A DNA stretch of 64,000 bases. Source: Endomychus coccineus. Its lineage: Eukaryota; Arthropoda; Insecta; Coleoptera; Endomychidae. The notes under the pieces were generated by a model, which worked only from the letters and a program-made list of their open reading frames with translations, searched no databases and was not told where the DNA came from. Location of the stretch: the NCBI GenBank assembly GCA_958510875.1, contig OY294070.1, forward strand, positions 114,184,703 through 114,248,702. The letters are read 5' to 3'. The position numbers and the translations under genes are program-made. Of this stretch, positions 1 to 64,000 are shown piece by piece (within the stretch, counting starts at the first letter, position 1; the number at the start of each line of letters is the position of its first letter).

Positions 1-300
1 AGTGGTAGAAGCATCGATCTTCTAATCACTGTCGTTGTCGGTCACGGGTTCGAATCCAGTGACTGCGGAATTTTTCCGATGACCCGAGAAGGTGGTGAGG
101 CAAGATACAAGGGGTCGTCAAGCCTAAGTGTTATCGAGACTGCCCTGGTGGCAGGATCGAGACTACCACACGAGGTGGAGTATATATCTGAGGTGATCAA
201 ATTCGGACTTGGGAACTCCTACACTACCTTATGGGATGTTCCAGGACCATAAGGTGTCCATGAGGTGTTTCAACCACCTCCCAACATAAAACAATAAAAT
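1..300 (+). repeat. tRNA-derived SINE-like repeat, 5' end cut by the window
   Basis: Bases 1-13 resemble the D-arm of a tRNA (AGTGGTAGAAGCA). Bases 47-57 are a perfect RNA polymerase III B box (GGTTCGAATCC). The intervening spacing is about ten bases longer than in a normal tRNA, and no anticodon stem forms, so this is not a functional tRNA. A tRNA-unrelated body follows to about 300, where the sequence becomes AT-rich. This head-plus-body layout is typical of tRNA-derived SINEs. The 5' half lies outside the window, so the call is tentative. Confidence 0.3.
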
Positions 301-383
301 AGAAAACATATAATAAACGCCAAAACTGTTATATTGTGTTGAGATCTTTGTTGAGAAATTGATAATTATTTTCCTCATTCCAG

Positions 384-538
384 TGGACAAAGTTCCTGCG
401 CAAATTGGTGAAGAGCTCAAAATGATCTCTGGATTACTGAAAGCACTCGGCGTAGAATCCCATCGTGTAGATGATTCATTACATTATCTATTATTACTTA
501 CTAGATCCATCCATATGGCAATTGTTAAATTTGTCACG
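384..538 (+). CDS. Candidate internal exon of an unidentified gene
   Basis: An open stretch is bounded by a strong acceptor (pyrimidine-rich TTTTCCTCATTCCAG ending at 383) and a good donor (GTATGT from 539). It would enter in phase 1 and leave in phase 0, encoding about 51 residues. The peptide begins DKVPAQIGEELKMISGLLKA and continues hydrophobic and helical, with no low-complexity bias. I do not recognise a family. It does not resemble the secreted-peptide genes further right and would belong to a separate plus-strand gene whose other exons I cannot find. A chance open frame in AT-rich DNA remains possible. Confidence 0.35.
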
Positions 539-691
539 GTATGTATTTTATGATTTTCTACTCTCATATATGTTATATTTTGGTCAAGATCTAAACTGGC
601 AAAATTTGAGCAACTGTAGGCGGATGAATATAGATTCATATTTTCATTCCATATCGATTACTGACAATATACAAAATATAAGTACATTATA

Positions 692-1892
692 CGAGGGCAA
701 GGTGAAAAGTCTCTGAAAAATGAGACAAGAAATGATTTATTCGATCAAATTTTATTTTATCTCTCAACATAATCTCCTTTCAAAATAATACGATTACAGC
801 AATACATCAAAATAGGCGTTTGTTTCAGTGTTGACCTCATCATTGGAGCCAAATCTCTTTCCGCCGAGCCTTTTCAACAAGTTTGGATATAGATAATGAT
901 CGCGGGGGGCCAAATCTGGAGAATATGGTGGATGATGAACCAATTCGTAACGCAATTCATGCAATTTCGTCATGACGACTGATTACCTGTGGGCCGGTGC
1001 GTTGTCCTGGTTGAAGAGCAATTTTTTCTTTGCCAAATGCGGCCGCTTTCGTTTCAAATTGGCGTCGAATAGATTCAACAGCTCTGCATAGTATACGCTG
1101 GTGATCGTTTTGCCCTTTTCAAGGTAATCGATATGAACGATACCGATAAACTGTCGCCATGACTTTGCTGATCAATGAATCCACTTTGGCTTTTTTCGGC
1201 TTCGATTCGTCATCACAAGTTCACTGTTTCGACTGTTCTTTGGTCTTTGTTGTGTTGTGATGGATCCATGTTCCGTTCACAGCTATGAAACGGGGCAAAA
1301 AATACTTCCTATCGCGCTTGAACATTGCCAAACACTCCTTAAGTTGACACACGGCCACGCTTGTTGTCAACAGAGAGCAAATGCGGCACCCATCGGTCAG
1401 ATAACTTTCTCATATTCAAAAATTTATCCAAAATGTTCTGTACCCGTTCGGTTGAGATAACTATAACCTCAGCAATCTCGTGCACTTTAACTCGCCCATT
1501 TTATACCATGAATTTAATCGACGATTTCTGTCTTTGTAACCTCAATTGGATGCCCAGAACGTTAGGCGTCCTTTGTGGTCATACTATCACAACGAAAATC
1601 AGTAAACCACTTGTGAATCATTCCAATCGATGATGAAGAGTCCTCATAATGTTTAACAAACGATGCTTCGATATGCGTAATGTTTTTTTCACGCAACAAA
1701 AAATGTTCAATCAAGACGCGAAATTCACTTTTTTCCATGTCTGCAAAAACTTTATAGGCTGCTTGATTTCTATGAGTGTCAAAACAGAACTGAAAATCTT
1801 AAGACGTTCTAGTTAAAGATGGTACATCACAAATGTCACATGAGATTTTGTATTGTAGCGCCATCTATCATGGACTTTCCACCTTGTCCTCG
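692..1892 (-). mobile_element. mariner element 1 (DD34D), complete but dead
   Basis: Both ends carry matching inverted termini, CGAGGGCAAGGTGAAAAGTC at the left and the near-complement ending in CCTTGTCCTCG at the right. They are flanked by TA at 690-691 and 1893-1894, the target duplication expected of mariner. The interior encodes a degenerate mariner transposase on the minus strand. The same termini recur at about 22678 and 63255, so this family has at least three members in the window. Confidence 0.88.
740..1738 (-). pseudogene. mariner transposase pseudogene (irritans-like)
   Basis: The reading starts with MEKSEFRVLIEHFLLREKN, the N-terminal DNA-binding helix of mariner transposases. 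It continues in pieces that match the family, including an RSGHPIEVT block. The catalytic region reads LLFNQDNAPAHR, then HHPPYSPDLAPRD, giving D-34-D spacing between the second and third catalytic aspartates as in classical mariners. Several in-frame stops and frameshifts break the gene, for example just before the RSGHPIEV block, so no active transposase can be made. Confidence 0.85.
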
Positions 1893-1894
1893 TA

Positions 1895-3490
1895 ATATTA
1901 TTGTGTCTAACTTGAAAGTATGTACTATCAACTAACTTATTCGACATTCCTGCCTCATTTTATTTAGATAATCATTTTTCGTTAACTATTATCATGATTC
2001 AAATGTGTATTGTATGCTGAGGGCCATTCGAGTAAACTATATGTTGAAATTGGGTGAATCGGAGAGTAATACACTATTCGACAGGTGTAGATGTTGCTAC
2101 TTTTTGTAAACTGTTGAAGATATATAAAATGTTTCTTACTTTATTGCATAATTACTCACCTCAATCCAGATGACGTTGACATCAACGAACGACACGGGTA
2201 AGGTGTTTCGTTCACCTATTAGTACAGTCGTTTTATGGATTTTTTTGAGATTTGATACTTTTTTTCCGACTTAAGCTTTGAAAATACAGAAAGTTAGTAA
2301 ATTTTCGCAGATTACGAGAAAAATAGTGGCTGAAAACCTCCAATGAAGGAAAATGTCTTAATTAATATATATATTATATGATTTCCCGTGTTTTTCCGGG
2401 AAAGAACACTTATCTTCGAAAATAAGCAATTTAGAAGGAGAAGTTTCGGAAAAAGTTGTTCAGCATTAAATTTTACATAGGAATTGACTATTCTGAATTC
2501 AATTTTCATCGTATTTTCCAAGCATTGGATGGGAGAACCAAATATTCTCGAATAAGAACTATATATGAGAAAAAATTGCATTTGGCTGGTAAATATGGTA
2601 TGATAATTTCATATTGGGGTATATAACGTTACTGTAAATGATTATAATTAAGAATTTTCCAATATTTGCCCTAATTTTCCGGGTTAGGAAATGTTTTTTT
2701 TTTCAATCTTAGTGTATATGTCGATTTTTAGGTTTTATAGCGCTCTGATAACGATTTTTCAGTTCATTTTGTCGTCAAAAATCATTGAAAACGTACATTC
2801 AGGAAAAGGAAAACTTTTTTTATTATGGCGTGTAACAGATCAATTCTTATATTTTTTAGGGTTCTGAAAATGTTTTTTCACTTTGTTTCATCGTGAAAAA
2901 TCATTGAAAATATATATCCGAAAATTTTAATTTAAACAATTTAATATTAAAAACAAGGTTGTTAGAATCAAATTGTTTTTCACTTAAACGATTTTTTAAT
3001 CAAATATATCAATAAAATAATTGTTTACACGGAATACACAACAGCTCAGCTGTAAATATTTTATAATAACGTTTAACGTATACAATAACAGAGCACACGT
3101 GGCGTTATTTTGGGCATTGGAGTTGTGCTACATACATAGTCCAGCGCATCGAAAGATTTAACGCAGTGGTGCTCGATCGAGAATTTTAAACGCGCGGGAG
3201 ATCAAGAATTTTTTTAATTTTTTTTTATAATTTTATGTAATTTGTTTTTTTTTATTGCTCCACATTCTAACGAGAACAATTGAATTTCGTGACAAAATTC
3301 TCGAATTTTGAGGTTTGAAGAAAATATTCTTCGTTTAATACACTCTTTAACAAACACATATTGACAAACCAGTTATTTTGAGTATCTAATCGGCTTTGAG
3401 AAGTTGGAATATCAAAGGTCTAAAAACAGTTATCAGCTTACTTTATAATATTTATAGTTTTAATAAGAAATGCACTAGTAATAAATTCTC
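1895..3490. other. AT-rich intergenic DNA, no gene recognised
   Basis: No open frame with family resemblance. Between about 2590 and 2960 there are degenerate repeats of a GGAAAA/ATTTTCCGG-type motif followed by 'AAAATCATTGAAAA' twice (about 2778 and 2897). They look like a decayed member of the repeat family seen at 6.1-6.5 kb and 39.5-40.5 kb. Poly-T runs lie near 3210-3260. A possible minus-strand donor near 2159 has no matching phase and was not accepted as an exon. Confidence 0.5.
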
Positions 3491-3504
3491 ACAAATTTCG
3501 TTTT

Positions 3505-3930
3505 TTTAAACAAAACGTGACATGTTTCACCACAGGGTGGCTTTATCAAATAATGGTTTTACCAACTATGGTTTATTCTTTAAATATTGAAATCGAAATT
3601 GAAAAGGAAGGGATGAGTTTGGTACGTGTACAGTAAGATGAGAGTCACAAATAAATTTAATAATGGAGAATTGGTGAAGTACATGTGATGATTTAGAAGG
3701 TTTCCTTCTTTTCATTTTTAAACTTTGAAACGATGATCAGTTTCTTTGATATGGTTTACAGCTTTTGAATATCCTTTGCTCAGAATAAAATTTTCTCCAA
3801 TTTCAGTTTTCAAAGATCTTCCTGCCTGGCCTGTATATAATTTATCACAATCGTCACATTTTATTTTGTATACTCCTGATTCTTGATCTTGACCATGTGG
3901 TGAAACAAGTCACATTTTGTTTAATGAAAA
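3505..3930 (-). pseudogene. Penelope-like element fragment (GIY-YIG endonuclease)
   Basis: The minus strand between about 3890 and 3780 encodes SGVYKIKCDDCDKLYTGQAG, the start of the GIY-YIG endonuclease domain used by Penelope-like retroelements (usual form GxYxxxCxxC...YxGQTGR). The reading runs on through RSLKTEIGENF and breaks down by about 3690. A matched inverted pair, ACGTGACATGTTTCACCAC near 3515 and its complement near 3905, brackets it. The 'GTTTCACCACA' motif also occurs beside the Penelope remnant at about 19710. Only the endonuclease end survives. Confidence 0.65.
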
Positions 3931-4635
3931 CGAAGCGTGTGAACATTTATCAAAGTGCATTTTTTTATTAAACCAATAGATATAAATTATCAACAAGAAA
4001 GCACTCAAACCATCCAAAGTTCTATTAATTGTTTGCAGGAGCTATTGTGTTAGTGCAACTAACTTACTTATTATTAAGCTAGTGATAATCAAACTTGCAA
4101 TAGTTACTTCATTTATACTCTCTTTATGTTCAATCAAAACCTTTTGCCTTATCTTCTAATAATCATGACTGAAAAAGTTAATATTGAATAATACTGATGT
4201 GTGTGTAATTTGTTTGAAATATAGCAATTCAACAAATTTCCTCAACGAATGGAATATCTTGGAAAAAACCAAAGTTTTCCGTTGTGAAAATGACATGTAA
4301 GGAGTTTCTGTGGGCGCTAACTACAAATATTGTGGTCAATTTTCTGATACTTGATATGAACAAGAATCAAAAAGTGTCGTGAACGATTATACACTATGAG
4401 TGAAATTTAGCTCATCAATTCTGTAGAGTCCCAGCTAAATTTGAAGCAAAACACGGTTAAAAAGATCATTTTCAAGGAAGGCGCGATACAGTTTTCGTTG
4501 TTGGTGCGTGATAACTGATAACTAGTCTTTTGATATTTTTTGTACTGAATTTCCCTTGAATTATATTCAATTTTCATCATAGTAATCTCTAGAAGGTATT
4601 GAAAAACATGCTTTAAGTTAATAAGACTTTTTTTT
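3931..4635. other. No gene recognised
   Basis: AT-rich sequence without a convincing open frame, splice-bounded exon or structured repeat. Confidence 0.5.
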
Positions 4636-5091
4636 TTAATATTTCCAGAAATGTATAAAACTTGTCGTTGCTTTCAATCCATTCACGAACATTTCCATCC
4701 TGTTATCCAAATTTTTCGAAATACTGAAAATTCTTATTGAGATGGTGCGAGTCTTCTGACTGGTGTGTGCCATTTCAATTTTTATCATCAGATTTGTAAT
4801 CAACGCCCCAAAAAAACCAATATATGCTATCTTAAACACAAGAAGTATAATTTTGCTATATTGCCATATGCACGTTTCAGTTCCCTCATGTAGCATTTGA
4901 TGTAAGGGAAATATCATAATCGGCCCAAAAAAAATACTGGATTTTCGCCATTTTGAGCATTTCACAATCGATCTAGAATGTTTTTTACATGATATGTGTG
5001 TGTTTTTTTTACGAGAGTAAGTGGAAATCTTCAAAATATGCTGCGAAGTCCAAGCTTCGCAGTGTGTGAAATTTCTACTTCCTAAAACCAT
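4636..5091 (-). CDS. Unidentified 151-codon open frame
   Basis: This is one of the longer uninterrupted frames in an AT-rich background. The predicted peptide has a basic N-terminal half, a hydrophobic segment around residues 75-105 (KIILLVFKIAYIGFFGALIT) that could cross a membrane, and a short C-terminal tail. I recognise no domain. Sequence composition matches the surrounding non-coding DNA, and the frame crosses poly-A and poly-T runs, which argues for chance. No conserved neighbour, promoter or splice structure supports it. Confidence 0.15.
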   Translation of the reverse strand: MVLGSRNFTHCEAWTSQHILKISTYSRKKNTHISCKKHSRSIVKCSKWRKSSIFFGPIMIFPLHQMLHEGTETCIWQYSKIILLVFKIAYIGFFGALITNLMIKIEMAHTSQKTRTISIRIFSISKNLDNRMEMFVNGLKATTSFIHFWKY

Positions 5092-5984
5092 CTCCCGTTA
5101 CGTCAGTCAGTGCACCCTGCGAGACCGTCATCAGGCATTACTTCGCGGGGGACAAAATGGCTGTTTCGCACCCTTCCGAAAATAATAAGCGTATGTTCCC
5201 GAAAATTCGTGTATAATTCATATCTGGGTTCAAATTAGTATTGAGTAATGTATTTTGCTCCATTTTGTAGGTGGAATAATGTTGCAATTATTCTGATCTG
5301 CCTGTATCAAATTTTCATCGAATAAGCTATTATTAAATCGAAATTCGAAACAAGTTGTGAAATATTTCCATTCATTTTTAAAAGTAAACATCAAATTTGA
5401 GTTGCAGATCTCCAATTTTTCCTAATCTTGTTTTGATTCTGGTATCACTGTTGGCCAAAATATCTGATCAAAACGTAAAAATTTTGTGAAGTATTAGAAT
5501 TAAGTTTTTCTAAGAGCTCATAACTAGTATAGCGCGCAACTTTTTTGTTTCAGGGAACCACTTATGATGGTGGACTTCCATTACACGGATTGAAGGAGTA
5601 TTAGGTTAACGAAATGTAGCTTATTTATAGAATAATACATATTTCAAAACAGAAAATTATCTGTATTATGATTCAACATTGATATGTTGCTTGTAGTATG
5701 AATACAGTAGAGAAGGATTTTGAAAATAAATTAACATTACAATGAGGAACTTGCATATTTTTTTATTCTCTTACTGAATTTGTCATATTATCAAAAATTA
5801 ATAGCCATATACGTTTTTCAATTGATTTCCTACAAAATAATGAATTTTGTTTTATTCGGTTCTGGCGTCACTCTGGGATCAAAATGTCACAATTTTGTGA
5901 AGTATAGGAATTTGGTTGTTATAAAAATACTGTTGAAGTATCAGGCCCTTTCATATACCAAGTATCCATCATCAAGATAAATTA
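5092..5984. other. No gene recognised
   Basis: AT-rich. The stretches 5436-5500 and 5858-5920 resemble each other (a 'TCTGG..TCAC' segment, then 'GATCAAAA.GT..AAAATTTTGTGAAGTAT'), so this part is probably a decayed tandem repeat leading into the array at 5985. Confidence 0.4.
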
Positions 5985-6560
5985 TGAATCAAAATGTGCC
6001 TGTTCAAATACTATTTGAAGTTGATGATGAAAACGAGGGGTTACCGTCACCTGGAGATAAATCTGAGTTTATTGAATTGCTGTTTCATGAAAATGTCAAG
6101 TTTTCCGGTCAATACGGTAGAATTTCAAAATTCCGACAATGGATTCGTGTTCAGCGACCTCGGAAACCCCCGAGCTACAGATGCACCGTTCGCAGATTTT
6201 GGTTGTAGTTTCTCATCAAAATGTCAAGTTTTCCTGAATTTTCCGATTCTGACAACTGATTAGTGATCAGCGAAAACTCCCGAATGAATTTTTTTACACT
6301 CGTGATGCAACATTTGTGAATTTTTGTAGAATTTTTCCATGAAAATGCCTAGATTCCCAGCCAAATATGTAGAATTTTTCGATACTGACAACAGAATCGT
6401 GATCAGCAACCTCGAAAACTTTCGAGTGATTTTTTTTACGTTAGTGATGCAATGTTTGTAGATTTTGGTTGTAATTTGCTATGAAAATGTCAAGTTTTCT
6501 GGAATTTTCCGATTCTGACAACGGATTCGTGATCAGCTATCTCCAAAATCCCCTAGTAAT
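5985..6560 (+). repeat. Degenerate tandem repeat array, 'GATCAGCGAC' family
   Basis: About four diverged units share the blocks AAAATGTCAAGTTTTC, TTTCCGATTCTGACAAC and GGATTCGTGATCAGC, at roughly 6090-6180, 6215-6290, 6340-6430 and 6480-6560. The same GATCAGCGAC block builds the fold-back element at 39.5-40.5 kb. The first 90 bases (6010-6085) match, in the opposite orientation, a stretch at about 63160-63240. The short open frames here are products of the repeat, not genes. Confidence 0.7.
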
Positions 6561-8840
6561 GATTTGCGGTCAATTTCCTTTCATATTCATATTTTTTTGT
6601 CAAATAAGTTAGTTAATTATCGGTTAAATCAAAACAATTAATTAGAGGCTTTATCATTGATCAACAAATAGGGATAACAGAAGCGCAAGTTTAATAGGAT
6701 CTCCTGGTTTGGGGCGCTTTCCCGAACATTTTCACATCAAGAACGTCCAAATCGGTCAATAGTAGCAAAATCACGATGTCAAATGCCAATTTTACCAGAC
6801 TAATAGGATTATGAAGATAAATAAAGGTAAAATATCAAACTATAGGCGAGATTAGATGATTGGAAATTACTTTTGACAGTACTCATTGCAATTGGCAATC
6901 ATAGTAATACTCTAGCCGATACTCCTCACTTCAAAACGATCAAACTGTGCGTGAATAGTTGATCTATAGTGAAGCATCGAATCGCATTGTGTTCATCAAT
7001 GATCTACTATCCTTTCAGAGGCTTATATTCATAAAAATATGAGACTCTGACGTGACCAAAGTGGTGTGATTGGTAAATACCCTTGACTAGACATCCAGAA
7101 ATGTGTGTTCAAATCCCGCCTATGTTTTATGCTCATTCATCTTTATAATTTTATGTTATATATATGCTATATTTGAAATTTGTAGTTCAAGAAATAATGA
7201 TGCAGTCTTATAAAACATTTATTGAGAATCAAACATTCACATTCGTGAAATGTAGCTATAATTACATAAAACTGTTTTTGGGCTGTAGAAGAAATGTGTT
7301 CATTACAGATGCATAAACTCTGCATTGGGGCTGATTCTTGTAGTAGGCATGATCAGGAATGCCACGTGTTGATAATTCAAGCTGCTACATGCTAGATCCT
7401 AGTCAATTAATTGATTTCCGCCTCGATTAACCTAAGCTGAAAAAATTTATCTGGAGTAACATTTTTTGATGACATTATCAAATTATCATTAGTTCACACA
7501 TTGTAACTTCGCAATTGATATTGACCTGTGATAGCGTTGTATGGAAGTTGAAAGTTGGCATTCTTACGGTTGATATCGAAACACGTTGCAAATTTATCAT
7601 GACGTGCATGCGGGCTTATTTCGAGCAAGGAAGCAACTTAAAAAAACATACCCTTCGTAATGAAATACTATTTGTCTGTGATTTCATGGAATTTTCCAAT
7701 TATATCGTGTTGAGAATTGTGATTTTAGACAACTATTGCTAATGATAACTAGAACGGTTTTGGAAGGTCCCATTCGCTGGTGGAATTCCACAAAAACTGT
7801 TATACGATTGGGCAAGGAAAAATTGAGTTATACAGATGGCAAAAAAAAACAAATCGATACAGTTTGCTCTGTTCGTAGTAGCACCATATTCATCATGATC
7901 TGGGAATCTCAATTCATGTATCACAAAACAACAACGCACATCGATTAACGTTGCTCGACGGTTGTTCTCAACTATTCGTCAATAAGGAGTTCGATACTTG
8001 ATTTCACGAGAATTTTATTCCAATAATCGCCTCTAAATGAGTATGAGATGACGTATATCTCTTTATCATTTCGAGAAAGTACAAAAGAAGTAGAATCTCT
8101 AATTTTGGTGTTGGATCTAAGTAGCTTTGGCTCTAATCGTTTTGTTCATATGATTGCCAGTTTGTCCATGAAGCTATGCGTAGAAAATGTTTTACTTACT
8201 AAAGTTCGAATAACAGAACACCGAGGGGCATTATTCTCAACACAAGACAACCTTGAGTGTTATAACATCAACAGGAGGCTTGGAGAAGCTTACGAGCCTT
8301 ACAACAGTACCCGTTTACTGTTGAAGGCGCATGTACGGTATTGATTGTGACAGGTGATAAATATTACAATTTAACAGAGTCGTATGTATTTCTTGTGGAA
8401 AATTATATATTGCACCTGCTTCTTCTTGTGAGATTGGAAATAAGCGTGTATAAAAGTGTTATGACAGAATAAAGTGGGTTGCTAAATCATTTTCTGAGTC
8501 TAAGCTTCCATATTATAGACCAATCAGGTCCCTCGATATGAATTAGATAAAGAGAACAATGTAAATCCTAAAGCTTACAAAAACAGACAGGACTATATTC
8601 AGTGCATCATAAAGTTTCAGAATTTACGTCAATACCTAATGTAAGTCATATTTATATTTATAGTCATTGCCTGCACCAAGTGCACCCGCCTCTACATTTT
8701 GAGGCGAAATGCGACATTTATCTACTGTTTAGCCTATTGTCAGTCAAAACGCGCATTGTGGCATCAATCGAAATGACGAAAGCCGCCGCTCCGTTCGAGT
8801 GTTCTCCGCAAAGTGACCGATGGCAACTATCGAAAGGAAA
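6561..8840. other. No gene recognised apart from a SINE-like head
   Basis: Apart from the tRNA-like segment at 7050-7125, I see no domain. Open frames at 8048-8344 and 8602-8880 (plus strand) show no recognisable motif and no flanking splice or promoter context. Confidence 0.4.
7050..7125 (+). repeat. tRNA-like SINE head
   Basis: The segment GTGGTGTGATTGGTAAATAC is an A-box region and GTTCAAATCCC (7107-7117) is a B box, separated by about 40 bases. They end in a CCGCCT tail, as in tRNA-derived SINE promoters. The anticodon arm does not pair well, so it is not a functional tRNA. Confidence 0.35.
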
Positions 8841-8841
8841 T

Positions 8842-8906
8842 TCATATATTAATAGCGTAGCCGACGAGTTCAATAGATAAAAGTTGGGTGTTGGTTTGAG
8901 TATCGT
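8842..8906 (-). CDS. Gene A candidate terminal exon
   Basis: A strong acceptor (CTCGCCTCTTTCAG) opens a phase-1 frame of 20 codons (DTQTNTQLLSIELVGYAINI) ending in TGA at 8842. With this exon the eight gene A exons sum to 516 bases, that is 171 residues plus stop, in one frame. No homologue is visible in genes B or C and I found no AATAAA within 500 bases downstream (one reads at about 8010), so the assignment is by position and phase only. Confidence 0.4.
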
Positions 8907-9100
8907 CTGAAAGAGGCGAGACTATAGATATGCTAAAAACTTTAACAATTATTGAAAATTATGTAGTTTGGCTGTGATGAGCTTAGGAAAAACCGTGCAA
9001 AGTTCAAAACTGAAATGTTTTGTGAGTAATGGACCGGCAGGTCACTATAAGACAACCGAGTAGGCCGATGTCGTCCGGGGTAAGCCTAGTTTTCACTTAC

Positions 9101-9154
9101 CTGTTGTTGTTGTTACCTCATTCGCTATTGTTGATGTTGGCGCAGCATCAGTAT
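9101..9154 (-). CDS. Gene A micro-exon (54 nt, threonine-rich)
   Basis: Acceptor ATTTTGTAG and donor GTAAGT bound 54 bases in phase 1 to 1, encoding TDAAPTSTIANEVTTTT. The first half is the SAAPTS motif. The extra length is an ACA (Thr) codon run that could be replication slippage. The intron beyond the acceptor (AATATAACAAATTACTG) matches the introns beside the 12.9 and 12.5 kb exons. Confidence 0.68.
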
Positions 9155-9164
9155 CTACAAAATA

Positions 9165-9740
9165 TAACAAATTACTGCCCTTAAGAGATTAATAATTAGT
9201 AGAATACGATTTGAAACTTCATTATCTGCATTACTCGAGAGAGAACTGACCAAGCGGGGCGAAAAAAGATGTCTCTGCGAAACGTCAGGTAAACGGTGGA
9301 CCACATACCGTTTACCCATAAAAACCACGACGCACCTGGTAAAACAGGTAACACGGGGAGCTGAGAGTTGGCTATAGCCCAGATGGGGCAATGATATAGT
9401 ATAGCGAGCAGCGCCCGTGAATGAAGGTCCGCCTAAGTAGTCCTTCTAGGGTAAGGGAGAAAAGGCAGCTGCCTTTGCGTGAGTAAATGCTGTATCACAT
9501 GGCTTCACCCCTAAAGTCCGGTGTCTGTGCTTTTTATCCCAGGTTTCCGGGTAATGGATTCGCTGCCAGGGCAATGATATGTGGGTAGGCCGACGGCTAC
9601 TCGTCAAACGGAAGCTGTTTGACACTGAGCACGAGTAGGCAGGGGGAGAGGGGCCCAGATGGCTTAAGATACGATTTCCTCTCCAAATACGGCGTTGGTT
9701 TCTGGTGAGCAGTGACGTGCTGCTGAAAGTGAGAGAGGAC
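9165..9740. other. GC-richer repeat DNA, unassigned
   Basis: From about 9270 to 9740 base composition is clearly less AT-rich than the neighbours. No protein motif is recognised in either strand. It directly abuts the 3' tail of a minus-strand retrotransposon, so it may be an older inserted element. Confidence 0.35.
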
Positions 9741-10300
9741 AATCAATCAATCAATCAATCAAAGCGAGGGCGGACCATTCCGGAGCACTTAGACCGCTCG
9801 ATTGGGTTCATTGTGCGCCCCTTGACACAAGAATCAGTTCAGCAGGCCTAAGGCAGGCTCTTATGGCTTCAAGCGGCATATGTGTGCTGCCGAGGTGTGT
9901 AGCCTGAGTGAAGCCAGTGCTGGACATTCTGCCAGGATGTGAGAAGAATTTTCATCCACCTCTCCACATCGTAAACTGCGTCTTCAACAATGCCCATTGT
10001 GTGTAGATGTTTATTCAGATGACAGTGTCCTGTGAGGAGTCCTGTCACCAGTTTAAGGCCTTTCCTGCCCATAGAGAGTAAAGTTTCAGCGAGTTTATGC
10101 GAGAACTGCCTGATATGGAGATTCGCTTGTCTCATGCCGGAGAACCATGCCAGACCGAGAGCCACTGTCTATCCAGAAGCTTCTCGACGGTGTGGAGCCC
10201 GGATAGGGCAAGCCAGACGCTTAGAGTTCACTGGGCGGGTAAGCGGGGGTTTAGTCCTTCGAAGTTCTTATCGTGCATGGTATATGGAATAACTCGCGCG
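9741..10300 (-). mobile_element. Non-LTR retrotransposon 3' end (jockey-like), tail (TTGA)n
   Basis: The minus strand encodes the region after the RNase H domain: GMRQANLHIRQFSHKLAETL, then LKLVTGLLTGHCHLNKHLH, then a broken Cys-His block (…DENSSHILAECPAL in mixed frames). This LTGHC-LN-HLH region followed by CxxC...HxxxxC is typical of jockey-group elements. The 3' end is marked by five TTGA repeats (9741-9762 read on the minus strand), the simple-repeat tail usual for such elements. Frameshifts show it is dead. It lies in a gene A intron. Confidence 0.75.
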
Positions 10301-11040
10301 ACGTGTCATTATTTCATGCTGATCATATTAGTCCAGGCAATGGTTCAAATTACCAATCGTCGTGATGGATCCTTATTTTTCGTCAAACTTGGTGAGTAGG
10401 TTTATACCGCCTTGAAGTTAGAAAACAGTGAAAATGTCTAAAAAAACAGATAGTGTTCTGATATTCTAGGATCTAAATGAACTCCTTCACTCCATCCACT
10501 TTTCAAAAAAAAATCCATTCCCCTAGAATCCAGTCGCGTCAGCGTATCTTTAATTGGGTAAAATTGAAATGATCATTCAGAGGTGTTCCGGGTCGCTCAT
10601 TATCAATCCGTCATTGAATTTCTGAATTCAGAATGGATAAAAAATGGCTTCTTTCTCATAATGGCTTACCTACTCCAAAAATTAAAATCAATCGTTAAAA
10701 TATAACTTTCAACCATTTCGAATTAGGAAATTTCAATGACGAATCCGTAATTAGTGACCTAAAATACCTTCGGATTTCATTGAAATCAGGTTGATTCAAC
10801 ACGACTTATCTTAAATTTCTCAAAGAGAGTCGGCATCAGATAGCTGCGGAAAAATCACCCATAACTCAGAAATTATGCATTTTGAGAAAATTATGATCAA
10901 TGGAAAAAATTAATTTCATCATCGTATAAAAGGGGGTTGTAACTCAGAAGGGAGGCATGCAAAATGACAAGAGTACATACATTTATGTTGATTCCAAAAA
11001 CCCAAGAATACCATTCGTCTTTATTCGGACAGGTTTTTAC
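10301..11040. other. No gene recognised
   Basis: AT-rich intron-like DNA without domain or repeat that I can identify. Confidence 0.4.
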
Positions 11041-11052
11041 AGTAATCCAAGC

Positions 11053-11433
11053 TCAAACGATTTTTGGCCAATAACTAGGCATTAAACTAAAAACGTGGTT
11101 CCGTACTTTCCAAATATCACCTCGGACACTATAATTTGACCAAGTTTCATCAAATTTTGAATTTATCGCAACAATTGCCAGTTTAAAAGCTTCATTTACT
11201 ATCACTGCCTCCTTAAATGGATGACTTTCAAGCCATACGTTCACTACGAGGTCGGTCACAGTACGCTTCGCATATGCTCGAAGGGATAAGTCAGAGTGAG
11301 TGAGCCGATCAGGAGCGCGAGCCGCAGTTTGTATAATTGCGCCAGCCGGACTTCTTATAACTGAAAAATGTATGGGTGTGCGTTTAAAATCTATAATTCG
11401 TAAAAGGCTTGAGGTACAGTGAATCGAAGTCAA
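11053..11433 (-). CDS. Unidentified 126-codon open frame
   Basis: A long open frame in sequence that is GC-richer than its surroundings. The peptide (with blocks such as PAGAIIQTAARAPDRLTHSD and FKLAIVAINSKFDETWSNYS) has mixed composition and no low-complexity bias, but I recognise no family. A second open frame lies just upstream on the same strand (11444-11638). The pair may be a decayed transposon gene. No splice or regulatory support is visible. Confidence 0.22.
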   Translation of the reverse strand: MTSIHCTSSLLRIIDFKRTPIHFSVIRSPAGAIIQTAARAPDRLTHSDLSLRAYAKRTVTDLVVNVWLESHPFKEAVIVNEAFKLAIVAINSKFDETWSNYSVRGDIWKVRNHVFSLMPSYWPKIV

Positions 11434-11639
11434 TGTTCGACCGCTATGTGGAAACCAAAAACGTGCCGAATGAGCACAAAGGACGGAGGGCTTCGTTCGC
11501 CACGCGAGCTTGATTCTTTACTCTACAATCGGCCAGATAGGTAGCGCATTGAACAGTGCGCCAAACAAAGTGAATAGCGTTGAGTGTTCCGTCGGACCAC
11601 TCTACTCGGTAACTAGAAAACGGCTTACGATACGACAAT

Positions 11640-12185
11640 GATTGGAATTTCGAGCATCATATTTAGATTGTGCCAAAATTTCAACTGAATTGCATTTATC
11701 ATTCGGCCGCTACACGAGGACATACATTGTTTCATATAAGTTGATTAAAGATACAACTTCGTTCGCTACGCTCACTCTGTGTCTAATGATGGTACACCTC
11801 ATATAGCTTCCTCCTCTAGGGAACTTATATCATCCAGTGTGGAGCCAGAGGTGCAAGACAGAGACAGGTCGATGCTATGAATTGAAACCCGGCAAGAGTC
11901 TAACGTAACCAAGATTCAAGCTTGTGTTTCCTCCAGGGAAGCGATTTCAATCTCTTATATGGTAATGTTCCTAGGAAGTCCCCAAGATCCATTTTCGGTA
12001 TCAACACCAACAAGATCTTCTCATGGGACGATAATGTGTGGTCCATTGCGAACATAGCTGAATAGAAACTTTGTTGTTCATTACGTGCCAAAAGCTACTT
12101 CACACCCCCGCAGTTTCTCATCTACACAGCTGGAGCAATATTCATTGACATCTCTGGAACATCCTAGAAAGTGGATCGATCTCTC
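11640..12185. other. No gene recognised
   Basis: Intron-like DNA with no identifiable domain. Confidence 0.35.
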
Positions 12186-12481
12186 TTTTTTCTATAGATA
12201 TTTTCGTGGTGGGTGCTCATCGAAAATATCTAACGTTATTTCACCTGGAGCAATTCCAGGTAGCCAAACTTCTTCCTATCGGACTTAATTTTCTGTTGAA
12301 ACGGCAAAGTTTCAGAACTCTTTGGCCTGTGAGCCCTTTTATGATGCCCATAAGCTCCAACCATTCAAGAAGAAAAACAATGCGAGCCACCACCTTCGAC
12401 ATGCCATCGCTGGCTCATATTATGTTTCTTCTCGTGTAGTGAAAAAATAAAAGGAATTGACGCAGAAAAATTTCTACTTAC

Positions 12482-12523
12482 CTTTTGGTTCCTCTTTTGC
12501 TGATGTCTTCGCAGCAGAATCTT
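12482..12523 (-). CDS. Gene A micro-exon (42 nt, duplicate copy 2)
   Basis: Forty-two bases between TTTTGCAG and GTAAGT, phase 1 to 1, encoding DSAAKTSAKEEPK. The sister exon at 12935 has three codons changed or shifted (A-S against A-K), while splice sites and exon length are kept. Conservation of frame and splice signals between the copies supports real coding use. Confidence 0.75.
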
Positions 12524-12934
12524 CTGCAAAATGTGAAAAATTACTGACCAAACAGGGATAAAACCTAGTATTTCTGTTTATTCAGAATTACTCGCGCTAT
12601 ACGTAATTTTTTTACTGTTTTTTTATGGTGGGTGCCCATCGAAAATATCGTACGAATCGACCGATTCCAGATAAGCAGACAAGATGATCATGCTGGTCAC
12701 CATTTCGTGGTCAGGCTAGGAACCTGCGGAACTTCTTCCTACCAGTCTTAATTTGTTGTTGGAACGGCAAAATTATAGAACTCTTTGGCTTGTGAGGTCT
12801 TTCCTGATGCCTATAAGCTCCAAACATTCAAGAAGAAAACCAATGCGAAACATCTCCACCCCATCGCTCATATTATGTTTCTTCTCGTGTAGAGAAAAAA
12901 TAAAAGAAATTGACGCAAAATAAATTCTATTTAC

Positions 12935-12976
12935 CTTTTGGTTCCTCTGACGCTGATGTCTTCGCAGCAGAATCTT
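12935..12976 (-). CDS. Gene A micro-exon (42 nt, duplicate copy 1)
   Basis: Forty-two bases between TTTTGCAG and GTAAAT, phase 1 to 1, encoding DSAAKTSASEEPK. It is nearly identical to the next exon at 12482, including several hundred bases of flanking intron, so the two arose by a recent tandem duplication with a period of about 453 bp. Confidence 0.75.
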
Positions 12977-13245
12977 CTGCAAAACATAACAAATTACTGA
13001 CCAAACAAGGATAATACCTAGTAGAAAATGATTGGAAACTTTATCTAGATGATATTTATTCAGAATTACTCGCGCGATAGGTCATTATTTTGAACTAACC
13101 ATAATATCAAAGCCTCCCCCAATTCGGCAATATCGTGAATGACTTTCGGCTAAAAATACATATGGTATTCTTTCTTATTGTATGGGTTTTTTCCCAATCT
13201 ACCTTGTTTTAGTGGGATTGGTGACAAAGAATAAATTGTACTTAC

Positions 13246-13287
13246 TAGTTGTTTTCTTTGCTGGTGATGTCGGCGCAGCAGATTTTC
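13246..13287 (-). CDS. Gene A micro-exon (42 nt, SAAPTS type)
   Basis: Forty-two bases between ATTTTGCAG and GTAAGT, phase 1 to 1, encoding GKSAAPTSPAKKTT. One of a series of exons with a S-A-A-P/K-T-S core followed by a charged tail. The closest relative in gene C is at 34603. Confidence 0.72.
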
Positions 13288-13299
13288 CTGCAAAATATA

Positions 13300-15735
13300 T
13301 CAGATTACTTACAAAAGAGAACTGATAACTGGTATAAAATGCTCTAGGACGAACAGGACAACACGTCTATCAGTTCCAGAAAGTTTGTTTAATTTGAAAG
13401 GCGTGACTCTCTCTTTTTTGATAATAGCTGCACAACTTCCGAAGCAAGTTCAGTTTTATCGTTACTGAACAAAACGTTTTGAATGTCGATAACCTTTCTA
13501 AACATGTCCCCCATACCTTGATAATTGATGTGCGACTTTCAGGTTCAGGTTTCTGCTCAATAATTACGCATTTGATGCAAAGAGCACATATATGTCGTTT
13601 TGCAGGGGAAATTACATTTGTAGATTCAAGTGATTCTTGCGATTAAGGTGGTTGGTACCTCTGTTAGGTACGTTTATATTGAGAGCTTCCAAAATAGGTG
13701 GTGTACCACTTTGCTGCACAATCCATGAATTGCAGACAGAAGAGGTATACTAATTGTGCTTTAAGAAGTTTCGTAACTTGATTGGGAACGAAAGAATCCA
13801 GAGAATCTTTATGACAGACGATGGTTCTCTCGAAAGGAATGAACAGAAAAAAGTCTGGGCTGGTAATGTGCACGTCCAATATCCTACGAGCTGTGTGGCT
13901 GTGGGAGTATTCCAATAATATTGCAACTAATGACCGAAGAGCATTGATGCTCTCGTTCTGCGATGTTCTTTCAGCTCAGAACGAATTTGACTGAACTGAA
14001 ACAAGACATGTTATGCACTCACCCTAAAGTCGTCAAATATATTTTGTTTCTTGATTATTCCAAAAAGCAACACTGGATTAGAAAAGTTGAGTGGTGCCAC
14101 GGTTTTCGCAAAGAATATACCACAAGAGGATATAACTAATACACACAACATTATCGAGGTTTCCATCCGTATATTCAAGGATCAAAGAGGTGCAAAGCTT
14201 TCAACGCAACTTTGTTTGCGTTTTATTGGAAAAATTTTATGAGCAAAAGATATACTCATTTACGAATGGACGTGATATGGAACTTCATCATTTATTTGAG
14301 AAGACATTTCATCAAGACCTGCCTTATTGCTGTGCAAAAAAGAGGACAGATACAATATTTGAAGTCGCACCTTAAGAAGCTAGCAATCTTTTGTATACAA
14401 TTAACATAGAAATTGAGCAATGCGCTTAACCAGATGGAGTAGGAGGAAAATTCTGCGAACATCTTTGTGCAGTTTACAACACAGGTGTTGATTTCCAGAC
14501 TACCTCACATCTGCTATTGTCAGACCGTGTTGAGCTTGCCAATTTGGCAATTGAGAAAAATTTTGATAACACCTTTTTCATGGGTATGGAGGAAACGAAA
14601 AGTGAGATCATACAATCACCATCCTGTGGTCACCGGCATTTCGAATAGACTATACGAAGTGAACTAGATGATTATATTGTTCAAGCTGAAGACATGCAAC
14701 CGTCAGATGATTCTTCTGATGCGATAGCTGATGAGGAGTTTAACGCTGAACTTACATCGTTTTTCAGGATAATTCAATGAAACGTCATATCTTCACAGAG
14801 TGTCATCCTTCAAAATTTATGCTGAAGGACATAAAGACATAAAATCAAAGATGAACAGTATTAAATGTGAACAAGGTTATTATGAAATTTGTTCACAGAT
14901 GAAAAATATAAGGCCTGGGAGACGGGTCAAAGTCCAACAAATATTATTGCGCACCAAAATAAAAGAGAACTGCCAACAGGCATTATATTGATGCAGGCAG
15001 TTAGACCAGCTAACATCGAACTGAGGACGAAAGTCAATAAGAAGAAAGAAGATGCATGTCTCGCCTCCCAGATACCATGTTTGATATGGCTTGTACCTAC
15101 ATAGAATATTCTGATGTTTTGAAGAGGATGTTTTGTGTTTTTATTTGTTTCGTTCTCAAGATTATAATGTTCTTGTGCTATATGGATAACAAATTTCAAA
15201 TAGATACTACTGTGAATCATAATTTCCTGACATATATTAAGAAGGTGAGTCATGTCTCCCTGAATTACGTTTATTATGTTATTTAAAAAAAATTCGATAG
15301 TTACACCCTATACTATGTGATATGAAATTTCATCCATATCATGAAATCAAACAGTACTATGTTGTTATCAGTTTTATGTTATGAAGTCATTGGCTATAGA
15401 AATCTCAAGAACCAACAGCTTCAGATTTTTCCCTAATTTTCAGTGGCCCGCCGCGGCCGAACAACTCAACTTTTTAAAATTGTTAGAGTCTTGGCAGATC
15501 TATAGTCCAGCTCCTTTTGAACGATATCTCAACCACCACCCTATCCTCTGTACTTTTCTCGATCGAACCCCTGACACCCCCTTTACACTACGCTATTGAT
15601 ATATAGATACATGGAAATGACATCCACATAGAAGTGTTCAATTTTATAGTATGGAACCATTATTCTTAATCATCAATGAAACCGTTATTTCCTAGTATGA
15701 CTTAGCTCAAATTGCCAACCAAGATAAATGTCAAC
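13300..15735. other. Unassigned; possible decayed transposon at 14.05-15.10 kb
   Basis: Several overlapping plus-strand frames between 14051 and 15104 (for example FNATLFAFYWKNFMSK near 14200 and ELRTKVNKKKEDACLASQIP near 15020) look like fragments of one broken coding region, but I cannot name the family. The rest (13300-14000, 15250-15735) shows nothing I recognise. Confidence 0.3.
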
Positions 15736-15739
15736 TTAC

Positions 15740-15772
15740 CTCCTGCTTTCTCTTTCACAGCACCGAATGTTC
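15740..15772 (-). CDS. Gene A micro-exon (33 nt, TFGAVKEKAG)
   Basis: Acceptor ATTTTTCAG and donor GTAAGT bound 33 bases in phase 1 to 1, encoding TFGAVKEKAG plus shared codons. It matches the gene C micro-exons at 34120 and 37415 (RTFGSGEVIIKKAK, RKFGSIEGIIKKAK) in sequence, acceptor and donor. Confidence 0.7.
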
Positions 15773-16359
15773 CTGAAAAATACTACCGATAACTCACAAA
15801 AAAAACATAAGTAATAGAAGAGATACACTGTATATATGATATATATGAAATTACTTCCAGGACATGTCATTCTATACTCACATAAGAGCACCTTGGATTG
15901 ATCGATAGACTATTTTGCATTTGAAATGTTCAATCAAGAGAATTATACTTTATTTCGAATTCAAAAAGACTATGGACTGTTCTCAAGAAAACTGCTCCAA
16001 AATTTATACCAGTTCTTTGCAGGTTTTTTGACTTTTTATACAGATTGGGTGTTTTCCTTCCAGCCGCAAGACAACTTGTTCCTAAAAAAGGATAGAAGAT
16101 CCTTTCTGCTTATAATAGACTAATTTGACCAATATCTGTGTATTTTAAAGTGGTGGAGAGAGCAAATAATATCGAGATCATCTGAAATCTAGATATATTC
16201 GAAATTATGATCTACCGACAATATGACTTTCTTCACCAGAGATCAACGAAGACCTGCTTGATTATGTAACACGTGTATGGCAGACACCCGCTGAAAAATG
16301 GGATTCTTTCTCTCAGATAGATAGTATATTTGGTAATTGACGGAGTCTCAATGTGGTGC

Positions 16360-16640
16360 TTTGCAAGGATACGTCTTGGCATTAATGTTGTTCCTGCCCG
16401 CATTGTCAAGCTGGACAACTGCCGAACTTCTTCCTGATAGACTTTATTCTTCTATCGAATTGCAAAGCTGTGGAACTCCTCGCCTATGGTCTTGCCTTAT
16501 GCCTATAGCCCCCAAACCTTCAAGAAAAATACGAATGCCTATCTCCTCTCCGAACGTTCCACAGCTGGCTCACATGATGTTCTTCGAACACGATAGGTTT
16601 TCCTCTCGTGTAGTCAAAATTTAGAAAGAAAACCCTCTGT
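16360..16640 (+). pseudogene. Non-LTR reverse transcriptase C-terminal fragment
   Basis: Read in mixed frames the plus strand gives FFYRIAKLWNSSP then FKKNTNAYL and a tail containing LAHMMFFEHDRFSSRVVKI. The pattern R-T-x-x-L-W-N-S-L-P ... F-K-x-x-x-N-x-H-L is the usual C-terminal end of insect non-LTR reverse transcriptases. Related pieces lie at 12270-12450, 12710-12900 and 17235-17400. Confidence 0.6.
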
Positions 16641-17234
16641 GGAAAGAAGTTCATCGGTATGGAAACGAATTAAGGAATACACTAGCACCTACTACTTACA
16701 ATTATCAATCTAGAATAATTTTCGAACAATCTTACAAAATATTTAATGGATTACTGACTGATTACAGAATTCCGTATCCGTATATCGCTTTGTCTGGTTC
16801 TATGTTATTTGAAACATCCGAGAAAACATCATTCAAGATGGAAAATAGTTTCAGGAACTGAAGCTCAGCTATAAAAAAAATTAGGCAGGCCCCCAGCTTC
16901 TTTTAGATCCACCATTAATAATGATACAGAACGAAAATTGTGCCTCACTATAGCTCAGTTACCAGCCTCTGGAATACTTTTGAAATTACCCCACAGATTA
17001 AGTAGATATCTAGTAAATAGCCCTGCAATGAAGCATTTTTACTCTAAATCAGTAAGAATTTTGATGAAATTTTGTTTGTGAGTTGCTGAAGGTTAATGAA
17101 TGGAAAAGGGGGAGAAATTCTCTGATTCTATTCGAATGAAAGCTATTCGTCTGGCTGGTGATGTTACATTCGGGAAATTAATTGGTCTTTCTGGAAAATC
17201 TTATTGCAAGTTATTGCAACACAAGTGATTTCAG
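16641..17234. other. No gene recognised
   Basis: AT-rich intron sequence of gene A. A short stretch (about 16730-16800) could be further reverse transcriptase debris, but no motif is clear. Confidence 0.35.
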
Positions 17235-17400
17235 CTAGGCAGAGTGGATGGGCTCAGGTTGGCCTTTCGTTGTCAGGCTTAAGATCTGCAGAACTCATTG
17301 AATTTTACGGAAAACTCCAATGTTCTCAACATCACTGCTCAAACGATGTTCTGCGAACATTACGCATTTGTTCTCGCGTAGTCAAAATATAGAAAAACAT
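17235..17400 (+). pseudogene. Non-LTR reverse transcriptase C-terminal fragment
   Basis: Second copy of the element end seen at 16360-16640. The 3' part (FRSRVVKI-like 'CTCGCGTAGTCAAAATATAG') is nearly the same as at 16600-16622, while the 5' part is more degraded. Confidence 0.5.
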
Positions 17401-17674
17401 CTGATTCATTCATCATCAATTAAGGCCATTTAATTTATCTATCTCTGTTATATTTGAATACCTTCTGAACATGGCGCAATACGATGGAACTCGAGTAACA
17501 GAAGACAGTAAGCCTACAACTTTTGTATCTTTCAGTTCTAGAATTGAGTCTAATAGATGCTTCCATAATTTGGACATGAAGACACGGAACATCCTCTATA
17601 TCGAATAACTCATAAACTTGACTTTTAGTAACGAAACTTTTGAAGCATGAAATAAGTAATATATATCAAATTAC

Positions 17675-17839
17675 TTTTGATAAACTTATTTGTACTCTCT
17701 AATATGTCTCTGGAATAGTCCTTGAATTGTCTGAACAGGAATCGCTTCTGCCTTTGAGATGCCAGATGTGCAAGAGTCCCGCCTGAATCGGATTCTCCAA
17801 TAGCGTTCCATTTCTTTATGACTTGTGGGAGACCGAAAC
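17675..17839 (-). CDS. Gene A core exon: furin site and amphipathic peptide
   Basis: One hundred and sixty-five bases are open in the frame set by exon 1, with acceptor TTCTACTCCAG and donor GTAATT, phase 1 to 1. The 54 residues contain FGLPQVIKK near the start, then RQKR (a furin-type R-X-K-R site), then FLFRQFKDYSRDILESTNKF, an alternating hydrophobic and charged stretch. The pattern matches the gene B core (LGYPQVIAK, RQKR, then a stretch ending in KFIR), which establishes the two as paralogues. Likely a pro-peptide cleaved in the secretory pathway. The donor is weaker than the GTAAGT used elsewhere in the family. What the mature peptide does is unknown. Confidence 0.72.
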
Positions 17840-18319
17840 CTGGAGTAGAATGGAAAAATGCGTTAATGCAAACTTTCGTTCATATAATGTGCAATTTCTA
17901 AGAGGTATGCTTAAAAAAATTCTTAAAATCCATATGAAACTTTAATCATTATGCAAAATGAAGTTTCAAAATCAACTCCCTTCAATAATGTAATTCAATG
18001 AAAATAAATCTCTGAAGAAGGTGAAAGTAACACATATGCATGTTGCACCTAGATAATTTTGTATCGTGGTAAGCATTAAATAATTATCTAAAGATGGTGT
18101 TAGAACTAGAATTGAATTCCTGTAGGTACTATACATTTATTTTGATATTTATAGAACAGATTTACGTGATGTAAAATTTTCATCTACATAAATACTTACA
18201 TAATTCTCAATAGTAAAATTTCAATAAATTTAGAACAGAATATATTCAATATGGAGCTTAAGTGAATCATGTATCTTAGATTTATATTCATCATGATTTA
18301 TTAGAGAAAAAAAAACTCT
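17840..18319. other. No gene recognised
   Basis: AT-rich intron of gene A between exon 1 and the core exon. Confidence 0.35.
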
Positions 18320-19715
18320 TATCAGTTAATAGAAAAAATAAAAGATGTGGAACTAAAGACAAATATCAAACTTGCATCATTTGATGTCAAGAATTTTTTT
18401 CCAAGTATTCCCACACAATTGACCATTAGTCTAATGGAAGATCTTTTAATCCGCAATAATACTTTACCGGCAATAACACAGGAAATATTAGGTTCAATCT
18501 CACTTTGCATAGACCAAAATTATTTCACAATTAACGATAAATAGTACAAACAGAACACCGGACTCCCCATGGGTTCGTCATTATCTCTGTTGCTAGCAGA
18601 AATAGTAATGAATTACTTGGGAACTAAGATTTTAAATTCCAATTTTCAGCACATGTTTGTATCTTGGTATCGCTATGTTGACGACGTAATCACTTGCTTT
18701 ATAGGCAGTAACCGTCAGATAAATTTTGTATCACCTATATCAACAACTTACGCCCAAATATAGAATTCACATTAGAGCTGGAATACAACAAGTCCTCAAA
18801 CTTTCCAGATCTGACCATTTCACATACAAATAATTATTCTTCTTCCGCTATTTATCACGAACCCACCCACACAGATACCACAATACACTTCTTCACATCC
18901 ACAATCACACAAGCTAGCAGCATAAAATTGTATGATACATAGATCAATCAATGTCCTATTAAGTAGAGATAATTTCCATTCGGAATTGAACAGAATCATA
19001 GTTATTGCTAAAAATAGCCGTTATAGTGTTAAGATAATTAATAAAATACTCCAAAATGAACTCAATAAAACGCCTTGAACGTGATTTATCCGCAGATTAA
19101 TAATAATACCAAATCAAATTTCACATGTCTAACATATTTAGGTAAGCATTCACTTAAAATATCTCAATTCCTTAAAAAACAGAATAAAAACGTCGCCTTA
19201 AAAACAACAAATAACCTATGCTCGTATATTAATAACTCGAAATCTAAAAAAGATGAATTAAAGAAATCTGGAGCTTATAGACTGAGTTGTGATGACTGAA
19301 GTGCTCTGTACATAGGACAAACTGGACGCAGTTTCAGCGTATAGTTCAACGAACATTTGAGAAGTTACAGGCTCAAAAAAGAGGACTCTATTCATGCGAA
19401 TCACCTGTTAGAACATAATCACAATTTCACCCTGAATCCCGATATTCTACATATCCAGGAGAAAGGACGTAAACTCAATATACCAGGATTTATGGAAATA
19501 TTGAAACACAAGAAAAACAGTAATAATGTGATATTAAATGATCAAATCGATACATATAATTCATCACTTGTTAACAATTTTGTAAATGCACTCCCACCAT
19601 TATCCACCCTCATCCCTCAATTTGTACCACATTCTGATCCCTAATATTTGAGGACATACTTTTAGATTTAGCCTCAGTTGATAACTCCTTGCTTTGAAAA
19701 TGCCACAGTGTGGTG
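18320..19715 (+). pseudogene. Penelope-like retroelement remnant (reverse transcriptase + GIY-YIG)
   Basis: In order on the plus strand: reverse transcriptase block with ASFDVKNFFPSIP (catalytic Asp motif A), GLPMGSSLSLLLAEIVMNYL, and the YRYVDDVI motif C (the YxDD box). Further 3' lie a GIY-YIG endonuclease start (GAYRLSCDD, then ALYIGQTGRSFSV) and a conserved FNEHLRSYRLKKEDSIHANH. This RT-to-GIY-YIG order defines Penelope-like elements. In-frame stops (for example TAG at about 18542 and TGA after SCDD at 19297) and frameshifts show it is dead. The end carries 'CCACAGTGTGGTGAAAC' at about 19703, the terminal motif also seen at 3.5 and 38.1 kb. It sits in gene A intron 1. Confidence 0.85.
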
Positions 19716-20435
19716 AAACAATTTAGCAGCATTTTTAAATTGAATGTTGAAAGTTTTGTGTAAAATTTGAGTTTTATTCTCCGAACCTAGAAAAACCTAG
19801 CAAATGACACGTTTGAAGGTGTTATCGCAGTGAAAATTCTATGATTTTCCAAGAATTTTCCACAATTTCCATTTTTTATACTTAGTTATATCTCTGGACA
19901 GATCAACGAGGTATTACATATCTTCTTTAAGGCGTACTGTCTGCCAAATTATCGACTAATTGCGAAAAATATGCCTAAGCACGATTTTCCTATTCCCCGT
20001 GGAAAATAATCTAATAACGTTCGTTTTGAAGGAAAATACATTTTGAACAACTCTTATTTTAAAATTTTTTCAAGAAAATTCTTTTTTAACCGATTTTACG
20101 CGGAAGCCACGCGGAAAATCTAAAAATTTTCTGAATGATTTATTGTGGGAATTTTTATTTCCTACAACTTTTATTCAAATCTTTTCATGCTAATTGCTTG
20201 GCTTTTGAGATATTGGCTATAAATCATATATATACATATATATGTATCTATAACACAAAGCACCTCAGCGCCAGCCTTCGCGTCAGTGACATCAGTTTTT
20301 AGATGCCAAAACCTACACTTTCCTACCAAAAAAAACCCACCGTACAGAAAGGTCTGTGAAAAATGTCTTATTTGCCTGGAGTGGTATACATAGCCCGACA
20401 ACGAATAATTCGGTAATCTACAAATATAATAATTA
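19716..20435. other. No gene recognised
   Basis: AT-rich intron 1 of gene A. Confidence 0.4.
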
Positions 20436-20442
20436 TACTTAC

Positions 20443-20515
20443 TGCTTTCCAACTCAGCTGTTACGACCACAATAATAAATGTGAGAATCAGGGATACACA
20501 TATAGCAGTTTTCAT
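20443..20515 (-). CDS. Gene A exon 1: signal peptide of secreted micro-exon protein
   Basis: Seventy-three bases encode 24 residues plus one base. The peptide is MKTAICVSLILTFIIVVVTA followed by ELES: a basic N-end, a long hydrophobic core and an Ala-X-Ala-like exit, so a classical secretion signal. It stops exactly at a GTAAGT donor in phase 1. The start is this ATG rather than the upstream in-frame one at 20536, because it alone gives a standard signal peptide and matches paralogue B (MKTLVRV...). It joins the core exon at 17839. Paralogues B, C and D have the same one-exon signal peptide of 24-25 codons ending in phase 1. Confidence 0.75.
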
Positions 20516-21099
20516 TGTGGTAGTACAGGAACACACTAAATTTCGTTTTGAGTATCTAGCTCATTAGGTTCATGCAATGTTAACTAACATTAATTTTGAG
20601 AATAAAATAAAATATTTAGATGCAATTAATACCAACCTATTGTTCTTTTGTTTGAAACGCGCAAACAATGGAAAATTAAACTAGGGATCAAAAAGGAAAC
20701 GTAATATGTTCTACATGTTCAACATGTGTTATATGTAGATTCTTCCGATGTTTCTTGAGTGTTAGCAATGCAATAATTGGCCATTAATATAATATTTTGT
20801 AAGACCTCAGTATTTTCTCATTACGCAATATGCACTTTCGTAATAATATGGGAAAACTACTAAGCAGAACAATTTATAACGATAGTAGCTATAAACTATC
20901 AAAAGGTTAAGGCAAAATTGATTTTATCCCGGTAAAAGAGTAAGAACCTTGAGAACCATCGTGATATATGTATTATGTAGTTTTCTTTAGTATTCAAGTT
21001 CTTGTTGCGATTCGATGTCTAAGAAGCTATCTTCATAAATAAGAAAATCAATCTGTTCCCTAAACTGCTAAAAAACTGATACGATCTCACTGGATGAGC
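20516..21099. other. 5' flank of gene A, no gene recognised
   Basis: The upstream region of gene A on the minus strand. No convincing TATA box could be fixed; an AT-rich stretch (about 20600-20625) lies roughly 90-110 bases upstream of the ATG. Confidence 0.3.
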
Positions 21100-21600
21100 T
21101 GTTTAAGTAATAATTCCCACTCGCAGTAGGTGATACTCCTACCTAAACTCCTCATTCGTGAGCATTGAACTTACGTTCTACGTCATATACCTTTGCGTCT
21201 ACTTCGGAGATGACGTGTACTCCCCGTTCGGCAAGATCACTGATCCTGTGCAGAATGAGGAACCTTGGAGAACCTTGCATAGCATCCTATCGATGCCCTC
21301 ACAGTATAGTTACTCTACGAATCTCAGAGCATTCTTATAGTCCTTTTGGGCGGCCTTGAAGGTTTCACAGTCTGCACTAGGCAAGGTTCTTTGTTGAAAA
21401 GTTTCTCAACCGTTTTCGATGTTCCTCCACAGGAGAAGTCCACCAGGAGTGTTGTTGCCGTCCCGCTTTCGTTTAATAGGACATCATGCTTAACAGGCAG
21501 AAGTCAGGGTGCTGATTCCACACAGAGCGGCATCAGCCTCTTCCCGACCTCCCGACATTCACCCAAGAAGCTATTTTGCAAATCATTTTAACAGATCCTA
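21100..21600 (-). pseudogene. Non-LTR retrotransposon ORF2 fragment (linker between endonuclease and RT)
   Basis: Minus-strand pieces in alternating frames read EEHRKRLRNFSTKN, then KAAQKDYKNALR-like, then a block ending in SVILPNGEYTSSPKQTQRY. This is the conserved stretch between the endonuclease and reverse transcriptase domains of jockey-group elements (R-x-L-F-N, then Y-K-x-A-x-R, then LPxGEYT). Frameshifts and stops make it a remnant. The region is GC-richer than its surroundings. Confidence 0.6.
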
Positions 21601-22545
21601 ACACTCTTAAACACGCTTATTTACAGGTAAAAAGACGTTCCAAGCATACGAGGACCCCTGAGGAACGGGTGCGACATATAATTTTTCACAAGTAACAGGT
21701 AAATCTCTCTTAAATTATAATAGATATCATCTTTCTTACTCAACACTGGCCATGTGCTATTGAGACTAATCGGTACTGTCGTGGGCTATCTCTCTACTTC
21801 AGACGTTTTGTTGATTACGTCACACTTACGTTTGTAGCCAGCCTTCTGACCTTCACTATCTAGGGGGTAATGGTGCAGCGCTTGCCACTCCTACCCAGTA
21901 CGTAACTGGTCGTGATGCTCTCGCCACTGGCAAAAGTATGCTGGAATGATAATATGAGGAGGAAGGGAGATTCAGAGTGGATGTTATGTGTTCCGGGAAA
22001 CTGATCATTTTCGAAGCGAGACCATGGGTGGAAATTAATAGTGGAGAAGAATTTTCCAAAGATTGGGAAGAATGTATCAAAAATTCTAGTAATATCAGTA
22101 AAAGAGGAGGCCTTTACATTGCGGAGTTCTCGCCCAACTCTATAAAACCCTTATCTCTATGAGTTGAAGAGGCATCAAACTGGTTACATGACTTTTTACA
22201 GGCTACTGTCATCTGAATAGACATCATTCTATACTTAATGGGAATTGTTGAGGATCCAGCTTGACAAAGCTGCATCTCATAGCCTAATAGAATGTCCAGT
22301 ACTGGCTTCTCTTAGGCAGTGCATACATGCATCTTGATGCCATAAGATAAATTAGTCCATGCAGAATTCTAGTGAATACTAAAATACAGGAACATGATAA
22401 TTCGGAATTTCACTTAATATTTAACATTGAGCATAACTACTTCAATAAACCTGGTTTTATTTTATGTGTAGAACAGAGTATATCATCCAATCACGTTCAT
22501 GTATCGTAATATACAGACGATGGATGACGAATTCCTATAAAATGA
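21601..22545. other. No gene recognised
   Basis: Short open frames on both strands around 21856-22162 show no known motif. They may be transposon debris continuing from the neighbouring element. Includes the 3' flank of gene B. Confidence 0.3.
22456..22461 (-). terminator. Gene B polyadenylation signal
   Basis: AATAAA on the minus strand about 92 bases after the gene B stop codon, a normal 3' UTR length. The context AAAATAAAACC is AT-rich, so the hexamer alone is weak evidence. Confidence 0.5.
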
Positions 22546-22552
22546 TAATCCG

Positions 22553-22590
22553 CTATTCATTCTTCTTCTCCTTCTTATCTACTGTAGTAA
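22553..22590 (-). CDS. Gene B terminal exon (TTVDKKEKKNE, stop)
   Basis: A strong acceptor (TTCTTTCTTACAG) opens a phase-1 frame of 11 codons, TTVDKKEKKNE, ending in TAG at 22553. With the three upstream exons the coding length is 318 bases, 105 residues plus stop, in one frame. An AATAAA lies about 92 bases downstream (22456-22461 on the plus strand as TTTATT). This gives gene B a complete structure: signal peptide, core, acidic micro-exon, lysine-rich tail. Confidence 0.72.
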
Positions 22591-22676
22591 CTGTAAGAAA
22601 GAAAAAGAAATTTTAATGTAATATTATGAGTTATCGTTCAATCTACATTTTTTTACTATTCCTTCAGAATTTACGT

Positions 22677-23430
22677 ACTAGGGCAAGGTGAAAGTTCCTG
22701 AAAAATAAAACAGATGGCGCTACAATCTAAAATCCCTTGTGACATTTGTGATATATCGTCTTCAACTATAACGCATTAAAATTTTCAGACTGATATGTCA
22801 TTTAGTTCTGTTTCGACCCCCATCGAAAGCAATCAATCATGAAGATATTTGTAAACCTGGGAAAAAGAGAATTGGGCGTCTTGATTGAACATAATTTCTT
22901 GCGTGGAAAAAACATTAGGCAAACCAAAGCATGGCTTGTTGAACATTATGGGTACTCTGGTCTACCATCGATTGGAACATGGTTTAATAATTTGCGAGGA
23001 TGCCGAACGTTCTGGTTGTCCAATTGAGGTTACGGAACGTTTGGCATAAATTTTAGGATTTGAGAAAGCTATCTCGAGAAAGGTGCCGCATTTGCTCTCT
23101 GTTGACAACAAGCGCGAACGTGTTAGAACTTCAAAGGAGTGTATGGCAATGTTCAAGAGCAATAAGAAGGACCTTTTGCACCGTTTCGTAGCCGTGAACG
23201 AAACATGGATATATCACAATACACCAGAGACCAAAAAACAGTTGGAACAGTGGACTTGTTCTGGCGAATCGAAGCCGAAGGAGGCGAAAGTGGGTTTATC
23301 GGCGAACATAGTCATGGCGGCAGTTTTTTTGACGTGCACACGTTATCGTCCATATCGATTATCACCATCATTGCGAAATTCTTCCTTGTTAGTGATAGGG
23401 ATAGATTGATGGACACATAAGTCCCATGAA
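22677..23430 (+). mobile_element. mariner element 2, 3'-truncated
   Basis: The left end reads TAGGGCAAGGTGAAAGTTCC followed by AACAGATGGCGCTAC, matching the ends of the mariners at 0.69 and 63.26 kb. The transposase reading starts at 22839 (MKIFVNLGKRELGVLIEHNF) and continues in other frames with the block before PIEVTE, then LLSVDNKRERVRTSKECMAM, HRFVAVNETWIYHNTPETKK (containing the WIxHxTPE block) and ESKPKEAKVGLSANIVMAAV. It breaks off soon after the first catalytic region, so the second and third aspartates and the right end are missing. Confidence 0.82.
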
Positions 23431-23549
23431 ATAATTCTCAAAACCATGATGTAAATGTAATGACCAACTGAAGAAAGATCGACGTGTTACCTACAAGCAA
23501 ATAATACGAGATGATACCAAATCAATCTTTTGGGCCTTCTCAAACCTAA

Positions 23550-23740
23550 GTTGTTAGCCACAATGGCAATGTAGACGCTGGAGTAAATCCGAATCCACAT
23601 ATGTACAAGCTAAACATCCTGATGTAGTACGTGGTAAAAGATCGGCAAAAGCAACTGCCAATCATTGATTGAGTGAAGAACAAAAAAGTAGATCAAAATG
23701 TAGGAATTCAGGATGCAAAAATCTCTCTTTCGTTTGTTGT
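23550..23740 (+). pseudogene. Possible piggyBac-like C-terminal fragment
   Basis: The plus strand reads VVRGKRSAKATANH then, after a stop, LSEEQKSRSKCRNSGCKNLS and FVCCTKC. A short R/K-rich linker followed by a C-x4-C-x7-C-x2-C cluster resembles the cysteine-rich C-terminus of piggyBac-type transposases. The match is short and broken, so this is a weak call. Confidence 0.3.
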
Positions 23741-24690
23741 ACAAAATGTAAATTTGAAATTTTTATTATCACATAAGCCCGAAGTATTAGATACAAAATC
23801 TATTATTTCGCAAGAACTAGGCAAATTGTTATCTTATGTTTACTTTTGTTGTAAATTAGCATCAACACAATAACAATTCCGTAGATTGTATGAAGGTTTT
23901 GGAAAACTGTAGAATGCTTTTATGGTATGAAAAGAAAACTGTAGATGTTTGGTTGCTAATCCATATTGCCAATCACCTCAGCATCTTGCGAGAGGTCATT
24001 TCCTGATATGAGGAGAATAAAAAATTGGTTACGCGATAATATGACTCAAAATCGTTCTGGTAGTTAATCAGTGATGAATATCGAAAATGAAGAAGCGAGA
24101 ACCATCGAAATTTGAGATATTCTACAAGTGCTTAAGCGCCAAGAATCCAGAAAATTTCATCAAAATTTCGCATAATTCTAGATAAGAACTATCAAACTAG
24201 TTTTCGTTTTCGTAAAACTTTTTCCATAAATATGCCTCTTTTTCTTTCTTTATGAATATAAACTCAATACATAAAGGAATACTCTTTAGAAAAATGTGAG
24301 CGTGGATTTTCAATTGGTTGGATACCCGAAGACTATTTACTTCAGATTATTCAGTAAATTAGGCAAATTTTGATGTTGTATGACAAATTTTCGCTTACGG
24401 CACTTTTTCCTAGGTATCCCAAAAACTGATCTAGATCTCAAGCACCTCAAGTCATGAGAGTCTTAATATGCCGATGATGGTAGTGATTTGGAAAAAGTAT
24501 TCTGGAAAATCTAATCAACAGTGGAATTTCTTTCAGTTTTTAATAACAGTTTATACCACAAGGATTCCATAACTTTGAGAGAAAAAAAATCAGATCTCCA
24601 TTCAATTTAAAATTTTCTCGAATATTAATTATCACCGTATAGTGTGATTTTCGGATTTGGGCGGAGGTATAATATCATAAAAATTTTATC
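23741..24690. other. No gene recognised
   Basis: AT-rich intron of gene B with no identifiable repeat or domain. Confidence 0.4.
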
Positions 24691-24697
24691 TACTCAC

Positions 24698-24724
24698 TCG
24701 TTTCCTCCTCATCAGGAACATTAC
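24698..24724 (-). CDS. Gene B micro-exon (27 nt, NVPDEEET)
   Basis: Twenty-seven bases between ATTTTGCAG and GTGAGT, phase 1 to 1, encoding NVPDEEET. The smallest exon in the cluster, strongly acidic. Phase, acceptor type and order between the core and terminal exons support it. Confidence 0.68.
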
Positions 24725-25019
24725 CTGCAAAATACGATTTCCTATCAGACTGATACATGATGTAATATAATGAATACATTATAATTTGGAGAAAATACAA
24801 AATTGTACATAAATGACGTAGCTTTGTTAGATAAAATGGAAAATGAAATTGCATTAAAAAATGATGAACAGGAGAGCTACAGACGGATAATATCATATGA
24901 TACAACAGCCTGTAACTATTCCCCAGAGGTAGGTATAGTTTGAAACTTCCTAGTATTAAGCTAGCGGCGTTATGTAGGCCGGAGTAGGAACGTATCAACC
25001 TTTTCAATGGGGGATTGTG

Positions 25020-25290
25020 GATGGTTTAACCACCAATTTTGTTTTGATCCCTACGTTGAAGCGGGGATAACACTTTTTACCTCCATTCATATATTACCTC
25101 CATGGTATCTGTTTGTGACAGCCGGATGCCAGATCTGTTCTAGTGCCACAGAATAATAATTATTGTGTGTGCACGGTCAACTTTAGGGGAGGAGGTGAAA
25201 CTTCTGAGCCTCCCTTGGGTACGTCCTTGGTCCCAGAGAGTGTTTACATCTCCCACCCCTGTGAATATTTGTCGATCCAAAAAAAAAATG
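25020..25290 (+). repeat. Short retroelement-like repeat ending in poly-A
   Basis: A block that is GC-richer than its surroundings ends in a run of ten A at about 25279-25288. The 3' A-tail, short length and lack of coding potential suggest a SINE or the 3' UTR of a non-LTR element. No pol III boxes are obvious. Confidence 0.3.
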
Positions 25291-25469
25291 TAAATTCATA
25301 ACAGAAAAGGAAATTCAATACATTCATATTTATCTTCATCTGAAGGCAATTTTGCTTCAACACTTTCAATTTCAAATAGTATCCAAACTTAGTTCACTCT
25401 GATGATGGCTACTTGGTGGCTGAAATGGCCTCATTACATAACAGTATTTTCAGTGGATTAGGGTATTTT

Positions 25470-26240
25470 TTTCATAGTACGTTAGTACCAGTTGCGGTAG
25501 GTTATGGGAATGACATCGCCATACTCTCTAAAGAAGCCTAGGAGAATAACTTGCAGGAGCTTATACAACAAGCCTTGCTAATTACCAAAGTCTGGTCTAG
25601 AGATCATCAACTCCCTATTCAGTTAGCTGAAATGGTCATTATCATATTCTATAGAAGGTACAAGATTGAGCCTCTAAAAACAGGCAACTTGATGTAAAAG
25701 CAGTTGACCTTGCCGAGTTGACAAAATATCTGGGAGTCATTCTGGATGAATAACTATTCTGGGAAAAGCAACTGTAGACTAGATGCCAAAATGTTCAGAT
25801 AACCTTTTCGGCAGTGTGAGAGAGCAATTGGCATGAAGTGAGATTTGGGGCTCAAGCAGTTGATGTGAATCTACACAGCTATCATCATCTCAAGACTCAA
25901 TCATGTGGTTCTCGTGTGGTGGGAAAGATCCGAACTTGTCACGACCCAGAAAATTCTAAGCTCTTGCTCAGAGTCATCACATCCACGAGGAAGAGTGAAC
26001 TAAATTCAGCATTGACGGTCCTACTCGGCGTGTTACCCCTATCACTAACGACACTAAGAATGTGCTGCGCTCATTCGAACCAGCTCAATCTGGATAGGTT
26101 CGAGATCATCAAGGACCTAACATCAGATCTAAGTATTCTGTCAAGCAGCGGGGTATCCAGATACTCCCTGAAAAACCTAGAGTACAAGGGTCTTTGGCCA
26201 TGTGCACTATCACAAGCAATAGCATCAATTGCAGAATTGT
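25470..26240 (+). pseudogene. Non-LTR reverse transcriptase fragment (jockey-like)
   Basis: Broken plus-strand frames read VGYGNDIAILS (a decayed YADD box), then LLITKVWSRDHQLPIQLAEM, then LTKYLGVILDE, then pieces matching W-x-C-R-R-A-I-G-x-K-W-G-L. These continue with WERSELVTT and SALTVLLGVLPLSLT. This order is the RT palm end and thumb of jockey-group elements and is probably the same family as the minus-strand 3' end at 9.74-10.3 kb. It lies in gene B between the core exon and the 27-nt exon. Confidence 0.7.
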
Positions 26241-26410
26241 GAAATTATTCTTTGAATTATCTTTAACTCTATTTGTACCATACAATCCCAGTTCTTGATT
26301 GATGTATCCGTAACAAATTTCAGTTAACATGAAAATGAGCAGTCATAATCTAATCTATGATGTTCTCATCGATCCAATGAATATTGGTGTGTTCTAGTGT
26401 ATAAACTTAC

Positions 26411-26587
26411 TTCTGATAAATTTCCCTGTATCTTCCAGTACGTCGGAAATGAAGATATTCATATTTCCCAAGAGAGATCGCTTTTGCCTTATTTGTGCTG
26501 AGATGGGAGATACCTCACGTGCAATGGATCTGTCAACGCTCCGCTTTGCTATAACTTGGGGATATCCCAACCCCTCCATAGCAGTAT
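26411..26587 (-). CDS. Gene B core exon: two basic sites and amphipathic peptide
   Basis: One hundred and seventy-seven bases between acceptor ATCCTTCAG and donor GTAAGT, phase 1 to 1, 58 full codons. Residues in order: TAMEGLGYPQVIAKRSVDRS, a segment with IAREVSPISAQI, then RQKR (furin-type), then SLLGNMNIFISDVLEDTGKF and IR. The LGYPQVIAK and RQKR blocks and the terminal KFIR align with gene A (LPQVIKK, RQKR, KFIK). The predicted product after cleavage is a peptide of about 23 residues plus the short tail exons. It is almost certainly secreted; function unknown. Confidence 0.8.
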
Positions 26588-26599
26588 CTGAAGGATATG

Positions 26600-29110
26600 G
26601 AGTACAAAGGCATTAGATCAATTTATAGAATAATTAAGCTTAGATTATTATAGATTAGCAGGAACTAGCTGGAACAAGAGGAGTGAAAAGGCATGAAAAG
26701 TTTGCTTCTAGATATTGATTGAATTTTGAATTGAAAATGTAACGGAGCTCAAAAATTAATGGGAAACACGTATATTTGCCATAAATTGTGGAAGATTCCG
26801 CTTATATTGGTATAGTCGAAACGCGTGATATAATAGAACTCATAATTCCGAATAAGTATATTGAACTATACGAATACCTATATAGTATCGAGTGTAGTAT
26901 AAGGATCGGATATGCATTAATCTCAATTTATAAGCCACGTTGTTGTTTGATTTTATTCAAAACCGCGCATATTTCATGTCAACTCAAGATAACGAAACAG
27001 ATGTTGTACGCATAAAAATCACGTCACAGAATTCCGGAATTGATGGAGCATCATTCACGCGAAATAAGTAGAAAGGGGATCTGCAGGAACTGGTGAAGGT
27101 CACTTGACCAGCACCTCGATTTGTATGATGAGTTTGTTAGTCAGCCTGAGTCAGTTAGAGATAGTCAGCTAGTCAACCCGAGTCATCCGGAATAAGGGAA
27201 TAAGCGATCAGTTGTACCGACGATATCGAAAAGTAAGTATTCTGCCAGTTAGAATTGAAGTATTAGGTGAATAGTAATTTTGCTAATCGAGTTTCATTAG
27301 TTTGCTCGCGGTACGGCCTTGCAATATCAAATATCGTTCATTAGTAATTGTAATTGTCATATTGTGCCTGATAAGTTCAACTTGCTCAGATTTCCATAAC
27401 GTACCGATAAACGTACTATTGTATTCATGAATAATTGTATTGTGTCAGAGGATGTGAATGATTAGAGTAAAGGGGAATAACGACTCACCAATATGCACTG
27501 AAGCTAACCGGAAATGAGAGTGTGTCGTAGATAGTCCACCGCCAAGGTCTACATGCTATGACTACCCGAAAGTCGGCTCCGAAGGGGAAATAGAGAGAAA
27601 TTGAATGAAGACGCACCAATAAACACTGTTTCTACCCGGAAATAAGGATGTGTCGTAGATAGGACACCACCAGGGTGTACACGCTATGACTACCCGGGAA
27701 GAAGCTCAGGAATGGGATACATGTTCGAGCGTCATAATATTCACTGTACACGCTGTGTCTACCAGGAAGTAAAGTGGTATTGCTGACGAGGTAATTACAG
27801 TTCTAACATGCTGCGACTATCCGGAAGTAAGAGTTATAATTCCCAAATTCATGTGTTGGTAGTATTTGAGTGCTTGGTACTGTCGTACAATTCATGGTGA
27901 TGTCGTTGTCGAGAATCTAACTAACTAGCATGGAAGAGGGCAGGACGAATAAATGTCAGTATTCACCATTATTGAAAAGTACTAAAAAAATTGCTGATAT
28001 GGCGCGGGTGTAGGGGTTATATTAAGGAGGAACCAGTAGAACTAATACCCGATTTCACTTGCCTTCTCGAGTATCTCATGCATGATAAGTAATTTGACAA
28101 TGGTGATTATTGCATGAATAGCTGCTTTCACCAATTACCGCATGACTGTTTGTTTCCAAGGTTATAATAAGGAAATAGCCTGCTCAACAATTATTGTTTC
28201 TGAGCTTCCTTGTGCTTGCCCCAAGACGAAATAAATTATCATTACAACGACAGAGTCAAATATTCATGAATGTTGAATCTTCCTGCATAAATAAACTTAT
28301 TATTGTGAAGTTCCTTGTTTGTTCAACGAAAAGTGTTACTTTCTGCAACATCATTCAAGTAGCCGAGAAGTAACCAAGTATTAATTGCAATTAAAACCTG
28401 CAATACTTAAGTATTGATCGCCAAAAAATGACAAGCTTACGTCACACAAGGAAGGCGCTTCTGAAATACGAATTCTCAAATAGTGCTATCAATTAACGAC
28501 ACGAAGCTGGTTCGTTCTCACCCTGAAGAAACAAAGATAGCTAGAACGTTAGTATACCTATACTATAGGAAACTTCACAAAATGGAAATCTTAATTTAGC
28601 ATCAGAAATTCATAGTAAAAGATATTAATCACGTTGAAACCTTTCCTTATCACATATTCCTGCAATTAGTATTATGTTCCATCGATTCTACATGCATCCT
28701 AACGTTGCACGGCCCCACCTTCATTTCAAGATCCGATCAATCTTATTTAACATCAAATTTCCGACCAAACAAACTAATCTACTTTAGGCACAGCTTCTTA
28801 TCGATGTCGCGAGGGTGTCTTTAGATCCTTGCTATTTTCTGATCCTACAATCTAATACATTTGATCTGCAGGAGTGTAAGAAAGCGGTTTTACTAACAAA
28901 AGTGAGGAAAGTCACTTGGTCAGTTTTTTATTGTTGATATATTGTATGATGTCAAACTAAAATATTTGGAGTAACAAAACCTCTACTCATCACTCAAAAT
29001 CAACGTAAAATTTTGCGAATGAAATCATTTCTCTATCTGAACAATTTGGCAAGACCTGGCCTGTATTTAAATGTTCTTGATATTTGCTTATACTCAGATG
29101 AAACAAATAT
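26600..29110. other. Gene B intron 1, no gene; contains tandem repeats
   Basis: Apart from the repeats at 27130-27230 and 27495-27850, nothing identifiable. Open frames are short and without motifs. Confidence 0.4.
27495..27850 (+). repeat. Degenerate tandem repeat, TACACGCTATGACTACCCGG unit
   Basis: About five copies of a 60-70 bp motif built from (G/T)TACACGCTATGACTACC and CGGAAATAAG / GTGTGTCGTAGATAG blocks, at about 27510, 27575, 27640, 27700 and 27745-27830. Just upstream (27140-27190) a 'AGTCAG/AGTCAACCCGAGTCA' stretch repeats on a smaller scale. Not coding. It could be a satellite or the leader of an LTR element; I could not find flanking long terminal repeats. Confidence 0.55.
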
Positions 29111-29121
29111 TTTCTACTTAC

Positions 29122-29197
29122 TGCCTTCCAGTTTTTCTGCTTTGAAAGCCAAAAGACTGAACGTAAAAAGCAGGAATACACGAACAAGAGTTTTCAT
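29122..29197 (-). CDS. Gene B exon 1: signal peptide of secreted micro-exon protein
   Basis: Seventy-six bases encode 25 residues plus one base, MKTLVRVFLLFTFSLLAFKA followed by EKLEG, then GTAAGT in phase 1. It has a basic N-end, hydrophobic core and small-residue cleavage region. It matches gene A exon 1 (MKT..V...L.F) in length class, phase and the acidic E-L-E-x residues after the signal. The frame is too short to appear as a long ORF; the longer frame on the same DNA is a shadow. Gene C starts 4.5 kb away on the opposite strand, so genes B and C are divergent. Confidence 0.78.
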
Positions 29198-29299
29198 AAT
29201 GCTTGCACCACATGAATCTGACCCTCTCACCAATCTCGTTATTATTCAATAACAATATTAATACATAAAATAGCAATCAATATAATGAATGAAATTCTT

Positions 29300-30100
29300 A
29301 TAAAATGATCTAGCACAATTATCATCAACCTATTGTTTCATTTCATGAAACATCAGAGCAATAAATACTTCAATTATTGAATCTAATCAAAAAAATAATG
29401 CTATTCAAATAATAATTCCACGGTTCAGTATAATAGCGAAAAGGCTATGATTAATTGATCACGTGACTTCCTTCACATTTGTTCCAAACCATCTTTCAGA
29501 CAACCCTGTGATCTGTATATAATTGTAGGAACAGAAAATATATCGGAAAATAAACTAAACTTTAATTTCAGAGTGTACTAAAAAGAATTGAAAAATCGTG
29601 ATCTCCGACCTCAATAACTCCATATACCAATTTTAAATAGAATCGGACCATAATCACAAAACTCGTCCGTCATCTTGGAGTCGTCATATTGTGTTTTGCT
29701 CTCACGAATTTGACGTAATATATTGTCACCCGAATGATAAGCACCTGCCAAATTTCAAGTTAATCGGACGACTAGAAGTGGGTCGAAATTGAATTACAAA
29801 ATTTCAACAGAATGTATAAATAGATTGATCGATAGATAATGGAAGGTTCTGTCAGGTTCAAAACCCTTCTGGCTATGATTTGACTAACAAACGTGTAGCG
29901 CATATTGAGCATTGATGGTATGGCAAGCGTTACTGTCACTTTCGAGGCATGTCGATCGATTCGATTTTATGGTATGTTGTATTGGTAGCCCCTCTCGTTA
30001 ATGTAAGGGAGGTTGATTGCTCCAGATTATTCGGTTTTCCAGTGATAAAATATAATGTGGTAATATGCCGTGTTAGCACTAGAAAAATTAGTCTAAATTC
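29300..30100. other. Divergent intergenic region between genes B and C, left part
   Basis: No gene recognised. The stretch 29560-29830 reads like decayed repeat DNA. Confidence 0.35.
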
Positions 30101-31954
30101 AGCTAGCTCACCCTGTATAAAATGCATCATCATTTGTAGATTGAACTCTTATAAGGTTTTCAACGTAGACTCTCATCGTGTAATCAAGTTTTCTATAAAA
30201 CAATTATTTTTCCATAAAATAAATAACACATATTTTTTTTTTACCTGGAAACTGACGATTTTACATTTTCTTTCAAAAGTCCATTTCCCCGAAATTTCCG
30301 AAACAGAAAAGTATAGATACAGTAATTCTCCTCTGAATTCCTCATCGAACGATCGTCTCAGTTTTTTCTGTCTCTTTTTCCGGAGCAAGAACGAAGTGAT
30401 CCCTTTTGTAAAATATACACCCCTAAAAAAATACTCACCAATTTCGAATTCTAATTTGAATAAGGTTTGGGACAACGTCAAAAAGGAAGTGTATAGAAAT
30501 TTTTATCAAAAATAATACATTTTTTCGGCCGTTGTCGTGTATCGAAGGAAAATCTTGAAAAATTGTACATTTGATGTAATAATTCGAAAAGGGAAAATCG
30601 GATCGCCAAAATCAGATAACCTTCAGCTGGCGCCAAGTATTGTCTGAAAACGTGCCGAACCTCAAATGTCCACTTCAAAATACGTTCCGGAACACGGCGG
30701 TGGCAATGTTTGTGACAATGCTAGTTAAATAAAAGCCTGTAGTGATATTGTTATATTGCCATGTTGAAATTGTGATGTATTTCACAACTCTGTTTTATAC
30801 TGACTTCTACTGACAGGCTGCCTTCCGAACTGAACCACAAAAGTTAGTAGTTGTCACCTTGAAACAATCAGATTTTGCTGATTACGACTTTATAACAGAT
30901 TGAATAACATATTACCGATCCTGACGGCCATGTTTTCCATAAATTTAGTAAACAAAACAGCAAAGCTCAGCTTCATCATTTTTTGTTTGGAAGTTGTAGC
31001 AACTTGTCTTGTATCCACCTATCCCATAACGTCTTCCATTGTTTCCTTTGGTTTTTGTCATTGCTGCCTAGTGCAGCGACTCGCGTACAACAGACAGAGC
31101 GTTATAGTGTTAATTTACTGATCATTCTTGTAGTCAATGTTATTCCGTGATACTTACTTTGCATCGATGAGGTTAACAGGTAGGTCTGCACTTGCCTATT
31201 CTCAGAAGAATGTTATCATTATAACATTATCGATTTCATTTTATTTCAGTTTTCATTTTTACTTTCTAGTATTTTAGATCAATTGAAAGTAAGATAATCG
31301 ATTGTTTTTTGAAAACTTATATTGTTCTGTTATGTACTTTGATTTTAAACTAACATTTATGCGTTCACCGTAAGCATGTTGATAAAGAAATACAGTTGAA
31401 TCTGTTCAAAGATTTTCAAATACAAAAAACATTATATCAAGACACGTATCTAACTTAGATGCTAGATCATTCGTTTTATCATTTACATTTTATTGAATTT
31501 ATATTATTTTTATTATAGAATAAAGATTTTATAAAATTTTTCAATTTTATATCTTCATAAGATATTCTATACCAGAAAGTGAATAAATTTGCAATAATGT
31601 AAAAACGAGCCATTTAAATTTTCCTCCAATTAGTTCTTCGCCGCCAACAGATGGCGCTGAACTATGGTTGGACTTATTAGGAAGATTCCATTCTACCATT
31701 TCCATTTGTTGTTACCTTGTTATCTTTGATAGTTGTCAGCATCACAATAACGCAGAAAATTGCCTTGTCGTAGGAAATGGTCTGCTTAGGTATACATACT
31801 ATTGTTGCACTTGCATCTGATTTATGAAAGCTTCTCATGTTCAATAAAAAAAATGGAGAATATAGAAAGAACGACCATTCATAGCTAGTTTATTGTGCAC
31901 ATTTAGTAACATTGACAACTTTCATTATAATTCATACGTAAATTTTGTAATCAA

Positions 31955-33121
31955 ATATGCTATAGTCCTTTAAGGGGTGACTCAACAGATATTTATAAAA
32001 TCATAGTACTGCAAAAAAGATTTGTAAGAAATATCTTTAAACTTAAATATCGAGAGTCATGTAGACCATATTTTATAAGACACAGAATACTAATCATCTC
32101 TTCAATTTATATCCTAGAATGTGCCTGCTTCGTTAAGAAACATTATGAAGAGTTTTTTCAGGAACATGGTTTGTTGCACAATTATGAAACTCGTCATAAA
32201 CACATTCTCTTACAAGACCAAACTGCACTAGTAGTCGAGGAATTATAGCCAAAGTGATCGAATTTTTTACTGGCAACCTGTATCGAGATACGATTTTCGC
32301 CATTTGCTTCAGAAACACAATAGAAAAAAATTTTACATATTAGTTTTACCAGGAAAAGCTTGGTTGCATTTGTGCATACAAAAAATGCATCTAAATCATG
32401 CAAGTTGCTGATCTGTGTAAATATTATATTGTCGCTCATCAAATATTGATCAAAATTGGCCAGAATTTGTTACTCGGTGGTTTTTGGGGTCGCCGATTAC
32501 GAATTTGATGTTTTCATAATGCCAAACTGCACCCTGGGGCAGATTTCAGGGGCTTGAGGTGGGGGATTTGCAATATAAAGCGGAAATCCTCAAATTTTCT
32601 CAATCATTCGGTATTTTATGGCAATTTTGGGATTTTTAAACACAAACTAAATGATGTTCGTTAACTCAAGTGGGGCAATGTGGAGCAATGTGGGGCACTT
32701 GGGACTATTATCGAATTTCAACCATCAAACCTAAAAACCTTGTTCTCTGTAGGTTTTTGTGGTCGCTCAACACGAATTCAAGGTGCATTTTCAGCTCAGA
32801 CGCTCAAATCTATAGAACCACGAAAAACGAATCGATCAGAATTTCTAACTATGTTTCGCAAAATATAAGGAATCTCGATCACAGGAGTTTTAAAAACAAA
32901 ATGATATCACGTCTTATAGAAAAATGTTATTACTCCAAATCGGAATATTACTTATAATACTTGGCTATAACTCTTCTTTTCCAGCACTTTTTTCAAAATA
33001 CTATTTAAATAAATACATACGTAGCATTTTCTTAATTTTAAACTTATCTGTACTGACGCATTCTATACCATACTTCCCTTGATCCCATGAATAAAGTTTA
33101 TTATTATTATTATTATTATTA
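31955..33121 (+). mobile_element. 5'-truncated non-LTR retrotransposon with (TTA)n tail
   Basis: The plus strand reads DIYKIIVLQKRFVRNIFKLK then YRESCRPYFIRHRIL, ISSIYILECACFVKKHYEEF and HNYETRHKH. This is the conserved C-terminal end of an RTE/jockey-type reverse transcriptase ORF. It resumes after an interruption (about 32440-32820) with FKNKMISRLIEKCYYSKSEY and a stop at 32957. The interruption resembles the 'GGTCGC.GATTACGAAT' repeat family. The element ends in ATAAAGTTTATTATTATT..., a TTA microsatellite tail (33098-33121). It is absent from the homologous position near 54.14 kb, so it inserted after the duplication. Confidence 0.75.
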
Positions 33122-33675
33122 TCATAGTTTGTTTTCATCAAATTTGGAAGCTTCGTGTTTTTTTAGTGGACAATCACCCGAGTTTTAGTTCTAATATTGT
33201 CGGAAGAAAGCATCTCCATGAATTCAACGATTATTGAGAACAACATTCATGAAAGTACATTCAGTACTGATTTGATATCCTCTGAAGCATCAAGATTGAA
33301 TCGAACATGATTCAAACACGTATGAAATATCTATCAGATGATAGATTCTCTTCACTATAATTTAATATATTTCAAATGCTGGGGATTCTTATAATGGGAG
33401 TCTTGCGACGAGTTTTGTTCTTCTCAACATTATATAATAATATAAGAATCCTATCTGAAAAGTGTAACCATTCTTAATTGTATCGCTATTCTCCATTTAA
33501 TTTAATTAAAATTATAATTGTTTGCATATTAAATCAAACAATAGATCATGCTTAAGTGGGATTTTTCATTCCAATTTTATCTTTAATGTTGATTAAAATT
33601 CCAATAGGATTCAAAAAGGCCCAAAGTGACAAACGAAATATTCTTAGCCAGTCTTTGTAACTCAGAACAAGTACA

Positions 33676-33751
33676 ATGAGGAGTGTTTTCTATGGTTGCT
33701 TAGTTCTTACTTCCATATTTGTGGTTATAACTGTTGCAAAATTAGAAAAAA
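33676..33751 (+). CDS. Gene C exon 1: signal peptide of secreted micro-exon protein
   Basis: Seventy-six bases encode MRSVFYGCLVLTSIFVVITV then AKLEK plus one base, ending at GTGAGT in phase 1. It has a basic start and a hydrophobic core with small residues at the end, as in a secretion signal. It is nearly identical to gene D exon 1, and 100 bases upstream are conserved between the two (including 'GGATTCAAAAAGGCCCAAAGTG'), which should hold the core promoter and 5' UTR. No clear TATA box is visible. Confidence 0.78.
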
Positions 33752-34119
33752 GTGAGTCCTAGATTCAATTATTGACTGCTGCATTGAACAAATGCTGTGG
33801 ATAAATTCTGTTGTAGACCACAATTTTTTTTCGAAACATCTGGTAGATACTCAACTAGAACTAGCTAGAATTATGCCGATTTTTAGAGTCAACTAAAACT
33901 GGTGTGACATTATAACTAATTTCTTGTAATGTGATAAATTATTCGCAAGTGGCAATACTTCATACTTTGAACAAATACGAGTTACAAAAACAATTAACTG
34001 TGATCTCTTGATAACTTTCATCACTCACGTCACATGAGTTATTCCATATATCATGTGAATCTATCCATCTTCTTCTATTTATTAGTCGTTTTTTGTGAGT
34101 AATTGGTGGTATTTTTCAG

Positions 34120-34161
34120 GAACATTTGGTTCTGGGGAAGTGATCATAAAGAAAGCGAAAA
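34120..34161 (+). CDS. Gene C micro-exon (42 nt, TFGSGEVIIKKAK)
   Basis: Forty-two bases between GGTATTTTTCAG and GTAAGT, phase 1 to 1, encoding RTFGSGEVIIKKAK when joined to exon 1. The exon and about 250 bases of following intron are duplicated at 37415. The acceptor and first codons also match the gene A exon at 15740 on the other strand. Confidence 0.75.
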
Positions 34162-34602
34162 GTAAGTGGACCTTGGCAACAATATGAGCTAGGTCAGACT
34201 ATAAAATGAAGGTTTCTATTATGATTAAAAATAACATATCCATATTGTAGAATTAAATACTTATATGCTTATATCATTTTCATTTATCCAATAATAAGAG
34301 TGATAATAACATAGTGTTCAATTTTACAATATGGATAAAATTCCAAATCGAATAGTAAAGGGTGAAACAATATAATTTTTTTTAAATAACAGAATAAGTG
34401 TAGTACATATATGATGTCATATAAGTATGTTTGAAAGCCATTCACGATATAACCAGATTGGGGTAGGCCCTGATATTACTTTCAGCATAAGATGATGGAA
34501 TGACCAGCAAGTAATCCCGTATACCATGCAGATAATGGAATATCCAATCAATTTCTACCAATTATTAGTCTGTCTCGGTTGATAATTCGTTATATTTTGC
34601 AG

Positions 34603-34644
34603 AAACTTCTACTGCACCAACATCAACCGTTAAGGAAGACAAAA
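34603..34644 (+). CDS. Gene C micro-exon (42 nt, STAPTS type)
   Basis: Forty-two bases between ATATTTTGCAG and GTAAGT, phase 1 to 1, encoding KTSTAPTSTVKEDK. Same class as the gene A SAAPTS exons: identical length and phase, same acceptor sequence and charged end. Confidence 0.75.
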
Positions 34645-34871
34645 GTAAGTAGAATCTATAGAAATTAGAATTTGATTTTTTACCTATGTAGCCATGTTTT
34701 TATCAGATATCATTTCGATTACAAAAGGAAATACGTATATTAAACATTGTGAAAAATGTTCAACTGTCTCGGGTATCTCCTCCCGCTAATTAACCCTACC
34801 CTATTATCAATTCAATTAAGCAATGTATTTAATCATAATTCAGAGTAAAACCGCACTTATTGCTTATATCA

Positions 34872-35112
34872 TATTACATGGTCGGGCCTTTCACGCGTTC
34901 CGACCACATCGCAGCAAACGCACCAGAAAATACAGATCAGTTTACAGGACCTACTCCTCTCCACTGAACGGGAGGAAGCTTCAGGTGCCCTAAGTAGGCT
35001 TGAAGAATCCAGAATTACTGCCCTCTGCATTCGGTCTATCAAGATCTGCGCCCAGTTCTTACAGGCCGGAATGATCTTCGAACGCAGCGGAGGTTGAATT
35101 CCGCCCAACATA
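34872..35112 (-). pseudogene. Non-LTR 3' fragment, inverted partner of 37150-37345
   Basis: The minus strand of this block is similar to the plus strand at 37150-37345 (shared order GGGCGGAATT, CGCTGCGTTCG, GATCATT.C..CCTG.AAGAACT, TTGATAGAC.G.ATGCAG). Both are pieces of the region downstream of the Cys-His block of a non-LTR element. They sit in opposite orientation on either side of the fold-back element at 35150-36732. Confidence 0.6.
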
Positions 35113-35149
35113 CCAATGATCAGAACTACTAATAATAATACTTATGCTC

Positions 35150-36732
35150 ATAGTGGAGTAATCTAAGCATTTTGATGGGAAAAATTTTTAGATTTGACGC
35201 GACCCGGTGGGAAAGTTGTGTTTTGGTGAGTAAAACAAGAGTCCAAAATTTCTACCGTCCAAACCCGCCGCATCCCCCTTTTTTTGGCGAAAAAGGGGTA
35301 ATTTGGCCTTTTTTAGGGGTGGAATATCAAAAAAAAATTAGTAACTCTGGTCCTAGTGAAAATTAAGGTACCAAACTAGAACCCTTTTATTGTCATAGTC
35401 CATAGAGCCTCCAGTTCAAATTTCAAGTTGATCCGACATCCCTCCTCCTCTTAATAGATATATATATACGTGTTTATGTGACCAATCTTGAAAATGGGCT
35501 AACTCTGGCAAATTTCAACCGAATTGGCTGAAATTTGGACTGAAGCTGGGGTTTATAGTCACAAAATAGCTCTCCAAATTTCAAGCTGAAAGATTGAATA
35601 GTTTAGCTGGAATTCGAGTTTCAGTCAATTTTTTAGCTAAAATTCGAATCCAGATATCTCATGTCGTTTTCATCCAATCGTGACGTGCTTGGGCGGAAAA
35701 TGTAGGTAATTGCATATACTTTTACCCGATATCACTCACGATCATAATTATTTTTATATTCTCTCATTTTTTTGACGTTTTTTATATATATATCCAGTGT
35801 ATATAGTACAACGAGTTCAATTAATCGGAAGAGAAAGCATCACTAATAGAGAAAAATATATGATATATCTGTAAAATAAAAATGTAAAAAAAACCAAAAA
35901 AATGATAAAAAAATAAGGAAAAAAAATAAAAAAATTCAAAAAAAAAACAAAAAAAAAAAACGAAAAAATACAAAAAAACCAAAAAATAAATATATATAAA
36001 AAAATACATATAAAAAAAACCGTATAAGATAGGGGAGTTTAATGCTGATATCCCTGGGACGAAACGGTTAATTAATAATCATCCATAATAACGTCAAAAA
36101 AATGAGAGAATATAAAAATAATTATGATCGTGAGTGATATCGGGTAAAAGTATATGCAATTACCTACATTTTCCGCCCAAGCACGTCACGATTGGATGAA
36201 AACGACATGAGATATCTGGATTCGAATTTTAGCTAAAAAATTGACTGAAACTCGAATTTCAGCTAAACTATTTAATCTTTCAGCTTGAAATTTGGAGAGC
36301 TATTTTGTGACTATAAACCCCAGCTTCAGTCCAAATTTCAGCCAATTCGGTTGAAATTTGCCAGAGTTAGCCCATTTTCAAGATTGGTCACATAAACACG
36401 TATATATATATCTATTAAGAGGAGGGGGGATGTCGGATCAACTTGAAATTTGAACTGGAGGCTCTATGGACTATGACAATAAAAGGGTTCTAGTTTGGTA
36501 CCTTAATTTTCACTAGGACCAGAGTTACTAATTTTTTTTTGATATTCCACCCCTAAAAAAGGCCAAATTACCCCTTTTTCGCCAAAAAAAGGGGGATGCG
36601 GCGGGTTTGGACGGTAGAAATTTTGGACTCTTGTTTTACTCACCAAAACACAACTTTCCCACCGGGTCGCGTCAAATCTAAAAATTTTTACCGATAATCC
36701 TTATTTTTCGACTTAAATTACTCTACTATCAG
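35150..36732. mobile_element. Fold-back element with ~640-bp inverted arms
   Basis: The left arm (about 35150-35782) and right arm (about 36089-36732) are near-perfect reverse complements; the match starts at ATAGTGGAGTAAT / ATTACTCTACTAT and runs in to TGACGTT / AACGTCA. The roughly 300-bp centre is A-rich, with an AAAAATAAAA-type tract at 35868-36010, and encodes nothing credible. There is no transposase, so it is non-autonomous. Near-identity of the arms suggests recent insertion or gene conversion. It lies between gene C exons 3 and 4. Confidence 0.9.
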
Positions 36733-36744
36733 GCGATACACGGT

Positions 36745-37345
36745 GTTTTCTATAGAAACATCGAAACGCCTGGCTTTTAACCAGGCTGACCTTCGGCTAC
36801 CTAAGGTCAGCCAAGCTTACATCCAAGACCACGGGATTTACCGCAGCTTGCCAAGATCGCGTAAGCGACACCTTGGCCCTTGGCCTATCGCCTCAACATG
36901 ATAGATGTGCAAGTTGCTGATGTCAGCTGCAGCCTATCGAAAGGCGCCTGAGACGTTTTTCCACCTGCTGTCAGAATTTCTGTCAAAACGGCCTCGGCTC
37001 CTCGGTAAACAAAGACTATGTATGCCATCGAATTCTCTGCCCCGGCAAAGACGAACATATTCTTGAAAGAGGAGAAAAAATGTACGAAGTATAGAGATCT
37101 CCTTTTAGATCTCCGAACTCTATACCAAGGCCACAAGGTCGTATTAGTCGTTCTGATTTATCCGTGCTTTGGGCGGAATTTGGTTTTCGCTGCGTTCGTA
37201 CTTGAAGATCATTTCTTCCTGAAAGAACTCTATATTGATAGACGGGATGCAGGAGCAGGCAGTTTTTCTGGGTTCAATAACACTCTCTGGGGCACACGAT
37301 TTGAGATCCTGAAGCAACTTCCCGACCGGTGGGGAGGATAGCTTC
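36745..37345 (+). pseudogene. Non-LTR retrotransposon 3' end with decayed Cys-His block
   Basis: The plus strand reads, in alternating frames, VQVADVSC, KAPETFFHLLSEFLSKRPRL and further low-similarity sequence. It is homologous to the minus strand at 55050-55345 (DVSCTFCQKAPETLFYLLLA). The C-x2-C...H...C block after RNase H is typical of jockey-type elements. The hairpin-like CCTGGC..AACCAGGCTGACCTTCGGCTACCTAAGGTCAG at 36769-36812 is also shared with 55.29 kb. Confidence 0.6.
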
Positions 37346-37414
37346 GGTAAATTGCGATGTGTATTAGTGTAAGAAAAAGTAGCGTGTATATGTGTAATTA
37401 GTAGTATTTTTCAG

Positions 37415-37456
37415 GAAAATTTGGTTCCATAGAAGGGATAATAAAGAAAGCAAAAA
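37415..37456 (+). CDS. Gene C micro-exon (42 nt, KFGSIEGIIKKAK)
   Basis: Forty-two bases between AGTATTTTTCAG and GTAAGT, phase 1 to 1, encoding RKFGSIEGIIKKAK. It duplicates the exon at 34120 with surrounding intron ('GG.CAGGTCAGACT', 'ATTAAAAATAACA.ATCCA', 'AATAAG.GTGATAA.AACATAGT'). Changes between the two copies keep the frame and the basic end, which supports coding use. Confidence 0.75.
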
Positions 37457-37459
37457 GTA

Positions 37460-38590
37460 AGTAGACATTTATCTTGGTAGATAATCTGGGCCAGGTCAGA
37501 CTGGATAATTAGAGATTCAATAATGAATAAAAATAACAGATCCACGTTAAGAAATTGAACATGTTAATGTTTATATTATTTTCATTTATTAATTAATAAG
37601 GGTGATAACAACATAGTAGTGTTTAATAGGTGAAACAAAAGAATATAAAAATATGGAATTTAATTTTTGTAACCATACTGTCATGTTTCCTTCAGACATC
37701 CATTCGGCTTTTCGATTTTTATTACAAACGAAAATATATTAAGCATTATGAGATATGTTCAACTGTTTCGATTTTGATTGCAAAAAAAATTTATTTAGCT
37801 TTACGAAACTGTAACCTCGTAATTAGTATTAAAATATTAGTTCTCCATTCCACTTTCTAACTATGCACATACATAGTTAGAGCTCAAAATACAACTAATT
37901 CCCTGTACAGAGAAAAACATAGTTTCTGTTCATTTCAAGCGATTGCAAACAATGATAGTTTTTTCGAATGTTTAGTTCGGGTATAACGTTATTGCAAACC
38001 GTGTTAAAATTGATAACCTCTTTCTATATTTTCCACGTGATACTTCATTAAGGAAAAAATCAGCTGTTACAAATGAACCCTTCACTGAATAATACACTGT
38101 GGAAAAATTTTAAGATAAACTTTCGTCATGAAAATAAAAGGAAACACAACGTTTCGCTACACAGTGGCTTCTTCAGGGGAATAATGGTACCTAAATTTAC
38201 AACGGTATCAGTAGCTGTTTATACATAAATGTAAAATGACCAAGGGAAAGAAATTCTTCTCCAATACAAACTACAGTGACACACACAAGAATAAAGTAAG
38301 TACCTTTGGTTATTTTCTCCTGTAAGTTCAAGTACGATTGTTCACATGAAGAAGCCACTGTGAAGCAAAAATGTGTTTTCTTTTATTTTCATAATGAAAC
38401 TGTATTTTGAAATTTTTCCACATTTGTGATATGATGGATTTCCAATAAGTAGAGACCAGTTCAGTTTTAAAATGAAAAAATGGGTTATTGTGTAAATAAA
38501 ACAATTGAACTGATATACTTATATTTGGACTCCAGGAAGAGAGATTGATTTTGGGAAATCATTTCGAAATTAGTAATCTAGTAAGTGTTG
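37460..38590. other. Gene C intron with Penelope-type hairpin
   Basis: AT-rich; no open frame with motif. Contains the inverted pair described at 38095-38432. Confidence 0.4.
38095..38432. repeat. Inverted-repeat remnant with Penelope-type termini
   Basis: Left arm 38095-38180 (CACTGTGGAAAAATTTTAAG ... CACAGTGGCTTCTTCA) and right arm 38345-38432 are reverse complements of each other. The 'CACAGTGGCTTCTTC' and 'AAACACAACGTTTCGC' blocks resemble the terminal motif of Penelope-like elements, here facing each other around a spacer of about 160 bp without coding sequence. Confidence 0.5.
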
Positions 38591-38593
38591 CAG

Positions 38594-38641
38594 ATTCTTT
38601 GTTGCCGAATGCAGTTAAAAGAAGAAAGAAGAGAACAAGTC
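38594..38641 (+). CDS. Gene C micro-exon (48 nt) with furin site KRRKKR
   Basis: Acceptor AGTGTTGCAG and donor GTAAGT bound 48 bases in phase 1 to 1, encoding SLLPNAVKRRKKRTS and shared codons. KRRKKR is a strong furin-type site, the first of two in gene C. A second possible acceptor at 38535 would extend the exon in a different phase (contains stops in the cluster's frame), so the 48-nt version is preferred. Confidence 0.68.
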
Positions 38642-38759
38642 GTAAGTACAGTTGGTTGGTTGTAATAAATAAACTGAATCTGTCAAATTGAAATATGTAT
38701 ACATGGTATGAAGAATGCAAGGTATAAGATAACATATCACTTATGAAAAAAAAAATTTA

Positions 38760-39454
38760 ATTTTTGGCAGAAATCCGAAAATACCTGGAAATATGCACTT
38801 TTAATAAATGCATATGTACTTATAGAATTTATTCAAAACATGCAAATATGTACTCAATATGCATTTTGCATATTTCCCGAGCTCTAAATATCACTATTCA
38901 CTTATAACTTTGATACACTGAATATAGGTAGAAGGGTGTATACTTAGCTGTTTATTCAAACCAAAACTTTCACAATAACAAGATACATGTAATGATAATT
39001 AGAGTTGATTAACGGAAATAAAATATATACAAACAAAATTGATGAATGTTATTGAACGGATAATGAACTGAAATTGCATCTGATTGAGATAATTGAATGC
39101 TCCATTTAGAGCTTTTACATATGAGGTTATAAACATTTCCCTTCCAGTTAATTTCCCCCCATCCCTAACCTGAGATGATGACACACTGGCTACTACACCA
39201 CAAGAAAAAGCCAACCTTTTTGCAGAAATATTAGCAGCAAATTCCAGTCTGGATTCACAAGGGGAGGATACACACAACGCGCGCACGCACACGGCATCTC
39301 AGAAATTAGTCTTGATCGACTCATAAGCAAAAACTGATAAAAAAATTCTATCTCGATTACACCACTTAGGAAGTAATCAATAATCAATAAAAATTGGTCA
39401 ACATATTTTCTGGAATGTCAGTTGAACCCTATAGTCCAGGCTACGAACAGGCAA
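38760..39454. other. Gene C intron, no gene recognised
   Basis: AT-rich; no domain in either strand. The alternating-base run near 39275-39295 (ACACAACGCGCGCACGCACACG) is a small purine-pyrimidine tract. Confidence 0.35.
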
Positions 39455-40710
39455 AAAAAATATATTGAGCTAGAATTTCAAATTTTTTTTGGCGTTTTGT
39501 TCCTAATACTCAGTAAAAACAATCCAAAAGCTTGGAAAATTGATGAATTAAGAGCCTAAAATGACCACTAGTATGTTTTTTGGGTCGCTGATCACAATTC
39601 CGCAGTTAGTTTTCTCGGAAAACTCCCTCCAGATGGGAAATTTGGAAAATTTATATATAATATATGATTTATAATTGTTTAGATTCTTTGACTGGCTAAT
39701 CACGATTCCGCTGTTATTTTTCCCAAAAAACTCTCTCCAGATGGAGAATTCGGGAAATTTGAGATTTCCCTGAGACGGTTATGAATAATAAAGTATGATT
39801 TTGTTGCAAAAATGACCTCCAGTAGGTTTCTTGGGTGGCTGATCACGATTTCGCTGTTATTTCCCCCAAAAAACTCTCCAGATGTAAAATTCGGTAAATT
39901 TGAGATTTTCCTGGGACGGTTATGAATAATAAAGTATAATTTTGTTGCAAAATTACCTCTGATCATTTTTGGAACAAAATTATACTTCATTATTCATAAC
40001 TGTCTCAGGAAACTTTCAAATTCCCCGAATTTTCCGTCTGAAGATAGTTTTTTGGGAAAAAAATAGCGGAATCGTGATCAGCGACCCAAAAAACATACTA
40101 GTTGTCATCTTTGTAACAAAATTATACTTTATCATTCATAACCGTCTCAGGAAAATCTCAAATTTCCCGAATTTTCCATCTGGAGATAGTTTTTTGGGGA
40201 AAATAACAGTGGAATCGTGATCAGCGACCCAAAAAACATACTAGGTGTCATTTTTGTAACAAAATTATACTTTATCATTCATAACCGTCTCAGGAAAATC
40301 TCAAATTTCCCGAATTTCCCATCTGGAGAGAGTTTTTGGGAAAAATAACAGCGGAATCGTGATCAGCGACCCAAAAAACTTATCAGAGGTCATTTTTGCA
40401 ACAAAATTATAAATTATATAACATGTATAAATTTTCCAAATTTCCCATCTGGAGGGAGTTTTCCAAGAAAACTAGCTGCGTAATCGTGATCAGCGACCCA
40501 TAAAACGTACTAGGGTTCATTTTCGGTTCCTAATTCATTAATTTTCTAAACTTTTGGATTGTTTTTATAAGAATGCTCTGAGGGGTTGAAACCCCGTTTT
40601 GGGGGGGAGGGGGAAAGGTCGACCCCCACGGTCTTGATAGTCATGGATGATCTATGTGGTATTAGGAACAAAATGCAAAAAAAAAATTGAAATTCTAGCT
40701 TACTGTATAT
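39455..40710. mobile_element. Fold-back element with arms made of ~125-bp sub-repeats
   Basis: Left half 39455-39965 and right half 39970-40710 are inverted relative to each other, with the axis near 39967. Each half is a row of three to five units of about 125 bp containing GGGTCGCTGATCACGATTCC, GAAAATCTCAAATTTCCC and AATTATACTTTATCATTCA (or complements). The outer ends also match (GTTCCTAATA...AAAACAATCCAAAAG against its complement). The right arm has an insertion of about 100 bp (40560-40660) with a G run. Inverted arms composed of tandem repeats are the hallmark of FB-type fold-back elements. Open frames inside are translated repeat. Confidence 0.8.
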
Positions 40711-40816
40711 ATTTTTTTTATTATCGCCTTTTTCCCGGCTTATTGCCTTAACTTAGCTTTGCTATTGAGTATTTTTTGATCATTTCACGGAATTAAAATC
40801 TGTTTATCTTCTCTAG

Positions 40817-41059
40817 TTACACAGACACTCCTCGGAAAAGCTAACACTATCGTTGCAAAATACCCATGGATTCTTAAAGGTGTGAGTAATGTTTCCACGA
40901 AAATTCAGGAAGTTAAAAACGTTTTCGGAAAAAAATCAGAAGGAAAAGAAAAATCAGACAAATCAGAAGAACGAAGAAGGAGGAAGCGAGGCATAATACA
41001 CCACGTGGGTGATATTGTGGGGTCTGCATTTAGGCGGTTCATGCACTGGATTTTACATG
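40817..41059 (+). CDS. Gene C core exon: furin site RRRRKR and amphipathic peptide
   Basis: The acceptor TATCTTCTCTAG and donor GTAACT bound 243 bases, phase 1 to 1, 80 full codons. In order: TQTLLGKANTIVAKYPWILK, a lysine-rich helical stretch (VSTKIQEVKNVFGKK), an acidic and lysine-rich run (SEGKEKSDKSEE), RRRRKR, then GIIHHVGDIVGSAFRRFMHW and ILH. The layout of basic cleavage site followed by about 23 hydrophobic-amphipathic residues equals genes A, B and D, though sequence identity is low. With the upstream KRRKKR it could release two peptides. It is longer than the cores of A and D (165 nt). Confidence 0.75.
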
Positions 41060-41239
41060 GTAACTCAGATCACACACTCATTATATCCTTCCAACCTATT
41101 CAATCTAAACATATAATAATTCTACTAAATATATAGATTTCCCTGCTGTAGTACTGCCCAATAATATGCGTGTTGTATTTACATATCTATCATTAGATAG
41201 ATGACCACATAGAAAATTAACACATTTTTTTTACGTTAG

Positions 41240-41287
41240 GACTAAATATGCTCGACCATCATCATATGGAAATGAAGCGTGATTTAG
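41240..41287 (+). CDS. Gene C micro-exon (48 nt, histidine-rich)
   Basis: Acceptor TTTTTTTTACGTTAG and donor GTAAGT bound 48 bases in phase 1 to 1, encoding GLNMLDHHHMEMKRDLG including shared codons. No paralogue exon is visible; support is splice sites, phase and position right after the core. Confidence 0.62.
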
Positions 41288-41699
41288 GTAAGTAGAAATT
41301 TCAAGCAATATGCTGGATTGTATGTTTTGGGGAAGTTATAACAAATGCGTGGAATATATGCAGGAAAAAATGTTAATATATGCGCATATGTATGCCTTTA
41401 TTGAAAATACCTAAAAATTTCCTTAAAATTACTCAAGATATGCACATATTTTCTGAACATATGGATACATAATAGAAAAAGTGAGAATGAGTACGCCCCA
41501 TTTTTTTTGTTGATTTATGCAAAATCGTTTCACCCTAGAGAAATTATCGAATACAGAAAAGTGATAACTAATTTTTCTGAAGAACAGAATGTATTAAATA
41601 TAAATAAAATGAAATCAAATTTCATACAATGAAATGCAATATCCAATTTAACCTAGAATTTAACATATAAAATGAGAAAATCAAAATTATTCCGTCACA

Positions 41700-42490
41700 C
41701 TAGGGAAGGAATCTATTATTATATGATTTTCAAAATTCTCAGTTAAAAAGGCATGTCTTTTATGAATTCAAATATTTGTATACAGCGAAAAACTGCGTTT
41801 TACATTAACAGATGTTATGGGATAATATTCAAATTTGTGCAATACTCCAAATGCTGATCAGAATCGTCTGATATTATTTCACCTAAAAAGATTTTAGATA
41901 GGTCTATTAGATATTTACAGCCTGCGTTTTTTCGCATCACTTCCTCTAGTTTTCCGAGAACTCAATTTCTCATAGGTCCTTGCACGTTTTCACAATTCTC
42001 TGAAAAGTCTTTTATAATTTCTACGAATTCAACAAGTGTTCTAGACCTTTTCTCTAGGGCTAGTATTGAGTTTGGAATAAAACTGTAATCAGATCTTATT
42101 GTTGAGCAACTGTATTTATTTCCAAATAGTTCCTGAGATCTTAAAATACATTGGGAACTATCAACAATGTATAAAATAATTTCTTTCAAATTGTCAAAAT
42201 ATTCCGCATAAAAAATAGCAGCTATCACCTGGTGATAATTGGTTGTGGTGGTGAAGGCATTCCTGTTAATTTATATGTATAAAGTAACACCCTCAATGTG
42301 TTAGATGAATACTTTTCTGACATTTGAAATTAATTCATTAACTAAAGGAAATTCGTTTTTTATAGTTTCCGCTACTCCGTTAAGACCATATGCTAAACAC
42401 GTACATGCATTGAATTTTGATCAACAATTGTCAAATTTTGTCCAACTTTCAACATATAAGATGTTGCATCTGATGAAAAAAATGCAAGAA
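41700..42490 (-). pseudogene. hAT-like transposase remnant
   Basis: Minus-strand frames read SSDATSYMLKVGQNL, then (after a stop and frameshift) CTCLAYGLNGVAETIKNEFP, LVNELISNVRKVFI, then IRSDYSFIPNSILALEKRSR, TLVEFVEIIKDF and VQGPM. The S-D-A-x-x-Y-M-x-K...C-x-A-H/Y-G-L-x-x-V-A-E series followed by F-x-x-x-x-x-S-I-x-x-L-E is the pattern of hAT-type, DUF659-like transposase genes common in arthropods. At least three stops or shifts. It sits in a gene C intron. Confidence 0.6.
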
Positions 42491-42499
42491 TAGAAGAAC

Positions 42500-43800
42500 G
42501 CCAATTTATACAAAGCTTGCATATATATATTCATGGTGCATAAAATCTGCCCCTTAGTTATTACTCTGTAAGAGAAAAACAGAACATCTCCAAATATCTC
42601 TGCCTTCTTGTGAAATATTCTATATTCAAGTATAATAACACAGTTTAATATACTCAGTGATTCAAATAAAGTATATTGAACTTACTCAATGATCTAGATT
42701 CAGGGCTCATCATTGTAACTTATTTATTACTTCTCTCACTATGCGCAGTACATAGTGGATTTTCGCGGATATTACCGTTTTGATCATTTTGGACATGATG
42801 TCTGTGTGTATGTGTGTGAGTATGTGCGAAACCCATTTTGGGATGACTGCGCCATTCCTATTGTCGTATGGATTTGAAATTTCGCAAACCGCTTTAAAGA
42901 GCTAAAAGTAGCAACTGTGTCGTTATTGGGCGCGGTAGCCGCGTTTCGTATGGTATTTTTGAAATTTATCTTCAGTTTTTCAATTGAAATTAAAATATTT
43001 TGTTCAACCATAGTTATAACCGTGTTATTAATATGTGTCACACGTGAATATTTACCTCGCATAAATGACTGAAATTCTCATTTTAACATTCAAGTGACAT
43101 CATCGATGTTTAGCCACATTCTATTTTATGGGATTACTCTGGCAAATTTTATGTGAGAGCTGGTGTCAGTATAAAACAAGGTTATATAATGAGATGAATA
43201 ATTAGAAAATCAACCTAGCAGCAACTGGCAGTATAAAACATATGGTAGTAAAATATATAATGTAGACTGTTTGAATGAAATTTCAATGGAACATAGAGTA
43301 TAATATAACGTCTTTCATTAGGTGTTTCTATATCATTTCCAGTATATTTTCTGTTCTTATAATCATACAATTGACCCATAGCAGTGCCTGAAAGCTATAT
43401 TGCTAACCAAAGTGAGGGAAGTCAGTGATCGTTTGATTACAGTTTATTTTTGTAGCTATCACGTCGTTCTGATTAGCTCCGCTCAGTACAATGTTGGAAT
43501 CGGAAAAGCAATATTGGACATCGCATTTTCGAGTTTTTGTAGAAAATAACAATTATTTAAATGGAGCATTTTTTTTAATGGAAGATATTGGAATTGAAAA
43601 TATCAAATGATTGCCTAATGTTTTCAAAGATGAAATTCAGTATGTAATTAAGAACTTTTATAATTTCAACTAATACCGAAGGGAAATAAACAGGGTCACT
43701 CGCTTCTCGTTCTGGGCCGATCAGAACATTTCTTTTAACACATACAAGGTGTGCCAGGTGTGATAGGAGGAGCAAACACATGGAACGGACGGTAGGAAAC
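42500..43800. other. No gene recognised
   Basis: AT-rich intron of gene C. A TG-rich microsatellite (TGTCTGTGTGTATGTGTGTG) lies at 42799-42830. The minus open frame at 42784-43062 covers it and shows no motif. Confidence 0.35.
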
Positions 43801-43804
43801 AACC

Positions 43805-45190
43805 TCTAGCTAAATTCGAATACCACACTTATTCAAGAAAGTAATCAAAAGATGATAGATTTTGACATTATTAAGTGATAACAGGTGTAGTAGATTGAAA
43901 GGTGAATGTACGTTACATCCTTTCATTATTGAAGAATATAAAATGGAACAATTATTGTCATATTTTTGACAGCTAAAAAAACTGTGATCTAGAACAGCTT
44001 TACACTGACATGCATCGCACAAGTCAGAGGGAACAGCTTTGATTTTATAAGGATGAGCAGGGTAGCTGGCATGGCCAAACCTCATGCGAATGATACTTGT
44101 AATGAATCGTCTGTTATAATTTAAATTTTCATGCCAGAAGTGGCTGAATGAGAGCATACTTGGTATTATTGTTCTCACAAAAGTTAGACCATCTAGATTT
44201 CCACAATTCTTTAAAATAGACTTTGAAGGATACTATCACATTTCAAACATCTAGAGGGTAATTAGACAAACTACCGTTGGATACACTATTCTTGGCTAAG
44301 ATATCTACAATTCATTGTATTCAATGCCTTAGTCCATATAAATGTTACCTGCTTATTCAAAGAAAGCAAATCTTCATACAAATTTTTGATGGCTACTATA
44401 AGATGACAGAGAAAAAGATTAAACTTCACTGGATTGCCTATCGCACTTAAGACTGATTGGGAGTCACTAAGTATTAGAATGGTTTCAGAGTTAGTACTGT
44501 AAGCGTACTTTAAGGCTTCGAATATAGCAATGGCTTCTGTTGTCAGGATAGAAAGCTGTTTATTGACTCTAAATTTAGCTTCTACTTTGAATTTTGGTAC
44601 ATAAAAGGCTGCTCCATTGCCAGATGCTGTTTTGGAACCATCTGTATAAATCAACAGAGGATCCGTGTACTCATTAATTATACTTTGTAAAATTATGGGA
44701 TTAATTGAAGGAAGATCGGTGTAATTCGGCATAATAGTTGGGATTTCTTCAATAAAATTATCAAATGCAACTTCAGAAGTGGAGAAAGTATCGACGTTAT
44801 TTAATAGATCATAGTGATTTCTGAACGATACGCATAAAGGCGGAGAAGGTTTTGAAACCCAGTATTTATTAGTCACATCAAGAACGTTAAGAATAGACAC
44901 TTCCTTCAAAAATTGGGAACCATAAAATTTATTTTTGAGCAGAAATTTGGCACTTCAGAATTCTCTTCTGATATAAAGAGGAGGCTCGAGCGCTTCAACT
45001 AAAATACCTTCAACCGGTGTGGATCTCATGACACCAAGACATACCCTAAGAGCTTTGTATTATATGCGATCTATTTCGATACTTTATTGAGAATATTGAT
45101 TAACTTGGATGTAGTTAAATCATAAGTTTTACATATGATGTATACACAAAAATCATCAGCATATTGGATTAAAAATGTCAACTGCAAACT
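43805..45190 (-). pseudogene. Non-LTR retrotransposon fragment: RT box, RNase H, Cys-His end
   Basis: On the minus strand in order: LIQYADDFCVYIICKTYDL (the YADD box of the reverse transcriptase, about 45180-45120); a gap where the thumb should be; an RNase H domain from 44909, with LLIYTDGSKTASGNGAAFYV (catalytic D), LTTEAIAIFEALKYA (catalytic E) and ILILSDSQSVLSAI (catalytic D); then, from 44178, FITSIIRMRFGHASYPAHPY and CDACQCKAVLDHSFFSC, the Cys-His end. RNase H after RT places it in the jockey/I-group. The 207-codon RNase H frame is intact but is followed by stops; part of the RT is missing. Confidence 0.82.
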
Positions 45191-45710
45191 TCAATTTTTG
45201 TATGAAATAGAAATGAACAAAAACATAAATTTCTCAGATATGCACATTAGGGTTCAGATGAAAAATCATTACATCATGACTTACTTATGAAGTTTCATCT
45301 CAAGGATATCTTCACTTTAATTCAGTTTCCACAACAAGTTATAAAAAGTTTCATGAAAAGCCTTACAGATAGCTTCATTTATGAATAATATAAATGGTAA
45401 TACAGATAATTCCATAACATTATCATACATTCCGGAAACCTCAGACAAAATCAAGAAAGTATGACGTAAATGTTGCACATACACCTACTAAGTGTAAATT
45501 TTTTTCACATTCAAAAAAAGATCGACAAACCCACACAGTATATACATTCAATTGCTCAGATTGAGATGGGTCTTATACAAGAATCTCTCACAATATTTCC
45601 AAACAAGAATGTATGGTCATAAGTATAGTACTTAAAGAAAAAGTTTCGAAACTCCTACCGCCCTTGCTAAACACTGTTTTGATTATAACCATCAGTACGT
45701 TTACAAAAAT
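45191..45710. other. No gene recognised
   Basis: AT-rich sequence between a retrotransposon remnant and the 433-bp array. Confidence 0.35.
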
Positions 45711-47453
45711 TTGAAACTTTTACCTGAAGGAACCAATTATTGTGAGAGATATCTTGAAGATGACTCACATCTGTAAATCATAGAATGGATGTTTTGATCA
45801 TTGAGTCTTATTTATATCAATTTAAATTAAATATTATCATTATTATTCTTTCTTGTATGTTATTTATCGATTTTACTGCTCTGCTCTGTTGTAGGTTCCT
45901 CCCCAAACTATGATGTATATTGAAATTGACCAGACTAGTGCATAATAAATCATTATAAGTTGGCGTTCATTTAATACGCATAATTTATAGAATAAATAAA
46001 TAAAATACCTAGTTTTTTTATTGATTAGTTTGATATGCTCAATCCACTTCAAGTGCTGCAAGATTTTACTCTCTTCAATATAGTAAAGTCGCAAATTATC
46101 CTAGAGCAGCAAATATTACGTATTTTTACAGTACATTTTTCTGGTGAATTTGAAACTTCTAGCTGAAGGAACCAATTATTATGAGAGATATCTTGAAGAT
46201 GACTTACATCTGTAAATCATAGAATGGACGTTTATTCATTGAGTCTTATTTATACCAATTTAAATTAAATATTATCATTATTATTCTTTTTTGTATGTTA
46301 TTTGTCGATTTTACTGCTCTATTGTAGGTTCCTCCCTAAACTATGATGTATATTGAAATTGACCAGACTAGTGCATAATAAATCATTATAACTTGGCGTT
46401 CATTTAATACGCATAATTTATAGAATAAATAAATAAAATACCTAGTTTTTTTATTGATTAGTTTGATATGCTCAATCCACTTCAAGTGCTGCAAGATTTT
46501 ACTCTCTTCAATATAGTAAAGTCGCAAATTATCCTAGAGCAGCAAATATTACGTATTTTTACAGTACATTTTTCTGGTGAATTTGAAACTTCTAGCTGAA
46601 GGAACCAATTATTATGAGAGATATCTTGAAGATGACTTACATCTGTAAATCATAGAATGGACGTTTATTCATTGAGTCTTATTTATACCAATTTAAATTA
46701 AATATTATCATTATTATTCTTTTTTGTATGTTATTTGTCGATTTTACTGCTCTATTGTAGGTTCCTCCCCAAACTATGATGTATATTGAAATTGACCAGA
46801 CTAGTGCATAATAAATCATTATAAGTTGGCGTTCATTTAATACGCATAATTTATAGAATAAATAAATAAAATACCTAGTTTTTTTATTGATTAGTTTGAT
46901 ATGCTCAATCCACTTCAAGTGCTGCAAGATTTTACTCTCTTCAATATAGTAAAGTCGCAAATTATCCTAGAGCAGCAAATATTACGTATTTTTACAGTAC
47001 ATTTTTCTGGTGAATTTGAAACTTCTAGCTGAAGGAACCAATTATTATGAGAGATATCTTGAAGATGACTTACATCTGTAAATCATAGAATGGACGTTTA
47101 TTCATTGAGTCTTATTTATACCAATTTAAATTAAATATTATCATTATTATTCTTTTTTGTATGTTATTTGTCGATTTTACTGCTCTATTGTAGGTTCCTC
47201 CCCAAACTATGATGTATATTGAAATTGACCAGACTAGTGCATAATAAATCATTATAACTTGGCGTTCATTTAATACGCACAATCTATATAATAAATAAAT
47301 AAAATACCTAGTTTTTTTATTGATTAGTTTGATATGCTCAATCCACTTCAAGTTATTGTATCTGCAAGATTTTACTCTCTTCAATATAGTAAAGTCGCAA
47401 ATTATCCTAGAGCAGCAAATATAACGTATTTTTACAGTACATTTTTCTGGTGA
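45711..47453 (-). repeat. Four-copy tandem array, 433-bp unit with RT thumb piece
   Basis: Units start at 45711, 46150, 46583 and 47016 (spacing 439, 433, 433). The last three are almost identical; the first is slightly diverged. Each unit encodes on the minus strand the same reverse transcriptase segment (HLKWIEHIKLINKKTRYFIY ... YYALVWSISIYIIVWGGTYN), the thumb region of a non-LTR element. The repeat also holds AATAAATAAATAAAATACC. An additional partial unit begins at about 48352. Near-identity shows recent amplification by unequal exchange or similar, not separate retrotransposition. Confidence 0.88.
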
Positions 47454-48351
47454 GTTATTAGCGAGAAAGAAATTCGAACGCACGTTGTATATATGATCTC
47501 TTAGTACATGCGCGAACTTGCGCTAGTAAAATTTGAGTTTCAAAGTCGAAAAAAAACATCTAAAATGATGTCTCATAATTGGAGATTTTAACCTCCGACT
47601 CAAAAAAGTGTCTTCTTTAAAATGCACCATGGGCAGAAACAAAAATATCGCATAGCTCAAAATCTATCAGGTAAAATAAAATTTATTCTTATGAAGAAAG
47701 ATTCATCCGAATAACTGTTATAGCTTCCGAGAAAATCGATTTATAAAATGGTCAAAAAAATTAAAATGACCAAAAACTGGTCATCAACTAGCTACAAGTG
47801 ACTGATCGATATAACCAAAGGTAGGTCTTTTCATTACAAACAATTTTAGTCCAAGTACGACCCTCTAAGCTTTGTACTTGCAGAGATATTCAAGGTTTCG
47901 TAGTTGCCACCTAACCTCACTTTTAACGAAAACGTTCGATTTATTTTTTCCAAAGAAAAACATGAATCAAGCTCAATCATGAGCAACTTTTTTCATAGGT
48001 TTCATTATTCTATCTCATAATGCGAGTGAGAAAAAGAATTTCAAAGTTGTGACTCGTTTTGGGCCCTAGGGCCCGTCAAACTCTCTTTGCGCATGCGCAG
48101 TTGGTGTAGGGTTATTTATTTTGATAATATCTATAACTTTTATCCTAAACTTTTATCGATCCGACGTCATCTATAAAACTTAGTTCTGAAAAACTGATTT
48201 TAAAAACAGTTTTTCATAACTGGGGGGGAGGGGGACCCCAGTCCCCCCTCAAAATATGTGGGTCTTTTTTGGCTTCCCAATATCTGATAAATCGACCCTC
48301 AGATCTTAAATGACGGGAAAACAATTTTTTTCTCCTCCTACAACTGGACTA
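47454..48351. other. Insert or spacer within the 433-bp array region
   Basis: Non-coding sequence with blocks such as CTATAACTTTTATCCTAAAC and a G-rich run GGGGGGGAGGGGGACC near 48222. It separates the array from a fifth, partial unit and is probably a separate insertion. Confidence 0.4.
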
Positions 48352-48480
48352 CTGAAGGAACCAATTATTATGAAAGATATCTTGGAAATGACATAAAGCG
48401 TGACTCTGAGTTTGTAAATCATAGAACGAACGTTTTAATCAAACGAGTCATATTAATACCAATTCAAATGATAAAACTCT
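48352..48480 (-). repeat. Partial fifth unit of the 433-bp repeat
   Basis: GAAGGAACCAATTATTATGA followed by AGATATCTTG.A.ATGAC and TGTAAATCATAGAA matches the first 90 bases of the array unit with more divergence. Confidence 0.6.
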
Positions 48481-49495
48481 TGCAAATTCCTACGTAAGTT
48501 TTCATAATCTTGAAAGTATATTTTAGGTAGAAAGCTAAAAGAATCAATATTTCTTGATAAGGTCTGACAACCTTCTCCTATTACCTCATGAATCTTTAGC
48601 ATCTGGTTTGAAAGTGGATACTTGAGTGTGCCTATTAGAGTTCCATTCTGTCAGTCTTTTTCTCACATTACAGGAGATGACTTTAATTACTATAGAAAAA
48701 TTGCTTTGCAGCGGTTTTTTGATACATATTCATATATTTGGAGCATTAATGTGTTACAATTCCGATTACTCGTAATTCTGTTCGTATCGGCGACGTAGGT
48801 ATTTTTAATTGAAATTATTCCGATAAGAACGCTTTGTACTTGATAGATACAATTAGTTTTAAGAAATCCCGTTCCAGTGATTATTGTTGATACGTCTTCT
48901 CATGATGGTCGTGAGAGCGAAACATACGTAAAGACGAAAATTGTGAGAATATGTGTTAGTGAGACCTATTTCCCAAGAATTTATATAATTCATACCTGGG
49001 TCAAAAATTGTTATTAATAAATTATAGACGTTTGTTTCCATAGACTCCTAATAGTTTCAAATTAGTTCATTTTTTCATTGTAGCGAAAAATTTATAACAA
49101 CCGATTTCATTCTAAATTCTAATATCTCTCATCAAAAATATAATACACCATTTGAAAAATTGTCATGTTGTTCGAAAACTCAAAAACGCAAGATTCAATA
49201 TCGGTTTTTCATTGTATTCTGCGAAAAAAAACCGCTAGGCTGCTAATTTGAACGAGGTCGTAGTCGTTATTACAAAAATAAAGAAGTCACCAGTGATGCG
49301 CACTCAATATGAATCATCCTGTATATTGTTTTAACATTCAAAATATGACCACTGGCCAGTTGAGACTTGATTTAAGCTGTGCATGAGTATTTTATTCATC
49401 CATTTGATATGGCTGACCAATTGGAACTGAATCAAAAAGTTACATGTAAATCATCATTGCATAGTATGAACAACGATGATTTAATATTTTCATTT
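48481..49495. other. No gene recognised
   Basis: AT-rich gene C intron. The 48890-48960 block (CTTCTCATGATGGTCGTGAG then GCGAAACATACG) looks like a retroelement end but I could not assign it. Confidence 0.35.
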
Positions 49496-49502
49496 GTTAC
49501 AG

Positions 49503-49643
49503 TTAATTCTGAGCCTACATATACTGGGAAGAAGAAGTATGAGAACATCAACATAATGTCACTGGAAGAAAAGAACGATGTTCAACCGTTACACGACCTT
49601 CTCAAAGAATTTAGCAATGAAAAATTACCTGCTATGAAGGTAC
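49503..49643 (+). CDS. Gene C candidate exon (acidic/lysine-rich)
   Basis: A strong acceptor (TTTTCATTTGTTACAG) opens a phase-1 frame encoding NSEPTYTGKKKYENINIMSL, EEKNDVQPLHDLLKEFSNEK and LPAMK. The charged, non-hydrophobic composition resembles the tails of genes A and B. Two donors compete: GTACGT at 49640 (phase 0) and GTATAAG at 49644 (phase 1, as used throughout the family; chosen here). If neither is used the frame runs to TAA at 49684 and this would be the last exon. Confidence 0.45.
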
Positions 49644-49644
49644 G

Positions 49645-49955
49645 TATAAGCAGACATGATCGACTTTCTCGGTCGTATTCTTAAAACACATTACAATGCG
49701 TCGGTCTACATTCTGCAGGCTGGGAGATGATTGGCAAATGAGGCGAGAATAGGGTATCCATCTCCATAAATCAGTTTCCTTCCAATGACCAAAATGTGGC
49801 TTGAGTTACCATGTCTGTGGAGTTAGCACTTCTATTTACGATTTTTAAATTTCAGTTATTGTAGAAATTTTGCTCCTCAAGGTTAATAGTGACAGCATGA
49901 CGATGAAGTCACTGATCAACAATCTTCAGCAGACGTAAAGAATCGACGGGGAAAC
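49645..49955. other. No gene recognised
   Basis: Intron-like DNA of gene C. Confidence 0.3.
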
Positions 49956-49959
49956 AGTT

Positions 49960-50545
49960 GGAAAAAGCACCTTCAGGTGGTGGCCCCGAAAAATACAAAG
50001 TAAAATATGAACATGTTGCGTGTTAGAATCGATAGACAAAGTTCTGGTTGTCCAGTTTGAATATTGACAACACGTATATAAGTTCCAGATAGCTGTTTCG
50101 CTTTTCTCATTAGATCATTAGTAGAACGAGCCTGACGATGAAGTGACTGATTGATCATCTCCGGCACAGGTATACTACCACTTCCGAAAATGTTTTAAGA
50201 ACCTATATGTTCTAACACCATCTGGCGGACAACAGATGTATAACTGAGAATAATATTCCTAATGATACAGTTTGAAATACTCCGCCAGGTGAGATGGCCC
50301 CGAAACGATGCAAAGTGAAATACAAACACATTTCGTGTTTGAACAATAACAACATATCCATCAGTTCCAGACACTTGTTTCGCTCTTACTATAACCTCAT
50401 AATGGGAGGAAATCAATCAAGGAAACGAGCCGAACGATGAGAAGAGGGAAACAGCCTTCTGGAACTAATAGGTTTGTTCTCCCTGGTCAATCTGGAGAAC
50501 CAAAACTTTGTCTATTTATCCCCACACGAAATCTGTTTGTATTTC
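49960..50545. repeat. Three diverged repeat units, two direct and one inverted
   Basis: Minus-strand reads from two units (KAKQLSGTYIRVVNIQTGQP and RAKQVSGTDGYVVIVQTRN) and a plus-strand read from the third (RGKQPSGTNRFVLPGQSGEP) share the pattern K-Q-x-S-G-T...TRN-x-F-x-F-x-F. Units lie at about 49965-50120, 50275-50400 and 50440-50545, the last inverted. This is repeated DNA of unknown type; it may once have been coding. Confidence 0.5.
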
Positions 50546-50549
50546 ACTT

Positions 50550-51090
50550 AGCATTCAGCTTTTGTATTGAATATCCCTTTTCGTTGCAAATTGGTTGTGT
50601 TATGAAAATACTTGTGACAATTCAATTTCTTTTTCAACGGCTATTAATGCGAAGTTATCAGCTACGTTTGGATTGATTACTATAATAATTGTGACTTTTT
50701 TGTTGCAAATTGATTGTAGAATCATTAAATGTTTTTATCAACTGCTGGCAACTCCAATTCCGCAGTGAAGTAGATTTCACCACAGGGGAAAATATTGTTA
50801 TTTGAAAGTTGAATATTGAATTAATTGTAGCTTTTTTTATGCAAATCAGTTTTGCAGTAAGCTGATCAGTTTTTTCTTGAGCTCCGGTAATGTAAAATTT
50901 AATGGATTTGACATTGTCACTCAAGAAACAAATATTTTTGAGGCTTGAGGTAGAGCTATCATGCTTTCATTCTTCAGTAAGTTCCTAATAAGTTGATATA
51001 GAACATCAAATGTGTTCATTCATGAAATATCAACATAATTCAAGACAAAATAGAAATAAGCGTATGAATTTCTTGTGTGCCTTCATCCGG
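50550..51090. other. No gene recognised
   Basis: AT-rich intron-like DNA. Confidence 0.3.
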
Positions 51091-51098
51091 TGTACCAG

Positions 51099-51268
51099 AG
51101 AACATTGATTCACTTGAGCACTACAGAGCTGCAGCTTTGAGAAGAAGGAGCTGGTGTGAGATTCACGATTATTCTCAGGAAAGGGTAGAACATGTTTCTT
51201 CGAGCCATAACGTTACCTCAGATATGGCTTGGTTCATGGAAAATTTCTCAATTAGAATGAATTTGTGA
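51099..51268 (+). CDS. Gene C candidate terminal exon with RRR site
   Basis: An acceptor (CTTCATCCGGTGTACCAG) opens a phase-1 frame: ENIDSLEHYRAAALRRRSWC, EIHDYSQERVEHVSSSHNVT, SDMAWFMENFSIRMNL, then TGA at 51266-51268. An AATAAA follows 17 bases after the stop (51285-51290). With the other candidate exons the gene C coding length is 852 bases (283 residues). The RRRS run resembles a basic site but is not a full furin match. Support is frame, stop and poly-A signal only; it could belong to another gene. Confidence 0.4.
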
Positions 51269-51284
51269 CAGTAATTTGAGTAAA

Positions 51285-51290
51285 AATAAA
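51285..51290 (+). terminator. Possible gene C polyadenylation signal
   Basis: AATAAA shortly after the stop of the candidate terminal exon; followed by TATTTTTATTGAGG. The close spacing is somewhat tight but acceptable. Confidence 0.35.
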
Positions 51291-52475
51291 ATATTTTTAT
51301 TGAGGTCTTTCTTTTTCATGTTTACTCATGAAGCTTTTTTTAGTTCGAGATTAGTTGCAAATGGGTTGAATTATTCTTGGGAGTTCTTCATCACTCCTTT
51401 TTCGTGTTTGGTTCTCCCTCTAGTCTTCCCAAGAGGATAAAATGAATCTCCAGCCTTTTTTCAATCTTGATTGATTGTTAATTCGCAAAATCTGGGTTAA
51501 TAGTATGTCAAATTAAATGAATATTTTCGTATAAATAGTTCATTGTAACCAAAATTCTCTAAGAATTTGAGTTTTTAATCAAGGGTTCTCTCGTTATGAA
51601 AAACAGGATGTAAGATGAAAGATTTCACATTGATAGAAGCATAAATCTGGAATTAAAAATTGTGTCAACGTGACCGTCACGATTCTTTTAAATTGTTTAA
51701 ATCATATAATCACGTTTACCACTCAAAAAAAAGTTCATTACACATTAATCATAGAAGATATCACATTATTCAATCCAACCCAATCATTAGCAATAAAAAA
51801 GAGCCTTGAGAAGGTTATTTTGAGATTTCTTAAGTATTATGAAATAGTAAGAAAAATTGTATTTGGTGAAGGTGTTGTTTCAATTATTGTCTGCAAATGT
51901 AATTCATGACATAATCTTCTGGAATACATTTATTTCCACCCTATCAGGATGAAGTTCCGTTGATAAAGAAGAGTCATTGTTGATTGGGAGAAACAGTTTA
52001 TTGTTTTTGGGCTAACAAAACTGTTTTGGTATTCTTTGGAGTATTTTCTCATCATAACTATTTATGAATTTCAAGATGAACGCGTTGGAAAATTAAATAA
52101 TTTCCAACAAGTTACCTTCATGAATAATCGTATGTCGATGAGTAATAATTGCGAAATTAAAAGGGGCGGTATCCTGGTTTCTGAGGAAGAGAAAATCATT
52201 TTAGAAGTGAGGCGTCAAAAACACTAAGGCAATGACGAATTCAAAATGAGCTTGGCCTTACTAAGAGTTTACTCCCAATTGAAGCGGTTGACATCTGATA
52301 ATTGCAACAAAAAAGAGACTGAAACAATATTTAAATTGCAAAAATCAATTTTTAAGTCGTAATGCTAGAGCGGAACTTTCAGTTTTCCCAGGTACTCGAG
52401 TTACCGTTCTCCAGGACGGCATAATGAAAATTTTAACAACCTGTGTTCATTATTATGTATAAATTAAATTTTCTC
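51291..52475. other. No gene recognised between genes C and D
   Basis: Open frames at 51670-51909 and 52036-52227 (plus) show no motif. AT-rich intergenic DNA. Confidence 0.4.
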
Positions 52476-54870
52476 ACCCTGTATGAAAGACATTATCATT
52501 TATGGTTTGCCCTCTTATACTCTTTTGGAGTAGATTCTTGTCAAGTAGTCAGGTTTTCTATAAAGCAATTAATTTTAGAAAAATTAAATAAAAACCTTCA
52601 TTTTCTTTGACTTCATTTTCCTTCAAAAGTATCAGCTATCATTTTTTGAATTCTCTATCGTACCACCGTCTTAGTTTTTCCTGTATGTATTTTCGGAGCT
52701 AGAACGACTCAAAGTGATCACTTTTTCAAAAATACACACGCTCAAAAAAATACTCGTCATTTTCTGATTCTCGCCAATTTCAATGAGGGTTGGGAACACA
52801 TCAAAAGGAAGATGTCTACAAAATTTCATCTGAATTAATAAATTCTTTCGACAGTTATCGTGTATGAAAGGGAAATGTTGAAAAATTGCACATTTGACGT
52901 AATAACTCTAAAACAAAAAATCGGATCGTCAGAAACAGATGACCGTCGGCTGCATTCAAGTACTTAAAAACGTGCCAAATCTCAAATTTTCACTTCAAGC
53001 AGAATGATTAGCGTTAAAAATACGTTCCGAAACACGTCGGCGGCAATGTTTGTAAAAAGGCAAGTTAAATAAAAGCCTGTAGTGATATTGTTATATTGCC
53101 ATGTTGGAATTGTAATATATTTCACAACTCTGTTTTATACCGACACTTACTGTCAGGCTGACTTTCAAAACTTGTTTTAAACTGATATTTGTCAGATGAA
53201 CTATCAAAATTTTGTCACAGAGTAAAGACATAACATAGACAGTGACGTCATATCAATAAATGCGAAGGAAGCGTTTATACCCTTCAAACACGCAAATCCT
53301 GTTGTAAAAATATTACACCTTTTGAACAAAATCTAGTTGATGAAGGAGTTGAAATTATATAGTCCGTTTATCCATGTTCAAATTGTGATATAACTTCTTC
53401 ATCCACTGCAGCGATTTAGTGCGCCTGTGCGACTGAACCTCAAAAGTTAGTAGTAGTTAACTTGAATCCGTAAGATGTTGCTAAAACGACGTCATTACCG
53501 ATTAAATAACATGTATGTTCTACATTGACGTACCGGACCTTCATGTTTTCTATAGATTTAGTAAACAAAAGAGCAAACCCCCGACAAAGCTCTGCTCCAT
53601 CACTTTTTACTTGGAAGTTGTAGCGACTTGTATTGTGTCAACCGATCTCCCAACGTCTCTCATTGTTTCCTTTTATTTTTGTCATTGTTGCGTAGTACAA
53701 CGAGCCATTAAAATTTTCCGCCAAGTACGGTTGGACTTGCTTATTACGAAGATTCCATTCTATCTGTTGTTACCTTTATTATCTTCGATAGTTGTCAAAC
53801 TGTGGAGTGTCAGCATTGAAATAACGCAGAAAATCGCTTTCTCGTAGGAAATGGTTGGTTGAAAAGGTATTAGAAGATTCTGCAAGTTTTTGCTCAGTAT
53901 ATAGAAAGAGCTATGTATAAGCAATTATTTATCACCTATTATCCCTCATCGATTTAATCGACCCTGTCTGTTTAGATATTCATACCATTGTCGTACTTGA
54001 ACCAGATTTATGAAAGCTCCTCTTTATTCAATGAAATCATAGACAATATAGAAAGAATGAAAATTCAAAGCTGATTTATTGTGCACATTTTACTGACATT
54101 AAGAACTATTATTATAATATTTTGTTATCATCAAATTTAAAAGCTCCGTGTTTTTGTTAGTAGACAATCAACAGAGTTTTGTGTCTAATATTGTAGCAAG
54201 AAAGTTATTCTACAAATTCAGTTGTTATTGAGACCAACATGTACGGAAATTCATCCAGTACTAATCTGCATTTGCTGAGCCATCAGGAATACTAAAATCG
54301 AATATGTGTGGAAAATATATTAGAAGATAGTAATGTTTTCACAAAAATTCAATTTCTCTCTGTTATAATTTAGTATATTTCAGATGCTCACAATTATATC
54401 ATAATAAAAAAAGTCTATTTGAAAGTGTAACAATTCTTGATTTTATCGCTATTCTCCATTTAATTCAATTAAAATTATAATTGTTTGAATATTACATTAA
54501 ATCAAACAATAGATCGTTTATGTGGGATTTTTCATTCCAATTTTATCTTGAATGTTGATTAAAATTTCAATAGGATTCAAAAAGGCCCAAAGTGACAAAC
54601 GAAATATTCTTAGCGAGCCATTGTAACTCAGAACAAGTACAATGAAGAGTGTTTTCTATGGTTGTTTAGCTCTTATTTCTACATTTGTTGTTATTAGTGC
54701 TGCAAAATTGGGAAATAGTGAGTCCTAGATTTAATCATTAACTGCTGCAATGAAGAAATTTTGTGAATTAAATTCTGTTGTGAAGCACAATTTTTTTTCG
54801 AAATATCTGGTAGATACTCAACTAGAACTAACTAGAATAATGCGGTTTTTCAGAGTCACCTAAAACTTGC
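52476..54870 (+). repeat. Segmental duplication, copy 2 (5' region of gene D)
   Basis: Collinear with 30107-33970 (see there), ending a little after the gene D first exon within intron 1 ('GGTAGATACTCAACTAGAACTA' occurs in both copies). It lacks the two inserts of copy 1. The open frame at 53515-53847 is conserved only in part in copy 1 (frameshifted), so it is not taken as a gene. Confidence 0.82.
54642..54717 (+). CDS. Gene D exon 1: signal peptide of secreted micro-exon protein
   Basis: Seventy-six bases encode MKSVFYGCLALISTFVVISA then AKLGN plus one base, ending at GTGAGT in phase 1. Nearly the same as gene C exon 1, with changes that keep the hydrophobic core; the cleavage region ISAAK is a better signal-peptidase site than that of C. 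The next family exon in phase on this strand is at 62420, giving a first intron of 7.7 kb filled with transposons. Confidence 0.75.
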
Positions 54871-54879
54871 TCGACATCA

Positions 54880-55045
54880 TAATTTAGCTCAGCAAACAAG
54901 AGAAAAAGATTATGTGCGAGTGGCGATGATGAAGCTATGATGAACATCTTCAACACTGTATTTTTCTTTCTTTATTTCTCCTGAACACTTCAAAATTGGA
55001 GAATAATTTTGATAAATTTACAACATTTGTAACAGCCAAATGATC
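54880..55045. other. Gene D intron 1, unassigned
   Basis: AT-rich; no feature seen. Confidence 0.3.
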
Positions 55046-55049
55046 AATA

Positions 55050-55345
55050 CTGCCTTGTAGCTCTTAAGAAATTCAGCCGCATTATGGCTATGATTGTACG
55101 CCGAGGCCGCTTTTGACGATATGCCAACAGCAGGTAGAAAAGCGTCTCAGGCGCCTTTTGACAGAACGTGCAGCTGACATCAGGATCCTGCATAGCCATC
55201 ACGTTGCTGCGATAGACCAAGGTGTTGATCACGCCATCTTGGCAAGCTGCAGTAAATTCTTTGATCTCGAATGTAAGCCCTTTAGCTTAGTAGCCGAAGG
55301 TCAACCTGGTTGACAACCAAAACATTTCGATGTTTCTTCCGCAGG
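55050..55345 (-). pseudogene. Non-LTR retrotransposon 3' fragment (Cys-His block)
   Basis: Minus-strand reading from 55232: NTLVYRSNVMAMQDPDVSC, TFCQKAPETLFYLLLAYRQK, RPRRTII. The C-x2-C-x4-PE-x3-Y/H-LL block is the post-RNase H zinc-finger-like region of jockey-type elements. Homologous to 36895-37040 on the plus strand, including the adjacent 'TAGCCGAAGGTCAACCTGGTT' stretch. Confidence 0.62.
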
Positions 55346-55356
55346 TTTAACATTGT

Positions 55357-55436
55357 ACCAAAATGTATATTATATCACTAGATAGCGACTGAACCGTTTC
55401 TGATTGGTCGAAAGTAGTGATAGAATATACATTCTG
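55357..55436. repeat. Short palindromic (MITE-like) repeat
   Basis: AATGTATATTATATCACTA and its near reverse complement TAGTGATAGAATATACATT lie about 35 bases apart around a spacer with GATTGGTCGAA. Could be a tiny MITE or a structured repeat end. Confidence 0.4.
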
Positions 55437-55439
55437 ACA

Positions 55440-56335
55440 CTATATGTTTGAATGATATTCTAATAATGAGATACTTTAATAATGAATTAGTAATATTCTG
55501 GCAAGTAAAAAATAACTTTTTTTGAAATTTCTGAAATCTTATTAGAGAAAGTATAGTCTACTAACTCATGTGGAGTATAAGCCATTCCAAACTCCTAGAA
55601 TATACCATTTTCTCATTATTGTTGTACCTATACATATTGAGTCGAATCGAGCGGTGCGCAGTATTAATGTGAGAGTGAGAGAGCAACACGCATTATATTG
55701 TTGAGATAAATAGAAGAAGAACTTGTTTTGCGATAGGGAAAGGGGAGTGGGTTGCTATTCCGCAATCTGTTGTTGTTTATCAACTGTAATTTCATAAAAG
55801 AGTGACTGTAACATATTTTGTTCAATATCAAATAGCAACTGCTATTTTGTACCTCTCATTAGAAACAGTAAGTTTGAGATGTGAGATAGGTATAGCAGAA
55901 ATAACACTCGGTATTATGATTATGGTATTTCTATTTAGAAATAACAGTTTTGCCCATCTCTAATAAAAATACTGGTCTGTGTCGTTAGTTAAGGGGTAGC
56001 TTAATAAGTAGTTGAAATCATGAACTTTCAATTCTCTATCTAAAAAGTGAAGTAAATTAATTTTTCCTCAATAATAATTTTTGCAACATGATAACAAGAT
56101 ATTGAGAGGACAAGTCAAACAATACAGAAGAAATTTAAAATAAAATACAAAGACAAAATCTCATTAACCGTGTATGATTCACATCGCACTATCAATACTA
56201 TCATATGGAATATTTTGTTTTTAAATTGAAAGAAATTCTTCATACATTGAATATCAATTGGCAAATTGTTGAAAAATTTGGTGTACATATAGGGACAATT
56301 TTTTTCTTTCAGTGCAAGCGTGTGTGCTGAGATGG
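55440..56335. other. No gene recognised
   Basis: AT-rich gene D intron 1; no domain or repeat identified. Confidence 0.4.
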
Positions 56336-56336
56336 A

Positions 56337-58524
56337 ACAGGGTGTTCCATCTCAGACGAGCCACCCCGTATATTTCTTATCCCATAGTGAGTGGAAAAAT
56401 CTCCCGAAACATGTCGAATGATTTGGTTTGGGGGACATCTTTTGACGTATATTTGAGGCTTGAACGAGCAACCCCCTAATAGGGGCCGCTTCAACCCCTC
56501 AAAATTGAATAGGGGAGAGTGGTTGAGTGATACGTCATTTGAAAGGTCTTGGAAGCCTCTTTACAACGGTGTATGAAAAACGTAAATTTGATGAACCGTT
56601 TTCGCCAAAAATTAATTTTTTTTGCTCGAATGCGTCACCTTGAATATTTTGGTTATTTATACAATGTACAAGCTCATTTCTATTAAGCTTTTTTAAAAAC
56701 TTAAACAATCTTCAAAAAATCACATCCGTAAAAAAATTGAATTGTGTTGTCATGCTTACAATGCAAAAAATTAAATCTGCGTGTTAAATCAAATGTTCAA
56801 ATTGTCCTCCATTGACTTCTATACAATAATACAATCTTGACTGAAAACCGTCTCTAACATCGTTCAGCATAATTGGAGTTATTTGACGACACTCATTTAC
56901 AATTCGTTGGCGTAGTTCGTCCAAACTTTCAGGCTGAGTCACAAAAATCTTGGACTTAAGATGTCCCCACAAGAAGCAGTCCAGAGGGTTCAGGTCAGGA
57001 GATCGGGCAGGCCATTCCATAGGACCTCTTCTTCCGATCCAACGACCGGGGTATTGCAAATTGAGGTATTGGCGAACTGGTGCGGCGTAGTGAGGAGGAG
57101 CTCCGTCTTGTTGGAAATGCAATAGTTGTTCAAGTAGTAGAGGATCGTTTTCTAATTGTTCAGTTATTAACGGATCAATCACATTTTCCAACATTTCAAG
57201 ATAAATTTCGCCATTTAAATTACCAGGAATAAACAGAGCTCCAATTAGGTGGTCTCCCAAAATTCCTACCCAAACGTGTAGCTTCTCCCGATGACGAGTG
57301 TGAGCTTCTCGAAATACATGAGGATTTGTATCGCTCCAAATTCTACAGTTATGCCCGTTAACCTATCCATTAAGTAAAAAAGTGCATTCGTCAGAAAAGC
57401 AAACGTTGTACCAGAAATTTGGGTTATTGTTGATACGCTCGATCATAATTTCGCAAAACTCTTGCCTTCGATCCCAATCATCATCATTTAATTCCTGAAT
57501 TAATTTAATTTTGTACGGATGGAATTTGTGCTTATGAAAAAATTCTGAAAACTTTAGATTGGCTAATACCGGAAGCTGCAGAAAGTTATCGTACATATTG
57601 CTTGTTTGGCATAAGTTGGACATGTCCCAATACCGCCACAGCTGCTCCTTCATCATCAACAATTCCAATGGGTATCCTTTTTTTATCCATTACTGAACCC
57701 GTCTCCACAAATTTTGAAATCAATTTCATTACGTACTTATGGCGAACGCTACGTTCAGGATGGTTTTTGTTAAATATCCTTGCAGCCGCTCGGGCATAAT
57801 TTTGATTTTGGTAATAAAGGCTAACCAGCTCAACACGTTCTTGCAATGTGTACACCATATTTTTTGAAATTTTAAACAAATCAGCAAAGTAGTAACTCAA
57901 CAGATTGATTAAAATCCTGAAATGATCGAAGAAACGTTAAAACCAGATAAACACCTTCTAAAAACAAAAAATGAAGACAACATAAGGAAATGTTTTTCTG
58001 TTTTTTTATTTATTACTTTGAGAGAATGTATTATTGTATGGAAGTCAATGGAGGACAATTTGAACATTTGATTTAAACACGCAGATTTAATTTTTTCCAA
58101 CGTAAACATGACAACACCATTCAATTTTTTTACAAATGTGATTTTTCGAAGATTGTTCAACTTTGTAAAGAAGGCTTAATAAAAATGAGCTTGTACATTG
58201 TACAAATAACCAAAATATTCAAGGTGGCGCATTCGAGCAACAAAATTAATTTTTGGCGAAAACGGTTAATCACATTTACGTTTTTCATACACCGTTCTAA
58301 AGAGGCTTCCAAGACCTTTCAAATGACGTATCACTCAACACCTCTCGTCTATTCAATTTTGAGGGGTTGAAGCGCCCCCTATTAGGGGGTTGCTCGTTCA
58401 AGCCTCAAATATACGTCAAAAAATGTCCCCCAAACAAAATCATTCGACATGTTTCGGGAGATTTTTCCACTTACTATGGGATAAGAAATATACGGGGTGG
58501 CTCGTCTGAGATGGAACACCTTGT
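56337..58524 (-). mobile_element. mariner-related element, DD41D type, with ~490-bp terminal repeats
   Basis: The left terminal repeat (about 56337-56832) begins ACAGGGTGTTCCATCTCAGA. The right one (about 58028-58524) ends in the complement, with GGAACACCTTGTA. The match between arms extends roughly 490 bp with indels. The transposase gene lies between on the minus strand, and its last 16 or so codons fall inside the left repeat, so the right repeat holds a mirrored copy of the coding end. The left flank (56327-56339) carries an extra reversed copy of the terminus, CTGAGATGGAACA, perhaps from a neighbouring insertion. Confidence 0.85.
56784..57858 (-). pseudogene. DD41D mariner transposase, two lesions
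   Basis: The N-terminal helix-turn-helix begins at 57858 (MVYTLQERVELVSLYYQNQN) and continues RSVRHKYVMKLISKF. The catalytic blocks are VCFSDECTF (first D), LHFQQDGAPPHYA (second D) and WPARSPDLNPLDCFLWGHLK (third D), with 41 residues between the second and third catalytic D. That spacing is reported for the rosa group, not for Tc1 (DD34E) or classic mariner (DD34D). One frameshift near 57630 and one in-frame TAG after FLLNG (57363) inactivate it; otherwise the reading is well preserved, so the loss is recent. Confidence 0.82.
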
Positions 58525-59100
58525 ATTTATACAATATACGTGTATCAAAATGATGAAACTAAACCCTTTCATTATTTTTAAGAAATTGTAGCAAAACATT
58601 TGGAGGTCGTTAGGTTCTAAACGACGGGTATTGCAAAGACATTTTCACTTGAATTAAGATTTCTCCAAATCCGACGTTATGTTGGATTCTACATCGAAAA
58701 AATCTCTAAACCTCACTTATTTTGTAACAAATAATGAAAAATAACAATGTTCCCGATGAGTTGGTGTAAAAAAATGATTTAATTGAGGCAATAAAATATG
58801 AAATGTTACGTGTATATGAAATGTTACGTGTTTTGTAATCGGAAGATTTTTTGGAATTTGCAAAGAATCTTCTATGTTTGAAAGTCAGAAGAAAGGATTA
58901 ATAAATATATATCCCAATAACATTTATCAAGTTGTTTCTCTTGAATGAACTTCTGCAACTTTGTTTATACCCTTATCCAAAGCCTGCCTGAACATCATCT
59001 CAACCTGGTAGCTGTTACCCTAAAAATTACCCCAAAACTCAACTGAGATTGCAAGTTAGCATAATAAAAAACTTTCAATGTATTTTCCTCAAGCTGTCAT
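58525..59100. other. No gene recognised
   Basis: AT-rich gene D intron 1. Confidence 0.35.
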
Positions 59101-59129
59101 TTCATGACACGTAAGCTATAAATGATAGA

Positions 59130-60260
59130 ACTCAGTCATTCACATCGTTGTTCTATTTCTTTAAACCAGTAGAGGTTTTTATCTATATTTATTCCAAGAC
59201 ATTTCGAATAATCCATCATTTCCAAAATGTAATTATTTAAATTTAGAGTTTCTGTTATTTGCAGTCTACTATGGCTTGACGTAAAGATGATGCAGTTTGT
59301 CTTACTTTTGTTAAATGTGAGTTTGTTATTCATACACCAACGTTCAATCTTTGGAAGCGCGGAGGTAATTTCAGTTTCGAGAAGGGCAAGGTAATTTGCA
59401 GATACTTTAATGTTACTATCATCTGCATAATTGATGAGTCACTTTTTAGCTGTAGAAATAACTTCAGGTATATCATTAATATAGATTAGGAATAAAAGTG
59501 GACATATGAAATTTTATTCACTCACTGGAATTTTCACTCTCTGCGTTATATAATCTAAATAGCTTTCCATCAAGGCTAATTGTTTACCTCTGACTCCGTA
59601 TTTCTCCAGTTTTGCAGGAAGGATCTTATAATTACCCGTGTGAAAAGTCTTAAAGAGCTCAAAAAATAGTTCGCATAGGATTTCTTGATTTTCCAAGGAT
59701 TGCTGTTTCCGAATTATGTTCCTTAAGAAAATCATGCTGATTGTTATTGAACATCTTGTATTTTGTGAAGAAATCCACCAATCTATTGCATAGTAGCTAC
59801 TCATACAATTTGGAGAATGAAGAAAGCAGACTGATTTACAGAGAGTGAGGAAATACTCCACATCTGAAAGAACTGCTCAAGATGTAGCATAACGGACTCA
59901 ATATATTCATAATAGTCTCCGATAAAATTGATAGAGGTATTTCATCATAGCCGGAGTTAGTTTTATTTTTTGAAAGACTAGAAGCTTCAATTGTCTCTTC
60001 CTCTGTTACTTCGAATAAGAAGTGCTATTAGTAATTTGCCCTCAGAACTTGAAGAAAAATTCTTCGATAGTACAGAGCCAATGTTGACAAAATGAGAATT
60101 GGAATTTTCTTTTGTAGATTGAGATTTCTTAGTACAATGTGAGGTTAACTTATTTGTCATGCAGTTGTCACATACCCAAAATTTGTATTTCCCGGTTCTT
60201 TCAGCAGTTCAAGCCTTTCAATTGTTGAATTTACACATGCACTATGATCATGTTTTTCAC
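59130..60260 (-). pseudogene. Non-LTR reverse transcriptase pseudogene
   Basis: Minus-strand frames give the ordered RT blocks: YDEIPLSILSETIMNILSPL, SSFRCGVFPHSL, SKLYE...NRLVDFFTKYKMF, NNNQHDFLKEHNSETA, then a degraded D-F-x-K-A-F region (FKTFHTGNYKILPAKLEKYG), LMESYLDYITQRVKIP, LINYADDSNIKVSANYLAL (catalytic YADD) and NNKLTFNKSKTNCIIFTSSH, with a broken YLG block after it. Jockey/CR1-type layout. Stops and frameshifts throughout. It may be the same family as the 433-bp array segment. Confidence 0.82.
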
Positions 60261-60528
60261 TGTCTCACATGTCCCATCGCAAATAATCATCATACCGATT
60301 GATGATTTTGGCGCATTGCTACACGACAACGCCAACAAATTACAAGCATTTCATCATCTCTAGTTGAATAGAAATACTTTTCTAATATTCCGCATAGCTG
60401 GTTAATTCACAATTAGTTCAATTCATATTGGTGAAAAATTATATTTCATCAATTTTTGTTACATGTACAGATTTAGTTTGCTACGCAGTTATTTCTCTCA
60501 ATACAATATTGCTGCACATAATAGCTAT

Positions 60529-60653
60529 TTGTGTATTAAGAGCGCAAAGTGATATATTGTCGCTCGACAAAGAGAGTTACCGCGCGACGCAAAGCGGAGC
60601 GCGGTAATCTTTGGAGAGCGACAATGACACTTTGTGCTCGAAATACACACAAG
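60529..60653. repeat. 125-bp imperfect palindrome next to the Crypton gene
   Basis: Left arm TTGTGTATTAAGAGCGCAAA through TTACCGCGCGACGC and right arm GCGGTAATCTTTGGAGAGCG through ATACACACAA are reverse complements with a few mismatches and an 8-10 base loop. GC-rich against AT-rich surroundings. It lies 100 bases beyond the stop codon of the recombinase; a related 'TAGAGCGCAAATG' word lies beyond its start (about 62029), so the palindrome may be part of the element. Confidence 0.6.
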
Positions 60654-60751
60654 ATTTTTTCTACAAACGCAGTTTTCAGAAAAAAAAAAAGAAAAAACAC
60701 CAGATGCTTTATTCAACAAAAGTACATCAAGTACAGTTTATAAATTCCTGA

Positions 60752-61435
60752 TTATTGTTGATTTAATTTATCATTGACTATACTAAAATTGAATGTACAA
60801 TTGTGACACTCTTTTATTATTATTCCTGAACCTGATGGACGATCAGTAGATTTATCTAACATTAATTCCCCCGAATATTGGAAATCTACAGAACGAGATG
60901 TAGATGGTCTTGAGAATATTCTCTTGGTAGTTTCAATCTTATTGTTGATTGAATCATCTATGTAGCCTTCTGCTACATTGTTACTTTTCCATCCACCATG
61001 TTTTTTGAGTTGTATTAGGTCACCTCCACCATTCACCAATAAAGAAGCAGAGGTTCGTCGGAGACAGTGTCCAGTATATAAATTATGCTCGGGCAATTTC
61101 AAATATTCAGCAATGTCACTGGGAGTCTTGCCGATTGTATTCATACCCACAACTTGTTTCATACATCTACCTTTTTCATAACGTAAAAATAGACGTTGGA
61201 CAGTATGGTTATTCAGACAATGTTTTCTGAGTGCAATATATTTTTTACAAATTGAAAGATAATCAACTGAATTCTCTTCATTATGACCAACAATCGTAAA
61301 AACACGGCTTATTCTCGTTTTTGAATCGGGAATTCGGACTATTAAAATAGAATCCTTATCTTCTATGTCACCAATCTCCATTTTGACCAACTCATCGCGC
61401 CTGCAGGCACCAGCAATACCCATAATTAGAATAAC
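60752..61435 (-). CDS. Crypton-type tyrosine recombinase, exon 2 (catalytic domain)
   Basis: Two hundred and twenty-seven codons plus stop, beginning VILIMGIAGACRRDELVKME at the acceptor TTTTTTTTATAG. The catalytic residues of tyrosine recombinases are present: the first Arg in GACRRDEL, the H-x-x-R box in YTGHCLRRTSASLLVNGG, the H/W block in LKKHGGWKSNNVAEGYI and a Tyr nucleophile candidate in EGYID. The C-terminus (after KRIFSRPSTSR) has a Cys-His group (KECHNCTFNF). With exon 1 the product is about 369 residues, usual for arthropod Crypton proteins. The frame is fully intact, unlike every other transposase here. It lies antisense in gene D intron 1. Confidence 0.82.
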   Translation of the reverse strand, partial: VILIMGIAGACRRDELVKMEIGDIEDKDSILIVRIPDSKTRISRVFTIVGHNEENSVDYLSICKKYIALRKHCLNNHTVQRLFLRYEKGRCMKQVVGMNTIGKTPSDIAEYLKLPEHNLYTGHCLRRTSASLLVNGGGDLIQLKKHGGWKSNNVAEGYIDDSINNKIETTKRIFSRPSTSRSVDFQYSGELMLDKSTDRPSGSGIIIKECHNCTFNFSIVNDKLNQQ

Positions 61436-61555
61436 CTATAAAAAAAACTGCAATTAATAGCTATTCCAAATGTCTATGCTAACCAAATTGCACTAAATTC
61501 AAAAAAATACTAACCGCTTCTCAAACTACTAAGAGCATGAAATATTAAAATTTAC

Positions 61556-61981
61556 CTTTTTTAGTAGATATTCTTCATCGGGCGCTTCTTGTAAAAATTT
61601 GTGAATATCTTCAGTGGTGAATGTTTTGGATTTTTTCGCTTTATATCCAACAGACTGTTTCTTCAGAAATGCGATAAGTTTAGGATACTTATTGATTTCG
61701 ATGTTATTTTTAACATTCAAGCATGTCCGTATCATCGAATACGTAGACCAAAGAGTTGATGACTTACAAATCAATGATTTTTCTCCAAAATAAGCCAGTA
61801 ATACGTTTTCTGAATACTTATTCACCTTCTTCGACTGGCACCACGTCATGAATTTACCGTATTGTAATTCATATTTCTTCCTTGATTTCTCTGGTAGGAG
61901 ATTCAAAGTAACAATTTTAGCACTTTCTGCTACATCAGGAGGAGTGTTTGATAATTCACTGTCACTATCATCAATCATCAT
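61556..61981 (-). CDS. Crypton-type tyrosine recombinase, exon 1 (core-binding domain)
   Basis: One hundred and forty-two codons from the ATG at 61981 to a GTAAAT donor. After an acidic start (MMIDDSDSELSNTPP) it reads LLPEKSRKKYELQYGKFMTW, NVLLAYFGEKS, STLWSTYSMIRTCLNVKNNI, PKLIAFLKKQSVGYKAKKSK and FTTEDIHKFLQEAPDEEYLL, the helical SAM-like N-terminal DNA-binding domain of Crypton recombinases. A 120-bp intron (61436-61555) with good splice sites joins it in phase 0 to exon 2; without splicing the frame ends after NISCS. Two adjacent ATG codons make the exact start uncertain by one residue. Confidence 0.8.
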
Positions 61982-61989
61982 GCAGAAAT

Positions 61990-62415
61990 ACGTTGGAGAA
62001 GCGAGCGTTTTCCAAATATTTCCGCTTTAGAGCGCAAATGCTGTCACAAAATGACATTTCACGGAAAACGTCAACTTTGCGTTGAAATCTGAAAGCGTCA
62101 AAGGCTACTTTGTTAAGCGTTTGTAGAAAAATATCATTTTAAGACTTAACATAGTACACCCCTGTTTGAGTTACTACTTATTTTATGATTGGAAAATATT
62201 TTCGCAATTATTCGCTTCGGGGTAATTTCAGAAAAATACCTGGGTTGTCTCGAAGACGCTAGAAAAACTACACATTTTATTGGTTGAGAAATTTAGTGGT
62301 AGCTTTTCTTTTCAATTCATTACAACTTAGGGATTAATTATTCATATTTCATAATATACTATGATAGACTAGGGATCTGTGTGAATCAAATATGTTGGAA
62401 AGAAATTTTTTTTCT
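61990..62415. other. 5' flank of the Crypton gene
   Basis: No coding sequence seen. Contains words such as CGTCAACTTTGCGTTGAAAT and a block near 62220-62240 (CGGGGTAATTTCAG). The right boundary of the element could not be fixed. Confidence 0.3.
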
Positions 62416-62419
62416 CTAG

Positions 62420-62584
62420 CTGATCATGGGCTTCGTGTAGACCCAAAACCAGAGCCATTGAAATATGAATCGCGAGAAGACGGAGCAACAATGGTGAGGA
62501 GGAAAAGAAGCTTGTTCCAAGCTGCGGGGATATTCCTACATATGATTGGCGCAGTCGCAGATTCATTTTACAGTCTTATTCCTG
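62420..62584 (+). CDS. Gene D core exon: furin site RRKR and amphipathic peptide
   Basis: The acceptor TTTTTTTTCTCTAG and donor GTAAGT bound 165 bases, the same length as the gene A core, in phase 1 to 1. In order: DHGLRVDPKPEPLKYESRED, GATMV, RRKR (furin-type), then SLFQAAGIFLHMIGAVADSF and YSLIPG. The hydrophobic stretch is the least charged of the four paralogues and might insert in a membrane. The frame fits gene D exon 1. Downstream exons, including the tail, must lie beyond 64000; none is convincing before it. Confidence 0.75.
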
Positions 62585-62589
62585 GTAAG

Positions 62590-63250
62590 TTTAATCGAAT
62601 TGTTTTCTACCATATCGTCGTTCTGATGAAGACATAATTTATTAGAATTGAGTTTATTTTAAATTTGTATTTCGGCCAAACGTATTTATATGAAAAAGTT
62701 ACGTTGATCAAGATTATCCCGCCGCCAAGTTTGTAGCTTAGCTATGAATCGAAGGCCCTGGAGAAAAAATGTTGGAAAGGAAAATAGATGGAATAGCTAT
62801 ACTTTTCTATAACCCAGGTTTGTCCCAGGTTTTCTGATTACTAGGGAGGGGTCGATACTTCTCATCCCTCCACCACTATCATATGGAGAGGAGTACGGTT
62901 TAGTATTACTTATACAGTGGTCTCCTGCTATGCATACGTCTAGAAAGGCTGTTTTTTCTTTGGAAACTTAAATTGGTTCTGCTGCAGAATATGTGATTGG
63001 TTTCTCCTTTGCCATGTACCAGCATTCACTTCATGATACTTGGGGTAGTTCCCCAGTTCTTTCTTGTTCAGTTTCTGCACACCATTAGAGCTTTTGAGGC
63101 TCTAATGGTTACTCATGTTTTTTACTTGTTCCAGAGGGGTTATAACCATAAGAATCACCATACGGATTTTTTTTTGGAAAAGCAATTTATTAAATTCAGA
63201 TTCATCTCCAGCTGAGGGTGAGCCCTTGTTCAGATTATTATCCCCAAATC
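62590..63250. other. Gene D intron, no gene recognised
   Basis: The 63155-63240 stretch is an inverted match to 6010-6085 and belongs to repeat DNA. A would-be 6-nt exon at 63213 is rejected. Confidence 0.35.
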
Positions 63251-63254
63251 GTTT

Positions 63255-63370
63255 ATACGAGGGCAATATGAAAAGTTCCTGAAAAATGGAACAGATGGCG
63301 CCACAACTGAAAATCCCACGTGAAATATGTACCATCATTAACTAGGACGCATTAAAATTTTCAGACTATT
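63255..63370 (+). mobile_element. mariner element 3, terminal fragment only
   Basis: TACGAGGGCAATATGAAAAG followed by TTCCTGAAAAATGGAACAGA and GCATTAAAATTTTCAGACT matches the left 120 bases of mariner 2 (22677-22795). The transposase region is absent, so this is a solo end or deleted copy. Confidence 0.75.
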
Positions 63371-64000
63371 CCAGTCTATAAGCTGGGGATTTTGGCCGAC
63401 TTTCTAAAAATGACCAAGAGGTCGTATCAAAAAAATTCTTATTGCATAATGTTCTGTGGCCAATTTGAATCATTCGTAAGGGTTGTACTGAGTGGACACG
63501 GCTTCCCATTGACCCCTAAACGATAAATTAACTCTATTTTCACCCTCTGTTTTGAAATAAATCCGAATTTATTTAAAAAAATAGTTTTTCGGTCTCTCAA
63601 CATGAATCCGAAGTCATTTTCCCGGAAAACTTATTCTATGGGCTGAAAATCAGGAAATTTTCGTCATTTTTATACAAAACTGCTCATTTTTCACGCGACT
63701 ACCGTTTTACACATAAATGATGTTGGCAGTCGCGTATTTCGATCCAACTAGACTGAAACTCGGGAAACTGTGGAAAACCTGAAAAGAAAATCTTTCCACG
63801 TCATTGAAATAATCGTGTGATAAGTCCTTATGTGGTCGCTGATTAGGAATTAGATAATTAAAAAATTGAAAAATATCATTTTCCGGAAAACAAAGAAAAT
63901 GTTCTTATGAATACTTATTTTTTTAAATGTAATTTCGGGTTGTATTAACATTTGTGTTTTCGATGTGGTGTTAAATTAGACACTGACGAGCTAATGAGAA
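63371..64000. repeat. Decayed 'GGTCGCTGAT' repeat-family DNA
   Basis: Blocks such as CGGTCTCTCAACATGAATCC, TTTTCCCGGAAAAC and TGTGGTCGCTGATTAGGAAT resemble the units of the 39.5-40.5 kb fold-back and the 6.1-6.5 kb array, strongly diverged. No gene. Confidence 0.4.

What the first reader, a model, noticed from the sequence alone, without database searches (positions are those of the whole stretch)
8842..62584. Cluster of four secreted micro-exon genes with furin-cleaved amphipathic cores
Seen: four signal-peptide exons (20443-20515, 29122-29197, 33676-33751, 54642-54717), each followed on its own strand by a core exon with a basic RxKR-type site and a terminal amphipathic stretch. Cores A and B align (PQVI-K, RQKR, KFI-K/R); exons 1 of C and D are near-identical. 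Known: R-X-K/R-R is the furin consensus, so mature peptides of about 20-30 residues are plausible. Inferred: a lineage-specific family of secreted effectors, defence peptides or venom-like peptides. I know no described family with this combination. Function cannot be read from sequence alone.
Basis: partly seen in the sequence, partly recalled or inferred. Interest (0 to 1): 0.92.

Follow-up and report, generated by a model that had tools for sequence, protein, structure and literature searches.

The report
Insect family of small-exon secreted peptides
A stretch of insect DNA, probably from a beetle, carries four related genes built from small interchangeable exons that seem to make secreted precursors with a helix-forming peptide behind a protein-cutting site; no relatives were found in the databases searched.

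Summary
Four signal-peptide exons lie where stated, each ending after codon position 1; each is followed on its own strand by a core exon with R-X-K/R-R and 22-25 residues before the donor. Spliceable phase-matched exons: 14 rows on the gene strands, 1 antisense, mean 1.1 in 60 shuffles; with the cleavage motif 4 rows (3 cores), 0 and 0. The post-site stretches are more amphipathic than their own shuffles in 4 of 4. Cores A and B are homologous; C and D share the layout, hardly the sequence. Eight small in-frame exons of two kinds follow the core in A but precede it in C. Exons 1 of C and D are 83% identical, not near-identical. Two protein searches found no relative. Best reading: an orphan modular family of secreted precursors, cut by a furin-like enzyme to expose an amphipathic, probably membrane-active helix. 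It works like schistosome micro-exon or aphid bicycle genes; membership in either is not shown. There is no transcript evidence; splicing, 3' ends, cleavage and function are unproven.

The parts
20443..20515 (-). Gene A exon 1, signal peptide MKTAICVSLILTFIIVVVTAELES, ends phase 1 at gtaagt
17675..17839 (-). Gene A core exon (165 bp): PQVIKK ... RQKR + 22-aa amphipathic stretch; weak donor gtaatt
15740..15772 (-). Gene A small exon, 33 bp, RTFG type
   Evidence: homologue of C exon at 34120 with a 9-bp in-frame gap and both splice sites kept
13246..13287 (-). Gene A small exon, 42 bp, SAAPTS type
12935..12976 (-). Gene A small exon, 42 bp, SAAKTS type
12482..12523 (-). Gene A small exon, 42 bp, SAAKTS type; 93% to the previous one
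9101..9154 (-). Gene A small exon, 54 bp, DAAPTST type
8842..8906 (-). Proposed gene A terminal exon (stop at 8842); weak: its start lies in a repeat shared with 15416-15541 and it is below the acceptor cut-off
29122..29197 (-). Gene B exon 1, signal peptide MKTLVRVFLLFTFSLLAFKAEKLEG
26411..26587 (-). Gene B core exon (177 bp): PQVIAK ... RQKR + 22-aa amphipathic stretch
24698..24724 (-). Possible gene B small exon, 27 bp (NVPDEEET); weak
33676..33751 (+). Gene C exon 1, signal peptide MRSVFYGCLVLTSIFVVITVAKLEK
34120..34161 (+). Gene C small exon, 42 bp, RTFG type
34603..34644 (+). Gene C small exon, 42 bp, TAPTST type
37415..37456 (+). Gene C small exon, 42 bp, RKFG type
40817..41059 (+). Gene C core exon (243 bp): long basic proregion, RRRRKR + 23-aa amphipathic stretch; weak donor gtaact
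41240..41287 (+). Possible gene C exon after the core, 48 bp, His-rich
54642..54717 (+). Gene D exon 1, signal peptide MKSVFYGCLALISTFVVISAAKLGN
62420..62584 (+). Gene D core exon (165 bp): RRKR + 25-aa amphipathic stretch

Best explanation
The window holds a cluster of four paralogous insect genes (probably beetle) for small, secreted, fast-diverging pre-pro-proteins. Shown by sequence: a signal-peptide exon, a core exon with an R-X-K/R-R site followed at once by a 22-25-residue amphipathic segment that ends at the exon border, and, in A and C, small Ser/Thr/Ala/Lys-rich or RxFG exons that start at codon position 2 and are triplet-long, so that any could be added, skipped or reshuffled in frame. 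Inferred: after entry into the secretory route a furin-like convertase cuts after R-X-K/R-R and removes an inhibitory or carrier proregion; the freed N-terminus folds as an amphipathic helix, alone or with a flexible tail, and binds or perturbs lipid bilayers of a target outside the cell (microbe, prey, host or mate). Symmetric exons and segmental duplication let the family diversify quickly.
For: Four homologous signal exons with the same end phase. Excess of phase-matched spliceable exons over antisense and shuffles. Cores A and B homologous at protein level, E 7e-6 and 4e-5, and better conserved in the exon (69%) than in 60-base flanks (60-61%). Amphipathic segment after the site in 4 of 4, p 0.0002-0.015, Fisher combined 3e-8; higher moment as a group than after 13 other RxKR-like sites of the window (p 0.005; of 18 rows, one overlapping core C was dropped). 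A clean 9-bp in-frame gap with both splice sites kept between the A exon at 15740 and the C exon at 34120. pN/pS under 1 in 6 of 8 paralogous exon pairs.
Against: No transcript. Net charges of +2, -1, +1, -1 are low for classic lytic peptides. The best-11-residue measure is not significant for C and D (0.067, 0.084), and D's moment (0.33) lies within the range at other RxKR sites (0.07-0.43). pN/pS is above 1 in 2 of 8 pairs, and the sums are pN 0.29, pS 0.42: weak constraint. Donors of cores A and C are weak. No convincing terminal exon. Module order differs between A and C, so the models may be wrong. Openness and triplet length of the small exons are partly built into the scan. Structure prediction was not obtained.
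Confidence: 0.5

Rival explanations
1. Secreted pro-proteins of this architecture, but with a role that does not involve membranes, such as seminal-fluid, salivary or egg-coat proteins; the helix mediates protein-protein contact or folding.
For: Low or negative net charge of B and D, weak constraint, orphan status; rapidly diverging secreted orphans are common among reproductive proteins (general knowledge).
Against: Amphipathicity is kept in 4 of 4 although the sequence is not, and it lies directly behind the cleavage motif.
Confidence: 0.25
2. Members of, or convergent with, the aphid-type bicycle effector families: small-exon effector genes expressed in salivary glands.
For: Exons start at codon position 2, as almost all internal bicycle exons do; signal exon; extreme divergence. 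If the core exon is skipped, the published classifier passes A and C (0.85 and 0.82, cut-off 0.72).
Against: With the core exon included A scores 0.14 and C 0.007 (C's last exon and gene length assumed). No cysteine outside the signal peptide (counts), so no CYC motif. Far fewer exons. Of 120 listed transposon relatives 10 name an organism: 9 beetles, 1 ant, no hemipteran.
Confidence: 0.1
3. Decaying paralogues: a formerly functional cluster now broken by transposons and losing exons, with some or all members pseudogenes.
For: Dense repeats, transposons within D's long intron, weak donors in A and C, unresolved 3' ends, weak constraint, unequal exon sets.
Against: Four of four signal and core exons are open with GT donors and, for the cores, AG acceptors, and the best-aligned small-exon pairs keep frame and splice sites; openness of small exons is partly a condition of the scan.
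Confidence: 0.12
4. Chance assembly: unrelated ORF pieces and splice-like signals in AT-rich DNA read as genes.
Against: Shuffle and antisense controls; homology among exons on opposite strands and about 20 kb apart.
Confidence: 0.03

Closest known systems
Schistosome micro-exon genes (MEGs, e.g. MEG-26, MEG-12, MEG-8.2)
   Same: Signal peptide mostly in the 5' exon, symmetric small exons (26 of 33 in MEGs 26-32), secreted products, several with amphipathic helices (passages of PMC4671649 and PMC5825161); MEG-8.2 helices 1 and 3 lyse cells (passages of PMC12998952).
   Different: MEG micro-exons are under 36 bp, here 33-54 bp plus a 165-243 bp core; 'furin' occurs 0 times in PMC12998952; flatworm, not insect. 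MEG sequences were not compared directly.
Aphid, phylloxera and scale-insect bicycle genes
   Same: Extremely divergent secreted effectors with small internal exons almost all starting at codon position 2 (PMC9168663, sections 6 and 17 read plus passages).
   Different: No cysteine in the mature part, few exons, a large core exon; 'furin' and 'amphipathic' occur 0 times in that paper; full models A and C fail its classifier. Bicycle sequences were not compared directly.
Linear amphipathic precursors of insect venoms and antimicrobial peptides (recalled, not fetched)
   Same: Signal peptide, proregion, short cysteine-free amphipathic peptide.
   Different: Low net charge in B and D, modular symmetric exons, in-frame tail exons in A. 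No Pfam match above its cut-off; C has a sub-cut-off hit to Antimicrobial17 (E 0.013, 15.9 bits, cut-off 25) in its proregion.

Membership tests
Schistosome-type MEG | Signal peptide in first coding exon | tested here: met
   (hydrophobicity scan; cleavage-site Ala judged by eye; no SignalP)
Schistosome-type MEG | Most internal exons under 36 bp and symmetric | tested here: not met
   Symmetric, but the scan required multiples of 3; only 15740-15772 (33 bp) and the doubtful 24698-24724 (27 bp) are under 36 bp; definition
Schistosome-type MEG | Alternative splicing of micro-exons | not testable with these tools
   no transcripts
Bicycle genes | Internal exons start at codon position 2 | tested here: met
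   definition. The scan allowed this phase only; a scan without length or phase condition (score 8.5) recovers 6 of the 8 small exons of A and C
Bicycle genes | Published gene-structure classifier, P at least 0.72 | tested here: not met
   A 0.14, C 0.007 with core; 0.85 and 0.82 if the core is skipped; C's last exon and length assumed (formula). B and D not scored: too few exons
Bicycle genes | CYC motif (absent from some divergent members) | tested here: not met
   One cysteine each in A, C, D and none in B; the three lie in the signal peptide
Linear amphipathic defence or venom peptide | Cationic amphipathic helix after proregion cleavage | tested here: inconclusive
   Amphipathic in 4 of 4, net positive in 2 of 4
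Linear amphipathic defence or venom peptide | Expression in venom gland, fat body or on infection; lytic activity | not testable with these tools
   Proxy only: strict kB motif upstream in 0 of 4 genes, loose form in C and D, which are duplicate copies

The most novel reading that the evidence does not exclude
A third, independent origin of the micro-exon secretome strategy (after schistosome MEGs and aphid bicycle genes), in an insect lineage outside Hemiptera: a cluster in which symmetric codon-position-2 exons are reshuffled on either side of a convertase-released amphipathic helix, so that splicing can choose among several helix-bearing products.
Probability: 0.3. Interest if true: 0.78.

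Novelty: new variant of a known kind. Interest (0 to 1): 0.6.

Why it matters
Secreted orphan families built from small exons have been tied to host interaction in schistosomes and aphids. A separate insect case with a built-in convertase site and a conserved amphipathic helix would suggest that this exon layout is a general solution for fast-evolving secretomes, and it gives four concrete peptides to test. Such genes are easily missed by gene annotation and by sequence search.

Tried and rejected
Rejected: chance; a known family (only sub-cut-off or weak matches, the best being Antimicrobial17 with C at E 0.013, 15.9 bits against a cut-off of 25); an immune promoter signature; strong positive selection on the C/D signal exon (dN 0.15, dS 0.38, although the exon differs more than its 5' flank, p 0.007, and not more than its 3' intron, p 0.31). 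Considered and not supported: tail exons of A being 5' exons of another gene, since the scans show no signal exon between 17675 and 15772 and no RxKR site with an open stretch below 8842 on the minus strand. Led nowhere: terminal exons (1 candidate beyond A's last exon, 3 after core A, 5 for B, 5 for C, 3 for D, none convincing). Ten paper searches listed no insect family that I could recognise as small exons plus a furin site; beyond the listings I read only parts of four papers (PMC9168663, PMC12998952, PMC5825161, PMC4671649). One listed paper on a sea anemone toxin family that mentions microexons (PMC10210398) was not read. Coverage of searches: searches were given gene A only (1 of 4); all four products; the alignment of four signal-plus-core products.
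Full report
Setting. The window is repeat-rich DNA of about 35% G+C with arthropod-type transposons: a DUF4817/DDE_3 element, a tyrosine recombinase and an RNase H fragment. Of the 120 listed of 488 relatives of the recombinase, 10 name an organism: 9 beetles and 1 ant. A beetle is therefore likely but not proven. No tRNA and no Rfam family at its gathering score was found. The genome of the window could not be searched.

Signal exons. C and D share 63 of 76 bases, with 95% and 88% in the 150-base flanks. They lie in duplicated stretches, 30087-33956 against 52452-54927, matching in pieces at 69-79%. A and B share a signal exon and upstream sequence (blastn over 303 columns, 61%, E 2e-10). pN/pS is 0.46 for C/D and 0.55 for A/B.

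Core exons. Phase-matched exons with an R-X-K/R-R site were found for A, B and D by scanning. After the site come FLFRQFKDYSRDILESTNKFIK (A), SLLGNMNIFISDVLEDTGKFIR (B), GIIHHVGDIVGSAFRRFMHWILH (C) and SLFQAAGIFLHMIGAVADSFYSLIP (D), each reaching the exon end. Hydrophobic moments at 100 degrees are 0.66, 0.45, 0.51 and 0.35, with p of 0.001, 0.015, 0.0036 and 0.0002 against 5000 shuffles of the same residues; by the best 11-residue stretch p is 0.018, 0.028, 0.067 and 0.084. Over the first 22 residues after 13 other RxKR-like sites of the window the moment averages 0.22, maximum 0.43; the four cores are higher as a group (p 0.005), although D alone is not (one of 18 rows, overlapping core C, was dropped). 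Net charges are +2, -1, +1 (with four His) and -1. Cores A and B share PQVI, RQKR and KFI and find each other by tblastn at E 4e-5 and 7e-6, whereas C and D as queries find no other core at E up to 1. C and D share with A and B only the layout.

Small exons. Eight further exons of 33-54 bp belong to two repeated kinds: RxFG...K-A-K/G and x-S/D-A-A-P/K-T-S (with variants). Their introns are partly alike too, so they probably spread by segment duplication. In A five follow the core; in C three precede it. The A exon at 15740 and the C exon at 34120 differ by a clean 9-bp gap with both splice sites kept; more distant pairs (A at 9101 against C at 34603, or A at 12935 against C at 34603) align with scattered gaps at base level. 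pN/pS is below 1 in 6 of 8 exon pairs examined (two signal, one core, five small-exon pairs; not all independent) and above 1 in 2 of the small-exon pairs, with sums pS 0.42 and pN 0.29. Constraint is therefore present but weak.

Chance. With fixed scoring, rows of spliceable exons open in the required phase number 14 on the gene strands (minus 8000-29300, plus 33600-63900), 1 on the opposite strands, and 1.1 on average (maximum 5) in 60 dinucleotide shuffles; rows with RxKR are 4 (A, D and B twice), 0 and 0. The regions were chosen knowing the genes. One of the 14 rows (47438-47449, in a tandem repeat) is not part of the models. A scan without the triplet and phase conditions gives 40 rows on the gene strands, 20 of them triplet-long, and 13 rows on the opposite strands, 4 of them triplet-long. 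Several of the other rows are longer or shifted versions that share a splice site, so the phase rule is a property of the paralogous exons rather than of every splice-like pair.

Orphan status. Gene A (430 candidates) and a four-sequence profile (140 candidates) gave no match among 5.8 billion proteins at E of 1 and 10. Pfam, NCBIfam and PDB gave only weak matches; the best is Antimicrobial17 in the proregion of C, E 0.013 and 15.9 bits against a cut-off of 25. If much of that protein collection comes from unspliced contigs (an inference from its sources), a spliced orphan could be missed.

Mechanism. Shown: a reading frame with a signal peptide, convertase-type site and amphipathic segment. 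Inferred: secretion, cleavage by a furin-like enzyme, helix formation and membrane contact. If A's tail exons are used, the released piece is up to 114 residues with the helix first and a tail rich in Thr, Ala and Lys (terminal exon doubtful); if they are skipped, it is 22-25 residues plus whatever the true last exon adds.

Comparison. Schistosome MEGs have a signal exon, symmetric micro-exons and, in several, amphipathic helices (PMC4671649 and PMC5825161, passages); MEG-8.2 helices 1 and 3 lyse cells and helix 2 does not (PMC12998952, passages). Bicycle genes have small exons that almost all start at codon position 2, which that paper calls phase 2 (PMC9168663, sections 6 and 17 and passages); this is the phase seen here. 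With that paper's published coefficients, A scores 0.14 and C 0.007 (cut-off 0.72) with the core, but 0.85 and 0.82 without it; if the same exons are counted under the other convention all four scores are below 0.001 (C's last exon and gene length assumed). No cysteine lies outside the signal peptide (counts). The present genes work like these families in layout, but membership is not shown.

Limits. No transcripts, no structure model, unknown species, and unresolved 3' ends. The splice scoring matrix was written from general knowledge of insect splice sites, not trained on this genome, and its donor part was relaxed after the first scan.

Noticed in passing
35177-36692: Two 606-base inverted arms, 99% complementary, 304 bases apart, within gene C's intron: a recent hairpin-type repeat or transposon.
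   Followed up: no
56337-58524: Transposon with long terminal inverted repeats (about 500 bases, 93%), coding DUF4817 and, below its cut-off, DDE_3 pieces in separate ORFs, inside gene D's long intron.
   Followed up: partly
60752-62026: Tyrosine recombinase (Phage_integrase) element, recalled as Crypton-like, ending about 400 bases before core D; of 10 organism-named rows among 120 listed relatives 9 are beetles and 1 an ant.
   Followed up: partly
45708-47479: 433-base unit repeated about four times; three copies 99-100% alike over 300 bases, the fourth 69%.
   Followed up: no
39514-40567: About 1 kb palindromic repeat with internal units of about 140 bases, ending 250 bases before core C.
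   Followed up: no
30087-33956 and 52452-54927: Duplicated stretches (69-79% identity in pieces) carrying the signal exons of C and D but not their downstream exons; the homology breaks at 33956/54927, just before C's exon shared with A.
   Followed up: partly
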